From an uncultured Clostridia bacterium (lineage in GTDB: Bacteria > Bacillota > Clostridia > Oscillospirales > Acutalibacteraceae), in NCBI GenBank assembly GCA_947627725.1, contig CANQXE010000001.1:186001-250000 (forward strand): a stretch of DNA of 64,000 nucleotides. Direction: 5' to 3'. Of the stretch, positions 1 through 64,000 are shown piece after piece. The first letter of the stretch is position 1, and each line of letters opens with the position of its first letter. The notes below the pieces were generated by a model that saw only the letters and a list, made by a program, of their open reading frames with translations, did not search any database and was not told the origin of the DNA. The position numbers were made by a program, and so were the translations under genes.

Positions 1-1
1 T

Positions 2-43
2 AAAAACAATACTACTGCAACAGTTGTTGCACAAATTAATTAA
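2..43 (+). CDS. 3' end of an unidentified gene (partial)
   Basis: The first bases read in frame 2 as a short tail ending VVAQIN and a TAA stop. This could be the last 13 codons of a gene that begins outside the window. There is too little sequence to name a family, and an untranslated tail would look much the same. Confidence is low. Confidence 0.25.
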   Translation, partial: KNNTTATVVAQIN

Positions 44-163
44 GATAAGATTGGAGTGATATAGAAAAAATATAAGCTTGTGGTATTATGCCACGCAATT
101 TTTCAAAGCTGAATACTGAACCTTGTCCTTGTAATATAAATGAGTATGAGGAGATGTATTGCT

Positions 164-337
164 ATGGATAAGCCTGTGATTACCGAAAAATTAATTAAAA
201 ACTATGAAATTGATTTCGGCAAGGGCAAAGCCGTAGTAAACGAATATCTCCCAAGCCTTACCAAAGACGAGATTGAATTAAACCGAATGACTGTTAAAAA
301 CATTTTAGCAAAGGTTTTCGGTAAAGATGCGATATAA
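164..337 (+). CDS. small conserved-looking protein upstream of recombinase
   Basis: This 57-residue acidic/basic protein starts MDKPVITEKL. The ATG at 164 was chosen over the upstream ATG at 140 because a GAGGAG ribosome site lies at 147-152. A 27-codon reading frame (88-171, starting MPRNFSKL) overlaps its start but has no clear ribosome site. The gene sits 70 bp before a large serine recombinase on the same strand, the usual position of small accessory genes in recombinase-carrying elements. I recognise no domain and assign no function. Confidence 0.6.
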   Translation: MDKPVITEKLIKNYEIDFGKGKAVVNEYLPSLTKDEIELNRMTVKNILAKVFGKDAI

Positions 338-406
338 GCTGGACATTTCACAATGCTTCGTATATATTGATGTTGAGTTATCGGTCAGAAATGAGGTAAC
401 TTATTT

Positions 407-1906
407 ATGATCGCAATTTATGCTCGTCAATCGGTAGAAAAAGAGGACAGCATTTCAATCGAATCGCAGATTGAAATGTGTACCTACGAGGCAAGAGGTG
501 AGGCATTTTTAGTATATAAGGACAAAGGATTCAGCGGTAAAAATACAAATCGCCCTGAGTTTCAACGAATGATGCAGGACATCAAAACAGGGCGGAAAGG
601 AATTACAAAGGTCATCGTTTACAAGCTTGACCGTATCAGCAGAAGTATTCTTGATTTTTCAAATATGATGGATACTTTCGGTAAGCTCGGAGTTGAATTT
701 TCATCGGCAACCGAAAAGTTTGATACAAGCACGCCTATGGGCAGGGCAATGCTGAATATCTGTATAACTTTTGCACAGCTTGAGCGAGAAACCACACAGC
801 AGAGAGTAAAGGATAACTATATCTCTCGCAGTCAGAAAGGCTTTTATATGGGAGGACCCGTGCCTGTCGGGTTCAAAAAAGTTGATTTAACGATTGACGG
901 TATCAAAACATCTATGTATGAGCAGATACCTGCTGAGGTTGAACTCGTTAAAAAGGTTTTTGAAATGTATGCGGATGTGAATTATTCCAACGAGGACATT
1001 GCAAAAGCAGTTCGTGATATGCCCCCTGAATGCAGACGGAACAGAACTGTTACAAGAGCGAGAATACAGGACTTTATTAAAAATCCTGTTTATGTCAAAG
1101 CGGATATAAATGTGTATAATTTTTTCAAATCTAAAGGAGTGAAGATTATCAATCCGCCTGAGGATTTTATCGGCACAAATGGTTGCTATCTTTACACTGG
1201 TGACAAAAGCACACGAAAGCAAACCGACCTTTCAAATGCTGTTCTTGTGCTTGCACCGCACGAAGGATTTATTGACTCTGATTTGTGGATAAGATGCAGA
1301 GAACGAGCACTTGACCAGCAGCAGATAAAACGTAATCCAAAGGCGAAAAACACTTGGCTTGCAGGGCTTGTTAAATGTGGCAACTGTGGTTATGCGCTTG
1401 TACGGAAAAACTATATCAAGAAGAACATTAGCTATTTTCTATGCTCTCACAAGATGAATGATAATCTTTGTTGCGGATGCGGAACAATTCACGCAGATGA
1501 ATTTGAACGATTTATATTGCAGAAAATCAAGGAAAAGCTTGCTGATTTTAAGGAGTTTGAAATTGCAGGTGTCTCTGCTAATAATCCTAAAATAGAGGAG
1601 TTGAAGGCACGGCAAATTGCAATAGATAACGAAATCAGTGAAACCGTTAAAAATGTTGCAGGCGCAAACGAAATCGTTATGGCGTATATCAATGAAAGTG
1701 TTGAACGGCTCCATAGCGAAAAAATACAAATTCAGGCAGAAATTCAAAGGCTAAGTGAAAACAGATATTCGGCAAACGAAAAAATAATTTGTGATTTTGA
1801 TAAATTTGATACACTGCCTTTTGAACGCAAACGAGAGCTTGCAAACGCAGTAATCAAAAAAATTTATGCAACAAGTGATAAAATTGATATTGTTTGGAAT
1901 ATATAA
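407..1906 (+). CDS. large serine recombinase (site-specific integrase/resolvase)
   Basis: This enzyme would cut and rejoin DNA at attachment sites through a phosphoserine linkage. The 499 residues show the family order. An N-terminal resolvase domain (about 1-150) carries the catalytic serine at position 9 in YARQS and the arginine-rich YKLDRISRS motif near 71-79. A recombinase domain follows (about 160-290), then a Cys-rich zinc ribbon (about 322-360, with CGNCG and CCGCG) and a C-terminal coiled coil (about 390-470). A GAGGTAAC ribosome site precedes the ATG. It is full length with no visible defect. It probably belongs to a mobile element extending left of the window. Its own attachment sites were not found. 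Confidence 0.92.
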   Translation: MIAIYARQSVEKEDSISIESQIEMCTYEARGEAFLVYKDKGFSGKNTNRPEFQRMMQDIKTGRKGITKVIVYKLDRISRSILDFSNMMDTFGKLGVEFSSATEKFDTSTPMGRAMLNICITFAQLERETTQQRVKDNYISRSQKGFYMGGPVPVGFKKVDLTIDGIKTSMYEQIPAEVELVKKVFEMYADVNYSNEDIAKAVRDMPPECRRNRTVTRARIQDFIKNPVYVKADINVYNFFKSKGVKIINPPEDFIGTNGCYLYTGDKSTRKQTDLSNAVLVLAPHEGFIDSDLWIRCRERALDQQQIKRNPKAKNTWLAGLVKCGNCGYALVRKNYIKKNISYFLCSHKMNDNLCCGCGTIHADEFERFILQKIKEKLADFKEFEIAGVSANNPKIEELKARQIAIDNEISETVKNVAGANEIVMAYINESVERLHSEKIQIQAEIQRLSENRYSANEKIICDFDKFDTLPFERKRELANAVIKKIYATSDKIDIVWNI

Positions 1907-1911
1907 TCATA

Positions 1912-1961
1912 TTGACAAATAGGATAAATAGGATATAATAATTATAGGATATATTTATCCT
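1912..1961 (+). promoter_or_regulatory. promoter and autoregulatory operator of the phd-doc pair
   Basis: TTGACA (1912-1917) and TATAAT (1934-1939) are spaced by 16 bp. The hexamer AGGATA occurs at 1921-1926, 1930-1935 and 1946-1951, and its complement TATCCT at 1956-1961, so the last two form an inverted repeat with a 4-bp loop. The repeats lie between the promoter elements and over the start point. This is the pattern expected for binding by a Phd/YefM antitoxin, which in this family represses its own operon together with the toxin. Confidence 0.75.
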
Positions 1962-1981
1962 ATATAAAATGAGGTGATTAT

Positions 1982-2227
1982 ATGTATATCAACACAGATA
2001 CAATTTTTTCAATGACGCAAGCAAATCAGAATTTTTCCTCAGTAGCAAGGACGGTAGACAATAAAGGTGAGGCAGTTGTGTTCAAAAACAACAAGCCAAA
2101 ATATCTTATTGTGGATATTGAGTCAAACGATTTAATGCTCGATCTAACTGATGATGAGAAGATTGATATTGTTGCGAAAAGAGTGCTTGAAAAATATCTT
2201 CCCGCTTTTAAGGAGCTTGCAAAATGA
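1982..2227 (+). CDS. Phd/YefM-family antitoxin
   Basis: This is the antitoxin of a type II toxin-antitoxin pair. The 81-residue protein has the Phd/YefM N-terminal DNA-binding fold. It starts MYINTDTIFSMTQANQNF, followed by the family's segment carrying VVFKNNKPKYLIVDIE, and has an acidic C-terminal tail (about 52-81) that in relatives wraps around the toxin. A GAGGTGAT ribosome site precedes it. Its last codons overlap the start of doc by 4 bp (ATGA), so the two are translationally coupled. It is expected to neutralise Doc and to repress the promoter at 1912-1961. Confidence 0.85.
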   Translation: MYINTDTIFSMTQANQNFSSVARTVDNKGEAVVFKNNKPKYLIVDIESNDLMLDLTDDEKIDIVAKRVLEKYLPAFKELAK

Positions 2228-2601
2228 TAAAATTCAGTAAGGAAAAAATATTGCTTCTTCATCAGGTTATGGCAGAAGCAACGGGCGGAGATATAGGTGT
2301 TCGTGATGAAGCTTTGCTTGAATCGGCAATAGAAAACATTTACGCAACTTTTGATGGTATTGAACTTTATCCGTCAAAAGAAGAAAAAGCAGCAAGGCTG
2401 GGTTTTTCACTTATATCAAATCATGCATTTCTTGATGGAAACAAACGAATAGGAATGTACATTATGATTTCATTTCTTGAACTGAATGGTATTAAAATTG
2501 ATGCAACAAATGATGATGTTGTTAAACTTGGATTATCCGTTGCGGATGGAAGTTCAAACTATGAAGACATTCTTAAATGGATAATAGACCATAAAATATA
2601 A
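2224..2601 (+). CDS. doc: Doc-type (Fic fold) toxin
   Basis: This is a death-on-curing toxin. In characterised members a Fic-fold kinase phosphorylates elongation factor EF-Tu and stops translation. The 125 residues contain the Doc signature HAFLDGNKR at about 67-75 with the catalytic histidine and the Gly-Asn-Lys loop intact, so it looks active. It lies directly after the antitoxin with an ATGA overlap. The pair could stabilise the neighbouring recombinase element or protect against phages, but nothing in the sequence decides which. Confidence 0.88.
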   Translation: MIKFSKEKILLLHQVMAEATGGDIGVRDEALLESAIENIYATFDGIELYPSKEEKAARLGFSLISNHAFLDGNKRIGMYIMISFLELNGIKIDATNDDVVKLGLSVADGSSNYEDILKWIIDHKI

Positions 2602-2631
2602 AAATTGGTGCAGGGATTAACTCTGCACCAA
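2598..2631 (-). terminator. terminator of the catalase-like gene
   Basis: The arms TTGGTGCAG (2605-2613) and CTGCACCAA (2623-2631) form a 9-bp hairpin. Read on the minus strand the hairpin is followed by a run of T, so it ends minus-strand transcription from the cotJC-like fragment. It may also stop doc transcription from the other side. Confidence 0.75.
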
Positions 2632-2633
2632 AA

Positions 2634-3002
2634 TTAAAAGAAAAGTTTACAAGATTGCGGTAGCGTATCACCGAAGCGCTGGAAGTGAACCACCTCACGC
2701 TCACGCAAAAATTTAATCGGTTCTATGATATCGGGGTCATCGACAAGTCTTAAAATATTGTCGTATGTGACACGTGCTTTTTGCTCTGCGGCAAGATCCT
2801 CGTTAAGGTCGGCTATTGTATCGCCCTTTACCTGCATACTAGCGGCGGACCAAGGAACTCCGCTTGCCGCGGTAGGATACACACCGTTTGTGTGGTCAAC
2901 AAAATATGCCGCAAAATTCGGATTATCCTCAATCTGCTTTTCAGTCAGATTTTTTGTAAGCTGGTGTACGATAGTACCAATCATTTCAAGATGACCTAAT
3001 TC
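2634..3002 (-). pseudogene. cotJC: CotJC/manganese-catalase family gene, 3' fragment split off by the prophage
   Basis: CotJC-type proteins are dimanganese catalases of the spore coat. This fragment encodes the C-terminal two thirds, with the family motifs HLEMIGTIVHQLT, AYFVDHTNGVYPTAASGVPW, AEQKARTTYDNI-like and REREVVHFQRFG. The reading frame continues into the attachment site at 2995-3002, where host sequence ends and prophage begins. The missing upstream part lies at 36076-36197. Two oddities were seen. The last residues (DTLPQSCKLFF) replace the longer C-terminus usual in the family, and there is no start codon or ribosome site in front of this fragment, so it is probably silent while the prophage is present. 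Confidence 0.88.
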
Positions 3003-3025
3003 GTTTGCGACATAATGTTATAAAT
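2995..3025. other. attL of the prophage
   Basis: The core CCTAATTC (2995-3002) joins host sequence on the left to prophage on the right. The prophage arm ACATAATGTTATAAAT (3010-3025) is the exact reverse complement of the arm at 36059-36074. Joining right arm, core and left arm gives a 48-bp attP of 16 + 16 + 16 bp whose centre falls on the TC at the end of the shared core. This is the layout expected for a large serine integrase. Confidence 0.85.
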
Positions 3026-3116
3026 AATTTCATACAAAAAAAGAATTCTAACTAAACATTAAAATCTTTTTTATATTTTAAATTAATTAAGTAACTTAAT
3101 ACCAAATAAGCAACGC

Positions 3117-3299
3117 TTATATCACTTTTGAGCTAATAGTAATAATTCTTACAATATCGCCTGAGCTGTCCTTGATACCGACAGCCGTCTCAATTACTGT
3201 TTCGGAGTTTCTGACAAAGGTTGCTTTCATAATAACAAGCTCGTCATTTTCAAATATATCTTCAACGTCCATTAATTCTTCATTGTTAATATCGGTCAT
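3117..3299 (-). CDS. 60-residue acidic protein, left-end prophage cargo
   Basis: A short protein starting MTDINNEELMDVEDIFENDE. The start at 3299 was chosen because AAAGGAAAT lies just upstream; a longer reading frame to 3422 would run through a terminator hairpin. It is acidic at the N-terminus and has an alternating hydrophobic C-terminal half (SGDIVRIITISSKVI). I recognise no family. It is the gene closest to attL, a place where phages often carry genes expressed in the lysogen. Confidence 0.55.
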   Translation of the reverse strand: MTDINNEELMDVEDIFENDELVIMKATFVRNSETVIETAVGIKDSSGDIVRIITISSKVI

Positions 3300-3334
3300 A
3301 GCTATTTCCTTTGTTTCAAAGAATAAAATAAAGT

Positions 3335-3374
3335 AATTAAAAAGAGCGATTAGATCACTTAAACCAAATCGCTC
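3335..3374 (-). terminator. minus-strand terminator
   Basis: The arms GAGCGATT (3344-3351) and AATCGCTC (3367-3374) pair over a 15-nt loop and are followed on the minus strand by CTTTTTAATTA. It separates the 60-residue gene from anything transcribed from further right. Confidence 0.6.
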
Positions 3375-3494
3375 AACCTCAGCTTGCAATATTATTATAA
3401 TGTTAGATGAAAATAAAATCAATAAAATAGATAATACAATAATGAGAATAATGCAACAGTTATGAATTTGTTTTCCCTCGTTCTATTAATACAT

Positions 3495-3527
3495 AAAAAA
3501 AAGGGAACCAATACAAGTATCGGCTCC
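3495..3527 (-). terminator. strong minus-strand terminator
   Basis: The arms at 3504-3514 and 3517-3527 pair over 11 positions on the minus-strand RNA, two of them as G-U pairs, followed by eight T. It would end transcripts coming from the small minus-strand frame at 3561-3767. Confidence 0.75.
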
Positions 3528-3560
3528 TTGGAAACATAACTGAATATGTTTTGTTCTACA

Positions 3561-3767
3561 TTACATATTATTACACAAATCAAAAAAATAGTCAACAATT
3601 TTTTTGACAAATTCATAGTTTGATTGAATTAGTGCATTTTTTTGAAAATAATCTTTATAACGAATAAATTTCTTATCAAACAAATCTTTTAATTCTTTCA
3701 AAGTGTAATATTTTATTTTCTTGTAGAACGGCAAATAAAATTTAATTGTATTTTGTAGATATATCAA
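3561..3767 (-). CDS. possible 68-residue basic protein (uncertain)
   Basis: The frame starts at a TTG and encodes a lysine/tyrosine-rich protein (YYTLKELKDLFDKKFIRYKDYF). It is followed by a good terminator (3495-3527), which argues for a transcript here. However there is no convincing ribosome site, and the start abuts the promoter of the divergent gene at 3793. It could be a decayed gene or an RNA. No family was recognised. Confidence 0.35.
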   Translation of the reverse strand: MIYLQNTIKFYLPFYKKIKYYTLKELKDLFDKKFIRYKDYFQKNALIQSNYEFVKKIVDYFFDLCNNM

Positions 3768-3774
3768 TTATAAT
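3746..3774 (+). promoter_or_regulatory. promoter of the 99-residue gene
   Basis: TTGTAT (3746-3751) and TATAAT (3769-3774) with 17-bp spacing lie directly upstream of the GAGGTG ribosome site of the gene at 3793. Confidence 0.6.
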
Positions 3775-3792
3775 GTCAATGAGGTGTACACT

Positions 3793-4092
3793 ATGAATTA
3801 CGATGATTTATTTGCAAAAGCAATGGCGAATTTTCTACACAGAGAAATAATAGAGGATGCTCATTCAAAATATAATATATCCCAAGAAGATATGGAACAA
3901 ATGAACAGAAAAGCCGTGAACAGGGCTAAATTGCTCACTGAAATAATGATAGATACAAAAAAATTAGATGCTTTCACTATTCTTTATTCATTAGCAGTTA
4001 TAAATGAATGGGATGATCCTGTTGAAACAGATGATGTAATAGGCATAAGAAATACTATTGATAGAACTGCCAATACAGGCAAAATATTTTGA
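3793..4092 (+). CDS. 99-residue soluble protein, prophage cargo
   Basis: The ATG at 3793 is preceded by GAGGTG; a GTG three codons upstream lies inside that ribosome site and was rejected. The protein is mostly helical and charged (MNYDDLFAKAMANFLHRE at the N-terminus) with no membrane segment or recognised motif. It is the only plus-strand gene in the left part of the prophage and has its own promoter and a terminator behind it. It is therefore expressed apart from the late operon, typical of a gene active in the lysogen. Function unknown. Confidence 0.6.
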   Translation: MNYDDLFAKAMANFLHREIIEDAHSKYNISQEDMEQMNRKAVNRAKLLTEIMIDTKKLDAFTILYSLAVINEWDDPVETDDVIGIRNTIDRTANTGKIF

Positions 4093-4098
4093 TAAACA

Positions 4099-4141
4099 AA
4101 AAGCCGCCCCTTACCTCAACAGAGATAAGGGGCAGTCTTTT
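4099..4141. terminator. bidirectional terminator
   Basis: GCCCCTTA (4106-4113) pairs with TAAGGGGC (4126-4133), with extra pairs inside. T-runs follow on both strands, so it can end the plus-strand gene at 3793-4092 and the minus-strand transcript of the 296-residue gene with its mini-gene. Confidence 0.85.
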
Positions 4142-4146
4142 AAGAT

Positions 4147-4176
4147 TTACAATTCAGGTGCTGTTCCAAGTCCCAT
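4147..4176 (-). CDS. mini-gene, 9 residues (MGLGTAPEL)
   Basis: A 9-codon frame with a good ribosome site (AAAGGATGAG, 7-8 nt before ATG). It lies between the stop of the 296-residue membrane gene (4241) and the terminator at 4099-4141. Its first seven codons and its ribosome site repeat those of the 19-codon frame at 5365-5424 almost perfectly. The repetition of both start site and peptide argues for translation, but a nucleotide-level role cannot be excluded. Confidence 0.45.
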   Translation of the reverse strand: MGLGTAPEL

Positions 4177-4195
4177 AACACTCATCCTTTCATTT
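4156..4195. repeat. 40-bp direct repeat, copy 1
   Basis: Identical to 5404-5443 at 38 of 40 positions. It covers the ribosome site and the first seven codons of the mini-gene. Both copies lie just before a terminator at the end of a minus-strand gene, suggesting that the 296-residue gene was inserted together with a duplicate of the operon end. Confidence 0.85.
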
Positions 4196-4240
4196 GACTA
4201 GAATTATTATACCTCTTTTTTTAAAATTGTCAACAAAAAT

Positions 4241-5131
4241 TTACTGAAAGTTTTCTGGAATCGTTCCATTGTTTGTTTCCTCAGCTTTAATATTTTGTCT
4301 AGCTGTTGTAGATTTTTTTACCCATATCTCATAAAGTCCCTGTAAATTTCTATATAATTTTGGTTTTCCTAGCTCCGAACATTTTGAGATATCATAATAT
4401 AAAGTTCTACACATTTCAATATATGTTGGATATAGTGACTGATATACAACACTTTCGTCAGCAACATTATGTGTAAAATACATTGCAAATTGTTCTGCAT
4501 TATTAAGGACTTTAGTAACATAATTATTGAAAAAATCATTCATTGCTTTGTCAACATCAACCTTTATGACTACTTTACCTGATCCACCTTCTTTTGTTTC
4601 ATTAACTGCAAATCCGTTCATGTGAAGATTGAATGCTTCATTAATTTCAACGATTCTCTTTAAAAATTGTTTTGATGAATACATTTGATTTAGTTTTTTT
4701 ATTTCGTCTTGTGAAAAAATGTCATTCATTTCTTCAACATCAAAATCTTTCATTTGTGCTTTATCTTTTTGAAGGAACTCGTATATTCCGGCAGTTTTAT
4801 AAACACAATTTACAACAGCAAATGGTGTTAAAACCTCATTTTTATAGTATTCAGACAAGTCAATAGCTTTTTGAACTTTATCAGTTTGCATTTTAATGAT
4901 ACTACTTTTGGAAGATAAATAATATTGCCAAACGGCTATTACAGTTCCTACAATCACAAATAGCGATGCTAATATTTGAGATATTTTTTCTATAATCTCA
5001 ATTTTATTGGTTCCACACGAAAAAATAGGAAGTTCTTTTATAGAAAGAGGTATTAATATTATAATTAAAGATACTGAAATTAATATTATTGATATAATTT
5101 TTCTCTTGTGCTTTTTTAAAAACTTCTTCAT
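4241..5131 (-). CDS. 296-residue membrane protein, prophage cargo
   Basis: Two N-terminal membrane segments (about 12-32 and 51-72) precede a long charged, helical cytoplasmic part beginning SSKSSIIKMQTDKVQKAIDL. The general look is that of small-family phage or plasmid membrane proteins with a short periplasm-side hairpin, but I cannot name a domain. It lies downstream of the lysis genes, separated from them by a terminator (5272-5314), and so probably has its own promoter. That position fits genes expressed by the lysogen, such as superinfection exclusion factors; this is inference from position only. Confidence 0.7.
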   Translation of the reverse strand: MKKFLKKHKRKIISIILISVSLIIILIPLSIKELPIFSCGTNKIEIIEKISQILASLFVIVGTVIAVWQYYLSSKSSIIKMQTDKVQKAIDLSEYYKNEVLTPFAVVNCVYKTAGIYEFLQKDKAQMKDFDVEEMNDIFSQDEIKKLNQMYSSKQFLKRIVEINEAFNLHMNGFAVNETKEGGSGKVVIKVDVDKAMNDFFNNYVTKVLNNAEQFAMYFTHNVADESVVYQSLYPTYIEMCRTLYYDISKCSELGKPKLYRNLQGLYEIWVKKSTTARQNIKAEETNNGTIPENFQ

Positions 5132-5271
5132 TTTACAATCCTTTATTTTTATTAAGGAGATTATATAACATATTAATACAAGAAATAAATTGATTTAGTC
5201 AATACATATTACAAAACTGCATAAATTATCGACAAAAAAATAGATAATATTACAAATTGTATCTATATAAA

Positions 5272-5314
5272 CAAAAAATCGCCCCTAGCTCCTACAAACA
5301 TAAGAGCCGAGGGC
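5272..5314 (-). terminator. terminator of the late (lysis) operon
   Basis: The arms at 5281-5291 and 5304-5314 pair on the minus strand with two G-U pairs and one mismatch, followed by six T. It is the first terminator after the lysis genes and marks the end of the long minus-strand late transcript. Confidence 0.75.
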
Positions 5315-5364
5315 TTTTGCTTTAACAATATTTAATTAATAAATCAATGGTGAACACATAATAT

Positions 5365-5424
5365 TCACGCCCATTCTTCTTCAAATCTAATGTATTTCAA
5401 ATTAGGTGCTGTTCCAAGTCCCAT
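5365..5424 (-). CDS. mini-gene, 19 residues starting MGLGTAPNL
   Basis: A 19-codon frame (MGLGTAPNLKYIRFEEEWA) with a strong ribosome site AAAGGAGAAG. It begins 14 bp after the stop of the endolysin gene and is the last gene before the late-operon terminator. A shortened copy, ending after the ninth codon, exists at 4147-4176. The conserved part is the hydrophobic GLGTAP segment. I do not recognise the peptide. It could be a late small protein, a signalling peptide or a regulatory upstream frame. Confidence 0.5.
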   Translation of the reverse strand: MGLGTAPNLKYIRFEEEWA

Positions 5425-5443
5425 AACACTTCTCCTTTCATTT
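5404..5443. repeat. 40-bp direct repeat, copy 2
   Basis: Partner of 4156-4195 (38/40 identical; the two differences lie between ribosome site and start codon). It overlaps the last codons of the endolysin gene and the start of the 19-residue mini-gene. Confidence 0.85.
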
Positions 5444-6934
5444 CAGCCAGTTAGTGTTGTCATTGTAAGCGGTAATCCATCCGGACGGGCATTTCACCCA
5501 AACTTTTTTTAATTTCGTATCAGTATAGCTGTCCTGCACTGTTATTTTAGTACCTGATTTGAAGTAAGCATTTGCGTTACGAATTTTTGAGGTAGCGTTC
5601 TTCTTGCCGTCTGTAGTCAGCTCCTTGACCTTTTTTCTAACACTCGCATTGTGGTTAGCATATATGCCTCTTACACCCTTTAAGGTGTAAACCTTGCCCT
5701 TTGTGTATGTCGGCAGCTTTGCTGACGTTACAGGAGATGCAGAAAGATAAGATGTGCTTACCCATTTGTTTGTGCCTATTTTGCTCCAGCCTCCGCTCGT
5801 TGCGGTTACGGTTACTTTAGCTTCTTTTGCAAGCGTTCCGACAATGGCTGCCGAGCTGCTTGCACTTTTACGGACATTAAGATTTAAACTCTGTGTGGCA
5901 ACATATCTTGTATAGCTTGTTGCTTTCGGCTTGCTTGAGGTATTATTGCCGGATGATTTGCTTGTAGCCTTGTAGTCATTACTATATATCCAGTAGTTTA
6001 CTGTATTACCGTATTTCTTGAAACTGCTCTCACTTACAAATGCAGAATTACCGCTTACTGTTACCCCTGCGGCACGTCTTGACGCAGTATTAAACTTTCC
6101 TGAATACAAATAAGGGTCATATACTGTAATTGTACCGCCGTTGTCCGCAACAAGCACTATGTAATGTCCGCCTGTTGTAAATAATCCCGAATTACAGGAG
6201 GCAACAACAAAATAATCTGTTATACCGTCTTTGTTTTTATCTGTCTTAAGATATTTTATCATCGTATTAAATGATGATGTTGAATAATATTCGTTAAAAT
6301 CAAAGTAATCGGCTACAAAAGACCAGCAAGCCCACGCCGTACCGTTATTGCTTGTACGGTAGCCGTTATCAACAAATAACTGTGCCATTGTAGTGGGAAG
6401 TATAGCGCCCTTCGAGCTTGATACAACCATTGCCGCCGATGTGGGACCGCAAGCAGATGACTTCATTGTCTGACTGCTGTCGCCTATACTTGTATAAGGC
6501 TTATTTGCCCATCGGCTGTCAGCCTGACTGTAATATGTAAGCCCGGAGCAAGCGCCGAGTAATTTATTGCCTTTGCCTGTGTTCGTTCCGTCATAGGACG
6601 GATTTTCCTGTTCTATCTGTGCATCAGGCTCTATTGCGCCTTCATCAACAATATCTGCTTCATTATCAGGAACAGGTGCAAGCTCATCTGTTGCAATATC
6701 CTGTTTGGATGCAACCGCATTTTTTGTATCGGCAGCTATTTTCTGAACTTCATCAGATATTGTCACTGTCTCTACACTGCTGACATTGTTGTTGGTATCA
6801 ACTGCCCGTGTGGTCTGTTCTGTGCTAGTTTCGTCAACTGATACCGCAACATCATTACTGCACCCTGCGAACATACTAAAAATGAAAAGCACGCTAAGAA
6901 GTGTGCAAATAATTCCATCAATAATTTTTTTCAT
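5438..6934 (-). CDS. putative endolysin: lipoprotein with C39-like peptidase and SH3b domains
   Basis: This would cut peptidoglycan cross-bridges at the end of infection. The N-terminus is a lipoprotein signal with lipobox FAGC (lipid-attached Cys25), followed by a long acidic linker (26-130). The peptidase domain (about 130-330) has Cys162 in SACGPTSAAM, His257 in GGHYIV and Asp273 in VYDPY, the C39-type triad. A bacterial SH3 domain (about 340-400, NLNVRKSAS) and a second wall-binding-like segment end the protein. It lies below the holin genes in the late operon. A lipid anchor is unusual for an endolysin and could keep it outside the membrane in an inactive state. A secreted lysogen-expressed hydrolase is the alternative. 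Confidence 0.82.
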   Translation of the reverse strand: MKKIIDGIICTLLSVLFIFSMFAGCSNDVAVSVDETSTEQTTRAVDTNNNVSSVETVTISDEVQKIAADTKNAVASKQDIATDELAPVPDNEADIVDEGAIEPDAQIEQENPSYDGTNTGKGNKLLGACSGLTYYSQADSRWANKPYTSIGDSSQTMKSSACGPTSAAMVVSSSKGAILPTTMAQLFVDNGYRTSNNGTAWACWSFVADYFDFNEYYSTSSFNTMIKYLKTDKNKDGITDYFVVASCNSGLFTTGGHYIVLVADNGGTITVYDPYLYSGKFNTASRRAAGVTVSGNSAFVSESSFKKYGNTVNYWIYSNDYKATSKSSGNNTSSKPKATSYTRYVATQSLNLNVRKSASSSAAIVGTLAKEAKVTVTATSGGWSKIGTNKWVSTSYLSASPVTSAKLPTYTKGKVYTLKGVRGIYANHNASVRKKVKELTTDGKKNATSKIRNANAYFKSGTKITVQDSYTDTKLKKVWVKCPSGWITAYNDNTNWLK

Positions 6935-6951
6935 AATCTTTACCTCACTTT

Positions 6952-7218
6952 TTAACCCAGAAGTATATTTATAACATTTTCTTCTGCACCCTGAATCAGT
7001 GTTACACCTGATACATTACAATAGCAGTGTTCACTCCACTTTTCATCATTAAGTACATCAAAACAAAATGCAGTTTCTCCATCATAGCAAGCTGAATATT
7101 TATGTTCATTTCTTTCAATATTGATTTCGCTATCAAAAAGTTCCTCATCATTTTTTGTAAATAATCTTATTGTTTGAAACTCATCAATAAATTTTTCTAA
7201 GAACTCCCAAAGTTCCAT
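6952..7218 (-). CDS. 88-residue late protein of unknown function
   Basis: An acidic soluble protein (MELWEFLEKFIDEFQTI at the N-terminus; two cysteines in CYCNVSG near the end) lying between the holin and endolysin genes. It ends 17 bp before the endolysin start region. The domain is not recognised; the size and acidity would fit an inhibitor or partner of a neighbouring protein, but that is only a guess. Confidence 0.65.
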   Translation of the reverse strand: MELWEFLEKFIDEFQTIRLFTKNDEELFDSEINIERNEHKYSACYDGETAFCFDVLNDEKWSEHCYCNVSGVTLIQGAEENVINILLG

Positions 7219-7222
7219 AGCC

Positions 7223-7489
7223 TTAATCCTCCGTTTTTAATTCTTCTGAATTAACTTCAATACCCTCAACTGCATCAAGCACATTTTTTGTTTCTGCCTG
7301 AACAGATGCTTTATCAACAGTGCCTTCAATTACCATATAAGCAACCGCCGCTACACCTGCGATAACATACCCTGCTATCTGTACCTTTTCATTATTTGCG
7401 GATTTGAGAGCAGCGCCGATACCTGCTGCAATGATTACAGCAGTTACAATAAATTTTCTTGATGTTATTTTCTTAATGATGTTATTCAT
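7223..7489 (-). CDS. phage holin-like protein
   Basis: 88 residues with two membrane segments (about 14-32 and 38-56) separated by a short charged turn, a basic N-terminus (MNNIIKKITSRKF) and an acidic C-terminal tail. This is the build of small class II holins, which make membrane lesions that let the endolysin act. It lies between an XhlA-like gene and the endolysin in the late operon. The family cannot be fixed from the sequence alone. Confidence 0.75.
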   Translation of the reverse strand: MNNIIKKITSRKFIVTAVIIAAGIGAALKSANNEKVQIAGYVIAGVAAVAYMVIEGTVDKASVQAETKNVLDAVEGIEVNSEELKTED

Positions 7490-7490
7490 A

Positions 7491-7745
7491 TTATTTCACC
7501 TCGCTTTCAATATCTTTTATTCTATGATTTATAACTTTGATTTGTTCTTCAACAACAGGCATTCGCTTGGCAAATCCATTATGCTCACGAACTTCACGGG
7601 TTAACTCATCTATCTTTGTATCTGTAACCGCTTGCTGTTTTTCAATTTCTGACTGCATTTTGCGGTTTGAACTGATATTTGATATAACCACTCCGAGAAC
7701 TGATAATCCGCCTGTTATCAAAGCAACTATAATTGCCTCTGACAT
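7491..7745 (-). CDS. XhlA-like lysis membrane protein
   Basis: 84 residues: one N-terminal membrane helix (EAIIVALITGGLSVLGVVI, about 3-21) followed by a coiled coil (about 28-84, ending KVINHRIKDIESEVK). Similar short proteins accompany holins in many Firmicutes phages. The topology is the reverse of classic B. subtilis XhlA, where the helix is C-terminal, so the name is by analogy. It ends 2 bp before the holin gene. Confidence 0.7.
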   Translation of the reverse strand: MSEAIIVALITGGLSVLGVVISNISSNRKMQSEIEKQQAVTDTKIDELTREVREHNGFAKRMPVVEEQIKVINHRIKDIESEVK

Positions 7746-7748
7746 AAC

Positions 7749-7862
7749 CTATGCTCCTTTGTTATTATCTTTCGCTATCTTTTCCTTGATTTTTTTAATG
7801 GCAACAAACAGTTTGTCATTTTCGTCCATTTCTCTGAACTTTCCGTTTTCGAGTATTTTCAT
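7749..7862 (-). CDS. 37-residue small phage protein after the tail fibre
   Basis: A short charged protein (MKILENGKFREMDENDKLF, then a lysine-rich end). Its ATG overlaps the stop of the tail-fibre gene by 4 bp (ATGA), and it ends 4 bp before the XhlA-like start, so it is clearly part of the operon. The position matches the XkdX-type small genes found behind tail fibres, but the sequence does not let me assign that family. Confidence 0.65.
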   Translation of the reverse strand: MKILENGKFREMDENDKLFVAIKKIKEKIAKDNNKGA

Positions 7863-9193
7863 CGCTTTCCGTATGCCTCCTCAGACTGAATATTTTTAGG
7901 CTCTAATTTGATTAAATTTAAACTTGACATACCGGTTATATGAAACTCATTCAGATAATCCACGTCTCTTTTTTTGTGAATAGTTTTACTGCCCTTTGAA
8001 GAAGTTAAGGTGTTATCAATTATATAAAATGAATCGCCCATTGATATTTCCAAGGCAAAATCCATCCATTCACCTTCAACTACTACATCTCCAAAATCTT
8101 CTCCGCTTACATTTTCTACACCGGAACAACCGGGTAAGTTTAAAGCATAAATATGCAGCAATAAGTTTTCAATTAAGATTTTTGCTCTGTATTTAATAAC
8201 CCGGCACGGTCTTTCTGCTAATGTTGTACCGTCTGCATATGCGCCTAAAAATGTTTTTAATTCTTTCCAACACGTTTCTCTGTAATATTTATTAACAAAA
8301 TCATATGCTGTAGAAAAGTGGTCGTAATCTTCTTGTGTAATTGCTACCTCGGAGGGATATACAGGAATGACCAATGCTTCCTCAAAATTACCGTTCCCGG
8401 AATCAAATAAAATAGCTCCTTCTCCCATTCCAAAGCCAAAGTTTTCAGTGGCATCATATCCGAATATCACCATAATCGGAGATAATTCTGCTAACTTTTC
8501 TGTTAAATTGATAAGAACATTCTCAAATTCTTCATCACTTTTTACAAAAATTGTTTTTAAGAGCTTACCGCCGAGCAGCACATTAGCTACCGCACTGTTT
8601 GCTATGGCGTTATTACTTTCTAAGGAAAGCTCTGTATCAATTGTAATTTCCGCATCCTTGCCAGGAGGTCCCGGATCGCCCTTGTCCCCTTTAAGCCCTT
8701 GAGGTCCTTGATCTCCTGTTTCGCCCTTAGGACCCTGCGGTCCTGTCTCTCCTTTTGGACCTTGTATGCCTTGTTCACCTTTTTCGCCTTTCATTATCCC
8801 TGAATCAACGAGTTTCTTTATCAGAGCATAATGTGCTTCTAATTCCGTTTGTGTAGGTTTATCCGCCTCAACAATTGAACTATCATATGTACCCTTATTA
8901 ATGTACTCAATGCATGGAATCGGAGAGAGACGCAATGTGGTTTCTCCGTCTGCCACCTCATAAGCATAAATCCCGATTCTACATCTGCCTTCCTGAAGCT
9001 CAGGAGCAAAACAAGTATTGTTTTCTACAGTTCTGAATTCATCATTAAATACTGCCCGAACAATCAGTCCCTTATATTCTTCGGAAAAATTAAAAATACA
9101 TTTAATTTGTTCAACATTACCAGAAGTCAGTTTGTCGCTTTTATTTAACATTTTCACTTCTGTTTCTGTTACATTAAATTCTAAAGTTATCAT
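7859..9193 (-). CDS. tail fibre / receptor-binding protein with collagen-like repeats
   Basis: A probable host-recognition protein at the tail tip. Residues 1-110 resemble a baseplate-attachment domain (BppU-like N-terminus), and 136-179 are about fifteen Gly-X-Y triplets (GPKGETGPQGPKGETG) predicted to form a collagen triple helix, so the protein should be a trimer. The remainder (180-444) is a receptor-binding head of unknown fold. It follows the tail-hub gene in the order usual for siphophage tails. The repeats are encoded by near-identical DNA units and could vary in number. Confidence 0.82.
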   Translation of the reverse strand: MITLEFNVTETEVKMLNKSDKLTSGNVEQIKCIFNFSEEYKGLIVRAVFNDEFRTVENNTCFAPELQEGRCRIGIYAYEVADGETTLRLSPIPCIEYINKGTYDSSIVEADKPTQTELEAHYALIKKLVDSGIMKGEKGEQGIQGPKGETGPQGPKGETGDQGPQGLKGDKGDPGPPGKDAEITIDTELSLESNNAIANSAVANVLLGGKLLKTIFVKSDEEFENVLINLTEKLAELSPIMVIFGYDATENFGFGMGEGAILFDSGNGNFEEALVIPVYPSEVAITQEDYDHFSTAYDFVNKYYRETCWKELKTFLGAYADGTTLAERPCRVIKYRAKILIENLLLHIYALNLPGCSGVENVSGEDFGDVVVEGEWMDFALEISMGDSFYIIDNTLTSSKGSKTIHKKRDVDYLNEFHITGMSSLNLIKLEPKNIQSEEAYGKR

Positions 9194-9205
9194 TATTAAT
9201 CTCCT

Positions 9206-10867
9206 TTAAATACCTATAACGAACCGCAATACAAAAGCATTGTTGGTATATTTGATACCACTGTTAGATGTGCCTGTTGAGGTGTTTGAATCTTTACCTG
9301 TTATAGTGGTGTCGGTGATATACAAATATTTATTAGCTACAATGGAAAACATTTCACTCGCTAAAATAATATTTGTCCCTTTGCCGGAAAGGAACAACAC
9401 ATAATCTTTTGGAATAAAATGAAACGAAAATGTATGTTCTAACGCTTTACCGTCGGCATATCTTGAAAATACTAAAACAATTCCGGAAGCCATATCACTT
9501 AAATGTGCTACTTCTCCGCTGCTTACTCCGCCATATCTGAATGTTATAGTCTGTCCGCCGTTCATATAATAAGCGCCCTGCCATAGAATATATTGCGGAT
9601 ATTCCGGCATTTGTTTTGAAATCACTTTTAAACATTCAATCAATCCATCATCTGTTACGGCATACGGATATTCGCCTCCGCCAACATCTATCATATGAAT
9701 ATAATTAGCATTACTGCTTCCGCTTACATATCCAAATTTAATTGTTGCAGTAGCACCGTCCCTTCTGGTAAATGTTTTCTGCATTATATGGTCTTTTGTT
9801 ACAAAAGCATTAAGATTTTCAACAGATGAATAATCATTTGCTGAAAATGCGGGTCTTTCAGCCGTAAATACTTCTGTCATGCCCTGATTGATTGTCAGGT
9901 TTATATCCATAATGACAATAGGGTATTTGTCTCCCTTTAAATCGGTTATCGTAACTCTGTCGCCGAGTTCTAAATACGTAAACCCAACTGTATCGGTTTC
10001 ATATGTGTAATAATTAATTTCAATAAGCCTTTTATATATTTCTGTCAAACCGGCTATGTCTTCACAGTCAACTAAACCGAAAACAATAGGGTTACTGTCA
10101 ATTGTAATTTTGTTATCACTGCTTTGCGCATTTTGCGGCAGTCGTACAGTACTGATAACGCCAACAAAATCAACAATATCAGGTGCGCTGATTTTATCTC
10201 CTATTTTCAATGTTTTCATTTCGGAGGGCATTATTTCTATATTTGAATCTGTCCAATTAATAACCTTTAGTTGTATACCTTCACATTTAAAATTGACGCA
10301 AGCTATGCCTGCAACTGCATCCAGCACATCTCTATATGTATTGCAATCATTAAGAAGTGATCTCTTGAATTTGATATTTGAATTTGGCAGCTGCATATCT
10401 TCACATTCAAAGCCGCATTTTGAACACACTAAATTTACTGCATCAATCAATGTCAGCTTTTCTGTACTGTCATTATCTACCCCTTCATATGGCTGCATTG
10501 CATAATACATATAGTCATAGCAGGTAAGCTGAAGTGAATTTGTTTCAACATTAAATTCCTTTTCTGTAATATAGAAAGCTCCATAATCGGCATATTCAAA
10601 ATATTCGGCAAAATCACCTTCAGAATTTATGGGGACAGTAACCTTTACACCTATTTCAAGGCTGTCTATGACATTACCGTCTATTCTGTCAATTCCCTTT
10701 ATAGATAAGGTTAGGCAGCTCATTGATGACTTGAATGGCTCATTTTCAGTGTAGTAATTACAATTAGAAATGTCAGAATAAAAATTTTCACCAATTCTTA
10801 TTCTGACATCTAATTCACGTCCTAAAGATTTAATTGCATTTTTATAATACTGACTCACATTCCGCAT
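9206..10867 (-). CDS. tail hub / baseplate protein
   Basis: 553 residues. The ATG at 10867 overlaps the stop of the upstream gene (TAATG); upstream GTG codons were rejected. The N-terminal 370 residues have the features of the Gp18/Tal-like hub family (RIRIGENFYSDISNCNYY, LGDRVTITDLKGDKYPIVI), which closes the tail tube and holds the fibres. The C-terminal 180 residues appear to be a separate beta-rich domain. It lies between the distal-tail-like protein and the fibre, as expected. Confidence 0.8.
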   Translation of the reverse strand: MRNVSQYYKNAIKSLGRELDVRIRIGENFYSDISNCNYYTENEPFKSSMSCLTLSIKGIDRIDGNVIDSLEIGVKVTVPINSEGDFAEYFEYADYGAFYITEKEFNVETNSLQLTCYDYMYYAMQPYEGVDNDSTEKLTLIDAVNLVCSKCGFECEDMQLPNSNIKFKRSLLNDCNTYRDVLDAVAGIACVNFKCEGIQLKVINWTDSNIEIMPSEMKTLKIGDKISAPDIVDFVGVISTVRLPQNAQSSDNKITIDSNPIVFGLVDCEDIAGLTEIYKRLIEINYYTYETDTVGFTYLELGDRVTITDLKGDKYPIVIMDINLTINQGMTEVFTAERPAFSANDYSSVENLNAFVTKDHIMQKTFTRRDGATATIKFGYVSGSSNANYIHMIDVGGGEYPYAVTDDGLIECLKVISKQMPEYPQYILWQGAYYMNGGQTITFRYGGVSSGEVAHLSDMASGIVLVFSRYADGKALEHTFSFHFIPKDYVLFLSGKGTNIILASEMFSIVANKYLYITDTTITGKDSNTSTGTSNSGIKYTNNAFVLRFVIGI

Positions 10868-11346
10868 TATTGACACCACCCTTCACTGAATCTTTTTATT
10901 GCTACAAACGTAAAAGAAAGTGTATTATGTCGTGTTCCGCAGCGTGTTGACCTTGAAATACTGTCTGTCATATCATCTGTATAAAAGTCGCCTATGGCGT
11001 AACACCGATATTTTGTATCATAGTATTTACACTTAACATACTCCTCATCACCTAAAGCAATTAATGTAGCAACATCTTCCGGTGTAAGCTTTTTATTAGC
11101 TTTTCCTACCTCGCAGGTAATCTTAATAAAAATACCAACAAGTGTCCCGGTGAATGTACCGTCCAAAGTATCTCGACCTGTATCGGTACCCCACTGCTTT
11201 GCCCGTTGTACTTTATATGTATCTTTTAGAACAAAAGGAAGAGGGACAAATTCTTTGTTTGCATATTTTTTACCAAGCAGTTTTAATGTACGTCCGGTTA
11301 CATTCTGTACATAAATTAAAACACTTGGATTTTCAATTATGGTCAT
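10867..11346 (-). CDS. distal-tail-like protein (DUF6711 type)
   Basis: 159 residues. The position directly between tape measure and tail hub is that of a distal tail protein. The sequence (LIYVQNVTGRTLKLLGKKY, then KCKYYDTKYRCYAIGDFY) resembles short tail proteins of gut Clostridia phages that I know as DUF6711; this family name is from memory. It overlaps the stop of the tape measure gene by 1 bp and the start of the hub by 1 bp. Confidence 0.7.
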   Translation of the reverse strand: MTIIENPSVLIYVQNVTGRTLKLLGKKYANKEFVPLPFVLKDTYKVQRAKQWGTDTGRDTLDGTFTGTLVGIFIKITCEVGKANKKLTPEDVATLIALGDEEYVKCKYYDTKYRCYAIGDFYTDDMTDSISRSTRCGTRHNTLSFTFVAIKRFSEGWCQ

Positions 11347-14033
11347 TAAACCGTCCCTCCGTTTCTTATAAAGTTTTGCTGATTGTTGTACTTGGCAACC
11401 GCCTTGCCCACAATCTTACCGTCAATTACTGAATAAACAACAATAGGCTGTCCATTATTTGAAATTTTTTGCGCAAGTTTTTCCGCAATTATATCCATCC
11501 ATTCAGTGTTATTTTGAAGTGGTAAAACTGCTTCAGCTCCTGCTTCACCGATTGTCGCCTGAATACCTCGACCCGGATTATTAACAATACCGCCTTTTGC
11601 AAGCATTGGTGGGTTTATTTTTGAAATATTAATACCGGGTAGTTTATTTAAGACGGTAATAACTTTATTTACCATAGATACCAAACTGTTAAGTATTTTC
11701 CGTATACCGCTTGTAATGCTGTCTTTAAGCTTTGTGGTAATTGTAGTAGTCTTATTCTTCAAACTATTCCAATTACTTTTAGCAGTATTGAAAGACCTAT
11801 GGATTTTTCCTTTAATAGTTGATGTCGATACTTTACTTTTTAAAGAATCCCATTTTGATTTAAGGTTTGTAAACGTCCTGTTTACTGAGCCTTTGATTGT
11901 TGAAATATTAGTTTTATTTTTTATACTGTCCCACTTTTTCTCTAAATTAGTAAATGTATTATTCACAGAACCTTTAATGGTTGTTATTGCCTCTTTGCCT
12001 TTTTCTTTGATGCTGTCCCATTTTGTTTTAAGATCAGTGAAGGACGAGCTTACACTACCGTTTATAGTTGTAGTTATTGTTGATGTACCTACGCCAGTTC
12101 CTAATGCTGCAATAATCGGACTTTTTTTCCCTAGTTTTTCAACCAATTTATCCCACCAAGACAAATCATTATCACTATCCGTTTCAGAATTATCGGAACC
12201 AAAATTAAATTTTATTTTAGGTACTTTTATACCTAAGGGTCCTAAATCCAACCAACTGCCATCCCACTCCCAACCGAACTTATCACATATGCTTTGAATA
12301 ATATCATCGAGAAGATTACTCAGAATATTAAAACTAAAATTAGCAATTGATACTGTGGCTTTTATAATGCTTAGAGTAATATCAGACAATTTTAAACCGT
12401 TAAAAAAGTCTGTTATTGATTTTTTTATCGTTTTATAACCATCATCGTTTTCTGTTAATCTATTAAAAAAGCTTGCAATAGAGTCACATAATCCTGTTAT
12501 AAAATCATGTATTGTTTCTCCCACATTTTCAAAATCAATTGTGCTAATTGTTTTTAATAAACCATTTGCTAATTCAGTTCCTACCTTTTTCCAATTAAGA
12601 TTAGTAGCAAAGCCTTTTGCTGTTGAAACAATTGTATTAAGACTTTCACCTATTGTTTTACCAATTGATGTTGAAAGTGTATTTCCGTCACTGTCAGAAT
12701 AACTGAATAATCCGTTTACAAGTGTTGCAAATGATTTTCCTGCTCCAAACCCTTTTGATTTTATATTTACCCAATCAATATTTTGAAGCATACCTACAAG
12801 CTTCTCGGATATTTTTTTGCCTACATCAGTAAAATCTGTCTTTTCCCATGCAGATTTAATCATTTCGGCAAATTTTGAAATTGATTCACTATAAGACGCT
12901 TCAAAATTTTTTAATGTATCACTATCTGAAGATTTGTTTGAAGTCGAACTATTGTCTGTAAATTTATTAGCAACATCAAATCCGGCAAGCTGGTTTTTAT
13001 ATTCTTTTGCTGAATCGGCAGCATCGGATGTTGAGTCTGCAAGTTTTTGCGCTTGCTGAGCATTGTACTTTGCAATGAGACTAATTCCTGTAAAGGCTTG
13101 ATACACCTTGTCCACAAGAGTCACCACGTTAGTAAGTGCGTTCAAAACGGCATTTATCACAGGTGCCAACGCAATGCCTAAAACACCTTTCAAAGCTGTT
13201 AACTGATTTTGTAGTTTTTCATTATCGTTAAGCGCTGACGATACAATTTGCTTAAATCCCGCCATAAGCGAGCGCATAGCAATTAAAGCAAGCCCTATCT
13301 TAAGAAATTTTTTCCTAAGGTTGTCAGCTTGCTTACCCATATTTTTTATACCTGCAACTGCTTTGTTTAAGCCTTTTGTCACAGTATTTTTAATAACGCT
13401 GCCAACTTTTTTAAAACCGCCGTAAGCAGCTACACCAATGCTTTTTGCGAACTGACCTGCTGCAGTTTTTGCACCTTTTATCATCTGCGACAGCCTTGAT
13501 GCATGAGATGCTGTCTTAGATGTTTCGGATGCACTCTGTTTCTGCTCGCTGTTTACTTTTTGCTGGGAATTTTTAATCTGGTTAATTGAATTTCTCAACT
13601 GTTGAATTTTTAAATCATTTTGAGAAATTATCTTGCCGTACTGATCTGCCTTATTAAGAACCGAACTGTACTTCTTTTCTATTTGAGCCATAGTCGTATC
13701 ATGCATTGATTGAATATTTATTTTTTGCTCAGGTGATGTCGCTTTAGCCATATCAGCTTTAGTGCTTTTATTAAGCGCCTCACGCTCCGAATTATATTCA
13801 CCTAATTTCCCAGCCTCCAGTTGTTCAATCATTGTCTCATATTTGCTTATTTCCTTTTCAAGCCTTTTTATTTCTTTTTCAGCTTTTGAGATATCTAAAT
13901 CAACAGTGGCTTTTTTTCCGGATTCTTTAGCCTTATCAGCAGCATCATCAACTACCTTTACAAATTCCTCAGCATCCTTTTTAGCCTTACTGTTGTCTAT
14001 TCTTGTTTTAATTCTTATTGAACCATCTGCCAT
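11346..14033 (-). CDS. tail tape measure protein
   Basis: 895 residues, which sets the tail length; by the usual rule of about 1.5 angstrom per residue the tail would be roughly 130 nm. The N-terminus is a long coiled coil (about 25-190), followed by a membrane-like hydrophobic stretch (about 230-300). A run of imperfect repeats at about 655-745 (IKGSVNNTFTNLEKKWDSIK and variants) appears four to five times. The C-terminus has the GEAGAEAVLPLQNNT motif common to tape measure proteins of this phage group. Confidence 0.92.
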   Translation of the reverse strand: MADGSIRIKTRIDNSKAKKDAEEFVKVVDDAADKAKESGKKATVDLDISKAEKEIKRLEKEISKYETMIEQLEAGKLGEYNSEREALNKSTKADMAKATSPEQKINIQSMHDTTMAQIEKKYSSVLNKADQYGKIISQNDLKIQQLRNSINQIKNSQQKVNSEQKQSASETSKTASHASRLSQMIKGAKTAAGQFAKSIGVAAYGGFKKVGSVIKNTVTKGLNKAVAGIKNMGKQADNLRKKFLKIGLALIAMRSLMAGFKQIVSSALNDNEKLQNQLTALKGVLGIALAPVINAVLNALTNVVTLVDKVYQAFTGISLIAKYNAQQAQKLADSTSDAADSAKEYKNQLAGFDVANKFTDNSSTSNKSSDSDTLKNFEASYSESISKFAEMIKSAWEKTDFTDVGKKISEKLVGMLQNIDWVNIKSKGFGAGKSFATLVNGLFSYSDSDGNTLSTSIGKTIGESLNTIVSTAKGFATNLNWKKVGTELANGLLKTISTIDFENVGETIHDFITGLCDSIASFFNRLTENDDGYKTIKKSITDFFNGLKLSDITLSIIKATVSIANFSFNILSNLLDDIIQSICDKFGWEWDGSWLDLGPLGIKVPKIKFNFGSDNSETDSDNDLSWWDKLVEKLGKKSPIIAALGTGVGTSTITTTINGSVSSSFTDLKTKWDSIKEKGKEAITTIKGSVNNTFTNLEKKWDSIKNKTNISTIKGSVNRTFTNLKSKWDSLKSKVSTSTIKGKIHRSFNTAKSNWNSLKNKTTTITTKLKDSITSGIRKILNSLVSMVNKVITVLNKLPGINISKINPPMLAKGGIVNNPGRGIQATIGEAGAEAVLPLQNNTEWMDIIAEKLAQKISNNGQPIVVYSVIDGKIVGKAVAKYNNQQNFIRNGGTV

Positions 14034-14594
14034 TTACTCACCACCAATCTCTCCGAATAGTGCTTCAAATTCATCAATTTTAGCCTGTTCTTCCTTTGTA
14101 TAATTTACCGGCAATGCGAGCGCTTCTTTAGCCTTATATATCTCGTGTCTGTCTTTTTCCGGATAATCATTCGGGTCACAGGTACGGATTTGCCTAACCC
14201 TTGATAAAATACATTTATCTGTCAAGCCTGTTATTAATTCACAGAACTGCCAGAAGTGCATATCTGGATATTTTGTAAGGTCAATATGGTAATCACTCAT
14301 AAAAGAGGCATTTATATATTTTCTGTCGTAATTAAAATCCATATCTGCCTCTTTTGTTTCCTGTTCATCAATACTTTCACCGCATTGCAGGAACTTTTGA
14401 GCCATTTCAAGATAGTCATTAATTAAATCATTATCAGGAATATAACCATACATTATGTAAACGACTGCAAGCGCCCTTTCATAATCTCCGATAGTATTAT
14501 CATTAATAACCTTAAAACACCTAAGGGCAGTATTAAAGTCCGTCTTTATCTTAACCTTTTTATCTCGTATTTTCACAAACTGCGGATATGACAT
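14034..14594 (-). CDS. Gp15-family tail assembly protein
   Basis: 186 residues with the pattern of the bacteriophage Gp15 family (INASFMSDYHIDL, MHFWQFCELITGL). In A118-like phages Gp15 lies between the tail chaperone and the tape measure and is thought to act with the chaperone in tail assembly. The start codon overlaps the stop of the upstream gene (TAATG), so translation is coupled. I saw no slippery site that would fuse the two by frameshift. Confidence 0.85.
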   Translation of the reverse strand: MSYPQFVKIRDKKVKIKTDFNTALRCFKVINDNTIGDYERALAVVYIMYGYIPDNDLINDYLEMAQKFLQCGESIDEQETKEADMDFNYDRKYINASFMSDYHIDLTKYPDMHFWQFCELITGLTDKCILSRVRQIRTCDPNDYPEKDRHEIYKAKEALALPVNYTKEEQAKIDEFEALFGEIGGE

Positions 14595-15055
14595 TACTCA
14601 ATTACATCCTCATCCTTATCACCGTATTTTTCAGCAATAAGCTTGTTAGTATCAGCCTTTAAAATGCCTATTTTTTCAAGATGAGGCTTTAACTGCTCCA
14701 ACAATTCATCCCACATTGAAACATAATTTCTGTTGCCGAATATTTTTTGACAGGCACCTTCACCTAAAAAGCAATCCATTGCCTTACGCATATCCGAAAA
14801 GGCTTTTTTATAGAGCTTTCGATATTCTTCATCGACATTGGTTAGAATACCTTTCTTCCTAATTTCTTTTTTCTCAATTACCTTTTCCTGTAATTTAATT
14901 TGCTTTTCAATTTTTTCAATGCTGAGTATTGTTTCATTAAGTTTAAATGGCAATTCAATATCTTCTGTATCAAAGACAATTGTTTCGCCCTTATCATTAA
15001 CTTCAATTTCGTACAAGCCTTTAGACTCAATTCTTAACTTTGCAATGTCAGACAT
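14594..15055 (-). CDS. tail assembly chaperone (DUF6673 type)
   Basis: 153 residues, mainly helical with a lysine/glutamate-rich middle (about 50-75) and the segment KAMDCFLGEGACQKIFGNRN, typical of the small proteins between major tail protein and Gp15 in A118-like phages. The family label is from memory. It probably keeps the tape measure soluble before tail assembly. Confidence 0.7.
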   Translation of the reverse strand: MSDIAKLRIESKGLYEIEVNDKGETIVFDTEDIELPFKLNETILSIEKIEKQIKLQEKVIEKKEIRKKGILTNVDEEYRKLYKKAFSDMRKAMDCFLGEGACQKIFGNRNYVSMWDELLEQLKPHLEKIGILKADTNKLIAEKYGDKDEDVIE

Positions 15056-15080
15056 AATATAAGCACCTTTCTTTGTAAAA

Positions 15081-15110
15081 AATTAAAGGGATGGTAAAAA
15101 CCACCCCTTT
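15081..15110 (-). terminator. internal terminator after the major tail protein gene
   Basis: The arms at 15085-15095 and 15100-15110 give an 11-bp stem on the minus strand (one G-U pair) followed by AATTTTTT. It lies inside the late operon, so read-through must be partial. That would give more major tail protein than downstream chaperone and tape measure. Confidence 0.75.
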
Positions 15111-15121
15111 ATTTGATTGTA

Positions 15122-15619
15122 TTATTCTTTGGAAGGAGTAAATGTTACCTCGCCGTCAACTACCGTTGCTGTGCCCTTAATAGGATCACCATTAAATGAA
15201 CAAGTATAATTAAGTGAGAGATTACCACCGCCGCCTTCACCGCCGAAGTCGCCTATCTGAATTGAACACCTGTTTTTTTCTGCTGAATAGTTGCCACCTT
15301 CTCCATCATACATATTCACAATAATTACATCTGTTTCGGCATCTGCATTTACTGCTCTGCTCTGCCTTAAGTCATCAAGAAATTCAAATACAGGATCACC
15401 GGTGTGGGCAATAAGCTCACCGTCAAAACCGACTGCATAAGCATCTGTATTTGTATCCTTGCTGTCCTGGTCTATATAACTTTCTTCACTTGTTTCAGCG
15501 CTGTATTTTAATTTCAATTCCCCCTGCTTGCGAATCCGGCTATATGTTTCCTCTGTCTTAGGGGTAGTATTTAAAAATGCAGCTAACTTACTTGTTTTGA
15601 TTTTATCCAAAAATATCAC
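15122..15619 (-). CDS. major tail (tube) protein
   Basis: 165 residues. The position behind the tail-terminator gene and before the chaperone, together with the beta-rich sequence and the pattern KTSKLAAFLNTT at the N-terminus, identify the tail tube protein of this phage group. The sequence EGGGGNLSLNYTCSFNG near 130-150 precedes the last strands. The gene is followed by an internal terminator, consistent with high expression. Its ATG overlaps the upstream stop by 4 bp. Confidence 0.82.
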   Translation of the reverse strand: MIFLDKIKTSKLAAFLNTTPKTEETYSRIRKQGELKLKYSAETSEESYIDQDSKDTNTDAYAVGFDGELIAHTGDPVFEFLDDLRQSRAVNADAETDVIIVNMYDGEGGNYSAEKNRCSIQIGDFGGEGGGGNLSLNYTCSFNGDPIKGTATVVDGEVTFTPSKE

Positions 15620-16041
15620 TCCTTGTCATATAATAATCTGCATTGAATTTGGTATCTTGCATATTCCGAATTGCCGCTAACATCAAATAAACATCCGTTT
15701 GACATAGCTTCAATTTTATATGCGCTCATACCCTCATCTAACACCGGCATATTTTCCAGTTCCGTACACTGTTCAAGCCAGTGCTGGAACTTTTCAAAAA
15801 AGCCGCTGTTTTGTATATTGTTAATAATTTCATCATTCCAACGCATTCTGCTTGCAAAAACAAAAACAAACTGCCTCTCGGTAGAGCCGTCAATATATTC
15901 TTTTAAAATGACTTCTGTCGGTACTTCTTCGATACTGTACGTATCCGGGTCTGAAGGCAGAAAATCAACATTAACCTTTTTTAACTCATCAAGATACGGA
16001 CACTTCAAAATAAAATTTTTAACTGCTTCAATGATTGCCAT
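15616..16041 (-). CDS. minor capsid / tail terminator protein
   Basis: 141 residues. In A118-like phages the fourth small protein after the capsid closes the end of the tail tube. The sequence (KEYIDGSTERQFVFVFASRM, then GNSEYARYQIQCRLLYDKE) matches the small proteins of that position, often annotated as minor capsid proteins. It overlaps the preceding gene by 14 bp. Confidence 0.72.
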   Translation of the reverse strand: MAIIEAVKNFILKCPYLDELKKVNVDFLPSDPDTYSIEEVPTEVILKEYIDGSTERQFVFVFASRMRWNDEIINNIQNSGFFEKFQHWLEQCTELENMPVLDEGMSAYKIEAMSNGCLFDVSGNSEYARYQIQCRLLYDKE

Positions 16042-16489
16042 TTCTGTACCTCACAATAAATTCTGCTGTTGATTTAATTAGTGCATTCTTGTTATCGATA
16101 TAACATCTTGTAACCCAGTGAGGACCTCTTCTGGGCGCTTGGTTATATGTCATATCCCTGTCAGATACAACCTTTTTTACATTTCTGCGGCTTCGCCATC
16201 CGACATTAGGTATAAAAAATCCTGCAGCTTTAGTAACAGGGTCAACCATTACTTTGCCAAACCAATGCACTCTTGCATATGGAGTGTTATATATAATGGC
16301 ATCCCCTTTATTAGACATTCGTGCCGATGCCTGAAGCGCACCATTTTGAAACGGCAAATAGGAATTTGACAACCGCATCAGTTCATTAGTAAAAAATCTC
16401 TGTGCCGGACCGTTATCGTTAATACCCAGCTTTTCCAGCTGCTGCTCCGGCGATAATATATTCAGTTCTATTTCAAACAAATCAGACAT
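16028..16489 (-). CDS. minor capsid protein (Minor_capsid_2, HK97 gp10-like)
   Basis: 153 residues with the family features FFTNELMRLSNSYLPFQNGA, YNTPYARVHWFGK and RGPHWVTRCYIDNK. Members link the head to the tail. It is third of four small connector genes between the major capsid and major tail protein genes, and starts one base after the preceding gene ends. Confidence 0.82.
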   Translation of the reverse strand: MSDLFEIELNILSPEQQLEKLGINDNGPAQRFFTNELMRLSNSYLPFQNGALQASARMSNKGDAIIYNTPYARVHWFGKVMVDPVTKAAGFFIPNVGWRSRRNVKKVVSDRDMTYNQAPRRGPHWVTRCYIDNKNALIKSTAEFIVRYRNGNH

Positions 16490-16831
16490 TTATTTACCGC
16501 TTATGACGATATTGTCAACATCACTGCTGCATACATTGACTTCAACTCCGTCAACTATGTGCTGATTTGATAATTCTCTCAGTGATTTTATATCGTCACC
16601 CTTTCCCTTGATGATTATGTCACCGACCTGTACTGTCCATTTATCGCCATATGATTGCGCCATTTTCGGACTTGATACTACTGTTATTTGTGCGGAATTT
16701 TCAACACCCTTATCGGTTGCGCTTTGAACAGTTTTCCCATACCAATAAAAACCGTTTAAAATCTGTTTTTCATAAACGTCAGCACCGTCAAGAACTTTAT
16801 GTCTGTATATTGTTATAGTATCATGAAACAT
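16490..16831 (-). CDS. head-tail connector (stopper-like) protein
   Basis: 113 residues, beta-rich (DTITIYRHKVLDGADVYEK, then VQVGDIIIKGKGDDIKS). The gene order and length agree with the small head-closure protein of A118-like phages, sometimes labelled DUF6751. It overlaps the upstream gene stop by 1 bp. Assignment is mostly by position. Confidence 0.7.
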   Translation of the reverse strand: MFHDTITIYRHKVLDGADVYEKQILNGFYWYGKTVQSATDKGVENSAQITVVSSPKMAQSYGDKWTVQVGDIIIKGKGDDIKSLRELSNQHIVDGVEVNVCSSDVDNIVISGK

Positions 16832-17190
16832 TAATGCAGCCCTCCGTATAACAAACCTGTTCCGCGCAGATAATTCATTGCCTTATTGCGTTTTTCGGTT
16901 TCTATGTCCTCTATCGTTCTTATGTTATATGAAACAGAATGGTTGCCAACGCTTTCGGATGTTTTATTATTGTTTTGCAAGCTTTGTGTGTAGATTACAT
17001 CTGCAACCGAGCAGACAGCAAATGTATATCGCTGCCCAATTTTAGGAATACAAAGCATATCTCTTGCCTCTTCCGTCACAATAAAGTTATCAACATATGC
17101 TGCTGCTTCAATTGCAATACTCTGAAAGGTCGGTGCATCGGGTATGACATTTCCTTTATATTCGTTTACATAGATTTCAAAATCAATCAT
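16831..17190 (-). CDS. head-tail adaptor protein
   Basis: 119 residues, helical, directly after the major capsid gene. The position and helical build match the first adaptor ring under the portal (HK97 gp6-like). Motifs such as EEARDMLCIPKIGQRYTFAV and EKRNKAMNYLRGTGLLYGG fit phage adaptors of this group. Confidence 0.7.
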   Translation of the reverse strand: MIDFEIYVNEYKGNVIPDAPTFQSIAIEAAAYVDNFIVTEEARDMLCIPKIGQRYTFAVCSVADVIYTQSLQNNNKTSESVGNHSVSYNIRTIEDIETEKRNKAMNYLRGTGLLYGGLH

Positions 17191-17208
17191 ACCTGCTGCC
17201 TCCGTTTA

Positions 17209-18087
17209 TTATTCAGCTTCTGCTGCGTGATGTACAAAAATACCGGCACGCTTATTCTCGTAAGTTTCAGCGTGTGAAACAAGACGATAACCGTATACCC
17301 ACGCATCACCGTCTGGATTTACATCAGGTGATAAAATCTTTGGCTTTACAAGTTTATTTGCCTGAATAACTGCGGACGGATGAATAATTTCAAAGTTAAT
17401 TTTCTTTGCATCGTCTGATTTCTTATATCCACCCTTTTCCTGTCCACCAGTCTTACCATCAAGTCTGTCAATTTTAGTGTAAAATCTTGACTGAGGTACC
17501 TTGATGATTTTTGAGAAATCTTCAAGCACTTCCCTTGATTTTGTAGTATCAAGCTGTGCAATCGCTCTGCGGATGGCAGGTGTGATATAAAGAATTCTTC
17601 CCTCTGCAGGTACTTCGTCATCATCCATTTTGGCCATTGCATCAGCAATAGCATCAAGTGCCTCCTTACCGTCTGTAAGGTCAGCCTCGGCAATGCTTAT
17701 TCCATCAGCACTTGCATATCGTGAAAGTCTGTAAGCATCAAGCTCCGGAACAACCTTTGTCCTTATAAACTCACCTGATAATCTTCCAAATGCAACTCCA
17801 CCGGTTTCAATATTATCAAGATCATCCACCTGGAACTTTCTGCCCCTGTCATAATCACATTTAACTGTTTCCCATACGAGCGTTGCATCGCCCTTCACAT
17901 AGCCGTCATTTCTGGAATAGTTGCCAAGACCGTCCATTTCAAGCTTCGGAATTACTATTTCATTTGCGTTAAATCCCTCACGCACAAGGTCAGCAGAAGC
18001 ATCGAGGTCTGCTGTAAGTGAAGCCTGTTTGTACACCTCATCAAGAAGCGGTACATAGATTTTTGCCAAACTAATATTATTTGCCAT
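17209..18087 (-). CDS. major capsid protein
   Basis: 292 residues, the expected length of A118-type major capsid proteins that use a separate scaffold. It begins MANNISLAKIYVPLLDEVYK and contains the P-domain segment GRILYITPAIRRAIAQL and the late segment DGDAWVYGYRLVSHAETYE. It lies between scaffold and head-tail adaptor. Confidence 0.9.
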   Translation of the reverse strand: MANNISLAKIYVPLLDEVYKQASLTADLDASADLVREGFNANEIVIPKLEMDGLGNYSRNDGYVKGDATLVWETVKCDYDRGRKFQVDDLDNIETGGVAFGRLSGEFIRTKVVPELDAYRLSRYASADGISIAEADLTDGKEALDAIADAMAKMDDDEVPAEGRILYITPAIRRAIAQLDTTKSREVLEDFSKIIKVPQSRFYTKIDRLDGKTGGQEKGGYKKSDDAKKINFEIIHPSAVIQANKLVKPKILSPDVNPDGDAWVYGYRLVSHAETYENKRAGIFVHHAAEAE

Positions 18088-18109
18088 AATTATTTAACTC
18101 CTTATTATT

Positions 18110-18691
18110 TTATTTTTCATCTTTCAGTCCCATTGCCTTTCTGATAGTCGAAACATCATCTGTATTTGCACCGCCGTTATGCTCAAGCCCTGTTGCGCCC
18201 GGTTTGCTGTCTTCAAAGTAATATGACTTACTTTCTTTTAAAGCATCTACCTGTTCAGACAGTCCACTGATGCTATCATCATCCTTGATTTCAATTTTTG
18301 ATAAATCAATATGACTGATTACGTCTTCAACATCCTTTGGCTTGTAATCCTTAATAATCTGCGTTGCGACTGTGTTTCTTTTCAGTTTTGCCTCATAATC
18401 GGCTTTGAGGTCAGCCTTATCGGTCTCATACTGCGATTTAAGGCTGTCAATCTGTTCCTGCAGGGCTTTATTGTCACCTGCGGTTGCTTTGAGGTCATCA
18501 AAGTCCTTTGACTTAGTGTCAAGCAAATTCTGAGTATTTTTAAGCTGTGTTTCAAGCACAGTATATTTGTCATTGCTGACATAACCGCCTTTTGACAGGT
18601 CGACCAAATTACCCTCAGCCTTGCTTGTTTCTTCCTGTACTCTCTTAAATGTTTCTTCCGAAAGTACATCCTTTAAGACATCAATTTTCAT
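18110..18691 (-). CDS. phage scaffolding protein (GP20 family)
   Basis: 193 residues; acidic and lysine-rich coiled coil from about 45 to 105 (LETQLKNTQNLLDTKSKDFD), typical of the phage minor structural GP20/scaffold family that shapes the procapsid and then leaves. It lies directly before the major capsid gene and behind two terminator-like hairpins, so it may have its own promoter or depend on antitermination. Confidence 0.88.
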   Translation of the reverse strand: MKIDVLKDVLSEETFKRVQEETSKAEGNLVDLSKGGYVSNDKYTVLETQLKNTQNLLDTKSKDFDDLKATAGDNKALQEQIDSLKSQYETDKADLKADYEAKLKRNTVATQIIKDYKPKDVEDVISHIDLSKIEIKDDDSISGLSEQVDALKESKSYYFEDSKPGATGLEHNGGANTDDVSTIRKAMGLKDEK

Positions 18692-18800
18692 TCTAATACT
18701 CCTCGCTTTTTATATCCGGGTTCACCGGAATGAAATATTAAACAGTTTATATGACTTGTTCAGGTCAGCTGTGCAGTTTATATGCCATACTCAAGGGCAA

Positions 18801-18832
18801 TAAAAAAGAGCCTTGCATATTGCGCAGCTCTT
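18801..18832 (-). terminator. internal hairpin/terminator before the scaffold gene
   Basis: AAGAGC (18806-18811) pairs with GCTCTT (18827-18832), and on the minus strand the stem runs into six T. It is the second of two such hairpins in the 243-bp gap between the 63-residue gene and the scaffold gene. Confidence 0.6.
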
Positions 18833-18891
18833 AATTAGCATATTATTTTTGTATAAAAGGGCAATTTAACCACATCCTTTCATATTGGCAT

Positions 18892-18926
18892 AAAAATAGC
18901 ACCCTGCAATTGACTGCATAGGTGCT
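18892..18926 (-). terminator. internal terminator after the 63-residue gene
   Basis: AGCACC (18898-18903) with TGCA inside pairs with GGTGCT (18921-18926) and is followed on the minus strand by ATTTTT. It directly follows the 63-residue gene and separates the portal/minor-capsid part of the late operon from the scaffold/capsid part. Confidence 0.7.
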
Positions 18927-18934
18927 GAATAATA

Positions 18935-19126
18935 TTATTGAATAATAAAATTATTAAGTTCTCGTAATGTGAGGTCAATAGGCTCAATACCCTTTTCCTT
19001 ACAATATTTTATAAGTTCTCTTAAATTATATTTTGTATCCTTGTTTACCATATTTAAAACATATCCACCAGCTTTTTCAGCAGCTTCGTCTAAAGCATTC
19101 ATCTTTGCTCTTTCCTCTTCAGACAT
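18935..19126 (-). CDS. 63-residue partner gene of the GNAT-tailed head protein
   Basis: A small protein, charged and helical, with the segments EKAGGYVLNMVNKD and LRELIKYCKEKGIEP. Its ATG overlaps the stop of the minor capsid gene by 1 bp, so it is translated right after that protein's GNAT-like C-terminal domain. It is not part of the standard A118-like gene set. Its size and coupling suggest it binds or controls that domain, for instance as an immunity or antitoxin protein; that is inference from position. Confidence 0.65.
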   Translation of the reverse strand: MSEEERAKMNALDEAAEKAGGYVLNMVNKDTKYNLRELIKYCKEKGIEPIDLTLRELNNFIIQ

Positions 19127-20844
19127 TATAATTCCTCCTTATTCAAAGTATAAATTTTCAATAAATCTTCCGCAGCATCTTCATCAATAAACATTCTATA
19201 TTGATGAGGGATACCAAGAAGTTGTGCACCCAAAGTATTTCGGTAATGCTTTACAAGCCCAACATTCTTAGCATCCATAAAAACAAATCCGCCATATCCT
19301 AACTCTTTTGAATACTGCGCTGCTATTGCGAACAAATGCCCTCCTACTCCATTGTATAATTTATTATTACCTAAATTATGAGGTGCACTTTCAGCAATAT
19401 TAACATAAATTGCTTTATCCCTTTCAAATTTTGTTAATGCAACAAGACCTTGTATATCAAAATCGCCTTTAATTTGAAGTTTATATATTTCTGCATCTTT
19501 CAAATCTTTTGAGACCCAACTAAAATTCCAACCTTTCAATTGTCTAAGTTCGGAATCATTTGCAAGTGAATATGTTGTTTCAAGTATTTCACCTGTCTTT
19601 GCGTTTTCTAAACAAGGTGTAAACTTATCAATGGTTATATCCAAATTATTTTCACTTCCTATATTCATTATACCATTTTCAGCTGAATTTGCAATACTCT
19701 TTTCTTTCAATTGCTCACTGACTAATTCCCTTGAATAATCCCTGCGCAAATTATGAACGCTGCACCATTCGTCAATTTCTTTATACTTTTGATTCAGCTT
19801 GTATTGCATAAGTGAAGCGGTGTCATCATCACCTACCGCCTCTGCACAGGCTTTTCGCTTTTTTAAGGCTCTGATATCCCTTTCAAGCTTACGCTGATGC
19901 TGCGTTGCTTCATAAACCCTTCGGTTTTCATCCTCATTGTAGTTAATAGGATTTGGAATACTTATTCCCGGAAAGAAAGGAAACATACGGTGACGGCAAT
20001 TAACACCGCCGAGCCCCAGAATGTCATCAGGATAACCGGTACTTACTTTCAAGTTCTGATATTCAGAGTCACTGCCGTTTATCTTAAATACCTTTCCCTG
20101 CCACCCTGCGTGATTTGCAATAGGATTTGTGGGATGTACTCTTGCTCCTAAATGCTTACTGATTTCAACATACTCGCAATTCATTTCCTTACAGGACTGC
20201 ATTGCTACTTTATTTGCAAGCTGATGTACTGCTGTTAATGTGTCTCGCCTAACAGTTCCTTCAATTGAATAAGTTATGTATCTTTTTCCTCTTTTATATG
20301 TCGCGCCGCCAATACCCTCTTTAGCCATTTGTCCGATAGCATTATTAATACTATCCTGATAGCTGTGTATTCCTGTCGCTGTGTCAAGATATGCTGTATT
20401 CAATATATTCAAATATTTCTGTTTTGCTCTTTCAAGAGCCTTAGTGTTTATCATACTGAATGTATCTTTCAATGACTTGTATGATAAATTTATAATCTGT
20501 GCTATGTTTTCCGACTGCATAAGTACAATCGGGTCAACTGCTGACACGCCGAGTTCAAATGCTTTTTCAAGCGCATCAATATCCAGATTAACATACCCCG
20601 CCTTCTGCAAAATACGTTCAATCTGCGGCTCTGTCATATCACTGTACTGCTTAATTATCTTAACAAGATTTTTATTAACACCACCGAGCTCATCAAGCTT
20701 TTTAAGCTGCCATTCAAGAGACCCGACAATTTCGTCATAGCTTGCAAATCGCTTGGCAATCTCAACCATTAAATCCATTTCCATTTGATTGTACAGATTT
20801 AATATCGGCTGTATCATTTCATCAATATCGGTATCACTTATCAT
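19126..20844 (-). CDS. phage minor capsid protein 2 with GNAT-like C-terminal domain
   Basis: The N-terminal 330 residues are an A118/MuF-type minor head protein. They include the segment GLGGVNCRHRMFPFFPG (about 290-305), the conserved Cys-Arg-His part of these proteins, which sit next to the portal inside the head. A helical linker (about 335-400) follows. The last 165 residues look like an acetyltransferase fold, with KGWNFSWVSKDLKDAEIYKL, then YNGVGGHLFAIAAQY at the acetyl-CoA loop position and GYGGFVFMDAKNVGLVKHY. Standard members end near 350 residues, so this is a fusion. Head proteins with C-terminal toxin domains are known in MuF phages, and the domain here may be delivered or act on the phage's competitors or host. 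Confidence 0.8.
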   Translation of the reverse strand: MISDTDIDEMIQPILNLYNQMEMDLMVEIAKRFASYDEIVGSLEWQLKKLDELGGVNKNLVKIIKQYSDMTEPQIERILQKAGYVNLDIDALEKAFELGVSAVDPIVLMQSENIAQIINLSYKSLKDTFSMINTKALERAKQKYLNILNTAYLDTATGIHSYQDSINNAIGQMAKEGIGGATYKRGKRYITYSIEGTVRRDTLTAVHQLANKVAMQSCKEMNCEYVEISKHLGARVHPTNPIANHAGWQGKVFKINGSDSEYQNLKVSTGYPDDILGLGGVNCRHRMFPFFPGISIPNPINYNEDENRRVYEATQHQRKLERDIRALKKRKACAEAVGDDDTASLMQYKLNQKYKEIDEWCSVHNLRRDYSRELVSEQLKEKSIANSAENGIMNIGSENNLDITIDKFTPCLENAKTGEILETTYSLANDSELRQLKGWNFSWVSKDLKDAEIYKLQIKGDFDIQGLVALTKFERDKAIYVNIAESAPHNLGNNKLYNGVGGHLFAIAAQYSKELGYGGFVFMDAKNVGLVKHYRNTLGAQLLGIPHQYRMFIDEDAAEDLLKIYTLNKEEL

Positions 20845-22283
20845 TCGTCAGCCTCGTTTGGTTCTGTCGGCGGCTCTTCCTCAATTTTAAGCAGCTCCTG
20901 TTCCTCCTGCTGCTCCTTAGCCATCTGCTTTGCAAACTCGTTAGCCTGTTTATCATTCAGCTTATATACCTGTCTGTAATATTCCTGCTTACTGATTAAA
21001 TCAAGGTTGAAATCAGATGCAGCCTGTCTTTTGATTTCAGCTGTATCTTCAATAATACTATCATCAAAATTAACAGTAATCTCCACATCTTCTTTAATAC
21101 CTTTACATTTTGCAAAGTTCTTTTCAATGAATAAAAGCCCCCGAACCATATTTATAACTGCTATTTCTAAAAGAAGCTCATGCTTTTTTAAAGTCCGAAA
21201 CATTTTACTGTTTTCTGAAATAATCTGCGTTGCGGTTGATACATTTCCATTTTCCCACTTATATCCATTTGCGCCGAAACCGCAGTTCTGTGATATAAGA
21301 TTAAGCTGTGTCTGTAGTCCTGTATCAAAATCATCAATCCGCAAATCCATATTAACTTCTTTTATCGGTTCGCCTTCTTCACTCTCGGGCAAGCTGTAAA
21401 ACACTTCATCATTTGGATCAAACACTCTTACTGTATTGCCGTTTTCGTCAAAGTTTAATGTAGTAACACCATCTTTGACAAAAATACGTTTTTGCCCTAA
21501 TTTAAACTCTTTATAATAAGCATCAAACACAAGGTCTGTTGCTCTAAAACAGTCTGTTGCGGTGCTAAATACAGATGTCCCGAAAGGACTGTCAAAGCTG
21601 TCTCTGTTAGCTACATTCGGTTTTATCATCTGAAAACACGGTCGTTTACTCTTGGTTTCAAACTTTTGCAATATTTTATGTTCTTCATAAAAAGCTGACG
21701 GTACTTCAATCAACTGTTCCTTTGTGCTTTCACATAGGAAATTATCAATAACATAGTAGCCGTCTGTATTGCGTGTATGTGTTTCAATATATGTGTATTG
21801 CTTTCCGCCAATAGTTTTTGAGGATGCGAATGCACATTCAGTTAACTCTCCGCTGTCAAATGTTATCGGATACATAAATTCCTGTGTTATGTATTTCTGG
21901 TTTGTTTTCTCACCATCCCAATATTGAATAAAGAAACCGCCTCCGAGCGCAAAAGCTCTTTCCAAAAGATTATTTCCTCTTACATAAAAATTTACCTGTT
22001 TAAGCAATCTATCTATAACATTCTGCGTTTCTTTATCATCACAATTAACCTCTACTTTTTCATTGAGCAATAGGTCAGCCCAATCCTGACACACTCTTGC
22101 TGGCATATTTAGTGACAGTCTTGTGCGGTTCTTTTTCTTTTTTCCCTGATACACTTTATATTTATGAAAACCGTCAACATTGCCTTTATACCACTGCGAC
22201 CATATCTGAAGCTTAGATGATATATCTTCTTCAATAACAGATATTTTTTTGCTTTTAAGAAAAGTAATAACTGCATTATTCAT
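20841..22283 (-). CDS. portal protein (A118/SPP1 gp6-like)
   Basis: 480 residues. The portal ring is the gate for DNA entering the head. Family features are MPARVCQDWADLLLNEKVEV, the aromatic GGGFFIQYWDG segment and the C-terminal glutamine/glutamate-rich tail (KQMAKEQQEEQELLKIEEE). It overlaps the minor capsid start by 4 bp (ATGA), and the gene order terminase-portal-minor capsid is canonical apart from the glycosyltransferase gene between. Confidence 0.92.
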   Translation of the reverse strand: MNNAVITFLKSKKISVIEEDISSKLQIWSQWYKGNVDGFHKYKVYQGKKKKNRTRLSLNMPARVCQDWADLLLNEKVEVNCDDKETQNVIDRLLKQVNFYVRGNNLLERAFALGGGFFIQYWDGEKTNQKYITQEFMYPITFDSGELTECAFASSKTIGGKQYTYIETHTRNTDGYYVIDNFLCESTKEQLIEVPSAFYEEHKILQKFETKSKRPCFQMIKPNVANRDSFDSPFGTSVFSTATDCFRATDLVFDAYYKEFKLGQKRIFVKDGVTTLNFDENGNTVRVFDPNDEVFYSLPESEEGEPIKEVNMDLRIDDFDTGLQTQLNLISQNCGFGANGYKWENGNVSTATQIISENSKMFRTLKKHELLLEIAVINMVRGLLFIEKNFAKCKGIKEDVEITVNFDDSIIEDTAEIKRQAASDFNLDLISKQEYYRQVYKLNDKQANEFAKQMAKEQQEEQELLKIEEEPPTEPNEADE

Positions 22284-22288
22284 TGTAA

Positions 22289-22810
22289 TTAACCTCTTTT
22301 ATGTTGATACAATACATCGTCTATAACAATCGTGTTATTGCATTTTGCCTTTAATTCATTAAACTTACATTTGTTTATGTCGATATTTTTAAAAAGCTTT
22401 AAGCTGAATATGCTGTTAAAAGGTCTCACCAATGCAACATTACTGCCTTTAAACTGATATTTATGCCAATTACTATATCCAAAACCAAATGTAATACTAT
22501 CGGTATTATCGGTGATGGCTTCTGTAACAGATTTAATAAAATTCGGTGTCACTTTATCATCCGCATCGAAAAAGGCAATAAAGCCGTCTTTAAGACTACG
22601 AATTATTTTGCTGTAGCAGGCACATTTACCAACGTATTTACTGTTATGCTTTATAACAACATTATCAGCCATATACTTATCTAATGACCTGCATTTCGCT
22701 CCGTCATCAATAACTATGATGTTGACATTATCTGTTGCTTGATTAAGCAGACTTTCAAGCATTGCTGTTGTATCCTTTTCACTGTAATATATAACAATAG
22801 TAAGTTTCAT
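22289..22810 (-). CDS. short GT-A glycosyltransferase (GT2-like) in the packaging module
   Basis: 173 residues with a GT2-type nucleotide-sugar fold: MKLTIVIYYSEKD at the N-terminus, IIVIDDGAKC, and the metal-binding Asp-x-Asp in FIAFFDADDKVTPNFI at about 95-102. GT2 enzymes usually run past 220 residues, so only the donor-binding half is clear and the acceptor half is short. It overlaps the terminase stop by 4 bp and is transcribed with the head genes. It could modify capsid, phage DNA or cell wall; the sequence does not say which. Confidence 0.8.
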   Translation of the reverse strand: MKLTIVIYYSEKDTTAMLESLLNQATDNVNIIVIDDGAKCRSLDKYMADNVVIKHNSKYVGKCACYSKIIRSLKDGFIAFFDADDKVTPNFIKSVTEAITDNTDSITFGFGYSNWHKYQFKGSNVALVRPFNSIFSLKLFKNIDINKCKFNELKAKCNNTIVIDDVLYQHKRG

Positions 22811-24150
22811 TTTTTCCCTCCGATTGATAAATCTATCATTGTTTTTATAAACGGCTCCTGGCTGTATTCAGCAGCATCTAAGCTGTCTATATTAGTAGTT
22901 CCGTCATCAAGTCTTGTGTCTTCATGTTTTTCGTCCCATACTGCGTCTCTATATGCATTTATTGTTTCAATACAATTTGAAACAATAAAAAAACGATGTT
23001 GTGCAAACATCGCTAATCCAAATCTTATACGGTCAATTATTTCACCTTTTTTAGCATTTTTAACAGCAATAGGCAGTTTGGCTTTTATACAGGCACTTCT
23101 TAACCCTCTAATCAATACCTGCTCCGCACTGTCACAATATGCTATATTGTACATAGGGTATTCTGATAAACATTCCTTACAGAAATCAACAAACATACTT
23201 TCAAGCTGTGCCGGGTTAATTTCTTTTTTAATTCGTTTTTCTTTCAATATGATTGTTTCTCGAAAATTTTTAGTATATCCGCTTAAAACAAATGCAGTAC
23301 TTGAAGAACTGCCTCCAAAGTCTACCCCTGCCGTACATATGACAATTCTATTTCTCATTTCATTTTTGTATCTACCTGCTGCATCTCTTTTATACCATTC
23401 ATTTACATCAATAATATTATCATCTGTAAATGAATTATATATTTTACCCTCGGCAGTTACCCAAAGTCCTAAAATATTTCTATCATAGAATACTCCTACA
23501 AAATTTCTCTTATATCGTTCTTTTACTTTTTCGGACAGAGTTAAGTTGTCATCCATTGTAAAATGAAGGTATACAAGGTTCTTTTTATCACATCTGTCTA
23601 TGTATTCTGTTTTAAAAAAATGAGTAGGTCCTTTCGGATTGCAATTATACCATAGCTTTGCTCCTTCAAGCGAACATCTGCCGACAGCCTGATCAACAAA
23701 TGATTCAGGCATTAAAGCAACTTCATCAAGCAAAACACCGCCGAGTGTCATACCTTGTATAAGGTCCTGTGAGCTTTCATCTTTTCCGCCAAACAAGTAA
23801 AAGTAATTTACCACTTTATTGTTGTAAATAGTGATAATATTTTCACTTCTGTTATCTTCAACTGTGAATCCTATGCTTTCTACCTGGCTTTTTAACGTAT
23901 TTATTACGTTTCTTCGTAATGAACCTATCGTTTTACCGCACAAAGCAAAATCTGTATCTTTGAATCTTTCCATTGCCCAATTCACAAATGAAAAGCTCAT
24001 TGAAACCGTTTTACCGCTTCTGATTGCACCGTCAGCAATTATTCCGTCATATTCTTTTACTGGAGAATTATCGCACCACCAGGTTAATATTTTCAGTTGC
24101 TTAAGGGAAAATTGCTTCCATTTAAACTGCCTTTTATGTTTTATCCTCAT
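22807..24150 (-). CDS. terL: terminase large subunit
   Basis: 447 residues; the motor and nuclease that cuts concatemers and pumps DNA into the head. Walker A is GAIRSGKT at 41-48, Walker B LLDEVAL at 140-146, and the RuvC/RNase H nuclease domain starts near 270 with AGVDFGGSSSSTAF and a later SLDAAEYS. It is of the PBSX/A118 type. It overlaps the small terminase by 17 bp. Confidence 0.95.
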   Translation of the reverse strand: MRIKHKRQFKWKQFSLKQLKILTWWCDNSPVKEYDGIIADGAIRSGKTVSMSFSFVNWAMERFKDTDFALCGKTIGSLRRNVINTLKSQVESIGFTVEDNRSENIITIYNNKVVNYFYLFGGKDESSQDLIQGMTLGGVLLDEVALMPESFVDQAVGRCSLEGAKLWYNCNPKGPTHFFKTEYIDRCDKKNLVYLHFTMDDNLTLSEKVKERYKRNFVGVFYDRNILGLWVTAEGKIYNSFTDDNIIDVNEWYKRDAAGRYKNEMRNRIVICTAGVDFGGSSSSTAFVLSGYTKNFRETIILKEKRIKKEINPAQLESMFVDFCKECLSEYPMYNIAYCDSAEQVLIRGLRSACIKAKLPIAVKNAKKGEIIDRIRFGLAMFAQHRFFIVSNCIETINAYRDAVWDEKHEDTRLDDGTTNIDSLDAAEYSQEPFIKTMIDLSIGGKK

Positions 24151-24634
24151 CCGTCCATACCTCAGCAGCTTTGTTGTTTATTGAATTTATAAGATTCTTA
24201 AAATCTTTTGAATTGTCTTCATCAAATAAGCTATTGCTATCTCTTTTATCACGCCAAACATCAGGCTTTCTGTTTTTCAGCCAAAAGATTTGCGCTGTTG
24301 TATCGGGTACAATCTGCTTGGTGACCTTTTTTGTTACAACCATCTCATAATCATCTTTATCCTGATTATAATGTCTTTCACTTGTTGTTTCGGTATATTC
24401 ATATCCTAAAGCCCTTTTGAGCAAAGCGTTCTCAACTTGAACATCAACAACATCCTTATTCTTTTTTAGGGTGTCCGAAATGTCCGAATAACGCTTTTTC
24501 CATTCATTCAATGTACTGCGTGATATTCCGATATTTTTTGCAATCTGCTCATCAGTCAATCCGTTTCTCGCCCAAGCCTCCAGCTGAAGCAAGCCTTCAT
24601 CTGTCAGCCAGTATTCATATTTACCTTTTGCCAT
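24134..24634 (-). CDS. terS: terminase small subunit
   Basis: 166 residues. The N-terminal helix-turn-helix (GLTDEQIAKNIGISRSTLNE, about 25-44) recognises the packaging site. It is followed by a coiled coil and a C-terminal part contacting the large subunit. It is the first gene of the late operon. The start ATG at 24634 has GGCGAG upstream. Confidence 0.9.
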   Translation of the reverse strand: MAKGKYEYWLTDEGLLQLEAWARNGLTDEQIAKNIGISRSTLNEWKKRYSDISDTLKKNKDVVDVQVENALLKRALGYEYTETTSERHYNQDKDDYEMVVTKKVTKQIVPDTTAQIFWLKNRKPDVWRDKRDSNSLFDEDNSKDFKNLINSINNKAAEVWTDEDKT

Positions 24635-24849
24635 TAAGGCTCGCCTCGCTTTCTTTATAATAATGAGAGTTTCTGTAGTTGATATGACATTAATAATTTA
24701 ATATTTAAATATGTAATAAGCAACATTTTACATTTTTTGTTATTTTTTTGTTGTTATACACATAATTTAAACACAATCTACATAATATTTACAAGAAACA
24801 TTTAATTTAAACTTAAAATTTTCAACTTAACTTTTCTATATCTATATAA

Positions 24850-24883
24850 TAAAAAAAGGCATCTATAAATTATTAGACACCTT
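24850..24883 (-). terminator. terminator between early and late regions
   Basis: AAGGCATCTA (24856-24865) and TAGACACCTT (24874-24883) form a 10-bp stem on the minus strand with two G-U pairs, followed by seven T. It stops the early transcript before the terminase genes, so the late promoter must lie in the roughly 215 bp between here and 24634. No clear sigma-A promoter was seen there, as expected if an ArpU-type activator is needed. Confidence 0.8.
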
Positions 24884-24995
24884 CTAAATTATATATTTAC
24901 TATAATCACATATACTTTAGACTTTTATTGATGATTTTACTTATTTTATACTCGAATATTGTCGAAATGTTTTTTAAATTTATAGAAATATCCCA

Positions 24996-25024
24996 TTGCC
25001 AATAAATTCGTATTATGGTATAAT
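24996..25024 (+). promoter_or_regulatory. promoter of a short plus-strand RNA
   Basis: TTGCCA (24996-25001) and TATAAT (25019-25024) with exactly 17-bp spacing. The predicted start is near 25031. Bases 24884-24995 show nothing else recognisable. Confidence 0.65.
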
Positions 25025-25030
25025 ATATTT

Positions 25031-25112
25031 AGTCATAAATGATACTTTATGATATGTAAATGAAGTCTAAAATCTCTTATTTAGGTTATAGGGGGTAATA
25101 GACTTCTTTTTT
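25031..25112 (+). ncRNA. putative 80-nt small RNA with its own terminator
   Basis: It starts after the promoter at 24996-25024 and ends at a hairpin with arms GAAGTCTA (25062-25069) and TAGACTTC (25099-25106), followed by six T (25107-25112). It contains no reading frame of note. It lies opposite the late-operon side of the prophage and just before the small membrane gene at 25175. It may be a free small RNA or a leader that controls read-through into that gene. Confidence 0.5.
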
Positions 25113-25174
25113 ATTAAATAGAGTATAATCATTTTATGAGTAATAAAAATATATGAAAGGGGGAATGATTTTAT

Positions 25175-25438
25175 ATGAATGACTTATTTGGTAATTTTGG
25201 TGAGAACGGAACTATCGTTCAAATTAATATTAATCCGACAAACAAAAAACACACAAGCAAAAAAGAAAATTGTGTTTCAAGCAAACATAAAGTTAATACA
25301 AATGCCCTTGTATTGTTCAAAATTTTGTTACTTGTTGCAATTATTCTTGTTCTGTTACTCGTGTGCCTTTCGATCGATGATAAAACTACCGAAGATTTCA
25401 TATGCATTATTAAAAAAATATTTGATATTTTTGGTTAA
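25175..25438 (+). CDS. 87-residue single-pass membrane protein
   Basis: A strong GAAAGGGGG ribosome site precedes the ATG. The N-terminal 45 residues are polar and lysine-rich, then one membrane helix (about 47-66, FKILLLVAIILVLLLVCLS) and a short acidic end. A TATAAT at 25124-25129 may serve as its -10. It is the only plus-strand gene between the early and late operons and has its own terminator, so it may be expressed in the lysogen. Function unknown. Confidence 0.65.
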   Translation: MNDLFGNFGENGTIVQININPTNKKHTSKKENCVSSKHKVNTNALVLFKILLLVAIILVLLLVCLSIDDKTTEDFICIIKKIFDIFG

Positions 25439-25539
25439 ATAATGCTAAACATTCTGTATGAATACTTATTATAGCAAAATGCCTGTAAAGTGTCAAGAAA
25501 TTGTCTTTACATAAAGGCTCACGTTAAAAATTCATCCTG

Positions 25540-25570
25540 AAACCGCATATGCGGTTTTGGGATATTTTTT
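25540..25570 (+). terminator. terminator of the 87-residue gene
   Basis: The perfect palindrome AAACCGCATATGCGGTTT (25540-25557) is followed by TGGGATATTTTTT. Right behind it lies a second 8-bp inverted repeat, AATTAGTG (25571-25578) and CACTAATT (25587-25594), which could be a regulator site. The rest of 25439-25742 holds nothing recognisable. Confidence 0.75.
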
Positions 25571-25742
25571 AATTAGTGTTTTATTTCACTAATTAGTATG
25601 ATTCCATATAAAGAAATATAACTATAAAAAGTATCTATAAATGTTGCTATTTTGTTCTTTTATTTCAGATTACCATTATTTATAATTTTACAATTATAGT
25701 ATAACATATTATAGCTTATGTGTAAATAGGAAAAAAGGTGAA

Positions 25743-26138
25743 CTATTGGACATTTGAGACATATTCTTTCAACATTCTGCTGCATTGCTTACCGGAGTAA
25801 TGTGTTCCTTTGCTAATTTCCCTATAAGATTGGCGTAGGCAAAATCTCCTAACAGCAATAGCCTTAATTAATTCATCATTAATAGAGAATATAAATTTAT
25901 TCAGTTCGGATAGCTCATTTATAAGCCTTTTATATTCTTCTTTTATTGCCGGATTGATATCAAGCTGCTCTAAAGCAGTATCACAAGTTACATCAGATAA
26001 GTTGCTGCTTTGTACAGACGGTTTTGAGGTATCTACAGCACTTATATACGAGGGTATATATTCCATCCTTATAGCTTCAATTTGATTAGCAATTATGTAA
26101 TAGTTTTCAAGTCTTTCAAGAGTCATATCTTTATGCAC
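25743..26138 (-). CDS. phage late transcription regulator (ArpU/sigma-like)
   Basis: 131 residues: helical, with a C-terminal helix-turn-helix (AIAVRRFCLRQSYREISKGTHYSGKQC region, about 93-122) like that of sigma-factor region 4 and of ArpU/RinA-type activators. It is the last gene of the early operon, the standard place for the activator that switches on the late operon starting at 24634. Confidence 0.75.
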   Translation of the reverse strand: MHKDMTLERLENYYIIANQIEAIRMEYIPSYISAVDTSKPSVQSSNLSDVTCDTALEQLDINPAIKEEYKRLINELSELNKFIFSINDELIKAIAVRRFCLRQSYREISKGTHYSGKQCSRMLKEYVSNVQ

Positions 26139-26148
26139 CTCTTACATT

Positions 26149-26373
26149 TTAGTAGCTTTGAATTTCCTTATAATATTTACAATCCCTGCAATGAGCAATT
26201 GTCTCCAAATCTGTGATAGGCTGGTTTTCCGAGATAAATGCGCTTATTAACTTATGATAGTGGGCCTGAGTTGTGATGATATAACCGTTATCAAGCTCCA
26301 GATAATTTTCACTGCATATTATAGGGCGGTTTTGCAGATTATTAACAACATTTTTAATATCAGTACAGTCCAT
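26149..26373 (-). CDS. 74-residue early phage protein
   Basis: A small protein with a C-terminal CRDCKYY motif. Together with His62 in AHCRDC it may form half of a zinc site. It lies between the DnaC-like and ArpU-like genes with 10 and 24 bp gaps. No family recognised. Confidence 0.65.
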   Translation of the reverse strand: MDCTDIKNVVNNLQNRPIICSENYLELDNGYIITTQAHYHKLISAFISENQPITDLETIAHCRDCKYYKEIQSY

Positions 26374-26397
26374 AATTTTTGTTTATGCTCCTTTAAA

Positions 26398-27339
26398 TTA
26401 ATTGATTTTTGACTTTCTGTAATTATGTTCGTTGTTTTCAATGATATAGCAGCATTCATTAAGCCTTTCAAATATTCTCTTGTTCACATCGTTTTCGGCA
26501 TCTTTAAAAGCTAAAGCGCTGTGATTGGTTGTTACAACAATAGGCTTATTTATTTTACTTCTTGCATCAATTATGTAAAATAGAATTTCCCTCGCGCCGT
26601 CAGAATTAATTGTCTGTAAATTCAAATCGTCAATAATAAGTAATCCGCAATGCACAAGGTCATCAAGATAATTCTTTCGATTATTAAAATTTGCCTGCGC
26701 TTCATAAACTATATCCTGCTGAACCTTAAATCTGACATCTACTTCTCTGTTTAACAGGTCATTTGCCATACATATTACAGCTACGGTCTTACCCGCCCCG
26801 GCTTGTCCGCAGAGAACAAGTCCTTTTCCTTTGCTTTTCATTTCTGCCCATTTTTGTGAATACCGTTTTGTTGCGGCAGTAAACTTGTTTTCACTGTACG
26901 ATGAATATTTTTCATAAAAGAGTACGTGTGATAAATAATAGCATTTTTCAACATTCTCTTTAATCCTTCTCCTGCGTTCATCGCTCTTTTCCTGTTTTCT
27001 TTTCCCCTTCTTATAGTCGAGCTGACATTGACACGGCACCCCTACTAATCCCAGATCCCTTCGTTTATCAGGTGGAGGCATAATATTCATTACTGCCTTA
27101 TGTACCTCATCTGCAGATAAATTCGGATGTCTGATTGCATATTCTTCCTCAGTCTTTAATGTTTCCTCATACGGTACTAAGCTAATAAACATTATCTGCT
27201 GTTTCGGTTTATGGCATTCCTTACAATGAAGTATCTGATATCCGTCTTTTTCCTCGTAATAATCTCCCTCATTGTATATTCCGTAATTTATAGACTGCCT
27301 TGCCGCCACCTGCCTCATTATTTCTTCATACATGCTCAT
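26398..27339 (-). CDS. DnaC-like helicase loader (AAA+ ATPase)
   Basis: 313 residues. It loads the replicative helicase at the phage origin. An N-terminal zinc-binding part (HCKEC near 39-43, CQCQ near 103-106) is followed by an AAA+ domain with Walker A GQAGAGKT at 178-185, Walker B LLIIDDL at 233-239 and sensor VVTTNHS. It follows the DnaD-like gene with a 3-bp gap. Confidence 0.9.
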   Translation of the reverse strand: MSMYEEIMRQVAARQSINYGIYNEGDYYEEKDGYQILHCKECHKPKQQIMFISLVPYEETLKTEEEYAIRHPNLSADEVHKAVMNIMPPPDKRRDLGLVGVPCQCQLDYKKGKRKQEKSDERRRRIKENVEKCYYLSHVLFYEKYSSYSENKFTAATKRYSQKWAEMKSKGKGLVLCGQAGAGKTVAVICMANDLLNREVDVRFKVQQDIVYEAQANFNNRKNYLDDLVHCGLLIIDDLNLQTINSDGAREILFYIIDARSKINKPIVVTTNHSALAFKDAENDVNKRIFERLNECCYIIENNEHNYRKSKIN

Positions 27340-27342
27340 TTG

Positions 27343-28113
27343 CTAATACCTCATATATTTATTGTTACCACCGCGGTTATCATAGTTGCCTTCAAAAACC
27401 TTAGGAAAATTATTAGGTCTTACAAACCAGTCAAATGTGATTATCCAGTCTTTTGATTTACCCTGTATAAAATCGCTGTCCTTAATATTTTCTATAGCAG
27501 TAAGTATCTTATCTTCACCGTATTCTTTAATCCTTGCACATAAGGATTGATACCTTTTTGAAGACGTGCTGATTTTTGATACAGGCTTAATAGCTGTATC
27601 TTTTGACAATGAATTCCAAGCATTAAGAATAGGCTGAACATCAGGTCTGACGGTTTCCGTCTGACAAACAATATCTTTAGATATTGTTAAATTATTCTTA
27701 TCATTCTTATCATTATTATCATTCTTGTTTGTTGTTAGTTGCTTGTTAGGCGTGTGTTGAGTATTTGTTGACTGTGTGTTAGAAATTAAATATTCATCAC
27801 TCTCTAACTCCTGATATCTTGCGTAATTAAGGACAATAATCAATGTATTATGGTTTGTTGTTTGCTTGTTGATTTCTCCTGTTTTTTCTAGATGTTTTAA
27901 TGCTGTTCTGACCTCTTGTCTGGATAGACCTGTTTGCTGTGATAATGATGAAATTGAGGTTACAAGCGACCCTTTTTCAATAACTTGTCCGCGCCATTTA
28001 TTTTCCTTGTGATTAGCAAGTATCATCAAATGAATAAATAATGATTTTGTAGGTACATCATCATACCACTCCCAATCAACTATTTTTCTATGTAGCTTTA
28101 TCCAGCCTTCCAT
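27343..28113 (-). CDS. DnaD-like replisome organiser / replication initiator
   Basis: 256 residues. The N-terminal winged helix (MEGWIKLHRKIVDWEWYDD, then TGLSRQEVRTALKHLEKTGE, about 60-80) binds the origin. A poorly ordered asparagine/threonine-rich linker (about 115-140, NTQSTNTQHTPNKQLTTNKN) precedes a C-terminal segment (NAWNSLSKDTAIKPVSKIS) that contacts DnaC. The phage origin often lies inside this gene's linker-coding part, which here is AT-rich with repeated short motifs (about 27690-27790). Confidence 0.85.
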   Translation of the reverse strand: MEGWIKLHRKIVDWEWYDDVPTKSLFIHLMILANHKENKWRGQVIEKGSLVTSISSLSQQTGLSRQEVRTALKHLEKTGEINKQTTNHNTLIIVLNYARYQELESDEYLISNTQSTNTQHTPNKQLTTNKNDNNDKNDKNNLTISKDIVCQTETVRPDVQPILNAWNSLSKDTAIKPVSKISTSSKRYQSLCARIKEYGEDKILTAIENIKDSDFIQGKSKDWIITFDWFVRPNNFPKVFEGNYDNRGGNNKYMRY

Positions 28114-28338
28114 TTAATCATCCCCCCCACTTAACAGTTGAGCTTGTTCGTTGATTATTCTTTTTAATCTGGACACAATCATGTCAGGATCATCAAAATC
28201 ATTAATGTCCCAAATATCGTTTTTCAAATTATCAAACATAATTTTTACCCCGTATTTAACAATACCCTGTGCCTTATGTCCTGTTTCTTTTTCTCCTTCT
28301 TCAAGGAATTCCTCAAATGTCATTTCTTTAATATTCAT
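28114..28338 (-). CDS. 74-residue acidic early phage protein
   Basis: Acidic throughout (MNIKEMTFEEFLEEGEKETG, IWDINDFDDPDM). It ends exactly at the base before the DnaD-like start, so the genes are coupled. No recognised domain. Confidence 0.6.
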   Translation of the reverse strand: MNIKEMTFEEFLEEGEKETGHKAQGIVKYGVKIMFDNLKNDIWDINDFDDPDMIVSRLKRIINEQAQLLSGGDD

Positions 28339-28399
28339 AAAATATCACTCCTTGATTTTTTCTGTGATATTTGATATAATTAACTTACGTTTGGATATA

Positions 28400-28666
28400 T
28401 CAAATATCTAATTTCGGTCGCCCATTGCCGTGGGCGGCTTTTTTTCTTTCCCTGACTGCTCTGCTCCCGCTTAAAAAGCCGAGCACATATACATTTGCCA
28501 AAGCAAGATAACACTTTGATAATGCATCATAGTCTTCATTTGTATTTTTATAAGCATTATAATAGCATTCATATGCAGTTTTTATAGCATCAGCCGGTAC
28601 TTGACCAGCCACATTTTCAGCTTCATCTTCAGTGCATCTGATTTTAAAATTTTCTAAATAATCCAT
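28400..28666 (-). CDS. 88-residue helical early phage protein
   Basis: A TPR-like helical hairpin pattern (AIKTAYECYYNAYKNTNEDY, ALSKCYLALANVYVLGFLSG) with a basic C-terminus. It lies in the early operon between two other small genes. No family recognised. Confidence 0.6.
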   Translation of the reverse strand: MDYLENFKIRCTEDEAENVAGQVPADAIKTAYECYYNAYKNTNEDYDALSKCYLALANVYVLGFLSGSRAVRERKKAAHGNGRPKLDI

Positions 28667-28671
28667 TTATT

Positions 28672-28926
28672 TTAATCTCCATTTATTAATAATTGAACTG
28701 CCGTTTTAAATCCGACTGTAAAAGCGTTTTCTCGCTCTTTGTCAATAAGGTTAGATAACTTTAAATCCATATGCTCACCTTTTTCTTTATCTGTCTTAGA
28801 TACAAGCGGTCCATATGTATTGTAGAAATCATCAAACGCCTTGGTTGTTGTTTTTGTTTCAAATGGATTTGATACTACTGTTGGATTTTGAGTTACAATA
28901 GAATGATATAAATCTTTAACATTCAT
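28672..28926 (-). CDS. 84-residue early phage protein
   Basis: The ATG at 28926 (MNVKDLYHSI) was chosen because GGAAGGTG lies 7-9 bp upstream; a GTG three codons earlier is part of that ribosome site. Charged and soluble; no recognised motif. Confidence 0.6.
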   Translation of the reverse strand: MNVKDLYHSIVTQNPTVVSNPFETKTTTKAFDDFYNTYGPLVSKTDKEKGEHMDLKLSNLIDKERENAFTVGFKTAVQLLINGD

Positions 28927-28941
28927 AAATATCACCTTCCT

Positions 28942-29085
28942 CTATATTTTTATTCCTTGTTGTATTAACGATTTAGCATATATTTGCATAGCATCTTCAA
29001 CCTTTTTTCTGTCAGGCTGACCACCATGAATTTTTACGGTAATGCCATTAACTATATACTCTTTTACATCTTCATCATTATCCAT
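28942..29085 (-). CDS. 47-residue early phage protein
   Basis: A compact frame (MDNDEDVKEYIVNGITVKIH at the start) with a very strong AAAGGGGG ribosome site. It lies 15 bp before the next gene of the early operon and 51 bp after the structured RNA at 29137-29274. Small proteins with the pattern of two strands followed by a helix (RKKVEDAMQIYAKSLIQQG) are common in phage early regions. Function unknown. Confidence 0.65.
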   Translation of the reverse strand: MDNDEDVKEYIVNGITVKIHGGQPDRKKVEDAMQIYAKSLIQQGIKI

Positions 29086-29136
29086 TTAATCAGCCCCCTT
29101 TCTAAATAAATATTAATTAAATGAATTGTCCTATTA

Positions 29137-29274
29137 CCAACCCTTAACAAAGCAGCAGAGGCGCTGCAATAAAATTACTTGTACGAAAAGGTTTTGTCCT
29201 TGCAGCTGTGTACAATTATTTGTGTTCGGCAGGTTGCTTGTACACTTTTCCCCTGCTGCTTTGCTAAGGGCTGG
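29137..29274 (-). ncRNA. structured RNA, three-way junction with a 25-bp closing stem
   Basis: The arms at 29137-29161 and 29250-29274 pair over 25 consecutive positions. The three non-identical positions are G-U pairs on the minus-strand RNA but would be A-C mismatches on the plus strand, so the RNA is made from the minus strand. Inside are two hairpins: 29208-29215 with 29238-29245 (8 bp, GTGTACAA/TTGTACAC) and 29163-29169 with 29200-29206 (7 bp, GCTGCAA/TTGCAGC). No reading frame fits this. It lies in the early operon between two tiny genes. I cannot assign a known RNA family. Confidence 0.75.
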
Positions 29275-29286
29275 TGTTGTTTGGTT

Positions 29287-29382
29287 TTACTTTTTCCTGA
29301 GATTAGGCGCGAATCCTACAATTGCGCAGAACGCAATAAAAGATACGCAAACTATTAAAAAGACTTGTACTCCTGTTGACAT
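29287..29382 (-). CDS. 31-residue small membrane protein
   Basis: One membrane helix (MSTGVQVFLIVCVSFIAFCA and a few further residues), then a basic end (NLRKK). An AAAGGCAGGTGAG ribosome site precedes the ATG. It is the first gene of the early minus-strand operon, directly before the structured RNA. Tiny hydrophobic proteins in phage early regions can act as exclusion or host-takeover factors; no family was recognised. Confidence 0.55.
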   Translation of the reverse strand: MSTGVQVFLIVCVSFIAFCAIVGFAPNLRKK

Positions 29383-29422
29383 ATTCTCACCTGCCTTTCT
29401 TATGGTTTGATGAATTGATGTT

Positions 29423-29451
29423 TTGACAACTCTAATAATTCTTGCTATACT
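29423..29451 (+). promoter_or_regulatory. strong promoter facing the immunity region
   Basis: TTGACA (29423-29428) and TATACT (29446-29451), spacing exactly 17 bp, one of the best sigma-A promoters in the window. It reads rightward, toward the cro-like gene and opposite to it. Confidence 0.8.
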
Positions 29452-29488
29452 GTATTAGCCTAATTTGGCAAGAAAGGATGCTGATTTT

Positions 29489-29530
29489 ATGTTAGCAAAA
29501 ATGTTAAACTTGCCTGTTCCCATAATTTAG
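29489..29530 (+). CDS. 13-residue mini-frame at the head of the 396-nt RNA
   Basis: It has the ribosome site AGAAAGGATG, 9 nt before the ATG, and encodes MLAKMLNLPVPII. It is the first frame after a strong promoter. It may be a leader peptide or chance; no known signalling peptide matches. Confidence 0.3.
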   Translation: MLAKMLNLPVPII

Positions 29531-29823
29531 GGTCGCCAATGGTGGTCGCATAACACCTTTAAACTGCGTAAGGTAATTACTAATATAGCGTTACCGGTGG
29601 AGAGAAGCACCTTTAAAATTCGCAAGAGACGGCACTCGTTTAAAATGCTTCACTGTATTGTGTATTCCCTATAAGTTATTAGCGATTAGGCAATTTGCAG
29701 AACCAAAACTGCCTAAGTGATGGAACATTTCAAAGAAACTTAAGTGCAATTTAAGTATCATCAAAAAATGAATTTCTTTTGATGATTGCAAAATGTTAAG
29801 AGTAAAAAAATTTGGGTAAAACT

Positions 29824-29852
29824 CAGATATAATTGCACTATATCTGTTTTTT
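29824..29852 (+). terminator. terminator of the 396-nt RNA
   Basis: CAGATATA (29824-29831) and TATATCTG (29839-29846) form an 8-bp perfect hairpin followed by six T. It lies 7 bp after the end of the convergent cro-like gene and could also slow that transcript from the other side. Confidence 0.85.
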
Positions 29853-29858
29853 ATTAGG

Positions 29859-30089
29859 TTATGCGTTGCATTTTTGGGACGTTTTGTGTAAAAAAATTTC
29901 AACTTTATCGGATGATTCAACAATTTTCAACGCATCACATATTTTGACAATTTCACCAGTCTTAAAATCACTCTTATTATTTATTTTAAGATTGAAAGTA
30001 TCTTTATTCATCCCAATATATTGTGCAAAAGTTCTTTGACTAAATCCCGCATTTACAATCAATCCTTTTAATCGATTTGTATCAACCAT
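29859..30089 (-). CDS. Cro-like regulator (DUF739-type HTH)
   Basis: 76 residues. The start MVDTNRLKGL at 30089 has a perfect AGGAGGTGAT ribosome site; a longer frame reaching 30248 would cross the divergent gene's promoter. It has one helix-turn-helix (FSQRTFAQYIGMNKDTFNLK, about 16-35) as in short phage Cro/DUF739 proteins. It is expected to oppose the CI-like repressor at 30751. An operator-like repeat (29869-29880) lies inside its 3' end. Confidence 0.82.
   Translation of the reverse strand: MVDTNRLKGLIVNAGFSQRTFAQYIGMNKDTFNLKINNKSDFKTGEIVKICDALKIVESSDKVEIFLHKTSQKCNA
29869..29880 (+). promoter_or_regulatory. operator-like repeat CATTTTTGGGAC inside cro 3' end
   Basis: This is the same 12-bp word as at 30613-30624, 30662-30673 and 30704-30715 in the repressor control region. 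It is in the same orientation but 730 bp away and in coding sequence, as expected for an auxiliary operator supporting DNA looping or for a roadblock of the convergent transcript. Confidence 0.55.
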
Positions 30090-30113
30090 TTTTATCACCT
30101 CCTGTTCAGTGAT

Positions 30114-30143
30114 TTGACCGTCACCCCCTATCTCTGCTATAAT
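30114..30143 (+). promoter_or_regulatory. promoter of the 81-residue immunity-region gene
   Basis: TTGACC (30114-30119) and TATAAT (30138-30143), spacing 18 bp, read rightward from the gap between the cro-like gene and the gene at 30168. Confidence 0.65.
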
Positions 30144-30167
30144 TGTTTTGAGAAAGGAGGCGATAAA

Positions 30168-30413
30168 TTGAATAAAGTATATGCTTGTCTTGTAGGTCAA
30201 TGGGTATGTCTTAATGATGATGAAAACTGTACTATCGGCGAATATCACAAATCGCCATCTGTTTGGTGGGAGGAAAAGGCTAAAATTTACGCTCCCTCAG
30301 TTCGCAATCAGGAAATCGAAAATAGTTTGTACAGTTTGGATTATGTTCATATCTATTACAATGGAAATGATTATCGCATTAACCCTATATTCATTCAAAT
30401 CGTTAATGGCTAA
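30168..30413 (+). CDS. 81-residue protein, divergent to cro
   Basis: It starts with TTG (LNKVYACLVGQWVCLNDDEN) because AAAGGAGGCGAT lies right before it; the upstream frame to 30114 lacks a ribosome site. Soluble, with four aromatic-rich strands near the end (YVHIYYNGNDYRINPIFIQI). It overlaps the 58-residue gene on the other strand tail-to-tail by 4 bp. The gene lies in the lysis-lysogeny region, but the family is not recognised. Confidence 0.65.
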   Translation: MNKVYACLVGQWVCLNDDENCTIGEYHKSPSVWWEEKAKIYAPSVRNQEIENSLYSLDYVHIYYNGNDYRINPIFIQIVNG

Positions 30414-30586
30414 ATAAATTTTCTATAGTCCTTCAATTCATCTAGAGTAGCGATTAAAAGTTTGTCCTTTTGTTCGCTACTCTTTTTCTCAAAAGTGCGC
30501 GTTATAATCGTTGAAAGCATTGTCCATTCCAAATAGGTTATACCCTGTAGAGCTTTAAAAATTTCTTCCTGTTTTTCGTTTGTCAT
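30410..30586 (-). CDS. 58-residue protein under operator control
   Basis: The ATG at 30586 is preceded by GAGGAGGTGAG. It encodes a helical protein (MTNEKQEEIFKALQGITYLE, ending KLLIATLDELKDYRKFI). Its promoter (30655-30660 and 30631-30636 on the minus strand) lies between two copies of the operator word, so the CI-like repressor should switch it off in the lysogen. It may be an antirepressor or early switch protein, by position only. Confidence 0.65.
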   Translation of the reverse strand: MTNEKQEEIFKALQGITYLEWTMLSTIITRTFEKKSSEQKDKLLIATLDELKDYRKFI

Positions 30587-30612
30587 TTATGACTCACCTC
30601 CTCGATTCGTTT

Positions 30613-30729
30613 CATTTTTGGGACGATTTAATCATAGCACATCAAAAATATACTTGTCAAGCATTTTTGGGACACTTTTTTGATTTTTTTATTTTTCATC
30701 TTGCATTTTTGGGACATAAATGATATTGT
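30613..30729. promoter_or_regulatory. lysis-lysogeny control region with three operators and two opposing promoters
   Basis: CATTTTTGGGAC occurs at 30613-30624, 30662-30673 and 30704-30715, all in the same direction. The minus-strand promoter (TTGACA at 30660-30655, TATGAT at 30636-30631, spacing 18) lies between the first two. The plus-strand promoter of the repressor (TTGCAT 30701-30706, TATTGT 30724-30729, spacing 17) has its -35 inside the third. A repressor bound here would block the 58-residue gene and limit its own synthesis. Confidence 0.8.
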
Positions 30730-30750
30730 ATATTTGCGAGGTGATAATAA

Positions 30751-31077
30751 ATGAGCGAAATATCTAATAGGTTACTAAAATTGATTAATGACAATGATAT
30801 ATCCTATGGTGAGCTTTCAAAACAAACTGGTATTCCGAAATCTGCTTTACAAAGATATGCTACAGGCGAAACAGAAAAAATACCACTTACTCGCATTGAA
30901 TTACTTGCAACTGCTCTGCACACAACCCCGGCTTATATTATGGGCTGGGAAACTGAGGATAAAAAATATTCTGAAAATGAACTTGACGAAGAAATACTTA
31001 AAATATTTGACCATCTCTCTGAGGAAAAGCAAAAGCAGATTCTTGATTATATAGCTTTTCTTGCTTCTCAAGAATAA
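30751..31077 (+). CDS. CI-like phage repressor (XRE family)
   Basis: 108 residues. The N-terminal helix-turn-helix (ISYGELSKQTGIPKSALQRY, about 17-36) is of the XRE type, with the next segment EKIPLTRIELLATALHTTPA typical of Clostridia phage repressors. The C-terminal part (about 70-108) is a short helical dimerisation tail with no RecA-dependent peptidase domain, so SOS induction by self-cleavage is unlikely. Its promoter overlaps an operator repeat, so it is autoregulated. Confidence 0.88.
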   Translation: MSEISNRLLKLINDNDISYGELSKQTGIPKSALQRYATGETEKIPLTRIELLATALHTTPAYIMGWETEDKKYSENELDEEILKIFDHLSEEKQKQILDYIAFLASQE

Positions 31078-31410
31078 GCATATATTTAAGCAGTTTTTCT
31101 TTCTGTGTATAATTTAAACTATTTAAATAAATTTTGATGCTTTTATTTTTCATTATGTATTTAACCCCTTTTCAAACATTTGTTCTTAACATATAGCTTA
31201 TACCATTGTTTAAGAATTTTCAATAATTAAAAATTCATAGTCCAGAAAATGACACTATGCCGCTAAACACTATTGACAAAATCGCTTTCTAAAGCAATAA
31301 TAATACTGGTTATTTTTACCTGTAAAGTGGTAAATATTGGTAAAATTTTTCATCTATTTTTTTACATTATTTTTCTGTATTTTAACATATTCTATTGACG
31401 AAATATGCCG

Positions 31411-31457
31411 ACTTTTGTTATTTATGAAATGATTACTTATTTTTAAGTAACAAAAGT
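31411..31457. promoter_or_regulatory. 10-bp inverted repeat before the zinc-ribbon gene
   Basis: ACTTTTGTTA (31411-31420) and TAACAAAAGT (31448-31457) are exact complements over a 27-bp spacer, ending 25 bp before the gene. A TTGACG lies just upstream (31395-31400). It may be an operator or a leader hairpin. The remaining gap 31078-31390 is AT-rich and holds one further promoter-like TTGACA near 31273 and nothing else I can support. Confidence 0.5.
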
Positions 31458-31481
31458 TCATATTTCAAAGGAGAATAGAAA

Positions 31482-32309
31482 ATGAAAAAATGTGATATAT
31501 GTGGTTATTCTAACGAAGACACGCAAATGTTCTGCAAACAATGCGGAAATAAATTGTTTGACTCTCCACCGCAAAATAACCAATATCAGCAACAACCGAA
31601 TCCGAATCAATATAGTCCTCATCAAAATCAGAATACTCAAAATAATCCGCCGGGTAAATTTTATCAACCATTGCAATACCAGCAACAAACACAATCTTAT
31701 TCGCAACCGTATCAGCAGCAATACGAAAATGCACCTATCCCCCCACAAACAAAAAAGGCGAAAAAGGGCAAGGGTTGTTTAATTACAGTACTTATTGTAG
31801 TAGTAATTTTAGCTTTAATGTTCTTGTTTGCAAATTTAAGTAATTCCAACGAAACTGAAAACACCAACTCAAAAAGCACTACATCACAAACTACAACAGA
31901 AAGTAATGAAGAAAAAGCAGAGAAAGGTTTATATGTACTCGACAATTCAGAACTTAAATATGTATCAGCAAAAATTGTTAGTGAAGATTATGGTGATAGC
32001 CATTATTTAATAGTAAATTATGAGTATAAAAACACATCCGAAGAAAACATTGCTTTTTATTATGATGTAACAACACAAGCCTTTCAAAATGGTGTTGAAT
32101 TGCAAAGTCCAATATCAACATATGGAATACATGATTTTGACTTCCATAATACAGAAAAGGAAATAAAACCCGGAGTAACCATAGAAATACAAGAAGCATT
32201 TGAAATCAGTAATTATGATGATAAAGTAACAATTGAAATATTTGATAATTTGTTTAGTGATAAAGCTGATTATTCATTTGAAATTAATCCAAAAGAAATT
32301 AAAGATTAA
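31482..32309 (+). CDS. zinc-ribbon membrane protein with DUF5067-like domain, cargo
   Basis: 275 residues: N-terminal zinc ribbon (CDICG at 4-8, CKQCG at 18-22), a Gln/Asn/Pro-rich linker (about 28-90), one membrane helix (about 99-119) and an extracellular beta domain (about 150-275; YLIVNYEYKNTSEEN, AFQNGVELQSPIS) resembling DUF5067/DUF4352 proteins. Such proteins are surface-exposed in Firmicutes and are often found in mobile elements. Possibly a lysogenic-conversion factor. RBS AAAGGAG. Confidence 0.75.
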   Translation: MKKCDICGYSNEDTQMFCKQCGNKLFDSPPQNNQYQQQPNPNQYSPHQNQNTQNNPPGKFYQPLQYQQQTQSYSQPYQQQYENAPIPPQTKKAKKGKGCLITVLIVVVILALMFLFANLSNSNETENTNSKSTTSQTTTESNEEKAEKGLYVLDNSELKYVSAKIVSEDYGDSHYLIVNYEYKNTSEENIAFYYDVTTQAFQNGVELQSPISTYGIHDFDFHNTEKEIKPGVTIEIQEAFEISNYDDKVTIEIFDNLFSDKADYSFEINPKEIKD

Positions 32310-32315
32310 TCAAAA

Positions 32316-32353
32316 TAAAAAAACGCCCTACCCTGCGCCAACAGGATAGAGCG
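32316..32353 (-). terminator. hairpin with minus-strand T-run
   Basis: The arms at 32324-32335 and 32342-32353 (CGCCCTACCCTG / CAGGATAGAGCG with one mismatch) fold tightly. The T-run follows on the minus strand, so as a terminator it faces leftward, although the gene ending here is on the plus strand. Its 3' arm is part of a 20-bp direct repeat (32340-32359, again at 33314-33333). Confidence 0.5.
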
Positions 32354-32359
32354 AAAAAA
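32340..32359. repeat. 20-bp direct repeat, copy 1
   Basis: Perfectly repeated at 33314-33333. The two copies flank the NYN nuclease gene with its leader, suggesting that this gene was added to or lost from the cargo region as a unit. Confidence 0.75.
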
Positions 32360-32437
32360 AGAGAAAAATATAACGTGTTATATTCTAAAGACAATATTAG
32401 AAAATTTTTACAAAAGTATTAATTTTTTAAATTTTTG

Positions 32438-32466
32438 TTGACAAATTACTATTTTGGGCATATTAT
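32438..32466 (+). promoter_or_regulatory. promoter of the NYN nuclease leader
   Basis: TTGACA (32438-32443) and TATTAT (32461-32466), spacing exactly 17 bp. The predicted start is about 32473, leaving an untranslated leader of about 110 nt. Confidence 0.75.
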
Positions 32467-32472
32467 TTAGTG

Positions 32473-32559
32473 TGTAGCAAGAATTGCTCACAAGTTAACT
32501 ATAGTTCCAGATAGTAGATCTCCCACTATGAGGGAAGTTTCGAGGTCTGGAGCTTTTTT
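32473..32559 (+). ncRNA. leader RNA with terminator in front of the NYN nuclease gene
   Basis: A small hairpin AGCAA/TTGCT (32476-32488) is followed by a larger fold: CCAGA (32507-32511) with TCTGG (32546-32550), enclosing TCCC (32521-32524) with GGGA (32532-32535). The fold ends in AGC and six T (32554-32559). It lies between a strong promoter and the ribosome site of the NYN gene, so most transcripts may end here. It may be an attenuator or a separate RNA antagonist of the nuclease. No tandem repeats of the kind seen in type III antitoxins are present. Confidence 0.6.
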
Positions 32560-32583
32560 ATTTTGTTGAAAGGAAAAGAAGAT

Positions 32584-33303
32584 ATGGGAAAAACGGCTAT
32601 AATGATTGACGGAGGTTTTTACAGAAAGCAAGCAAATTATTTATTTGGAAACAAAACTCCTGAACAGAGGGCAAATGAATTGATAGAATACTGTCACCGA
32701 CATTTAAAGCAAAACAGATATAAAGACGACACAAGCTCTAATTATAAAGAATTATATAGAATTTTTTACTACGATTGTCCTCCGTCAGAAAAGTCAATTT
32801 ATAATCCAATAACCCAAAAAACTGTAAATCTTGCAAAAAGTAGCTTATATAGTTGGTCAAATGATTTTTTTAAAGAATTATCTAAAAAAAGAAAAGTTGC
32901 TTTAAGAATGGGTGAGTTGTTAGAATCAACTGCTGGATATACTTTAAAACCTGAAGCTCTAAAAAAATTATGTAGAAAGGAAATAACTGTAGATGATCTA
33001 GAAGATAGTGATTTTCAATTAGACATTCAGCAAAAAGGCGTTGATATGCGAATTGGTCTTGATATTGCATCATTAGCACATAAAGGCCTTGTGGATCAAA
33101 TTGTACTTATTGCCGGAGATAGCGATTTTGTACCAGCTGCTAAATACGCAAGAAGAGAAGGTATTGATTTTATTCTTGACCCTATGTGGCACACAATCAA
33201 AGATAGTTTAAACGTACATATTGATGGACTAAATCAACGTACAAATAAACCGCCATATAATACGAAAGACTCATTATATATTAACAATGTTTCAAAAGAA
33301 TAA
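32584..33303 (+). CDS. NYN-domain (PIN-like) nuclease, cargo
   Basis: 239 residues; the start MGKTAIMIDGG has AAAGGAAAAGAAG upstream, so the earlier TTG at 32563 was rejected. NYN/LabA-like proteins fold like PIN RNases. The acidic metal-site residues are present: Asp in IMIDGGFYRK near the N-terminus, Asp in KGVDMRIGLDI and Asp in LIAGDSDFVPA. Such proteins are often single-strand RNA nucleases in phage-defence settings. A terminator-bearing leader RNA precedes it. It may protect the lysogen from other phages; this is inference. Confidence 0.82.
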   Translation: MGKTAIMIDGGFYRKQANYLFGNKTPEQRANELIEYCHRHLKQNRYKDDTSSNYKELYRIFYYDCPPSEKSIYNPITQKTVNLAKSSLYSWSNDFFKELSKKRKVALRMGELLESTAGYTLKPEALKKLCRKEITVDDLEDSDFQLDIQQKGVDMRIGLDIASLAHKGLVDQIVLIAGDSDFVPAAKYARREGIDFILDPMWHTIKDSLNVHIDGLNQRTNKPPYNTKDSLYINNVSKE

Positions 33304-33313
33304 ATATTAATGC

Positions 33314-33333
33314 AACAGGATAGAGCGAAAAAA
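33314..33333. repeat. 20-bp direct repeat, copy 2
   Basis: Perfect copy of 32340-32359, lying between the NYN gene and the RhuM gene. It is not associated with a full hairpin here, so it looks like a recombination scar rather than a functional terminator. Confidence 0.75.
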
Positions 33334-33356
33334 GATAACCTAAAGGAATATACTGT

Positions 33357-34358
33357 ATGGAGAATGAATTTCAATTTTTGATTTATCGTTCATCTGATGA
33401 AAATATAACTGTCAATGCAGTTATTAAAGATGAAACAATTTGGCTCACACAAAAAAGTATGGCTGAATTGTTTGGTGTAAATATCCCTGCAATATCAAAA
33501 CATTTACAAAACATCTTTGAAGATGGCGAATTAGATTATATTTCAACTGTTTCCAAAATGGAAACAGTTCAAAACGAAGGTAAAAGAACAGTAAAGCGTA
33601 ATATAGACTTTTATAATCTTGATGCGATAATTTCGGTTGGATACAGAATAAATTCCAAAAAAGCCACTCATTTCAGGCAATGGGCAACGGGCATATTAAA
33701 AGAATATATGACAAAAGGTTTTGCTCTTGATGATGAACGACTGAAGCAAGGAAAAACCGCTTTTGGTAAAGATTATTTCAGAGAATTATTAGAGCGCGTT
33801 CGCTCAATCAGAGCCAGCGAAAGACGAATCTGGCAGCAAATAACAGATATATTTGCCGAATGCAGCATTGATTATGATAAAAATTCTGAAATCACAAAAG
33901 ATTTTTATGCTATGGTACAGAATAAATTCCATTATGCTATAACCGGGCAAACGGCTGCAGAAATTATAAATTCCAATGCTAATCACAACAAAGAGCATAT
34001 GGGATTATCAACATGGAAAAATGCTCCAGATGGAAGAATTCTTAAATCAGATGTAACTATTGCAAAAAATTATCTTAATGACAAACAAATTAGACAACTT
34101 GAGAGAACTGTAACAGGCTATTTTGATTACATAGAGGATTTAATTGAACGCGAAAACACCTTTACTATGGAGGAATTTTCCTCAAGTGTTAATGAATTTC
34201 TTTCGTTCAGAAGATATGATATTTTACACGATAAAGGAAAAATTTCTAAAAAAGAAGCTGACGAAAAAGCATATTTAGAATATAAAGAATTTAATAAGAC
34301 ACAAAAAATATTATCAGATTTTGATAAAGAAATTAAAAAGTTAAGCCAGAATAAATAA
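33357..34358 (+). CDS. rhuM: RhuM-family protein, cargo
   Basis: 333 residues with the RhuM pattern: IWLTQKSMAELFGVNIPAIS near 27-46, RNIDFYNLDAIISVGYRINS near 81-100, then ATHFRQWATGILKEYM. RhuM was first named in a Salmonella pathogenicity island, but its biochemical role is unknown; it is frequent in mobile elements and sometimes next to restriction or Fic genes. AAAGGAATA serves as ribosome site. It lies directly left of the integrase leader. Confidence 0.85.
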   Translation: MENEFQFLIYRSSDENITVNAVIKDETIWLTQKSMAELFGVNIPAISKHLQNIFEDGELDYISTVSKMETVQNEGKRTVKRNIDFYNLDAIISVGYRINSKKATHFRQWATGILKEYMTKGFALDDERLKQGKTAFGKDYFRELLERVRSIRASERRIWQQITDIFAECSIDYDKNSEITKDFYAMVQNKFHYAITGQTAAEIINSNANHNKEHMGLSTWKNAPDGRILKSDVTIAKNYLNDKQIRQLERTVTGYFDYIEDLIERENTFTMEEFSSSVNEFLSFRRYDILHDKGKISKKEADEKAYLEYKEFNKTQKILSDFDKEIKKLSQNK

Positions 34359-34384
34359 AAAACACCCCTTGACTACGCCAATAG

Positions 34385-34487
34385 CCAAGAGGTTTAAATA
34401 GCAGAGTGTATTACAACCCCACCGAACAATAGGATTGTACCACACTCTGCTGAAAAAATCAAGCAGGGTATTTTTATGCCCTTTTTC
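34385..34487 (+). ncRNA. leader RNA of the prophage integrase (attenuator-like)
   Basis: It shares blocks with the leader of the recombinase at 36210-37646: 34385-34395 (CCAAGAGGTTT), 34415-34431, 34445-34480 and the ribosome-site block 34502-34517. GCAGAGTGT (34401-34409) can pair with ACACTCTGC (34442-34450), but that CTCTGC can also pair with the downstream GCAG. A 6-7-bp hairpin (34466-34482) followed by five T then forms a terminator 30 bp before the start codon. This is the layout of a switchable attenuator. Confidence 0.6.
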
Positions 34488-34514
34488 AAGTAATATAAAG
34501 TAGGATGTGATACA

Positions 34515-36056
34515 ATGAACGTCAACAAAATAATTATGTATCTTAGAAAAAGCCGTTCTGACGATGAAAAGGCTACAATTGAAGATATCCTTCAACGTCA
34601 CGAAAATATTTTACAAGAGTACAGTTTAAAATCTTTCGGCTCGGTTATACCTGAGCATAACATATATAGAGAAATTGTATCAGGTGAAACTATTGACGAT
34701 AGACCTGAAATTAAAAAAGTATTATCAAAAGTCTCTAACGGTGAATGCGATGCCGTTCTTGTTGTTGAGCCCCAGCGTTTGAGCAGAGGTGATATGCTGG
34801 ATTGTGGCACTATCATCAGAGTATTTCAATATAGCAATACAAAAGTAATAACTCCAAATAAAGTTTTTGACCTTACTGAAAAATATGATCGCAAATTCTT
34901 AGAAATGGACCTTCAGCAAGGTAATGATTATCTTGAATATGTCAAATTCATTCTTAATAGAGGAAGAATCGCATCAGTAAAAGAAGGGAATTTCATAGGT
35001 CAACATGCGCCCTTTGGATATAGCAAGAGTATGATTGAAAAGCATCATACTCTTACACCTAACTCTGACGCAGATATCGTTAAGCTCATCTTTGACATGT
35101 ATGTAAACAAGGATATGGGATGCAGTCAGATAGCTTCAGAATTGGACCGCAGATGTATTAAACCGCAAAGGATAGAATATTGGTCTGCAGCTTCAATTAG
35201 AGAAATGCTGCGAAATCCTGTTTATATCGGCAAAATACGTTGGAATTTTAAAAAGACGAAAAGGTATACTGACGAACAAGGAAATACCTATAGCAAACGT
35301 ATAAGAGGAACAGAGGACACAATTATTGTAGATGGTTTGCACCCGGCAATTATTGATGAGGAAATTTTTAATAAAGCTCAGGAAAAGACAGGGAGAAATT
35401 CAAGAACTCCAAAGGGATTTGAAATACGTAATCCCTTAGCAACTCTTGTGAAATGTGCTAACTGTAATCATTCTATGACTTATCGCACATATAAAAATTC
35501 AAACGGCACACAAAAAAATGCGCCAAGATTATTATGCACCAATCAAATACACTGCCATACACCCTCTATTGAGTATGATGTTTTAGAAAAGGCAGTTATT
35601 ACAGCCTTGAATCTTCATATACAGGATTTTGAAATGAAACTTAAAAACAATGAAGGTGACTCATTAAAAATTCAAATAAAGATACTTGATAAATTAAAAA
35701 AAGAATATGAACAAATCGAAGAACAACAAACAAAATTATATGAATTACTTGAAAAGGGTATATATAGTGATGAACTGTTTCTTAAACGAAATGAAATATT
35801 ATCACAAAACCGAGAGCAATTATTATCAGCTATTGCTGAGCAGGAAAATAAATTACCTGATGCAATTGATTATGAAGATAAAATTATAAAACTTTCAACT
35901 TGTATAGAAACCATTAAAAATAATTCGATATCAGCAAAAGACAAAAATGCGTTTTTAAAATCAGTTATTAAAAAAATTGAGTATCGTGCAGATAACTCTT
36001 GTAAAGGCAATAGATTTAAAGATACCGAATTTACTATTGATATATTTTTAAATTAA
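34515..36056 (+). CDS. int: prophage integrase, large serine recombinase
   Basis: 513 residues; integrates and, with a directionality factor, excises the prophage. The catalytic Ser13 lies in MYLRKSRSDDE, and the catalytic core has VVEPQRLSRGD (about 83-93). The recombinase domain is about 160-300 and the zinc-ribbon cysteines are in CANCNH and later in LLCTNQIHC (about 310-350); a coiled coil follows (about 385-460). AGGATGTGAT ribosome site. It ends 3 bp before the right attachment arm, as usual for such integrases. No excisionase was recognised. Confidence 0.93.
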   Translation: MNVNKIIMYLRKSRSDDEKATIEDILQRHENILQEYSLKSFGSVIPEHNIYREIVSGETIDDRPEIKKVLSKVSNGECDAVLVVEPQRLSRGDMLDCGTIIRVFQYSNTKVITPNKVFDLTEKYDRKFLEMDLQQGNDYLEYVKFILNRGRIASVKEGNFIGQHAPFGYSKSMIEKHHTLTPNSDADIVKLIFDMYVNKDMGCSQIASELDRRCIKPQRIEYWSAASIREMLRNPVYIGKIRWNFKKTKRYTDEQGNTYSKRIRGTEDTIIVDGLHPAIIDEEIFNKAQEKTGRNSRTPKGFEIRNPLATLVKCANCNHSMTYRTYKNSNGTQKNAPRLLCTNQIHCHTPSIEYDVLEKAVITALNLHIQDFEMKLKNNEGDSLKIQIKILDKLKKEYEQIEEQQTKLYELLEKGIYSDELFLKRNEILSQNREQLLSAIAEQENKLPDAIDYEDKIIKLSTCIETIKNNSISAKDKNAFLKSVIKKIEYRADNSCKGNRFKDTEFTIDIFLN

Positions 36057-36058
36057 TC

Positions 36059-36083
36059 ATTTATAACATTATGTTCCTAATTC
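36059..36083. other. attR of the prophage
   Basis: The arm ATTTATAACATTATGT (36059-36074), one T, then the shared core CCTAATTC (36076-36083) followed by host catalase sequence. It is the mirror of attL at 2995-3025. Confidence 0.85.
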
Positions 36084-36197
36084 CTCAACACCTATATCGG
36101 TAAGCAGACCTTTAAGCTCAGGATACGGCATTGAATAACGCTGTGAAAGATATCTCAGTGATGCTCCAAGCTCACCGTCCGGTCCACCATATTGCTT
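36076..36197 (-). pseudogene. cotJC: CotJC/manganese-catalase gene, middle fragment between two insertions
   Basis: Read on the minus strand this encodes KQYGGPDGELGASLRYLSQR and continues to VEELG, the family's N-terminal helix with the first metal-ligand glutamate in GGPDGEL. It joins in frame to the fragment at 2634-3002 if the prophage is removed, recreating EELGHLEMIG. On its upstream side it stops abruptly. An in-frame TAA lies at 36198-36200 and the usual first 25 or so residues are absent, replaced by the end of the second recombinase gene. Confidence 0.87.
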
Positions 36198-36209
36198 TTA
36201 GATACTATA

Positions 36210-37646
36210 TTAAATGTAAAAATAAATTGCCAGCTCCGAATTGGCTTTATCATAAATAATATAAGAAATGATAGTTCTTATTGCTTCATTTTTGGCCTTT
36301 TCTGAAATGGCAGGATCTTTTATCATCTCAACAATATTCATTACCTTTTTTTCGTATGAAACCTTGTCAGCCGGATTTTTCACATCATTATTAATACTTT
36401 TTTTGCTATTCAAATATTCTATATTGTCATGAATGGATTTTTTATTTTTTGCATATTCATCCAAAGTATCTATGCCATTTTGATATGCTTCTTTACATCG
36501 CTTTAATTTCTCATTTTCTTTAGCTATTAAGGAATTATAATCAATTTGTTTTTCCGTCTGTTTTGTTTTTAGTGGAGCAAAACTGAATTCCATTGTTTTA
36601 GCGGCTTTTTCAAGCGCGTCTGTAACAGCTTTATTTGCCTTTCTGATTGATAGTGAATGTGATGTGCGGCAAGACCCCCTTGCGTAATTATGGCATTGCA
36701 TTGAAGGGCAAGCGGTTTGTGCTTTGATAAGAGTGGCGCCGCAACAGGAACATTTCACAAGACCTTTGAGCATCCAGTCAACGGGCTGTTCTTTTCTTTG
36801 TCTGTTTCCATACATAGTCTTTTGCATTTTTAACCTCTCTTGAACAACATTCCAAAGCTCGATATCAATAATCGGTTCGTGACAACCGTCAACAATCATT
36901 ATATTTTCATTATCATAGTCACGTTTAGAGGCAGCTTTGCCTTCAGTAGACCAACGTATCTTGCCAATATACACAGGATTATGAAGGATATAATCAATTA
37001 ATCTGTTATCCGGAAGATTTCCTCTGTGTGTTCTTATACCCTGATTACCGAGTGATTGCGCGATTTCCCTTTCGCCTTTACCGTTTGCGAAATCAGAAAA
37101 TATCTGCTTTATAATCGCTGCTTCTGATTCATCAGGAATATATTTTCCGTTTTGAAGTGTGTAACCAAGCGCCGGATGGCACATTGCCTCGCCTCTTCCT
37201 GCTTTTTCTGTCATTCCCCGCTTGACTTCACCGCTCAGCCGTATCAGATAGTATTCGTCCATCCACTCAATAATTCTTTCAATAAGAGAGCCAAACACTC
37301 CGTCAACCACAGGCTCGGATATGCTGATTACATCTACATTATTTTTTCTCAGCAGGGATTTAAAAACAATGCTTTCCTCCTGATTCCTCGCAAATCGGCT
37401 GAATTTCCATACATATATTGTTGAAAAGGGAGTGTTCTTTTCTTTAGCCATTGCAATCATACGATTAAATTCAACACGTTTTTTTGAACTCTTGGCGCTT
37501 ATGCCATTGTCAAAGAAAACGTATTCGTCGGGAACATATGTATTGTTTTTTTCAGCAAAATCACGAATGAGTTTAAGCTGACTGTCCGGACTGTATTCGT
37601 CCTGCCTTTCGTCGGATACACGGATATAGGCTGCGGCGATTTTCAT
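36210..37646 (-). CDS. second large serine recombinase, inverted to the integrase
   Basis: 478 residues; catalytic Ser11 in AYIRVSDERQ, VWKFSRFARNQEES (about 75-88), recombinase domain (about 140-260), zinc ribbon (CSCCG, CPSMQCHNYARGSC; about 290-325) and a C-terminal coiled coil. It appears intact. Like the prophage integrase it ends a few bases from an interruption of the catalase gene, so it probably targeted the same gene. Its leader resembles that of the integrase, although the proteins are clearly different. Confidence 0.92.
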   Translation of the reverse strand: MKIAAAYIRVSDERQDEYSPDSQLKLIRDFAEKNNTYVPDEYVFFDNGISAKSSKKRVEFNRMIAMAKEKNTPFSTIYVWKFSRFARNQEESIVFKSLLRKNNVDVISISEPVVDGVFGSLIERIIEWMDEYYLIRLSGEVKRGMTEKAGRGEAMCHPALGYTLQNGKYIPDESEAAIIKQIFSDFANGKGEREIAQSLGNQGIRTHRGNLPDNRLIDYILHNPVYIGKIRWSTEGKAASKRDYDNENIMIVDGCHEPIIDIELWNVVQERLKMQKTMYGNRQRKEQPVDWMLKGLVKCSCCGATLIKAQTACPSMQCHNYARGSCRTSHSLSIRKANKAVTDALEKAAKTMEFSFAPLKTKQTEKQIDYNSLIAKENEKLKRCKEAYQNGIDTLDEYAKNKKSIHDNIEYLNSKKSINNDVKNPADKVSYEKKVMNIVEMIKDPAISEKAKNEAIRTIISYIIYDKANSELAIYFYI

Positions 37647-37659
37647 TGTATCACATCCT

Positions 37660-37777
37660 GTTATATACTACTTAAAAACAGGCATAAAAATACCCTGCTT
37701 AATTTTTTAAGCAGAGCGTAATAGAAACTTATTGTTCAGTGGGGTTATAATTTTAATTCCGCTATCAAACCTCTTGG
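37660..37777 (-). ncRNA. leader RNA of the second recombinase
   Basis: On the minus strand it contains the blocks of the integrase leader in the same order: 37767-37777, 37730-37746 and 37681-37716, then the shared ribosome-site block at 37644-37659. Here the hairpin CTGCTTAA/TTAAGCAG is perfect, and the following terminator-like stem (CAGG/CCTG with five T) differs in sequence but keeps its pairing, which supports a conserved RNA function. Confidence 0.58.
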
Positions 37778-37789
37778 TTGTTGGTATAG

Positions 37790-37864
37790 TTAAAAGATTT
37801 TTGATGAATTAAGTTTTTTTGAAAATATCATTTTGTATTGATCTCTTAATTTTTTATTACTCAT
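37790..37864 (-). CDS. 24-residue frame upstream of the recombinase leader
   Basis: A basic peptide frame (MSNKKLRDQYKMIFSKKLNS and four more residues) with GAGGTATAT upstream. It may be a real leader gene of the second recombinase or the broken end of a longer gene; nothing comparable is seen before the first integrase. Confidence 0.3.
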   Translation of the reverse strand: MSNKKLRDQYKMIFSKKLNSSKIF

Positions 37865-38072
37865 AGAATATATACCTCTTTGTCAATGCTGGCTTCAGCA
37901 TAACCTAAAAATAGAAAATTGTCGACATAAAGCTAAAAAATTCTACTTTGGTATTAGACCGATATTCAGAATTGATAGGTATTGGATTAATCCCGCCATC
38001 ACATTGACAATATTCTGATTTTAAGAATAGGACAAAACCGCAAAACAATATCATAAATGAGGGGATGGTTGC

Positions 38073-38243
38073 ATGGCAGAACTGAATGTATCTTTACATA
38101 TTATAAAGAACGGTAAGACAGATTCGGTTGATAAATTATCTGATGAGGATATTTCAATAATGTCCGGACGGCTTAGTCGTGTAATGAGTGAATATTACAC
38201 GCAGCATCCTAAAGAGTTTTCAGAGATTGGTTGTAAAAATTAA
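38073..38243 (+). CDS. 56-residue small element protein
   Basis: GAGGGG precedes the ATG. The protein (MAELNVSLHIIKNGKTDSVD at the start; SRVMSEYYTQHPKEF near the end) resembles short accessory proteins commonly found beside recombinases in Clostridia elements. It is on the opposite strand to the recombinase. Function unknown. Confidence 0.6.
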   Translation: MAELNVSLHIIKNGKTDSVDKLSDEDISIMSGRLSRVMSEYYTQHPKEFSEIGCKN

Positions 38244-38289
38244 TAAAAGGAAAAGTTTGAAAGAAAGTTAAAACACAATTTAATCAAAT

Positions 38290-38540
38290 AATCACAAAAA
38301 GCAAACTGAAAAAATATTGATGACTTAACCGATATTGGTATAGTGAATTTAATATCCCATCACGGCGGATTTATTCTCAAAATGCAATAGATAATATTTC
38401 TTACGTAAAAATAAATAGCTTTACAGATGAACAAAATCAAGGAAGAAAAAAGCTATTAGCAATGCAAAAAAGATACTGACGCTGAGATTTATGAAAAAAT
38501 ACAACATCAGCGTCAGCCCGTTAAGACTATTCGTGATTAA
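38290..38540 (+). pseudogene. decayed coding sequence
   Basis: Short open stretches such as RIYSQNAIDNISYVKINSF and DAEIYEKIQHQRQPVKTIRD lie in different frames separated by stops, as left by frameshifts in a former element gene. The ancestral family cannot be named. It ends at the host terminator at 38546. Confidence 0.4.
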
Positions 38541-38545
38541 AAATT

Positions 38546-38574
38546 AAACGCCGGCAGGAATCTGCCGACGTTTT
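38546..38574. terminator. terminator of rubredoxin gene
   Basis: CGCCGGCAG (38549-38557) and CTGCCGACG (38562-38570) pair over a four-base loop with one mismatch near the base; T-runs follow on both strands. It marks the start of ordinary chromosome on the right side. Confidence 0.85.
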
Positions 38575-38578
38575 ACTT

Positions 38579-38737
38579 TTATTCTTCCTTACTGAAATCT
38601 TCTTTTCCTACTCCGCAGAGCGGACAAACAAAATCTTCGGGCAAGTCCTCCCATTTTGTGCCCGGCTCTATGCCGTTATCCGGATCGCCGAGTTCCTCAT
38701 CATAGACCCATCCGCACATATTGCAAACATATTTCAT
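38579..38737 (-). CDS. rubredoxin
   Basis: 52 residues, an electron carrier with one iron bound by four cysteines: CNMCG near 5-9 and CPLCG near 38-42. The aromatic core is [19 protein letters not shown] and the acidic [10 protein letters not shown]. The start has GGGAG upstream. In anaerobes rubredoxin hands electrons to peroxide- or superoxide-reducing enzymes. It faces the same way as the dehydratase cluster behind it. Confidence 0.95.
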
Positions 38738-38800
38738 AATATCAACTCCCATCATTAAATTAATTATATTATATGTTAAATTTACATATTAATCAATACC

Positions 38801-39496
38801 CTATTTCACGGCTCGTTTCATATGGAGCTCTTTCATACCGTCAACCTCGTCACAAATTTCCTTAAGATTGCAGGTTGAGCAGTCAAAGATAATATTATCA
38901 AGAATATGATTAAGCGCAGAGGTTGTACTCCTGATTTTATCCGCGAGAATTAAAAGCTCGTCAAATTTATCAAACTCTGTAATAAACATTATCTCTGCAC
39001 TTTTTACAATAGGATTTTTAAGATATTCCTCAATAAGAGCATTTCCGAAATCCGCAAAGGAAATTTTCTTTTTAAGAGCCCTTTTGCTGACACGAATCTG
39101 CTCACGCATACTCAAAGCGGAGGCTCTTGTCATAAATCCCTCGGGACAGAAATTATACCTGACAAGCTCAAGCTCCTTGATTTTATCAAAAGCCGAATCC
39201 TCGTCGATATCCTCAATCTCTAAAAAAACAATTTTTCCGAAAGCATTGTCATCTTTAATTTCGCACAAATCCCTGCCATAAAGACGAACACAATTTTCAA
39301 AGTGAATACTGGAAGTGACAGCCATCGTACTGACACAGGGCTTTTGACTTCCGCCAAGCTCAAAGGCAGTATCCTTTAAAAGAAGAATTGAATTTTTATC
39401 GCTGCGTCGAAGTCCGGATCTCTTGTATGGAAATTTTTTATCGCAGGGAGGAAGTATTTCTTTTATCTGATTGATAAGCTGATTAAAAAGAACCAT
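38801..39496 (-). CDS. cysteine-containing protein of the dehydratase cluster, possibly acetyl-CoA-synthase-related
   Basis: 231 residues. The last third has DCSTCNLKEICDEVDGMKEL, a three-cysteine iron-sulfur-like motif, and a helical stretch FMTRASALSMREQIRVSKRA. From memory, related sequence occurs in the CO dehydrogenase/acetyl-CoA synthase group, which would fit the CooC-like ATPase at the other end of the operon, but this link is tentative. It is the last gene of the cluster and overlaps the stop of the preceding small gene (TAATG). Confidence 0.6.
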   Translation of the reverse strand: MVLFNQLINQIKEILPPCDKKFPYKRSGLRRSDKNSILLLKDTAFELGGSQKPCVSTMAVTSSIHFENCVRLYGRDLCEIKDDNAFGKIVFLEIEDIDEDSAFDKIKELELVRYNFCPEGFMTRASALSMREQIRVSKRALKKKISFADFGNALIEEYLKNPIVKSAEIMFITEFDKFDELLILADKIRSTTSALNHILDNIIFDCSTCNLKEICDEVDGMKELHMKRAVK

Positions 39497-39654
39497 TACA
39501 GTTTTCTGTCCTTTTCAATATTATCATAGTGCTTGCCGAGCATATCGTAAATTTTGCGTACTAATTTCATATCCAGATTAAAATAATAGATACTGAATGT
39601 CAGAACAAAAAGTACAGCAATAACAATCAGAATAATAATCAGAGCCTTTATCAT
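39496..39654 (-). CDS. 52-residue single-pass membrane protein of the cluster
   Basis: One N-terminal membrane helix (MIKALIIILIVIAVLFVLTF, about 1-21) followed by a basic, helical tail (MKLVRKIYDMLGKHYDNIEK). It is tightly coupled on both sides: its ATG overlaps the region of the activase stop and its TAA overlaps the next ATG. It may anchor the enzyme or its reductase to the membrane; that is inference. Confidence 0.75.
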   Translation of the reverse strand: MIKALIIILIVIAVLFVLTFSIYYFNLDMKLVRKIYDMLGKHYDNIEKDRKL

Positions 39655-40446
39655 TTATGCCATTCCTTTCTGTCTTGCGTATTCGGCAGCACCGAGCGCA
39701 CCCATAAGCTGCGGGTCAATATCAAGGTCGACGACCTTAATCTTAAGCACATGCTCAATTGCCTTTTTAAGTCCCTCGTTTTTTGCACAACCGCCTGTTA
39801 ACGTGATACTGTCGGTTGCACCTGCCTTTTTCGCCATAACGAAGCAGCGCTTTGCTACGGCAAGCTGAATACCTGCCGCAATTTCGTCCATAGGCTTGCC
39901 CTCGCCCACAAGTGAAATAACCTCTGACTCGGCAAAAACAGTACACTGAGCGGTAATCGGTATTGTATTTTTAGCCTGAAGCGACAGCTTGCAGAATTCG
40001 GGAAGCGACATTTCAAAGGCATTTGCCATTGCCTCAAAAAATCTGCCCGTGCCTGCCGCGCATTTATCGTTCATTGCAAAGTTTTTGACAGTACCGTCGG
40101 TATCAATAGAAATACCCTTGACATCCTGTCCGCCGATATCAATAATTGCCTTAACATTTGGATTTGTTACGTGAACACCCATTGCGTGGCAACTGATTTC
40201 CGAAATATTTTCATCAGCAAACGGAACCTTATTTCTGCCGTATCCGGTACCTATCAGGTAACTGAGTTCCTCAGCCGAATTGATATCGCCGACCTTGCTA
40301 AGAGCCTCGTCAAGCGCAAGCTCGGCACTTTTAACCGGATTAATCTTACTTCTCACCGTTGAGTCCGCAACAATTTTTCCGTCTTCGTTAAGAATTACAC
40401 ATTTTGCGTAGGTTGAGCCTACGTCACAACCGCCGAAATATTTCAT
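39655..40446 (-). CDS. 2-hydroxyacyl-CoA dehydratase activase (BadF/BcrAD/HgdC type)
   Basis: 263 residues; the start MKYFGGCDVGS at 40446 has AAGGAGGAT upstream. It carries an actin-like ATPase fold: GCDVGSTYAKCVI, IDIGGQDVKGI and TGGCAKNEG are the phosphate-binding motifs, and the iron-sulfur cysteines lie in NDKCAAGTGRF and TAQCTVFAESE. Dimers pass one electron, driven by ATP, to the dehydratase. Confidence 0.92.
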   Translation of the reverse strand: MKYFGGCDVGSTYAKCVILNEDGKIVADSTVRSKINPVKSAELALDEALSKVGDINSAEELSYLIGTGYGRNKVPFADENISEISCHAMGVHVTNPNVKAIIDIGGQDVKGISIDTDGTVKNFAMNDKCAAGTGRFFEAMANAFEMSLPEFCKLSLQAKNTIPITAQCTVFAESEVISLVGEGKPMDEIAAGIQLAVAKRCFVMAKKAGATDSITLTGGCAKNEGLKKAIEHVLKIKVVDLDIDPQLMGALGAAEYARQKGMA

Positions 40447-40469
40447 ATACTTATCCTCCTTATCATGCC

Positions 40470-42011
40470 TTACCACGCCATAGTATCATCAAAATCAACA
40501 AGTGTCGGGTCAACAGGCTCCTCCTGAAGCACAGTCATCATATATTTATTTATCTGCTCCCGCATATCTCTTCTTGAAACGGTTCGGGGATCCATAAGAT
40601 CCTGCTCAACCCAGATGAAATTGATATTTCTTTCTCTTGCCTGATCGTCAAAAATACCATTAAGACCGTCCATACCCTTACAGGATATCTGATCATACAT
40701 AATTACCGTATCTGCTCTAAACTCATCGCAAATACGCCAGAGCTCATCGACAACATTCTGATACCCGCCCTTGGTGTGCTTTCTCATTGTCGTTCTCTGG
40801 AGTGTTTTTGCATATGTGGCAAGCGACTTATCCTTGTTCTCTGTATCGTACATTATGTAGGAAATCATTGTTTCCATATCCATAACGACGTTGATACCCC
40901 AGCAGTTTTCAAGCCAGTTTGCGAGGCTTGTATAATAGTTCGCGGGGCAGGACCAGACAATTGCTCTGTGGCGCATTTCCTTTGAAACACGCTCTTTTTT
41001 CTCATAAGCCCTCATCATCAGCTTATTGACCTTTTCATCGGTTTTAAGAAAGCGTTTGTCAAATCCGCCTGAAAGATGGAAATAAAACAGCCTGTAAAGC
41101 CAGAAGGTTGCGCCTGTCATCTGCGGATAATCGGTCTTGTTTACATCCCATTTCTGAAGCTCGTATTCAAGCTGTTTGTTATATGTTTTCATTGCTGAGA
41201 AATATGAATCCCAGTCGAACTTTTCACCGGTCTGCTCCTCAATGAATTTTATACAGGACTTAACCTCATCAACGGCATATTCCTGTACCTCCTCTTCGGT
41301 ATACCTCAAAGGCACGTTCACAACGTGTGACGGAAGGTTAAAACGTCTGTCAATATAAGATGAATTCATAATTGAGCCGTCACAGGGCATATTACATGAC
41401 AAAAAGCATTTGCCGAACATCGGGTAATCGTCATTGATTGCAACACCTGCCTCAGCAGACGGAAGCGGACAAACATCGGCAGGAACGCCGTAGCTCTCCG
41501 TTATATCAATATACGGAGGGGAAATATGCTGATCAACCATTGAGGAAAGGAAAATAGGAATTGTCTGAACAGGTACTCCGTAAAGATTAGGAAAGCCTGC
41601 CATAAGCTCAAAGGAGAAAAGCTCATCCATGCAAACGGTTTTATCGGAAAATTTGTCGTTGGGATGAAAGTGCTTATCGTGCTTAAACAGCATATTAATC
41701 ATATCGCAGGTATGCTTAATAATTGCGTTGAAATGCAGATGCGCTATTCTTAAATGCGTGCCCCTGAGACCCTCAACATGGCGGTCAATCCACGCGGGAG
41801 CCGAAAGATAGCTTGACATCCATCGATAGCTCCAAAGTCCCCTGACTGTGGAAATCGGCGCCTTGAGCACCATCACAATCATATCCTTCCATGTTATCAG
41901 CCAACGATAGTAATCGTATATGGTATCCTTAAAACCGCGCCATTCTCTGTGCTTTAAAATACCTGTTTTATCACGGTGAAGTCTGCCGAGATTTTTCGGC
42001 CGGTTTGCCAT
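40470..42011 (-). CDS. 2-hydroxyacyl-CoA dehydratase-family subunit, large
   Basis: 513 residues; the start MANRPKNLGRLHRD was chosen because GGGAGGCGAAG lies just upstream of 42011. It has the family domain in the second half, with cysteines in CNMPCDGS, VWSCPANYY and QISCKGMDGL that can bind a 4Fe-4S cluster, and an unusual basic, aromatic N-terminal extension (about 1-110) not typical of HgdB or FldB. It partners the 398-residue subunit encoded immediately upstream. Confidence 0.85.
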   Translation of the reverse strand: MANRPKNLGRLHRDKTGILKHREWRGFKDTIYDYYRWLITWKDMIVMVLKAPISTVRGLWSYRWMSSYLSAPAWIDRHVEGLRGTHLRIAHLHFNAIIKHTCDMINMLFKHDKHFHPNDKFSDKTVCMDELFSFELMAGFPNLYGVPVQTIPIFLSSMVDQHISPPYIDITESYGVPADVCPLPSAEAGVAINDDYPMFGKCFLSCNMPCDGSIMNSSYIDRRFNLPSHVVNVPLRYTEEEVQEYAVDEVKSCIKFIEEQTGEKFDWDSYFSAMKTYNKQLEYELQKWDVNKTDYPQMTGATFWLYRLFYFHLSGGFDKRFLKTDEKVNKLMMRAYEKKERVSKEMRHRAIVWSCPANYYTSLANWLENCWGINVVMDMETMISYIMYDTENKDKSLATYAKTLQRTTMRKHTKGGYQNVVDELWRICDEFRADTVIMYDQISCKGMDGLNGIFDDQARERNINFIWVEQDLMDPRTVSRRDMREQINKYMMTVLQEEPVDPTLVDFDDTMAW

Positions 42012-42012
42012 A

Positions 42013-43209
42013 TTACTTCGCCTCCCTTGCCTTTTGAATATTCTTGATTTCAAGGCTTTCAACAAAAGCCTGTACCCGTGTTCTGAGCTGACCTGAGGCG
42101 CTTGCGGTATACTGCCTGTCAACCGTAACAGACGGAATTTTGAACTCATTAGTCATAACGTGTGAGGCAAGAGCTCTTTCATATCCCCAGAACTCACAGA
42201 ACTTAAGCTGCTCATAAATAACGCCGTCAGCTTTATAATCATTCACAAGCTGTTTTACGTATTCTCTCCTGCCTAAAACCTTTTCCTTGCTCATATAACG
42301 CGGGCACTGGCAGGTCTTCATATAGTGCAGGATAATCTGCTCAAGCACATCTCCGTCATCGCTCAGCTTTATTTCCTCTCTGCCGGGAAGTGAGCCGAAG
42401 CAGTATCTGTCGGCAACAACAAGGGCACCTGATTCCTCAATAAGCTTTGTGAAATCCGGATCGTCCATCTCGGAGCCGACTACTACGACCTTTGCCCTGT
42501 AATTTTTCTTTTCGTCCGGTACTCTTGTTTTAAGCTCCTCCGCCGTTTCACGAAGCTTATCAATAATCAGGTATTTCGGGCAGCAGTACGTGACAAGATT
42601 AATAACGTGAAATTCGTATCCTGTAATTCTCGGATTTTCTTCCTTTCTGTACTCACCGATCTCCGTTATCAGCCTGCATACCTCGTTGTGTGTTTCAACT
42701 GCCTTTCGCAGCGATTCGTCGCTGATATCAACGCCATAAACCTCGCTAAGTTTATCCAGCACCTTAATCTGCATCTGATTTCTGTAATGTTTAATTGTGT
42801 GGGGTTCTATTTTAAACGGAATATCAGCGATAGATACAAAGAATTTATCGTTTTCAACAAGATTTAAAAGATTAAAATGCTCATAGCATCTGTTCATTTC
42901 CGAACATGATTCCGAGCCGATAAGCGCTGAGAGAAAATTATATCCGCCCTCAATCGCGCGCTCCAGAAGCGCCTTAGAGTAACCGCATAAATAGGAGCTG
43001 AGATAATATGTAGCAATATCCATTGAGCCCGTTCTCGGCGCTCTTAAACGCACGGAAAAACAGTCATCAAGGTTAAGCAGGACCTCAGGAATATGATAAC
43101 AGGTATAGGCAATAGCCTTTTTGCCTTCTGAAACCGCCTGCTTTACAAGCTCATTATTAGCCTCCTGAAGCAGATTTTCAAAATAAATTAAATGCTTTAA
43201 ATCCTTCAT
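42013..43209 (-). CDS. 2-hydroxyacyl-CoA dehydratase-family subunit, small
   Basis: 398 residues with the HgdB/FldC fold. Conserved cysteines lie in AYTCYHIPEVLLNL, GSESCSEMNR and KTCQCPRYM, and the C-terminal KFCEFWGYERALAS resembles the substrate-side segment of the family. In glutarate, lactate or phenyllactate pathways two such subunits remove water from 2-hydroxyacyl-CoA; here no CoA-transferase gene is next door, so the substrate is open. Confidence 0.87.
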   Translation of the reverse strand: MKDLKHLIYFENLLQEANNELVKQAVSEGKKAIAYTCYHIPEVLLNLDDCFSVRLRAPRTGSMDIATYYLSSYLCGYSKALLERAIEGGYNFLSALIGSESCSEMNRCYEHFNLLNLVENDKFFVSIADIPFKIEPHTIKHYRNQMQIKVLDKLSEVYGVDISDESLRKAVETHNEVCRLITEIGEYRKEENPRITGYEFHVINLVTYCCPKYLIIDKLRETAEELKTRVPDEKKNYRAKVVVVGSEMDDPDFTKLIEESGALVVADRYCFGSLPGREEIKLSDDGDVLEQIILHYMKTCQCPRYMSKEKVLGRREYVKQLVNDYKADGVIYEQLKFCEFWGYERALASHVMTNEFKIPSVTVDRQYTASASGQLRTRVQAFVESLEIKNIQKAREAK

Positions 43210-43970
43210 TACAGTACCTCTATTTTTTCAAGCGCCTCTCTGACGCCCTTAACAACATTTGAATCATCAGGCAGATTAAAAATATTTTCACCCTGAATAT
43301 CAAATACTGATAAATTCTTATCGTCGGGAATATAGCTTAAAACTTCAATTCCATTAGTGTCTATATATTTCTTGAGCGACTCGTCAGCCATACGGTTTAC
43401 AATCGCGCCGATTTTATCGTACATAACGAGCTCGTCTGCAACGCCCTTTATTGTATTGATAACCTGACAGCCTTTTTTGCTCGGGTCGGTTACAAGCAGA
43501 AGATGAGTAACCTTTTCCATAACCCTGCGGTTAATCTGCTCAATTCCCGCCTCGCCGTCAATTACGACATAGTCAAACTCATTTGACAAAATGGAAATAA
43601 CCTCTTTAAGATAGGAATTTATTTTGCAGTAACAGCCTGCCGTTTCAGGTCTGCCGACTGCTATGAAAGAATAACCGTCAGTTTCGACAAGTGCGTCAAA
43701 AATCCGATATTTTGCCTCACCGAGAAGCTCAACAGCTCCTCTTGTGTCCCCCTCGTCAACAGAGGCTATAATTTCTTTTCTTATATCATCAATAGTCATC
43801 CTGACATCAATGCCGAGCGCGGTTGAAAGTCCTACCGCGGGGTCGGCATCAACGGCAAGTATTTTTTTGTTCGGATATTTTTCAACCAGGCAGCGGACAA
43901 TCGTTGCGGAAAGCGATGTCTTGCCTACGCCGCCCTTGCCCGCAACGGCAATAATAGTTGTTTTATTCAT
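43209..43970 (-). CDS. CooC-like ATPase of the dehydratase cluster
   Basis: 253 residues with a deviant Walker A GKGGVGKTSLSAT near 11-23, DADPAVGLSTALGI and DGEAGIEQINRRV. CooC proteins insert nickel into CO dehydrogenase. Here it is the first gene of the 2-hydroxyacyl-CoA dehydratase operon, overlapping the next gene by 1 bp, so it probably matures or loads the metal cluster of that enzyme. This association is not part of the standard pathway. Confidence 0.87.
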   Translation of the reverse strand: MNKTTIIAVAGKGGVGKTSLSATIVRCLVEKYPNKKILAVDADPAVGLSTALGIDVRMTIDDIRKEIIASVDEGDTRGAVELLGEAKYRIFDALVETDGYSFIAVGRPETAGCYCKINSYLKEVISILSNEFDYVVIDGEAGIEQINRRVMEKVTHLLLVTDPSKKGCQVINTIKGVADELVMYDKIGAIVNRMADESLKKYIDTNGIEVLSYIPDDKNLSVFDIQGENIFNLPDDSNVVKGVREALEKIEVL

Positions 43971-44225
43971 AATTCATCACCGAAGTTAATTATACACAAT
44001 AACAGACAATAAAGCAACAAAATTGATGTTTTTTTCACAATCTTAAAAATCAGATAATATATAATCAATAATTCAATGATAAAATATAAACAAAGTTAAA
44101 AATTTTAAGCGAATTTTAACAGAGGATTATATACCAGTTCTGTAAAATTTTTATTTACTGTTTTTTTCTTATATGATAGTATAAAATAAGAATGTAATAA
44201 ATTATATAAGGTTTAAGAGGTAATA

Positions 44226-45155
44226 ATGAAAAAGGCATTAAAAATTCCGCTGACAATGCTTTTGCTGTTTGCCGCCGTCTCTGTAGCGTTTATATGCGCT
44301 ATAAGCATTCGCGGAAACTATGATGAATATATTGTACCAAACGGCTTTGAGGAGTCGATAAGTCAGGCTGACACCTTCAGAAGCGACGACACATATGCGA
44401 GAATTATGAGTTCAAATCTCCTCGTTAATTATGAAAGCTGGGGCGGAACAGACGCTCATAAGAGGGCAAAAATGTTTTCTTACATTCTTAACGCCTACAA
44501 GCCCGATGTGGTTGCAATTCAGGAAATGAGCGACCAGTGGTACTGCTGCCTGACTAAAAACAGAGGGAGCTACCGTCTTGTATACCCGATTTCTTCAGGC
44601 GCAATGTTTCATATGACAGGCTTGATGTACAATTCGGACACCGTAACACTCCTTGATTACGGACGTATGGAATACACGCAGGGCGACAACAAAAAACTAA
44701 GAAGAGTTGTGTGGGGATTTTTTGAGGACAATGAAACAAAAAAGCAGTACGTCGTAACGTCAACACATTTTGATTTAATACGTGAGGGAAAGGAAAAAGA
44801 AGAGCTGCGTGTTATGAATACTCAGGCAAGCGAACAGCTTAATATTGATAAGGAGCTTGAAAAACGCTTTGACTGTCCCGTAATCTCAGCAGGCGATTTT
44901 AACGCAATGGATGACGGCGGATATGATAATGAATATTTTGCGCCCACAGTATATAACACAATTGCCGAAACACTGACAGACACAAAATACATTGCTCAAA
45001 CAAAAACCGGCGGAGATGCCCGTGATGTTGACAAGCCTACCTTTGACCATATCTTCTTAAAGGGTGACGCAACGGTGAACAGATATTCAATAATATCCGA
45101 CAGCGTGATGTCTCAGATGAGCGACCATTACCCTATCTTTGCGGATATAGCATAA
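44226..45155 (+). CDS. exported endonuclease/exonuclease/phosphatase-family protein
   Basis: 309 residues; N-terminal membrane anchor or signal (about 7-28), then the EEP fold with its metal and catalytic residues: SSNLLVNYE, VVAIQEMSDQW (Glu), STHFDL (His), SAGDFNAM (Asp-x-Asn) and SDHYPIF (Asp-His). AGAGGTAAT ribosome site. The substrate, lipid, nucleic acid or sugar phosphate, cannot be told. It ends tail-to-tail with the DUF2798 gene. Confidence 0.87.
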   Translation: MKKALKIPLTMLLLFAAVSVAFICAISIRGNYDEYIVPNGFEESISQADTFRSDDTYARIMSSNLLVNYESWGGTDAHKRAKMFSYILNAYKPDVVAIQEMSDQWYCCLTKNRGSYRLVYPISSGAMFHMTGLMYNSDTVTLLDYGRMEYTQGDNKKLRRVVWGFFEDNETKKQYVVTSTHFDLIREGKEKEELRVMNTQASEQLNIDKELEKRFDCPVISAGDFNAMDDGGYDNEYFAPTVYNTIAETLTDTKYIAQTKTGGDARDVDKPTFDHIFLKGDATVNRYSIISDSVMSQMSDHYPIFADIA

Positions 45156-45159
45156 TTTT

Positions 45160-45669
45160 TTACTGCTTTTTGATTTTATAGATTTTTCTGAACAGAAATC
45201 TTGTTACGGGACCTGCCGCAAAAATGTTCCACATTAGCGCCATAGGGAAATTTTTTAATATCGTTCCAACCCATATTGCGGGAAGCTGTACAATCGGCTG
45301 ATGTCCTAAAATAAGGTTAAAAAGTATGGACGCGACAAGGCTCATTGTCGGACACATTATTAACACCGTACAGCCTGAAATCATAAGCGTAATAAAAAAC
45401 GGATTGTCCTTTTCGGGCTGTATGATTTTTTCCGCGAGTCTGTGACCGAGCCTGTTTCCCCACAAATTAGAGAATATAAATACAAACACCCACATATAAG
45501 CCATTTCCTTAAGCGCTTGCCAAAACACAATATTTGTCATATTGCTTAATCCGCCTGCTTTCAGCGTGTACCCCATCTTAATTGCAATGTTATAAAGCTC
45601 CATACCGTACGCCATTGTTATTGACATAATAATTGAGAATACGATTCCCTGTCCCTTTGTTTTTGGCAT
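45160..45669 (-). CDS. DUF2798 membrane protein
   Basis: 169 residues, four membrane helices arranged as two similar halves (GIVFSIIMSITMAYGMELYN near 7-26, repeated in pattern with FITLMISGCTVLIMCPTMSL near 92-111), each with the family's Met-rich helix. DUF2798 proteins have no known role. A strong hairpin lies in its leader (45698-45730). Confidence 0.85.
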   Translation of the reverse strand: MPKTKGQGIVFSIIMSITMAYGMELYNIAIKMGYTLKAGGLSNMTNIVFWQALKEMAYMWVFVFIFSNLWGNRLGHRLAEKIIQPEKDNPFFITLMISGCTVLIMCPTMSLVASILFNLILGHQPIVQLPAIWVGTILKNFPMALMWNIFAAGPVTRFLFRKIYKIKKQ

Positions 45670-45697
45670 AATAATCCTCCTTACAGATAAAAAATTA

Positions 45698-45730
45698 AAG
45701 TGCGTAAACCCAATCTGGATTTACGCACTT
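45698..45730 (-). promoter_or_regulatory. leader hairpin of the DUF2798 gene
   Basis: AAGTGCGTAAA (45698-45708) and TTTACGCACTT (45720-45730) form an 11-bp perfect stem with further pairs inside. On the minus strand it is followed by TAATTTTTT and then directly by the ribosome site of the gene. It is placed as an intrinsic terminator or RNA thermometer-like block in the 5' leader. Confidence 0.65.
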
Positions 45731-45845
45731 TTGCTACTCGATAGATGTATTATATCAAAATAGTCCCGAATTTTCAAGAAAAATATTGTATTTAAAGTTT
45801 GCATTTGTTAATATTGTTTATAATCTTTAATGCAAAGGAGTAATT

Positions 45846-46325
45846 ATGCCAAAGCTTGAAATTACAAATATGGTTATGATACAAGACATTAAAACAGGCA
45901 AGGTAGTGGTTCAGGACAGAGTAAAAAACTGGTGCGGTATTTCCTTTCCCGGAGGTCATGCAGAAAACGGTGAAAGTATTTATGACAGTGCAGTCCGTGA
46001 AATAAAAGAAGAAACAGGGCTTGACATTAAAAATCTTAAGTCCTGCGGTTTTATGTTTTGGTTTAATAATAAGACAGAAGATAAATATTTTACATATTTC
46101 TATAAAACTACGGATTACAGCGGCGATATGCTTGATGAAACAGATGAGGGTATTGTCTTTTGGGCGGACCCGAAAGATTTTAATCATATGAAGCTTTCAC
46201 CGAATTTTAAGGAATATTTGCCTATGTTTTTTGAAAACAAATATACAGAAGCGTATTGCTCATGGAATGACGATATGCACCCTGATTTAACAAGGGATAA
46301 CCCATGGGGAGTAATTTACAGATAA
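45846..46325 (+). CDS. Nudix hydrolase (8-oxo-dGTP diphosphatase type)
   Basis: 159 residues. The Nudix box runs from Gly37 to the hydrophobic residue after Gly58 (GHAENGESIYDSAVREIKEE), with all metal-binding glutamates present. The preceding WCGISFPGGH and later FWADPKDFNHM fit the MutT/YtkD group that removes oxidised nucleotides. AAAGGAG ribosome site. It is followed after 16 bp by the MATE transporter gene, probably the same transcript. Confidence 0.9.
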   Translation: MPKLEITNMVMIQDIKTGKVVVQDRVKNWCGISFPGGHAENGESIYDSAVREIKEETGLDIKNLKSCGFMFWFNNKTEDKYFTYFYKTTDYSGDMLDETDEGIVFWADPKDFNHMKLSPNFKEYLPMFFENKYTEAYCSWNDDMHPDLTRDNPWGVIYR

Positions 46326-46341
46326 TATCAGGTATATACAT

Positions 46342-47685
46342 ATGGCAAAAACACAGGATCTGACAGTAGGAGATACTAAAAAGCTATTGCTTATTTTTTC
46401 ATTTCCCACTCTGCTAAGTAATCTTTTTCAACAATTTTATAATCTGGCTGACACAGCAATCGCAGGTCATATCATAGGTAACAATGCGCTTGTCGCAATC
46501 GGAGCGACCTCTTCAATTTACAGTCTTGTTATCACCTTTTCATCAGGACTTACGGGAGGCTTTGGTATAATATTTGCCCAGTACTTTGGCGCAAAGGATT
46601 ATGACAGGCTCAGAAAAGCCTTAGCGCACTCTCTCGTTATAAACATACTGTTTTCAATAATTATCAGCGCCGCAAGCTTTTTAATTATCAGTCCCGTACT
46701 CAAACTTATGAACACACCCGCAGAACAGTTAAATGACGCTCACAGCTACATAATAGTAATTCTTTCTGCAATTGCCGTTCCGACGTTTTATAACCTTGAG
46801 GTGACGCTTTTAAGGTCGCTTGGTGACAGCAGAACACCCCTTTATTTTCTCATTTTCGCAAGTGTGCTCAATATTGTACTCGACTATATTTTCATAAAAT
46901 ATATGCATACGGGCGTAATGGGCGCCGCGCTTGCGACTGTAATGGCACAGGCAGCGGCAATGATACTGTGCTTTATCGTTCTTGTTAAAAATTTTAAAAT
47001 AATCCGACTTGAGAAAAAGGACTTTAAATTCAGCGCAAGACTGTTTAGGAAAATGATGTCTGCGGGTATGACAATGGCAATGATGAATTCAATTTTCTCA
47101 ATCGGCTCAATAATTATGCAGTACGCAATCAACGCTTTGGGCGATATAATAATCGCGGCTCATTTAGCGTCAAGAAAGCTGTCTGAAATGTTTATGCAGC
47201 CGCTCGTTACCATAGGAATTTCCTGCTCTACCTTTGTGGGACAGAACTACGGCGCAAAAAAATATAACAGAATATCACAGTCAATCAAATACAGCCTGAT
47301 TTATTCACTGATATGGTCTGTGATAAGCTTTGCCGTTCTGTTTTTCTTTGGAGGGAGCTTGGCGGCGCTTATTACAGGCACTGACAGCGGTGAGGTGATA
47401 CAGAACACAAAAATGTACCTCAGAATTAATGTTCCGTTTTATTTTATACTCGGCATACTCTTTATACTCAGATTTTCCATTCAGTCGGTTGACAGGAAAA
47501 TACCTCCTCTTATTTCAAGCAGTATGGAGCTTGCAAGCAAGATATGCGCATCATTTGTATTTATCCCTCTTTGGGAATATTTCGGCGCTTGTATAGCAGA
47601 GCCGCTGAGCTGGTGTCTCGGCGCAGTTTACCTGATATTTGAATTTAAAAATACTTATAAAAAAATTAAGACAGGCACCGCTTGA
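46342..47685 (+). CDS. MATE-family multidrug/sodium antiporter
   Basis: 447 residues with twelve membrane helices in two homologous halves. Family motifs are FSFPTLLSNLFQQFYNLADT at the start of the first half and ASRKLSEMFMQPLVTIGISC in the second. It exports cationic drugs in exchange for Na+ or H+. The substrate is not predictable. Confidence 0.93.
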   Translation: MAKTQDLTVGDTKKLLLIFSFPTLLSNLFQQFYNLADTAIAGHIIGNNALVAIGATSSIYSLVITFSSGLTGGFGIIFAQYFGAKDYDRLRKALAHSLVINILFSIIISAASFLIISPVLKLMNTPAEQLNDAHSYIIVILSAIAVPTFYNLEVTLLRSLGDSRTPLYFLIFASVLNIVLDYIFIKYMHTGVMGAALATVMAQAAAMILCFIVLVKNFKIIRLEKKDFKFSARLFRKMMSAGMTMAMMNSIFSIGSIIMQYAINALGDIIIAAHLASRKLSEMFMQPLVTIGISCSTFVGQNYGAKKYNRISQSIKYSLIYSLIWSVISFAVLFFFGGSLAALITGTDSGEVIQNTKMYLRINVPFYFILGILFILRFSIQSVDRKIPPLISSSMELASKICASFVFIPLWEYFGACIAEPLSWCLGAVYLIFEFKNTYKKIKTGTA

Positions 47686-47700
47686 CAATGCCTGTCTTAA
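47659..47700. terminator. bidirectional terminator
   Basis: TTAAGACAGGCA (47666-47677) and TGCCTGTCTTAA (47689-47700) form a 12-bp perfect stem. The minus strand has a T-run behind it, serving the HPr-kinase-like gene; the plus-strand arm overlaps the end of the MATE gene. Confidence 0.8.
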
Positions 47701-47723
47701 TAATTGTTCCGTATAATTTTACT

Positions 47724-48434
47724 CTATTTTTTCATAGCGTTATATGAGGTGAGGAACGCCTCCTCGCTGATATCACATCCAAGCTCATATAACGGTACCT
47801 TTGCAAATATCTGCTCAAGAACATCAAAGAGCTTGTCCATTTTTTCGGCATTGAGATTTCTTATCGTCTGCGAAAAAATGTTATATACCGCCTTGCTCGT
47901 ATCAGCCTTTTTTATCCAGTTGGTTTCACTTCTTTCCAGAAAGCATATACCCGCAAGTTCAACAATTTTCGGAGTGGAATAATCATACTTTCCGCTCCAC
48001 GGAGTTCCGCAGGCATAGACCTTGCCGTCAATAAGCCTTATGGCAGGCTTGTCGTCATTGAGCATATATGCCCTGTCGCCCAAATGCTTAAGCCAGAGCT
48101 GAGTATGAGTTGATTTGCCGGTACCGCTGTCGGCAGAAAAGGCGTAAGCCATACCGTCAACAACAATACAGGAGGAATGAAGAATAATACCGTTAAAATT
48201 TAAAAGCTCCGTATAAAAATCAGAACCCGTGAGCATATATTCCCAATCGTCCTGCACAAGCTCGGGATGCTCCTCCATTGCTCTTAAAACCCTTTTTTCA
48301 TCAACATCAACAACAATGTCAATATTCTGATTTTCATCTTGATTGTCAGATAAATAAGGTCTTGCCTGCTTTTCGGTCCTGCCCTTTACGTTTACTATAT
48401 TAACCTTTAAACCAGCAATATCATATACAGCCAT
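47724..48434 (-). CDS. HPr-kinase-like P-loop protein
   Basis: 236 residues. The P-loop SADSGTGKSTHTQLW (about 100-114) and the following DDKPAIRLIDGKVYACGTPW resemble the HPr kinase/PEP-carboxykinase fold. The N-terminal 90 residues are of a type found in standalone HprK-related kinases beside peptide-modification (RiPP) clusters. It lies 163 bp behind a gene for a 37-residue peptide on the same strand but beyond a terminator. No HPr gene is near, so a classical role in carbon regulation is unlikely. Confidence 0.78.
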   Translation of the reverse strand: MAVYDIAGLKVNIVNVKGRTEKQARPYLSDNQDENQNIDIVVDVDEKRVLRAMEEHPELVQDDWEYMLTGSDFYTELLNFNGIILHSSCIVVDGMAYAFSADSGTGKSTHTQLWLKHLGDRAYMLNDDKPAIRLIDGKVYACGTPWSGKYDYSTPKIVELAGICFLERSETNWIKKADTSKAVYNIFSQTIRNLNAEKMDKLFDVLEQIFAKVPLYELGCDISEEAFLTSYNAMKK

Positions 48435-48543
48435 AAAGTCACCTGATACTTATTTTAAAATTAGTATAACCTAACTTTATCAAATCGTCAAGAAAAAGTA
48501 ATCTATTAGTATCTTATTCTTTCGAAAATCAGATAATATTTTA

Positions 48544-48580
48544 TAAAAACGGTAGTGAGAGCATAATCACTACCGCTTTT
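48544..48580 (-). terminator. terminator after the 37-residue peptide gene
   Basis: ACGGTAGTGA (48549-48558) and TCACTACCGC (48567-48576) form a 9-10-bp stem; five T follow on the minus strand. Confidence 0.8.
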
Positions 48581-48597
48581 TACTGTACAAGTTTATT

Positions 48598-48711
48598 TTA
48601 ACCAAAAGGCCAATGTGTATCATTATCATCACCGTTTCCACTTGTGGTGATAACATCAGTCATTTTAAATTCTTCAACTTCTGTTATCGGTTTTTCATAT
48701 ATTTCCTTCAT
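48598..48711 (-). CDS. 37-residue peptide, possible modified-peptide precursor
   Basis: The frame begins 4 bp after the stop of the subtilase gene. The peptide is MKEIYEKPITEVEEFKMTDV, then ITTSGNGDDNDTHWPFG. The KPxxxEVEEF start with a DVITTSG turn is a pattern I know from many short Clostridia proteins. It looks like a leader (residues 1-23) plus a Gly/Asp/Asn-rich core ending in aromatic residues, as in ribosomally made peptides. The subtilase and the HPr-kinase-like protein could be its protease and kinase; this is inference. Confidence 0.6.
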   Translation of the reverse strand: MKEIYEKPITEVEEFKMTDVITTSGNGDDNDTHWPFG

Positions 48712-48715
48712 TTGT

Positions 48716-51208
48716 TTACACCACCTTGTCTAAAATATCTTTAACTGCATTTTTTGTGTTTTCGTCAACCGTATCATCATTTAAAACGGCTTGCGCTATG
48801 GTATTGTAGCTATGCTGAACAACATCGGAATAAAAATATTCTCCGCCTATTTTTATATACGCTTTTGCGGAAATCATCTGACCGAATGCTTTTTCTGTAT
48901 ACGGCACTTCTGTAAATACAAGATTGTATGTTGTGTAATCCCCGTGGTTAATACGGTTATTTGCAATGAGTTTCAGCGAATTATCAACTGTTAAATCGTC
49001 TGTTTCGCCGCTGTTATATACAAAGCCGTATTCTTCAATGTTTTTGTTTTCTTCACCGTTGTATTGATAACCAAAGCGTAAACCCGCGTCTGTTACCCTT
49101 ATACTTCCTCCCTTTGCCTCAACTTCTCCCAATAAAGGTATATCGTTTTGATTTGCAAAGGTTTCCATAGAACTGTTTGCAGGAGTACAAACCGTTAAAT
49201 TGTTGCAATCTTTAAAGGTATTAACGGCAAAGGAAATATCATCAGCAGTCGTTTTAACAAGTTTGAGATTTTCACAGCCGTAAAACGCGTGGTTATCTAT
49301 TTCCGTTAATGTTCCGAGCTTTGCTGTTTCAAGATTCGTACAATTCTTGAACATTCCCGTGTTCGCAACTGTTACATTCGGCATTTCTACATTAACCAAA
49401 TTATCACATAAATAGAATACATATTTGTCACAATACTCTACTCCTGAAGCAATAACTGTTTTTAAATTTGGACAGTTAGCAAAGGCATAATAGCCGATTT
49501 CCTTAACACTCTCCGGTAAAATAATCGTCTCAACTGTTTGATTGCCAAGGAAACAATAATCGCCTATCTTTTGCACTTCGTATCCATCAACTATTTCCGG
49601 AACTTCTATAACTTTTTCATTAATAATTTGACAACGAGATATAGTATTGTATTGTTGTTCGGCAGTTGCTGAACGCATTAAATATCCACTATCATAAATA
49701 AATTCAGGGGTATAAAAATATTGAACCTTTTTTGCTTTGCCGGGTGCATAGGCGCAAGCAACAATAACCTGACGATTGGACAAGTTCAAAACCTCATTAT
49801 TATTGTATTTATAAAAGAGATGTCCCATACTTTCCCTATATGGAATTTCAAGTGTTCCTCCCAAACCTAAATAATAATAAATTGTGGCATTTTCATCATC
49901 ACAACTGAATAATAGATTAGAACAATTTGTCTCGTTGTTTTTTGTAATAGTATAATCAAAGTTAACATATTCCAACTCACTGCCTGTCAACTCTTTTATA
50001 CATTCATATGCATCCGCAATAACACGGTGGGCATCATTTTGATTATTTTCATTAGTAGACATTCCTGTTTCAAGTAGAAGCTTTTTAACTTCATCAACAG
50101 TTATGTTTGGTTTAGTCATAACGAGCAAAGCGCAAATAGAGCTTATAACAGGAGTTGCAGCTGATGTGCCATTCCAACCGGTTACCTGCCGACCACTGTT
50201 ATCATAACTTGTCATACCTTCGCCAGTTGCGTATATATTAACGCCTTCCCCAAAGTTACTGAAAGAAGAAAGCCTTTTATTTTGTCCTGTAGCACCAACA
50301 GTTATTGCATTTTCAATACTTGCAGGATAAGTAGGTGCATCTGCTAAGTTTTTACTATCATTACCTGCTGAAGCGATAACAAAAACATCGTTCTTAGTTG
50401 CATAATCAACAGCATTAACCAATGTAGTATGTACAAAGCCTGCGTTGTCATTTCCAAAACTACAGTTTAATATTTTACATCCATCGCTAATAGCAAGATA
50501 TATGGCAGATGCGGCTTTCGAAAGGGAACCGCCACCATCTTTATTAATAATTTGATAGGAATACAATCGTACATTATCAAGAGAATTTTGAATAATTGTT
50601 CCTGCAACTTTTGTTCCGTGTCCTTGTTTATCATCCGTTCCGTCTTCTTTATATCCTTCGACATATGAGTAACCGCCGTCAATTCGATCCTGAGTGAATG
50701 ATGTTACAGCAATTCCACTATCAATTACGCCAACCTTTATCTCAGATATACTTATATTTTCTTTATGCATCAACTTAATTGCATCATCAATATTACTGTT
50801 GACTGTACTCACACATTGAGGGAAAAAATCAAAATCGTCTTCAGCCTCACAAAGCATATTTTCTTCTTCGTAATCATACTCAACATATTTAACATATGAT
50901 AGGGATTTATAGTATTCTTCTGCTTTTTTTGCAGATGCTTCATCATCAAACTGCAGAACATATAAATCATCAATGCCCGTTGCGGTGTCAACGGCATCTA
51001 AATAATCTATCTGTTTACTTGAACTGACAATGAGTCTGCATGAGGAGTCATAAGACTCCTCGTCCAGCTCTTTTAATTCCTCTGCAAACTGCGTTGCTTC
51101 TGCTTTGCTTACAAAATCTTCTTCAGGTGTGAATTCATCTGCCGCTAAAGTAATATGGCAGGGAATTATAATACATAATACACACAATAGAGATATAAAA
51201 TTTTTCAT
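48716..51208 (-). CDS. secreted subtilisin-family (S8) protease with BspA-like leucine-rich repeats
   Basis: 830 residues from the ATG at 51208 (upstream GTG rejected because it overlaps the previous gene's stop). Signal peptide (about 1-23), I9-like propeptide (about 45-115), S8 domain with Asp163, His197 (GHGTKVAGTI), Asn283 and Ser349 (NGTSAATPVI), all present. A beta domain (about 410-530), four to five BspA-type leucine-rich repeats (about 535-670, IGDYCFLGNQTVETIILPES) and a C-terminal beta domain follow. It may process peptides or surface proteins. Confidence 0.92.
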   Translation of the reverse strand: MKNFISLLCVLCIIIPCHITLAADEFTPEEDFVSKAEATQFAEELKELDEESYDSSCRLIVSSSKQIDYLDAVDTATGIDDLYVLQFDDEASAKKAEEYYKSLSYVKYVEYDYEEENMLCEAEDDFDFFPQCVSTVNSNIDDAIKLMHKENISISEIKVGVIDSGIAVTSFTQDRIDGGYSYVEGYKEDGTDDKQGHGTKVAGTIIQNSLDNVRLYSYQIINKDGGGSLSKAASAIYLAISDGCKILNCSFGNDNAGFVHTTLVNAVDYATKNDVFVIASAGNDSKNLADAPTYPASIENAITVGATGQNKRLSSFSNFGEGVNIYATGEGMTSYDNSGRQVTGWNGTSAATPVISSICALLVMTKPNITVDEVKKLLLETGMSTNENNQNDAHRVIADAYECIKELTGSELEYVNFDYTITKNNETNCSNLLFSCDDENATIYYYLGLGGTLEIPYRESMGHLFYKYNNNEVLNLSNRQVIVACAYAPGKAKKVQYFYTPEFIYDSGYLMRSATAEQQYNTISRCQIINEKVIEVPEIVDGYEVQKIGDYCFLGNQTVETIILPESVKEIGYYAFANCPNLKTVIASGVEYCDKYVFYLCDNLVNVEMPNVTVANTGMFKNCTNLETAKLGTLTEIDNHAFYGCENLKLVKTTADDISFAVNTFKDCNNLTVCTPANSSMETFANQNDIPLLGEVEAKGGSIRVTDAGLRFGYQYNGEENKNIEEYGFVYNSGETDDLTVDNSLKLIANNRINHGDYTTYNLVFTEVPYTEKAFGQMISAKAYIKIGGEYFYSDVVQHSYNTIAQAVLNDDTVDENTKNAVKDILDKVV

Positions 51209-51213
51209 GATAA

Positions 51214-51471
51214 TCACCAATTTTTACTAATAATTTTGTCTTCTAAAACGAATAAAATTACAAATACAAGGTTTGCCAATATATAAAGTATTTTGCTTTG
51301 TTTGTAATCATAAACGCAATAATTATATGAAAATACAAATACCATTGCAAAAACAATATAAAACATATTTTGATGTTCGTTAAAAAAACTTGAATGAACA
51401 GCAACAATTCTAAATAAAATCGAAATTAATAAGCTAATCACACCAAATACTATAGAAATTATATAAAACAT
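51214..51471 (-). CDS. 85-residue membrane protein upstream of the subtilase
   Basis: Three predicted membrane helices (about 1-21, 33-50, 57-77) with short loops. It ends right at the start of the subtilase gene and is probably in the same transcript. It could be an immunity-type or anchoring protein; no family recognised. Confidence 0.6.
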   Translation of the reverse strand: MFYIISIVFGVISLLISILFRIVAVHSSFFNEHQNMFYIVFAMVFVFSYNYCVYDYKQSKILYILANLVFVILFVLEDKIISKNW

Positions 51472-51631
51472 ACTACCAATCCATTAATCCACCGGAAATT
51501 CCGCCTACAATTGCGCTTAATTTTATTTAACATTATAATAACCCAATTAAAATATATCATTTATTATTTTATTAGTCAACTAAAAAAGTCAATGATTTTC
51601 AATACAAGCAGGTTATTGCAAAATTCTGCCA

Positions 51632-51672
51632 TTGACAAAATTCCGTTTTTAATGTATATTGAACATATGTTC
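51632..51672 (+). promoter_or_regulatory. SOS-controlled promoter of dinB
   Basis: TTGACA (51632-51637) and TATATT (51655-51660), spacing 17 bp, are followed immediately by GAACATATGTTC (51661-51672), the Gram-positive LexA/DinR box, lying over the start point. LexA should repress dinB until DNA damage. Confidence 0.88.
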
Positions 51673-51697
51673 GATAATGCTTATAACGGTGATAAAA

Positions 51698-52927
51698 ATG
51701 GAAAAAGAAATTTTACATATCGACTGCAACAAATTTTATGCAAGCGTGGAATGTTACCTGCATCCCGAGCTGAGAGATAAACCCGTAGCAGTCGGCGGAA
51801 GTGAAAAATCAAGGCACGGCATCATACTCACAAAAAATGAAATTGCGTCAGCATACGGACTAATCGTCGGCGAACCGCTTTGGAAGGCAAAGCAGAAATG
51901 CCCGGATTTAATCATTGTACCTCCGAATTTCCCCGTATATATTGAATTTTCAAAAAGGGTTAGAAAAATTTTCGAGGAATATACAGATTTAATTGAGCCG
52001 TTCGGTCTTGACGAAGCATGGCTTGATGTTACGGGCGATTGGAATAAAACAGGATATGAAATCGCGCAGGAAATCAGAAAAAGAGTTAAAAAGGAAATCG
52101 GAATTACCGTAAGTATCGGGCTCAGCTTTAACAAAATTTTCGCAAAGCTCGGCTCAGACTATAAAAAGCCCGACGCCGTAACCGTAATCAGCAAAGAAAA
52201 TTACAGGGATATTGTATGGCCTCTCCCCTGCAGTGACCTTTTAATGATAGGACGGGCAACGACAAAAAAGCTGAATGCTTACGGCATTTATACAATAGGC
52301 GACGTGGCGAATGCAAGCGACAGCTTTATGAAAAACCTGCTTGGTAAAAACGGTCAGATGCTTCAGCGCTTTGCGCGAGGGCAGGACCGTTCGCCTGTAA
52401 GACATATGGATATTTCGAGAGATATAAAGAGTATAGGAAACTCCACCACTACTCCGAGAGATTTAATTAACAACAAGGACGTAAAGATTATTTTCACTGT
52501 CCTTGCGGAAAGCGTTGCAAGGCGTATGCGGGAGCACAATCTGAAGGGTACAACTCTTTCAATTTCCGTAAGAGACAGTGACCTTAACACATTCACGCGC
52601 CAGTGCAAAATGCAGTCGCCCACGAATGTCAGCAATGAATTTATAAAAAGCGCAATGGGGCTTTTTAAAGCAAATTATAATTGGGAAAAGCCTATAAGAA
52701 GTCTCGGTCTGTGCGTAACCGATTTTGACTACGACAATGTTTTGCAGTTTGATTTTTCAGGCTCCGCTGAAAAAAGGGAAAAGCTGGAACGGCTTGAAAC
52801 CGCAGTCGACAGACTGAAGGACAGATACGGGAATTTCTGTATACAAAAGGCAACGGCGCTCTGCGATAAGGGGCTTTCTCATTTTAATCCGTTTGAGGAG
52901 CATACTATCCACCCCGTCAGTATGTAA
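51698..52927 (+). CDS. dinB: DNA polymerase IV (Y-family translesion polymerase)
   Basis: 409 residues from the ATG at 51698 (GGTGAT upstream); longer frames would start inside the LexA box. Metal-binding residues lie in LHIDCNKFYASVE (Asp9) and FGLDEAWLDV (Asp-Glu near 105). The little-finger domain and a C-terminal basic end are complete. It copies damaged DNA with low fidelity and is SOS-controlled here. Confidence 0.95.
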   Translation: MEKEILHIDCNKFYASVECYLHPELRDKPVAVGGSEKSRHGIILTKNEIASAYGLIVGEPLWKAKQKCPDLIIVPPNFPVYIEFSKRVRKIFEEYTDLIEPFGLDEAWLDVTGDWNKTGYEIAQEIRKRVKKEIGITVSIGLSFNKIFAKLGSDYKKPDAVTVISKENYRDIVWPLPCSDLLMIGRATTKKLNAYGIYTIGDVANASDSFMKNLLGKNGQMLQRFARGQDRSPVRHMDISRDIKSIGNSTTTPRDLINNKDVKIIFTVLAESVARRMREHNLKGTTLSISVRDSDLNTFTRQCKMQSPTNVSNEFIKSAMGLFKANYNWEKPIRSLGLCVTDFDYDNVLQFDFSGSAEKREKLERLETAVDRLKDRYGNFCIQKATALCDKGLSHFNPFEEHTIHPVSM

Positions 52928-52931
52928 ATCC

Positions 52932-52978
52932 ATAAAATAAATGGACTCAAAGAGTGCTTTTGAGTCCATTTATTTTAT
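52932..52978. terminator. bidirectional terminator between dinB and the methyltransferase
   Basis: The arms at 52932-52951 and 52959-52978 are complementary over 20 bp with a short loop. It overlaps the last codons of the methyltransferase gene. Confidence 0.85.
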
Positions 52979-53740
52979 CGCTGTAAAAAACAGACGGTGA
53001 AACGGGAAAATGACCTCTCCGTTTTTCTGTCGGGAATACTGCTTTTTCACCTCAACCAAAATATCCTTTTCAAATTCACTTTTATCCTTATCATTAAGCA
53101 CATCGAGATACGGTTTTAGACCTGTCGATTTATACCATTCAACTATACTTTCGTATGAGGGAAGACGGTGTAAATAAACTGTTTTCCACATTGAAAAATC
53201 CGATGATATATCAGACAATAAATCAAAATATTCCCCCTCAAAAAGATTATAAAATTCCCTTTTCTTTTTTAATTTACCTTTCCATTTTTCACTTTCGATC
53301 ATACTGTCAATGATTTTATTGATAGGCATTTCAATCTGATTGGGCACCTGAACCGCCATAACTCCGTTAGAATTAAGAATACTCATCATATCGCTCAAAA
53401 GCTTTTTATGGTTTGGTATCCATTGAATACAGGCGTTGGAAAATACTACGTCAAATTTACCCTCAATCTTGTTGAAATCACTCGATGCATCAAAAATCAT
53501 AAAATCAAGTTCGGAATAATCCTGCCTTGCTTTTTCAATCATATTAGGAGAAAAATCTGCTCCGAGTATGTATGCGTCAGGGAATCGTTCTTTCAGCACA
53601 GCCGTACTGTTCCCGGGTCCGCAGCCTATATCAATAATGCGTTTGGGATTATCAATATTGATTCTGCCTGCAAGGTCAATTGACGGCTGAGTTCTCTCTT
53701 TCTTAAATTTCAAATATTGCTCTGAATTCCAATCACTCAT
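52970..53740 (-). CDS. Tam-like SAM-dependent methyltransferase
   Basis: 256 residues. The SAM-binding loop is IDIGCGPGNSTAVL near 35-48, followed by ADFSPNMIEKA and FSNACIQWIPNHKKLL, the typical motifs of trans-aconitate methyltransferase. In yeast the related Tmt1 also methylates 3-isopropylmalate, the substrate of LeuB, and leuB is the next gene upstream, separated by a terminator. A second paralogue lies between leuB and leuA. Confidence 0.82.
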   Translation of the reverse strand: MSDWNSEQYLKFKKERTQPSIDLAGRINIDNPKRIIDIGCGPGNSTAVLKERFPDAYILGADFSPNMIEKARQDYSELDFMIFDASSDFNKIEGKFDVVFSNACIQWIPNHKKLLSDMMSILNSNGVMAVQVPNQIEMPINKIIDSMIESEKWKGKLKKKREFYNLFEGEYFDLLSDISSDFSMWKTVYLHRLPSYESIVEWYKSTGLKPYLDVLNDKDKSEFEKDILVEVKKQYSRQKNGEVIFPFHRLFFTAIK

Positions 53741-53753
53741 TTTATGTCCTCCC

Positions 53754-53788
53754 CCAAAAAAACCGAAGGCTGTTTTAATAACCTTCGG
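53754..53788 (-). terminator. terminator of the leuA-leuB operon
   Basis: CCGAAGG (53763-53769) pairs with CCTTCGG (53782-53788); seven T follow on the minus strand. Confidence 0.85.
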
Positions 53789-53806
53789 ATTTGTAATAAA
53801 TCAAAA

Positions 53807-54877
53807 TTATAACAACGATACGACCATATCGCCCATTTGCGAGGTGGTAACCGTTTCAAGTCCGTCCTGCGCTATATCGGGTGTTCTCACCTTAGTAAGC
53901 GCTGTGTCAACCGCCTTTTCTATTGCGTCGGCAGCCTCACTCTCGCCGAGAGAGTATCTCAGCATCATAGCACCCGAAAGAATTGTCGCAAGCGGATTTG
54001 CCTTTCCCTGCCCCGCAATATCGGGCGCAGAGCCGTGAATAGGCTCATACATACCGAATGTACCCTCCGCCAAAGACGCGGATGCAAGCATACCGATTGA
54101 GCCTGAAATCATAGACGCCTCATCGGACAGAATGTCACCGAAAATATTTGAAGTTACAATTGTATCAAACTGATTCGGATTTCGCACAAGCTGCATTGCG
54201 CAGTTGTCAACATACATATATGAAATCTCAACCTCGGGATAATCCTTTGCTGTTTCCTCCATAACCCTTCTCCAGAGCTTTGAGGAATCAAGAACATTCG
54301 CCTTATCAACACAGGTGAGCTTTTTATTTCTCTTCATAGCATACTCAAAGCCTGCCCTGACTATACGCTTGATTTCGGGATAAGTATAACGCTCCGTATC
54401 ATATGCGCCGACAACACCGTTTTTCTCATACGTTCCCCTGTCGCCGAAATAAATACCGCCCGTAAGCTCACGGACAATGAGTATGTCAAGCTCGTCGCCG
54501 ATAATCTCAGCCTTCAGCGGAGAGGCTGATTTGAGCGGAGCAAAAATCTTCGCGGGACGGAGATTCGCAAAAAGTCCGAGCGACTCACGAATCGCGAGCA
54601 GTCCCTTTTCAGGTCTTATTTCACTTGGAAGAGTATCCCACTTAGGTCCTCCGACCGAGCCTAAAAGCACAGCGTCGGAGGCTTTGCAGGCAGTCTCCGT
54701 CTCCTTTGGAAACGGTACACCTGTCTCATCAATAGCGGCACCGCCCAAAAGCTGATAGTTGTAATCAATTGAAAAGCCGAATTTTTCCCCTGCCTTGTCA
54801 AGCACCTTTATACATTCGTCAACAATTTCGGGACCGATTCCGTCACCCTTTAAAACCGTTATCTTATAATTCTTCAT
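53807..54877 (-). CDS. leuB: 3-isopropylmalate dehydrogenase
   Basis: 356 residues; the third step of leucine synthesis, oxidising 3-isopropylmalate with NAD+. Motifs include [17 protein letters not shown] at the start, [25 protein letters not shown] and [19 protein letters not shown] with the catalytic residues. Full length. It shares a transcript with leuA and the methyltransferase between them. Confidence 0.96.
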
Positions 54878-54898
54878 AAGTTAATCCTCCGTATGACA

Positions 54899-55648
54899 TT
54901 ATATCTTTATTGCTTTCATTCTTATTCTGACATAGTCAACATACCATTTTCCGTCAATATAAAGCTTAGGTCGACAGATTTTCTCAACCTGATTTATTAT
55001 ACTTTGCTTTACCGATAAATCAACATCTGCAAAAGCAGATTTTATAAACATATTTATCCAGTCAGCCAAACCATTTTCACCGTTTTGCTCAGTTAATCTG
55101 TCAAAAAGCACTGCGTATACAATCTTAAAGCCATACCTTTCAAGTACAGGAGCAAATTCGCCTATTGAACAAAAGTTAAAATTTCTCTCATATGTCAAAC
55201 CACGTGACATAAACGCTTCGTCAAGCGCACTATGCACAATATCGGCATTACCCTTACCACCGAATTCAAATATCAGCTCGCCGCCTGTTGCGAGGTTTTT
55301 TGAAATATTTTGCGCAAGCATATCATGATTGTCAATCCAGTGAAAAACGGCATTCGAGAAAATAACATCTGCCTTTTTATCAAGTTTAAATTCACAGGCG
55401 TCTGCCAATATAAAATTAAGAGACGGATGCAGCTCTCTTGCCTTTTTTATCATTTCAGGGGACGAATCTATACCTAATGTATTAAAGCCCTTATCCTCCA
55501 GTATCTGTGTTATCGCACCGTTTCCGCATCCGAGATCAACCACAAAGCTGCCCTTTTTCGCAGTAATAAAATTGATGAGTTCCTCACCATATTTATTCAC
55601 AAACCTGAAATTATCGGTATAATTGTCCGAATCCCATTTATGATTCAT
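54899..55648 (-). CDS. SAM-dependent methyltransferase within the leucine operon
   Basis: 249 residues. SAM loop VVDLGCGNGAITQIL near 34-48, GIDSSPEMIKKA and SNAVFHWIDNHDMLA; related to trans-aconitate methyltransferase and to the enzyme at 52970. It starts 20 bp after leuA and ends 21 bp before leuB, so it is co-transcribed with leucine genes. Possible substrates are isopropylmalate or a close relative. Confidence 0.82.
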   Translation of the reverse strand: MNHKWDSDNYTDNFRFVNKYGEELINFITAKKGSFVVDLGCGNGAITQILEDKGFNTLGIDSSPEMIKKARELHPSLNFILADACEFKLDKKADVIFSNAVFHWIDNHDMLAQNISKNLATGGELIFEFGGKGNADIVHSALDEAFMSRGLTYERNFNFCSIGEFAPVLERYGFKIVYAVLFDRLTEQNGENGLADWINMFIKSAFADVDLSVKQSIINQVEKICRPKLYIDGKWYVDYVRIRMKAIKI

Positions 55649-55668
55649 ATTTTCAAAATCTCAGTATA

Positions 55669-57405
55669 TCAGCAAACATCAAAAATTCCGGGCATTGTAT
55701 CATCGCGCATAGTGTCTTTCTGGTCACGGTTGATTGCGCAGATAATACCCTTCATTGACGCATAGCTGATATTGTGGCTTACGCCGATTCCGAAAACATC
55801 TTTACCCTGCGGGTTTTTCAGATGAATATAGCTGATAGCCTTTGAGTCGCTTCCGACAGAAATTGCGTGCTCACTGTAATCAACAAACTCGTAATCGGTA
55901 ATACCTATTTCCCTAATAGCGGAGAAAAAAGCACCGATAGGACCCGAGCCTGTTCCCTCAATTTTTACAGGCGCATTATCCTTATACTTAATCTCGCCTG
56001 TGAAATGAACGGAGGTTAAATAATCCTCCTCATTCTTTTCCTCGCTTACCTTATAGTTAATAAGTCTGTACGGACCGCAGACATTTCTGTATTCCTTCTG
56101 GAACAAATCAAAAATTTCCGTTGTATGAAGCTCCTTGCCCTTTTCGTCGCACGCTTTCTGAACTACCGCGCCGAACTCGGGATGCATAGCCTTTGGCATT
56201 TTAATACCGTACTCATTTGCAAGAATGTATGCCGTACCGCCCTTACCGCTCTGTGAGTTAATACGGATAATCGGCTCATACTCTCTTCCTACATCTGCCG
56301 GATCAATAGGAAGATACGGTATCTCCCACATATCCGAGTGGCTCTCGTCCATATAAATCTTGCCCTTATTTATAGCATCCTGATGAGAGCCTGAAAATGC
56401 TGTAAACACAAGCTCGCCCGCATAAGGATGGCGCGGCGGAACCTTCATTTTAGTCGTTCTTTCATATACGTCTTTAATTTTGTTAATATCGTGAAAATCA
56501 AGCTCAGGGTCAATTCCCTGCGTCCACATATTAAGTGCGAGAGTTACGATATCAACATTACCCGTTCTTTCACCGTTTCCGAAAAGCGTACCCTCAATTC
56601 TGTCAGCGCCTGCAAGCAAAGCAAGCTCGGCAGCGGCAACGCCCGTTCCCCTGTCATTATGCGGATGAAGTGAAATAATAGCCGCGTCACGATTAGGTAA
56701 ATGGCGGCAGAAATATTCAATCTGGTCTGCGTAGCCGTTTGGCGTTGAGCTTTCAACAGTGGACGGAAGATTAAGAATAATCGGATTTTCCTTAGTGATA
56801 TGAAGCTCCTCCATAACCTGACGGCAAATCTCAACAGCGTTATCCATTTCCGTTCCCGTAAAGCTTTCGGGACTGTATTCAAAACGGATATTTGTTTCGG
56901 GATTGGTTTTCTTCTGCTCCTCGGTTAATTCATAGATAAGCTTCGCGCCGTTTACGGCAATATCAATTACACCCTGCATATCCGTCTTGAAAACGACCTT
57001 GCGCTGAAGTGTTGAGGTTGAATTATAAAAATGCACAATAACATTCTTAGCTCCCTTGATTGCCTCAAAGGTTTTCTTGATAAGGTGGGCTCTTGCCTGA
57101 ACAAGCACCTGAATCGTCACATCATCGGGAATATAACCTCCGTCAATAAGCGTGCGCAGAATTTCATACTCCGTTTCGCTTGCCGACGGAAAACCGACCT
57201 CGATTTCCTTAATACCGATATTAACAAGCGTTGAGAAAAGCTCAAGCTTTTCCTGTAAATTCATCGGGTCGACAAGCGCTTGATTGCCATCACGCATATC
57301 GACCGAGCACCATATAGGAGCCTTTGTAATAGTCTTATCGGGCCATGTACGGTCCGGAATGTTTATCGGCTTGAAGCCGACATATTTTTCATACCCTTTT
57401 TTCAT
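55669..57405 (-). CDS. leuA: 2-isopropylmalate synthase
   Basis: 578 residues; the first step of leucine synthesis, acetyl-CoA plus 2-oxoisovalerate. It is of the long type: metal and catalytic motifs CSVDMRDGNQALVDPMN near 33-49 and HPHNDRGTGVAAAE near 245-258, and a C-terminal leucine-sensing domain (about 440-570). It is controlled by the T-box leader directly upstream and probably also by leucine feedback. leuCD are not in the window. Confidence 0.96.
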   Translation of the reverse strand: MKKGYEKYVGFKPINIPDRTWPDKTITKAPIWCSVDMRDGNQALVDPMNLQEKLELFSTLVNIGIKEIEVGFPSASETEYEILRTLIDGGYIPDDVTIQVLVQARAHLIKKTFEAIKGAKNVIVHFYNSTSTLQRKVVFKTDMQGVIDIAVNGAKLIYELTEEQKKTNPETNIRFEYSPESFTGTEMDNAVEICRQVMEELHITKENPIILNLPSTVESSTPNGYADQIEYFCRHLPNRDAAIISLHPHNDRGTGVAAAELALLAGADRIEGTLFGNGERTGNVDIVTLALNMWTQGIDPELDFHDINKIKDVYERTTKMKVPPRHPYAGELVFTAFSGSHQDAINKGKIYMDESHSDMWEIPYLPIDPADVGREYEPIIRINSQSGKGGTAYILANEYGIKMPKAMHPEFGAVVQKACDEKGKELHTTEIFDLFQKEYRNVCGPYRLINYKVSEEKNEEDYLTSVHFTGEIKYKDNAPVKIEGTGSGPIGAFFSAIREIGITDYEFVDYSEHAISVGSDSKAISYIHLKNPQGKDVFGIGVSHNISYASMKGIICAINRDQKDTMRDDTMPGIFDVC

Positions 57406-57442
57406 ATTTAATCAATCTCCTTTCAAATTTGCACAGGAGCAA

Positions 57443-57716
57443 AAAATAAGCCCCTATACATTTAAGTATAGGGACGTAATGTCTACGTGGTACCACCCTA
57501 TTTCAGCAGAAAATCTGCCCTTTAGCATCTATCAATGCCTTTGCCTGTAACGCGGCAACACGGCTGTTCCTATTGATTTCTATTCAAAACAGCAACTCCG
57601 CAGAGAGCTATACACCGAATAATCCGTATTGACTTACACCGCCCGTCAACTCTCTTAAACTGAATTACAAGGTCTTTTTCCGCTTCATAGTTTTTGCTTG
57701 GGTACTATTAAATTGT
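57443..57716 (-). ncRNA. T-box leader of the leucine operon
   Basis: The minus strand carries the T-box sequence AGGGTGGTACCACG (57499-57486), followed by a terminator with arms CCCTATAC (57452-57459) and GTATAGGG (57466-57473) and a T-run. The upstream region contains a large stem closed by AGAGAG and CTCTCT. A leucine codon CTC in the internal loop (the sequence TAGCTCTC near 57605-57612) is a plausible specifier. Uncharged leucine tRNA would prevent termination and allow leuA expression. Confidence 0.88.
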
Positions 57717-57722
57717 AAAGAT

Positions 57723-57750
57723 ATTATATCAAATTTAAAATTTTTGTCAA
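57723..57750 (-). promoter_or_regulatory. promoter of the leuA T-box transcript
   Basis: On the minus strand TTGACA (57750-57745) and TATAAT (57728-57723), spacing 16 bp; the predicted start is near 57716. Confidence 0.85.
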
Positions 57751-57764
57751 GAGCCAAAATAATA

Positions 57765-58409
57765 TTAAAGAAGTGAATAGCCGTAGCCGTTCGCGATTGC
57801 GTCTACTCTTTCGCCTGCCTTACAATGCGGACAGTCGTGAGGTGCGTAAGCTTCATATCCGGGAACATCATTCTTGTTGAATATTGTATTTACCTCTACT
57901 CCTCCTATTTTGTCCGTTGCTGAGAAAATAGAGGTAATTCCCGCAACGCTTCCTCCGTAATAATTTACACTGTCCATAGCTCTTTCAACTGTTTTACCGC
58001 TTGTAATACAGGAAATGAGTATAATTACATTTTTACCATTAATATGTTTTTTAAGATTATCACGGAATATAATATTCCCCGCAGCGTCATACTCAGGACC
58101 TATTGTATATATATTGTTATCAGGATTGGGATTAAACATCGTAGGACGTGAAAGCTCGTGCGCAAGATAAGCACCGAGCGCCTGCGTTTCGTAAAGACAT
58201 AAAACCGTGTCAACATTAATACTTCGCTCAACATAATACTGTGCCATAAGCATAGCCGCGTCAACAGATACTTTGTGGTTATGCTTAATATCAGACGTGC
58301 CTATATAACAGTTAAGATGAGTTGATGACGAAATAAAGTGTCCCGGCATTGCGTGAATAAACACCTTTTTATCTCTGTCTGATGTTATTGTATAAATCGG
58401 TTTATCCAT
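57765..58409 (-). CDS. phosphoribosyltransferase-family protein (orotate PRTase-like)
   Basis: 214 residues. The PRPP-binding loop region is NVIILISCITSGKTVERAMD near 127-146, with one Asp of the usual acidic pair not seen, so catalysis may differ. The C-terminal CPHCKAGERVDAIANGYGYS gives a Cys-x-x-Cys possibly binding zinc. The N-terminal GHFISSSTHLNCYIG is typical of a conserved Clostridia group annotated as phosphoribosyltransferases. Substrate unknown. Confidence 0.72.
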   Translation of the reverse strand: MDKPIYTITSDRDKKVFIHAMPGHFISSSTHLNCYIGTSDIKHNHKVSVDAAMLMAQYYVERSINVDTVLCLYETQALGAYLAHELSRPTMFNPNPDNNIYTIGPEYDAAGNIIFRDNLKKHINGKNVIILISCITSGKTVERAMDSVNYYGGSVAGITSIFSATDKIGGVEVNTIFNKNDVPGYEAYAPHDCPHCKAGERVDAIANGYGYSLL

Positions 58410-58525
58410 AATATTGTATGCTCCTTCGGCAATATTTTTCCTTTCAATTTAATTTTAACTCACAAAATATAATTTTTCAACTAAAGAGCATATAAAAAAT
58501 AATTAATAATATTTGTGTAAAATAA

Positions 58526-58560
58526 ACAAAGGAAACAGCATAACTCTGCTGTTTCCTTAA
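58526..58560 (-). terminator. terminator of the GH43 gene
   Basis: AAGGAAACAGCA (58529-58540) and TGCTGTTTCCTT (58547-58558) form a 12-bp stem; the minus strand continues TGTTTATTTTAC. Confidence 0.7.
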
Positions 58561-58564
58561 TGAA

Positions 58565-59506
58565 TTATACTCTGTCTCTGTATCTTTCGGCGGTTATAAT
58601 ACCGTCATTTATATTCATCTTACATATTCTCGCGTTGCGCCTGTCGCCCGAGAGTCCGTCATCTTCAACATCTCTTGCGTGATAAACCGCATACCACTGG
58701 TCTTTATACTTAATCATGGAGTGATGTCCCGTTCCCTCTTCAAAATCGTTCGCTTTAAGCACAGGCTCATATGTATTGTCATCGGGATATTTTTCAAACT
58801 TGATTTTCGTCAAATCCGTTTCATCAGTCTTTGCCCTTGCATAGCCGACATAGTATGTGGGACGCTGATAGCAGTTCCCCGAATACATAAGATAATGCCA
58901 GTCTCCCTCTTTAAAATAGAAAGCACCCTCAATCGTATGCCAGTTTATACCCTTCTTGTATCTGTCCTTCATATAGACATCCTCGTCAAGAGTGGGGACT
59001 ACGAGCGCAACAGGTTTACCCTCTGCCGTTTCGGGGTCAAGAAGTCTGTCGACTACTATATAAGTACCCGGTCTTTCACCGTCAAACCGATTGGTTGAAT
59101 AAAAAATGAAAAGCCCGCTTTCATTTTTAACAACATGGGAATCAATCGAAAACGGATGCAAAAGCTGCTTTGCATTTTCAAACGGACCGAGCGGACTTTT
59201 ACTGCTTGAAACGTGCATAGTCTGCCTGTGTCCTCCCTTATCGGGCGTATCCCCGTAAAACTCAAATGAGCAGTACATATAATATGTTCCGTCAATTTCA
59301 ATTACCGACGGCGCCCAGAATTCCTTAACATCGGGATAGGTGAACACCCTACCGTAAAACGCCCAGTCGCCGAAAAGGTCATCGGCATAATAGGCATAAA
59401 TACCGTCGTCTCCCGTAGTGTAAATATAAAATTTACCGTTGCTTTCAAGAATAAACGGGTCTGCCTGACCTATATAATTCTCCTTGTCGATTTTCAAAAG
59501 ATGCAT
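58565..59506 (-). CDS. glycoside hydrolase family 43-like enzyme
   Basis: 313 residues from the ATG at 59506 with GGAGAG upstream. It is a five-bladed propeller with GQADPFILESNGKFYIYTT (catalytic-base Asp), FWAPSVIEIDGTYYMYCSFE and WHTIEGAFYFKEGDWHYLMY (acid Glu). No signal peptide, so it works in the cytoplasm on short arabino- or xylo-oligosaccharides. It fits with the secreted GH30 enzyme encoded nearby. Confidence 0.88.
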   Translation of the reverse strand: MHLLKIDKENYIGQADPFILESNGKFYIYTTGDDGIYAYYADDLFGDWAFYGRVFTYPDVKEFWAPSVIEIDGTYYMYCSFEFYGDTPDKGGHRQTMHVSSSKSPLGPFENAKQLLHPFSIDSHVVKNESGLFIFYSTNRFDGERPGTYIVVDRLLDPETAEGKPVALVVPTLDEDVYMKDRYKKGINWHTIEGAFYFKEGDWHYLMYSGNCYQRPTYYVGYARAKTDETDLTKIKFEKYPDDNTYEPVLKANDFEEGTGHHSMIKYKDQWYAVYHARDVEDDGLSGDRRNARICKMNINDGIITAERYRDRV

Positions 59507-59632
59507 AAATACTCTCCATATATCCGAAATATTTAATGGCAGTATTATACTACTGAATATTCTATAATACAAGTAAGAATTTTATAAAAGATTAAACTTT
59601 TTCCAGATTTTGATTTTGTTTATTAAAAACCA

Positions 59633-60172
59633 TTATTTTACAAACATTTTGAGCCTGTTTACAAGAACAGCTGCAACGATGATTTTAACAGCGTCAGGCA
59701 GAAGGAATGGTAAAACGCATGTGGACAGTGCCGAGACAAACGTAACATTATACGCAATCGTAAACCATATTGTACCAAACAAATAGCAGACTAAAATGCC
59801 GACTGTCATAAAGATTATATTCTGCCACAGCTTTCTGCCTATTTTTTCAGCAGCGGCTCCCACTATCAGAGCCGTAAATACAAAACCGACAATATATCCG
59901 CCCGTAGGTCCCGTTACCGCCGCAATACCGCTTTTAAAGCCTGTAAAAACAGGCAGACCGACCATACCCAAAAGGATATAAATGATAACAGTAAGTGTAC
60001 CGCGTTTCCAACCGAGCAAGCCAGAGGTCAGGCAGATTGCAAAAGTCTGAAGCGTTATTGATACAGTAAGCGGAACGGCAATCCATGAGCATACTGCAAT
60101 AAGCGCCGCGAACAGACCTATATAAACTAAATCAAGTGTTTTAAATTTTTTCTTTTTATTTTCAGAATTCAT
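59633..60172 (-). CDS. bioY: biotin transporter substrate-binding subunit BioY
   Basis: 179 residues from the ATG at 60172 (GGAAGGCGAT upstream; longer frame rejected). Five to six membrane helices, with the family motifs LLGWKRGTLTVIIYILLGMV and AVTGPTGGYIVGFV. It captures biotin for an ECF-type transporter. The control site at 60198-60251 marks it as biotin-repressed. Confidence 0.95.
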   Translation of the reverse strand: MNSENKKKKFKTLDLVYIGLFAALIAVCSWIAVPLTVSITLQTFAICLTSGLLGWKRGTLTVIIYILLGMVGLPVFTGFKSGIAAVTGPTGGYIVGFVFTALIVGAAAEKIGRKLWQNIIFMTVGILVCYLFGTIWFTIAYNVTFVSALSTCVLPFLLPDAVKIIVAAVLVNRLKMFVK

Positions 60173-60197
60173 AATTATATCGCCTTCCTTTTTGAAG

Positions 60198-60251
60198 ATT
60201 ATGCCATTTGTAGAACTTATTGTCAACTTTTTATTTATTTTAGGTTTACAA
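60198..60251 (-). promoter_or_regulatory. BirA operator and promoter of bioY
   Basis: TTGTCAAC (60220-60227) and GTTTACAA (60244-60251) form the inverted BirA site with a 16-bp spacer. On the minus strand the promoter TTGACA (60226-60221) and CATAAT (60203-60198), spacing 17 bp, has its -35 inside the operator, so biotin-loaded BirA would block transcription. Confidence 0.88.
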
Positions 60252-60353
60252 TTTAAAAATAATAGCTTTTTAAACATTTTTTGTTGATTATTGTATTATT
60301 ATAATATATAATATAGCTTACAGATATTATTCTTAACATAGGGGGATAATTTT

Positions 60354-62891
60354 ATGAAAAGGAGAATTTTATCATTATTTCTGAGTGCAGTGATATTAGT
60401 AACGTCATTAGTATTCTTTTCTTCAACCACCCTTGGTGCAACAGGCTCCTGGACAAGCGGAAGCCTTACCTGCACCCTCACAAGTGACGGTACACTTACT
60501 GTAAGCGGAAATGGCAGCGGTACAAATTACACATCAAGCAATACACCGTGGGTTTCATATAAAAGTGATATTAAAAATATCGTTATTGAAAGCGGTGTTA
60601 AAAATATCGGTGCATATTGGTTTTACGGCTGTACCAGTCTGGAAACTATAGTTTTCAACGAAAACAGTACAATTGAGGAAATCGGAAACTATGCCTTTTA
60701 CAACTGTACCAATACTACTTTCTGGCTCAATCTTCCTGAAAGCTTAAAAACAATAGGTTCTAACGCCTTTAACAACACAGGATTTAACTGGGTTACATTT
60801 GATTCACCAAGCATTTCAATACAGACAGACTCGTTCGGTCAGACAGGCTGGGCACAGTTTTCAGGTATAACAGGCAGCGGTGTAAAGGATTTTGTTACAG
60901 CAGGTAAAAATCTCGGATACAACTGGAGATATCTTTGTCTCAGAGATCATACATATACTGTAAGTGAACACTCTGAACCAACCTGTACCGACAACGGCTA
61001 TAACGTATACAAATGCTCAGAATGTGACGCTGATACTTATACAGAAAGCATCGAGTCGTTAGGTCACAACTTTGCAAACCCAACTGCAACAAATAACGGT
61101 TCATTTGCATACACCTGCTCAAGATGTAATTTAAAAAATCTTGAGGTAAGCGCACTTGGATTGCTGATTGACTTTGAGAATGCTATCAGCCACGATAATG
61201 ATAATTCTCCATATAATCAGTCAAATTACAACGGTAGCTTTGACGTTTATCTTGACGGTTACGTTAACGCAAAGGACTTCATTTTAATTAAAAATGAGGC
61301 AAAAAATATTGACGTTACCAACAAGCAGACAACTATCAATACAAACACAAAATACCAGACAATCGACGGCTTTGGTGCTTCTGCTGCTTGGTGGGCACAG
61401 GATATCGGACGCTGGAGCGATGAGCAGATTGACGTTGTAACAGAGCTTCTTTACGGTGAAACAGGTGCAGGTCTTGATATTTATCGCTACAATCTGGGCG
61501 GCGGCTCTGAAAACGATACTTCAATCGGTGATTGGAGAAGACGTGCCGAGGACTTCCTTTCATCATCAAGTGATATTAATAATCCTTCTACATATGATTG
61601 GAATGCTGATGCAGCTGCACAGAAGGTGCTCGCTTCGGCACAAAGAGTAAACAGTGATTTAAAAGTAACCCTGTTTTCTAACACCCCTCCGATTTCTATC
61701 ACAAAAAACGGTAAGGGTTATTGTGATCCGCAAACATCTTCAAAAGATTGGCTCGGCAGAACAACAGTAACATTCCAAGAAAATCTTGATAGCAGTAATT
61801 ATCAAGCCTTTGCAACATATCTTGCTAACTGTGCTGAGCATTTCATTGATATGGGTTATAACGTGACAGAAATCTCACCAATCAACGAGCCGGGCTGGTC
61901 CTGGGACGGCACTTCACAGGAGGGTTGCCACTATTCTGCTGCAAGTGCAAGAACATTTTACAACGACTATATGATACCAACCGTTCAGAGCAGAGCAAAG
62001 CTTAATAACAAGGTTGGCGTTTCTGTCTGGGAGTGTGAACAGCTCCAGATTAGTTCAAGAGATAGGAACGAAGATTATTATGCAAGGTTTTTACCTTATA
62101 TGTTCTCCTCTTCTACCAGCGGAATCACAAGCAGTACTAAATACGGAAATTATAACGGCAACATAAGAAGCTATGTTGACAGCTTTGATACACATTCATA
62201 CTGGGCAAGCACGGATGAAAGACAAACTACTGCTAATGATATTTCAGGAAGTAACTATTCCGCAATCAAAAAGGTACGTTGCACAGAGTACTGCCAGATG
62301 ACAAACGACGGCAGTTCAAACGTTCTCGGCTATCTTAACAGTACCGACAACGGCGGTGACGGTAACGGTATGGACATTTATTTCGGTCTTGCTCTTGCTG
62401 ATATTATGTATCAGGATCTGACTATCCTTAATGCTTCGGAATGGGATTGGTGGACTGCCTGCAGCGGTGGGGTATATCCTGACGGACTTGTTTATGTTGA
62501 CTACAACAGTCCTGATAATATCCAGACAGCTAAAAGACTTTGGGTTATGGGTAACTATGCAAAGTTTATTGACGAGGGTGCTACAAGAGTTGAAGTAACA
62601 ACAGGCAGCAGCTTTGGTAAAAACATCACTACTGAAAAGACCTACGACAGTGATAAAATCAACTATATTGAGCAGACTGCTTATCAGAATCCTGACGGCT
62701 CAATAGTAGTTGTTTACATCAATAATTCTGATACGGATGAATATACAACCTTCGGCACTGCATACAGCATGTTTGAAACTTACGTAACAGACGCTACCCG
62801 CGACCTTGTAAAGTATCAGTCAGGCAATGCACAAAACACTGTTGTACATATTCCTCACAAGTCAGTAACAACTGTTGTACTCGGAAAGTAA
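60354..62891 (+). CDS. secreted GH30 glycosidase with BspA-like repeats and dockerin-like segment
   Basis: 845 residues. Signal peptide (about 1-29), BspA-type leucine-rich region (about 70-170), a four-cysteine module (about 206-258, CTDNGYNVYKCSECD), a single dockerin-like calcium segment (about 297-320, FDVYLDGYVNAKDFILIKNE) and the GH30 domain (about 325-845) with acid/base Glu512 in SPINEPGWSW and likely nucleophile Glu645 in RCTEYCQ. GH30 enzymes cut xylan or beta-glucans. The segment order, with the accessory parts in front, is unusual. Confidence 0.88.
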   Translation: MKRRILSLFLSAVILVTSLVFFSSTTLGATGSWTSGSLTCTLTSDGTLTVSGNGSGTNYTSSNTPWVSYKSDIKNIVIESGVKNIGAYWFYGCTSLETIVFNENSTIEEIGNYAFYNCTNTTFWLNLPESLKTIGSNAFNNTGFNWVTFDSPSISIQTDSFGQTGWAQFSGITGSGVKDFVTAGKNLGYNWRYLCLRDHTYTVSEHSEPTCTDNGYNVYKCSECDADTYTESIESLGHNFANPTATNNGSFAYTCSRCNLKNLEVSALGLLIDFENAISHDNDNSPYNQSNYNGSFDVYLDGYVNAKDFILIKNEAKNIDVTNKQTTINTNTKYQTIDGFGASAAWWAQDIGRWSDEQIDVVTELLYGETGAGLDIYRYNLGGGSENDTSIGDWRRRAEDFLSSSSDINNPSTYDWNADAAAQKVLASAQRVNSDLKVTLFSNTPPISITKNGKGYCDPQTSSKDWLGRTTVTFQENLDSSNYQAFATYLANCAEHFIDMGYNVTEISPINEPGWSWDGTSQEGCHYSAASARTFYNDYMIPTVQSRAKLNNKVGVSVWECEQLQISSRDRNEDYYARFLPYMFSSSTSGITSSTKYGNYNGNIRSYVDSFDTHSYWASTDERQTTANDISGSNYSAIKKVRCTEYCQMTNDGSSNVLGYLNSTDNGGDGNGMDIYFGLALADIMYQDLTILNASEWDWWTACSGGVYPDGLVYVDYNSPDNIQTAKRLWVMGNYAKFIDEGATRVEVTTGSSFGKNITTEKTYDSDKINYIEQTAYQNPDGSIVVVYINNSDTDEYTTFGTAYSMFETYVTDATRDLVKYQSGNAQNTVVHIPHKSVTTVVLGK

Positions 62892-62901
62892 AATAAACAC
62901 T

Positions 62902-62934
62902 AAAAAAGGAGTGTCAGTGACACTCCTTTGGTTT
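62902..62934. terminator. bidirectional terminator
   Basis: AAAGGAGTGTC (62905-62915) and GACACTCCTTT (62919-62929) form an 11-bp stem with T or A runs on both sides; it ends both the GH30 gene and the convergent 149-residue gene. Confidence 0.85.
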
Positions 62935-63383
62935 TATAGAAATTGTCTTACATCGGTTGCGAGCCTGTCCTCAATCTGAACAAGTCTGCCCGTGATATCC
63001 CTTGACTTTTCATCAGCGCTTTTATACTGATTAAGATATCTGCTGAGAGACTTTACACCCATATTACATCCATCGGTAATTAAATCCGCCACTGTGCTGT
63101 CCGTACCATCAACAGCCATTTTCATATTCGTCTTCATCCAGCTCATTCCCTTTGCCATAGGATTAGGATTTTTACCCTCATCGTTATGCTCATTTAAAAG
63201 CACAAGAATTTCATCCTTAAGCTTTTCGTGCTGTGTCTTGCTGTCGTGAAGAAGATTTCTGAAATCGCTGTTTTTTACATCGTCAATAACATCGTCAATT
63301 GCCGATATACCCATTTTGATACCTGAATCGCACTCTTTCAGGAGCTTTACGGTATCTCCGTCAGCACCGTTTTTATCAACCAT
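62934..63383 (-). CDS. ferritin-like helical protein (DUF2383-type)
   Basis: 149 residues, helical throughout; LLKECDSGIKMGISAIDDVI and HDSKTQHEKLKDEILVLLNE resemble the four-helix DUF2383 family, often linked to sporulation or stress. No complete metal site could be recognised. It has no gene neighbours in its operon. Confidence 0.65.
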   Translation of the reverse strand: MVDKNGADGDTVKLLKECDSGIKMGISAIDDVIDDVKNSDFRNLLHDSKTQHEKLKDEILVLLNEHNDEGKNPNPMAKGMSWMKTNMKMAVDGTDSTVADLITDGCNMGVKSLSRYLNQYKSADEKSRDITGRLVQIEDRLATDVRQFL

Positions 63384-63491
63384 ATTATCCCTGCTTTCTG
63401 TATATTACTATTAAAAGTATATCCTGCAAATACCAAGTTATACATTTGACCTGAAACGATATAGACAGTATACTTAATTTGAGGTGATGAA

Positions 63492-64000
63492 ATGAAAAAG
63501 CCAAAGATGATTTTGTTTGACTATGGTCACACATTGGTTTATGAGCCATACTGGGATTATATTAAAGGCGAAGAAGCTGTTTTTAAACATATAATACACA
63601 ATCCCAACAACATTACACCCGAACAGGTAAACGATTTTTCAATTGAATTATTCAGTAAATATGAAAAATTCAGGCAACAGGGTTATGAACCGAGCGCAAT
63701 ACAAACTCTTAAATATAAATATGAATATTTTAATCTTAAATTTGACACAAGCTATGAAGATATTCAAAAAATTCTGTGGGACAACAGTTCTCAATGCTAC
63801 CCTATGCATTATATAGATGATTTGCTTAAATATCTGAACGAAAACAACATACGCACAGGCGTAATCAGTAATATAGGCTGGACGGGTAACGCGCTAAAAA
63901 ACAAGCTTGACGAGGTTTTACCCGATAACAATTTTGAATTTATAATTGCATCAAGTGATTATGGTTTCAGAAAGCCGAATAAAATGTTATTTGACTTGGC
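63492..64000 (+). CDS. HAD-family hydrolase (partial, cut by window end)
   Basis: At least 169 residues from the ATG at 63492 (GAGGTGATG upstream). HAD motif I is FDYGHTLVYE near 10-19, in which the second Asp of the usual DxD is replaced by Gly. Motif II is GVISNIGWTGN and motif III begins at FRKPNKMLF. It is a phosphatase-like enzyme whose substrate is unknown. The 3' end lies outside. Confidence 0.85.
   Translation, partial: MKKPKMILFDYGHTLVYEPYWDYIKGEEAVFKHIIHNPNNITPEQVNDFSIELFSKYEKFRQQGYEPSAIQTLKYKYEYFNLKFDTSYEDIQKILWDNSSQCYPMHYIDDLLKYLNENNIRTGVISNIGWTGNALKNKLDEVLPDNNFEFIIASSDYGFRKPNKMLFDL

Follow-up and report, generated by a model that had tools for sequence, protein, structure and literature searches.

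The window, that is, the whole stretch of 64,000 nucleotides analysed here from an uncultured Clostridia bacterium of the Acutalibacteraceae, contains two half genes on the minus strand (2634-3002 and 36076-36197), both of which were assigned to the Mn catalases by profile scoring, at 89.8 and 36.4 bits, above the cut-off of 27 for the Mn_catalase domain. Most of the first half gene (2661..3002, piece 3) corresponds, once the gene is rejoined, to codons 65 to about 178, and is followed by a substitute 3' tail (2634..2660, minus strand; ..LPQSCKLFF and stop), which replaces the native tail of 25 residues. The second (36076..36197, piece 2) is a "mini-exon" of codons about 28-67, flanked by two large serine recombinase (LSR) genes. 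The 5' end of the gene (piece 1) is on another contig, C23, and this N-terminal piece of 31 codons scores 24.8 bits alone, below the same cut-off, while the native tail is found at G000:C1:172589-172663, 16 kb from the gene and outside the window. Neither of these two pieces was included in an earlier, sequence-only reading of the locus. All four native pieces are located in this genome, in which the gene is cut by three elements, A (int2), B (the int1 prophage), and D (int3).

The five metal ligands (E35, E65, H68, E137, and H170) are all present in the alignment to 1jku, with the residues that we take to be the ligands of this structure as the reference. By its sequence, the gene is classed as a CotJC-type Mn catalase, for which homology with CotJC suggests a role in sporulation. 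The genome also encodes SpoIVA and CotJB, with the CotJB gene being situated on contig C7, away from the catalase gene, so that the cotJA-cotJB-cotJC operon arrangement is absent. A second catalase, 35% identical, is likewise found on C7. The cotJ genes do not always occur together, according to the available part of one report (PMC8745062).

Element B (3003..36075) is a tailed-phage prophage, recognized by its phage gene content and int1, with interior genes for the terminase, portal, major head, tape measure, and tail proteins, and for helicase loaders. Its insertion point is the E-L-G-H ligand motif of the catalase gene, where the core CCTAATTC is common to attL (2995..3002) and attR (36076..36083, within piece 2). 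When the flanks are joined without the element, they read as an unbroken ...DIGVEELGHLEMIG..., with the frame restored. The arm at 3010..3025 (16 bp) is complementary to that at 36059..36074 (16 bp), and the rebuilt attP of 48 bp is formed by these perfect arms and a 16-bp centre. The sequence-only reading had proposed a prophage that splits the gene at its ligand motif, restores it exactly on excision, and has a palindromic attP of this length, all of which is borne out by the half genes, the shared core, int1, the phage gene set, the joined flanks, and the arms.

The LSR of this element, int1 (34515..36056, plus strand; family 3, site B1), ends 19 bp from the shared att core, and is preceded by a leader with a terminator-like hairpin (34360..34514, plus strand), similar to that found upstream of most of the LSRs of the int2 family. 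The leader was rejected as a structured RNA, given that it has only this hairpin of seven pairs, without covariation, and as an Rfam family, given that its single overlapping Rfam match scores under the respective gathering score. At the integrase-distal end of the element, a small acidic ORF (3120..3299, minus strand) is a candidate recombination directionality factor (RDF), and has homologs both on C23, where element A has its corresponding end (69%), and in the congener G081 (45%). A megablast search of positions 2400-6400 against phages returned no match.

Element D extends to the left beyond the window, and its LSR is int3 (407..1906, plus strand). It appears to be IME-like, based on the relaxase-like and MobC-like ORFs recognized by eye in the contig L015, and its rebuilt attP has perfect 10-bp arms and brings the substitute tail, the native one having been displaced. 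On the other side of the prophage, int2 (36210..37646, minus strand; family 1, site A) is the LSR of element A, one attP arm of which, TATTGCTTTTAGA (13 bp, 36190..36202), is mirrored beside piece 1 on C23. Rejoining is frame-exact at the junctions of both A and B. All three LSRs have Resolvase, Recombinase, and zinc-ribbon domains, with the zinc ribbon of int2 scoring 22.6 bits, under its cut-off of 25.3.

Element A appears to be gutted or rearranged in this genome. Its two ends lie on different contigs (C1 and C23), each beside chromosomal genes, and int2 is followed by leftover sequence (37647..38220), parts of which resemble element A of G076 and the int2 region of G023, and then by chromosomal genes. 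Comparison of the interior of element A of G076 or G084 with the C1 and C23 stretches past the junctions matched the LSR only, and an inversion was rejected, since the relatives' stretches around the genes found beyond int2 held no gene of the C23 side. The gene may thus be dead in this strain, with full restoration being impossible and only the relatives having a working system, an explanation which is given slightly less than an even chance here, and which is compatible with the interpretation favoured below for the relatives. It is consistent with the presence of genes of chromosomal types within 1-2 kb of int2 (HGD-D, leuAB, and glycosidase by Pfam, rubredoxin-like by eye), and of flavodoxin and aldo-keto reductase types (by eye) on C23, directly behind the small end ORF. 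The HGD-D and catalase genes are also on different contigs in G028, G025, G008, and G067, and HGD-D was not found in six of the ten genomes searched. However, both half-sites of element A and the reading frame of int2 are intact, the pieces of the gene have a dN/dS of 0.019 in comparison with G100, and the contig layout may stem from a long stretch of DNA separating the half-sites, or from an assembly fault.

The absence of the 5' end from the locus, as described in the sequence-only reading, is confirmed, but its interpretation as evidence against a working switch is incomplete, given that C23 holds this end, cut off by the independent insertion of a second LSR element, that the arrangement of A and B together recurs in three congeners (G025, G027, and G076) and in four IMG/VR contigs, in which the catalase "mini-exon" is likewise found between two LSRs, and that the split genes compared contain no stop.

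Among 80 genomes of the genus, the gene was found in 50, being uninterrupted in 22 and in pieces in 28, of which 26 are clearly cut at the same few sites. An LSR is present within about 0.4 kb of the break in 18 of the 28 split genomes, mostly at 30 bp or less or overlapping it, and the 33 LSRs recovered group into five families, with a single site of the gene for each. The attP carries no replacement sequence at sites A, B, and C, with only site D supplying a substitute tail. In G008 and G011, these same codons are occupied by LSRs of the int1 family, and the IMG/VR contigs L320, L321, and L324, the first two of which are apparently the same sequence, carry int1-like LSRs with 38-42% identity; the insertion of element B at this point is therefore not a chance event. 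The empty sites available for comparison are those of other species of the genus, and the expectation that they would have the predicted attB holds at the level of the protein and frame, with EEL encoded at the B site in 22/22 uninterrupted congeners, but not at that of the exact core, GAATTAGG on the gene strand, which is present in only one of the 22 (G061), with variants in the rest.

Junctions between integrases and cotJC are also present in IMG/VR contigs, and the genomes from which L277, L279, and L302 derive would be isolates, going by their IMG numbers only. A joined attP with a YGG core is clear in L241, L244, and L264, and poorer in L306, in all cases with related LSRs rather than in the present strain. 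Exact-pattern scans of IMG/VR for the attP of sites B1 and B2 returned no hits. Palindromes with other cores were found in L245, L248, L255, L258, and L261, with LSRs 38-45% identical to int2, and the wider int2 family is therefore not restricted to this site. The palindromes of L290 and L276 were short or imperfect, and were left out of the count, and that of the circular record of bajarodcaudo virus 3 (LSR 41% identical to int2) was rejected due to its mismatched arms and the lack of a clear YGG core.

Assembly chimeras of metagenomic contigs might be suspected, given that most of the genomes are fragmented, that those with names are MAGs, and that the pieces are often found close to the end of a contig. 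This explanation is very improbable, however, since the same junctions are seen again and again, across many genomes as well as IMG/VR and phage records from human faeces, and on single long contigs (G076, G084, G102, and G008), with the pieces being collinear on one contig in each of these four genomes and in G025; as a general pattern, it is refuted by this recurrence.

A more serious alternative, although still rather unlikely, is a plain lysogeny hot spot, in which integrases target conserved codons of a dispensable gene, the lysogens live without the enzyme, excision occurs only on phage induction, and the pieces are intact as the insertions are recent and rapidly replaced. The gene is dispensable, given that 29 of the 80 congeners have no match to it, and the joined attP of IMG/VR would be compatible with induced phages. 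A simple hot spot would be harder to reconcile with the convergence of five LSR families on the gene, or with the splitting of 28 of the 50 genes found, several of them by two or more elements. Not all of the insertions look like phages, either, since that of G102 is 2 kb long, with room for little besides the LSR, and the site C element of G008 has a coupling-protein-like gene (by eye).

The state of the pieces bears on the same question. No stop codon was found in the columns compared in 21 split genes, which argues against the hot spot, and the median dN/dS is 0.049 in these genes (n=21; dS >1.5 in 13) versus 0.050 in the whole ones (n=20). The split genes thus appear to be under the same purifying selection as the whole ones, although young insertions would look alike, even without reconstitution.

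A CATANWAT box, which resembles the mother-cell -10 box, is kept 5' of the catalase gene in 31/45 genomes (1000 shuffles: mean 1.2, maximum 6), which also argues against a mere hot spot. By contrast, the LSR genes lack this signal, as the hot spot would predict, with a box of this type upstream of 4/32, versus 3.1 expected by shuffling. A scan of element B found a single ORF behind such a box, an unremarkable membrane-like one of 88 aa.

DNA conservation was not supported as the reason for the choice of sites, since the 36-bp windows at the sites fall in the 66th (A), 93rd (B1), 31st (B2), 59th (C), and 65th (D) percentiles of the gene, and four random windows would rank as high with P = 0.22. 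The distance to the nearest ligand codon is 4 (A), 1 (B1), 3 (B2), 0 (C), and 6 (D) codons, a nearness which is suggestive only, considering that 31% of all the codons are within 6 of a ligand.

On balance, the explanation favoured, with moderate confidence, is that the cotJC-type Mn-catalase gene serves several elements as a common docking point, and that these elements are intervening elements of the sporulation type, removed in the mother cell. Excision during sporulation is what we infer; the direct observations are the positions, the att structure, the rejoining at A and B, the recurrence, the LSR-site pairing, the joined attP of IMG/VR, and the purifying selection. At least five LSR families would each integrate at their own single point of the gene, and each LSR, with a directionality factor, would excise its element in the mother cell, by analogy with skin and SPbeta. 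The whole gene could then be made in the mother cell, while the chromosome of the forespore would retain the elements, and the splitting would cost these elements little, because the gene would be needed only in the cell that dies.

A broader proposal, for which the odds are put a shade under even, is that cotJC is a general docking gene across the whole order of gut Clostridia, a "mosaic gene" in which several unrelated, site-dedicated elements define the exons, each of them being a separate tenant of a different metal-ligand segment, and which only mother cells would possess in its complete form, once two, three, or more LSRs had excised their elements independently. At the level of the order, 33 candidates were listed. 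One short gene with several split points, five LSR families, up to three elements at once, and 28 split cases among 50 gene-bearing species, apparently order-wide, would make it possible to test the preference of prophages for mother-cell genes, the coordination of several excisions, and the nature of the selection. The analysis also provides LSRs together with their paired att sites, and some of the "phage-encoded" Mn catalases listed for gut phages may be host fragments at the edges of prophages; 196 phage genomes with a "Mn catalase" are named in one report (PMC8008677).

The likeness to skin and SPbeta noted in the earlier reading is accepted. As described in the available parts of the reports, the skin (sigK) and SPbeta (spsM) elements of Bacillus and the skin of C. 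difficile also have their own LSR and lie inside a sporulation gene, with inverted-repeat att sites and exact reconstitution, as here (PMC4191935, PMC5025042). The present case differs in its target, a Mn catalase, in its several cut points and LSR families, and in its three elements in one genome, and mother-cell timing would be an extrapolation here. In regulated gene integrity (Mageeney et al. 2020), the element breaks the gene and the attP has no replacement sequence, according to the available part of one source (PMC10111431), from which site D differs by its substitute tail. In the parts of the reports available, the C. difficile prophages phi027 and phiCDKH01 adjoin a CotJC-like or Mn-catalase gene, but are presented as adjacent, with no description of splitting or reconstitution (PMC11222575, PMC8270841). 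The LSR survey of Durrant et al. 2022 found that LSRs of diverse kinds converge on a single conserved site, for example in a prolyl isomerase, and the word "catalase" is absent from its main text (PMC10083194). The literature search found no paper on the reconstitution of cotJC or a Mn catalase, and the cotJC target is therefore considered to be unreported. The elements gin (gerE, B. cereus), yin (yabG), vfbin (spoVFB), and vrin (spoVR) are likewise intervening elements in sporulation genes, with one element per gene and cotJC not being a named target in the available descriptions. The known intervening elements, as far as these descriptions go, split a sporulation gene once, and it is the splitting of a single gene at several points that sets the present locus apart.

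The CotJC-type manganese catalase gene of the window is split by element B (3003-36075). This element is a prophage, with genes for the terminase, portal, major head, tape measure and tail, and its large serine recombinase (LSR), int1, adjoins the attachment site. The sequence-only reading had described two half genes, and its account of this junction holds: both pieces (2661-3002 and the mini-exon 36076-36197, minus strand) are real, as are the 8-bp core CCTAATTC common to both junctions and the palindromic attP rebuilt from the element's ends, and the removal of the element rejoins the gene exactly and in frame (...TDIGVEE-LGHLEMIG...). Element B also contains a FuFi-1 RNA (RF02986; 29666-29853; 112.7 bits, where the gathering score is 59.6).

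The 5' end of the gene, which the same reading had considered missing, was recovered by a Mn-catalase family search: codons 1-31 are present on another contig of the same genome (G000:C23:32642-32734), directly behind an ORF, glycosyltransferase-like by eye, which G100, G028 and G060 also have ahead of their uninterrupted gene. The sequence past codon 31 on C23 (..TATTGCTTTTAGA..) mirrors window positions 36190-36202 beside the mini-exon, and the attP rebuilt from these half-sites has perfect 13-bp arms around TGGCGGACTG. The mirrored half-sites and an LSR gene, int2 (36210-37646), whose end is 12 bp away from the mini-exon, show that the cut at QYGG/PDGEL was made by a second element, A. In this genome, element A is gutted or rearranged, and its layout may reflect a rearrangement with breakpoints inside the element or an assembly fault. 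Chromosomal genes lie beyond both half-sites (window 38500-64000 and L013:13000-16414), including HGD-D, leuAB and GH30 (Pfam), and rubredoxin, flavodoxin and aldo-keto reductase types (by eye).

The 3' end is also displaced. In congeners with no int3, a third LSR, behind the gene, this end is mostly similar to that of G100 (..FGEGLRIVTDKLDSKNYYAFNPSFDK), while in those with int3, it reads ..FGD[TA]LPQSCK.., and a third kind of tail is found in G008 and G025. The native tail is located at G000:C1:172589-172663, 16 kb to the left of the 2661-3002 piece, with 100% identity to the G100 tail over the 25 residues matched. The ends of the IME-like element D, at the native tail and this piece, produce an attP whose perfect 10-bp arms flank GGTGA, in comparison with which the score of 300 shuffles never exceeded 9. 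Together, the insertions of A, B and D leave the gene in four pieces, separated by three elements. In the stretch from the native tail to int3, C1:174068-174502 matches at 92% a phosphatase-like ORF that G100 carries just 3' of its gene (L015:4102-4632; L135:10515-11054), and the content or the outer limits of element D are thus provisional. Between int3 and the end of the gene (window 1982-2601), there is a pair of small ORFs resembling, by eye, a Phd/Doc-type toxin-antitoxin. The spacing of int3 from the gene is similar in G021 (735 bp), 189 bp in G015, and 46-48 bp in G004, G024, G028, G063 and G097.

The catalase search matched 51 of 80 genomes of the genus, one of them (G013) only through a distant paralogue, and found no match in the other 29. 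The gene is uninterrupted over at least codons 1-173 in 22 of the 50 gene-bearing genomes, four of which have a D-type tail (G004, G021, G024, G028), and is in pieces in 28, two of these counts being ambiguous (G009 stops at a contig end, and G098 at codon 21-23). The breaks occur at three sites, A (after codon 31), B (codons 60-66) and C (codon 137). In five genomes, the pieces share one contig, separated by 13.7 kb at B and 35 kb at A (G076), 30.6 kb (G084) and 2.0 kb (G102) at A, 11.4 kb at C (G008), and 20.7 kb at B (G025). Sites A and B are both broken in G000, G025, G027 and G076, and G008, G011 and probably G080 have breaks at both B and C. An LSR lies 0-67 bp from the break in 18 of the 28 split genomes, except for distances of 193 bp (G102) and 414 bp (G082), and none was found within the fetched stretch in the other 10. 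In G008, the element at site C has a gene for a coupling-protein-like ATPase (by eye; L095 14570-15865), which indicates that some elements in the gene are not phages.

When the LSRs of at least 340 aa from the fetched loci were clustered (three shorter ones being left out), the 33 sequences formed five families at 45% identity, each keeping to one site: B2-type cores at codons 60-62 (13 members), site A (nine, with a lowest identity to int2 of 54%), site D (six), B1, with its core on the E65-L66-G67 codons (three), and site C (two). Three of the 13 B2-family members are away from a break: one is an additional LSR within element B of G025, and the other two, from G048 and G049, lie at distances of 2.2 and 3.5 kb, respectively. 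A stretch of some 150 bp upstream of int1 (window 34360-34514; int2 counterpart 37646-37793) recurs at 72-87% similarity ahead of the two other LSRs of the int1 family and seven of the nine in the int2 family, even though the identity between int1 and int2 is only 25-29%. A terminator-like hairpin, GGGTATTTTTATGCCC-T, closes this leader ahead of the LSR start and may attenuate the expression of the integrase. In both element A and element B, the end far from the integrase has a small acidic ORF (~60 aa; window 3120-3299; L013:12815-12961), which is a candidate directionality factor or end gene.

Alignment to 1jku, whose metal-binding residues serve as the reference, places the metal ligands of the catalase at E35, E65, H68, E137 and H170. 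The core of site C covers E137 and that of B1 covers E65, while site A lies some four codons ahead of E35 and site D some six past H170; conservation of the DNA was not supported as the reason for this closeness. The median dN/dS was 0.049 in 21 split genes, each compared with its nearest intact gene (dS > 1.5 in 13 of these comparisons; G090, G095, G099 and G101 had too few codons, and G009, G081 and G098 were left out), and 0.050 in the 20 intact pairs with finite dS (G083 and G085 dropped). No stop codons occur in the kept columns, from which codons beside the sites were excluded. Equal dN/dS would also be predicted by young insertions.

Across the order, 247 genomes were sampled (205 matched; 244 outside the genus). 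Among the matches listed, partial genes with the same limits were the best match in at least 33 genomes outside the genus, of which 15 start at codons 21-29, 12 end at 138-146 and six start at 56-60; the junction was inspected in one of these candidates (G049), and G037, G048 and G059 were seen from a separate search. In G037, the LSR overlaps the catalase break. In IMG/VR, searched with int1 and int2, a catalase fragment lies beside an LSR, at site A or B, in 11 of 89 loci (two of which, L320 and L321, look alike), and L242, L256, L279 and L302 have a mini-exon between two LSRs, as in the window. A joined attP with the YGG core, as expected for excised phages, is clear in L241, L244 and L264, and poorer in L306. 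Palindromes with different cores (L245, L248, L255, L258, L261) indicate that some int2 relatives do not use this gene. Among 12 catalase-matching phage records, six have fragments whose last codon is one of 65-68 or whose first is 59 or 133. The Roseburia phage Jekyll (LR596902; L333, L334) encodes an LSR 39% identical to int1, and its record starts with GAATTGGG between mirrored arms (by eye), which is one coding of E-L-G, so the phage may target the same site of its host. Mn catalase has been counted as an antioxidant gene in 196 other gut phage genomes (PMC8008677), some of which may be pieces of a host cotJC gene at the edge of a prophage.

The anatomy, the att sites, the exact frame, the recurrence and the pairing of LSRs with sites were observed directly. 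By analogy with SPbeta and skin, for which mother-cell excision by an LSR and a directionality factor has been shown (PMC4191935), such a pair would excise the elements in the mother cell. This is favored by the CATANWAT box that 31 of 45 genomes have ahead of the gene, and by the presence of genes for SpoIVA and CotJB in the genome of the window. Against it, the LSR genes have no such box (4/32 versus 3.1 expected by shuffling), no known directionality factor was identified, the gene is dispensable, being without a match in 29 of the 80 congeners, and element A is in the state described here.

The principle of intervening elements is already known, with sigK, spsM, spoVFB, spoVR, gerE and yabG among the target genes described, and two Clostridioides difficile prophages have been described beside a Mn-catalase gene (PMC11222575, PMC8270841). 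No report of the reconstitution of a cotJC gene was found in the literature searched, and the target gene, the several sites in one gene and the convergence of LSR families appear to be new.
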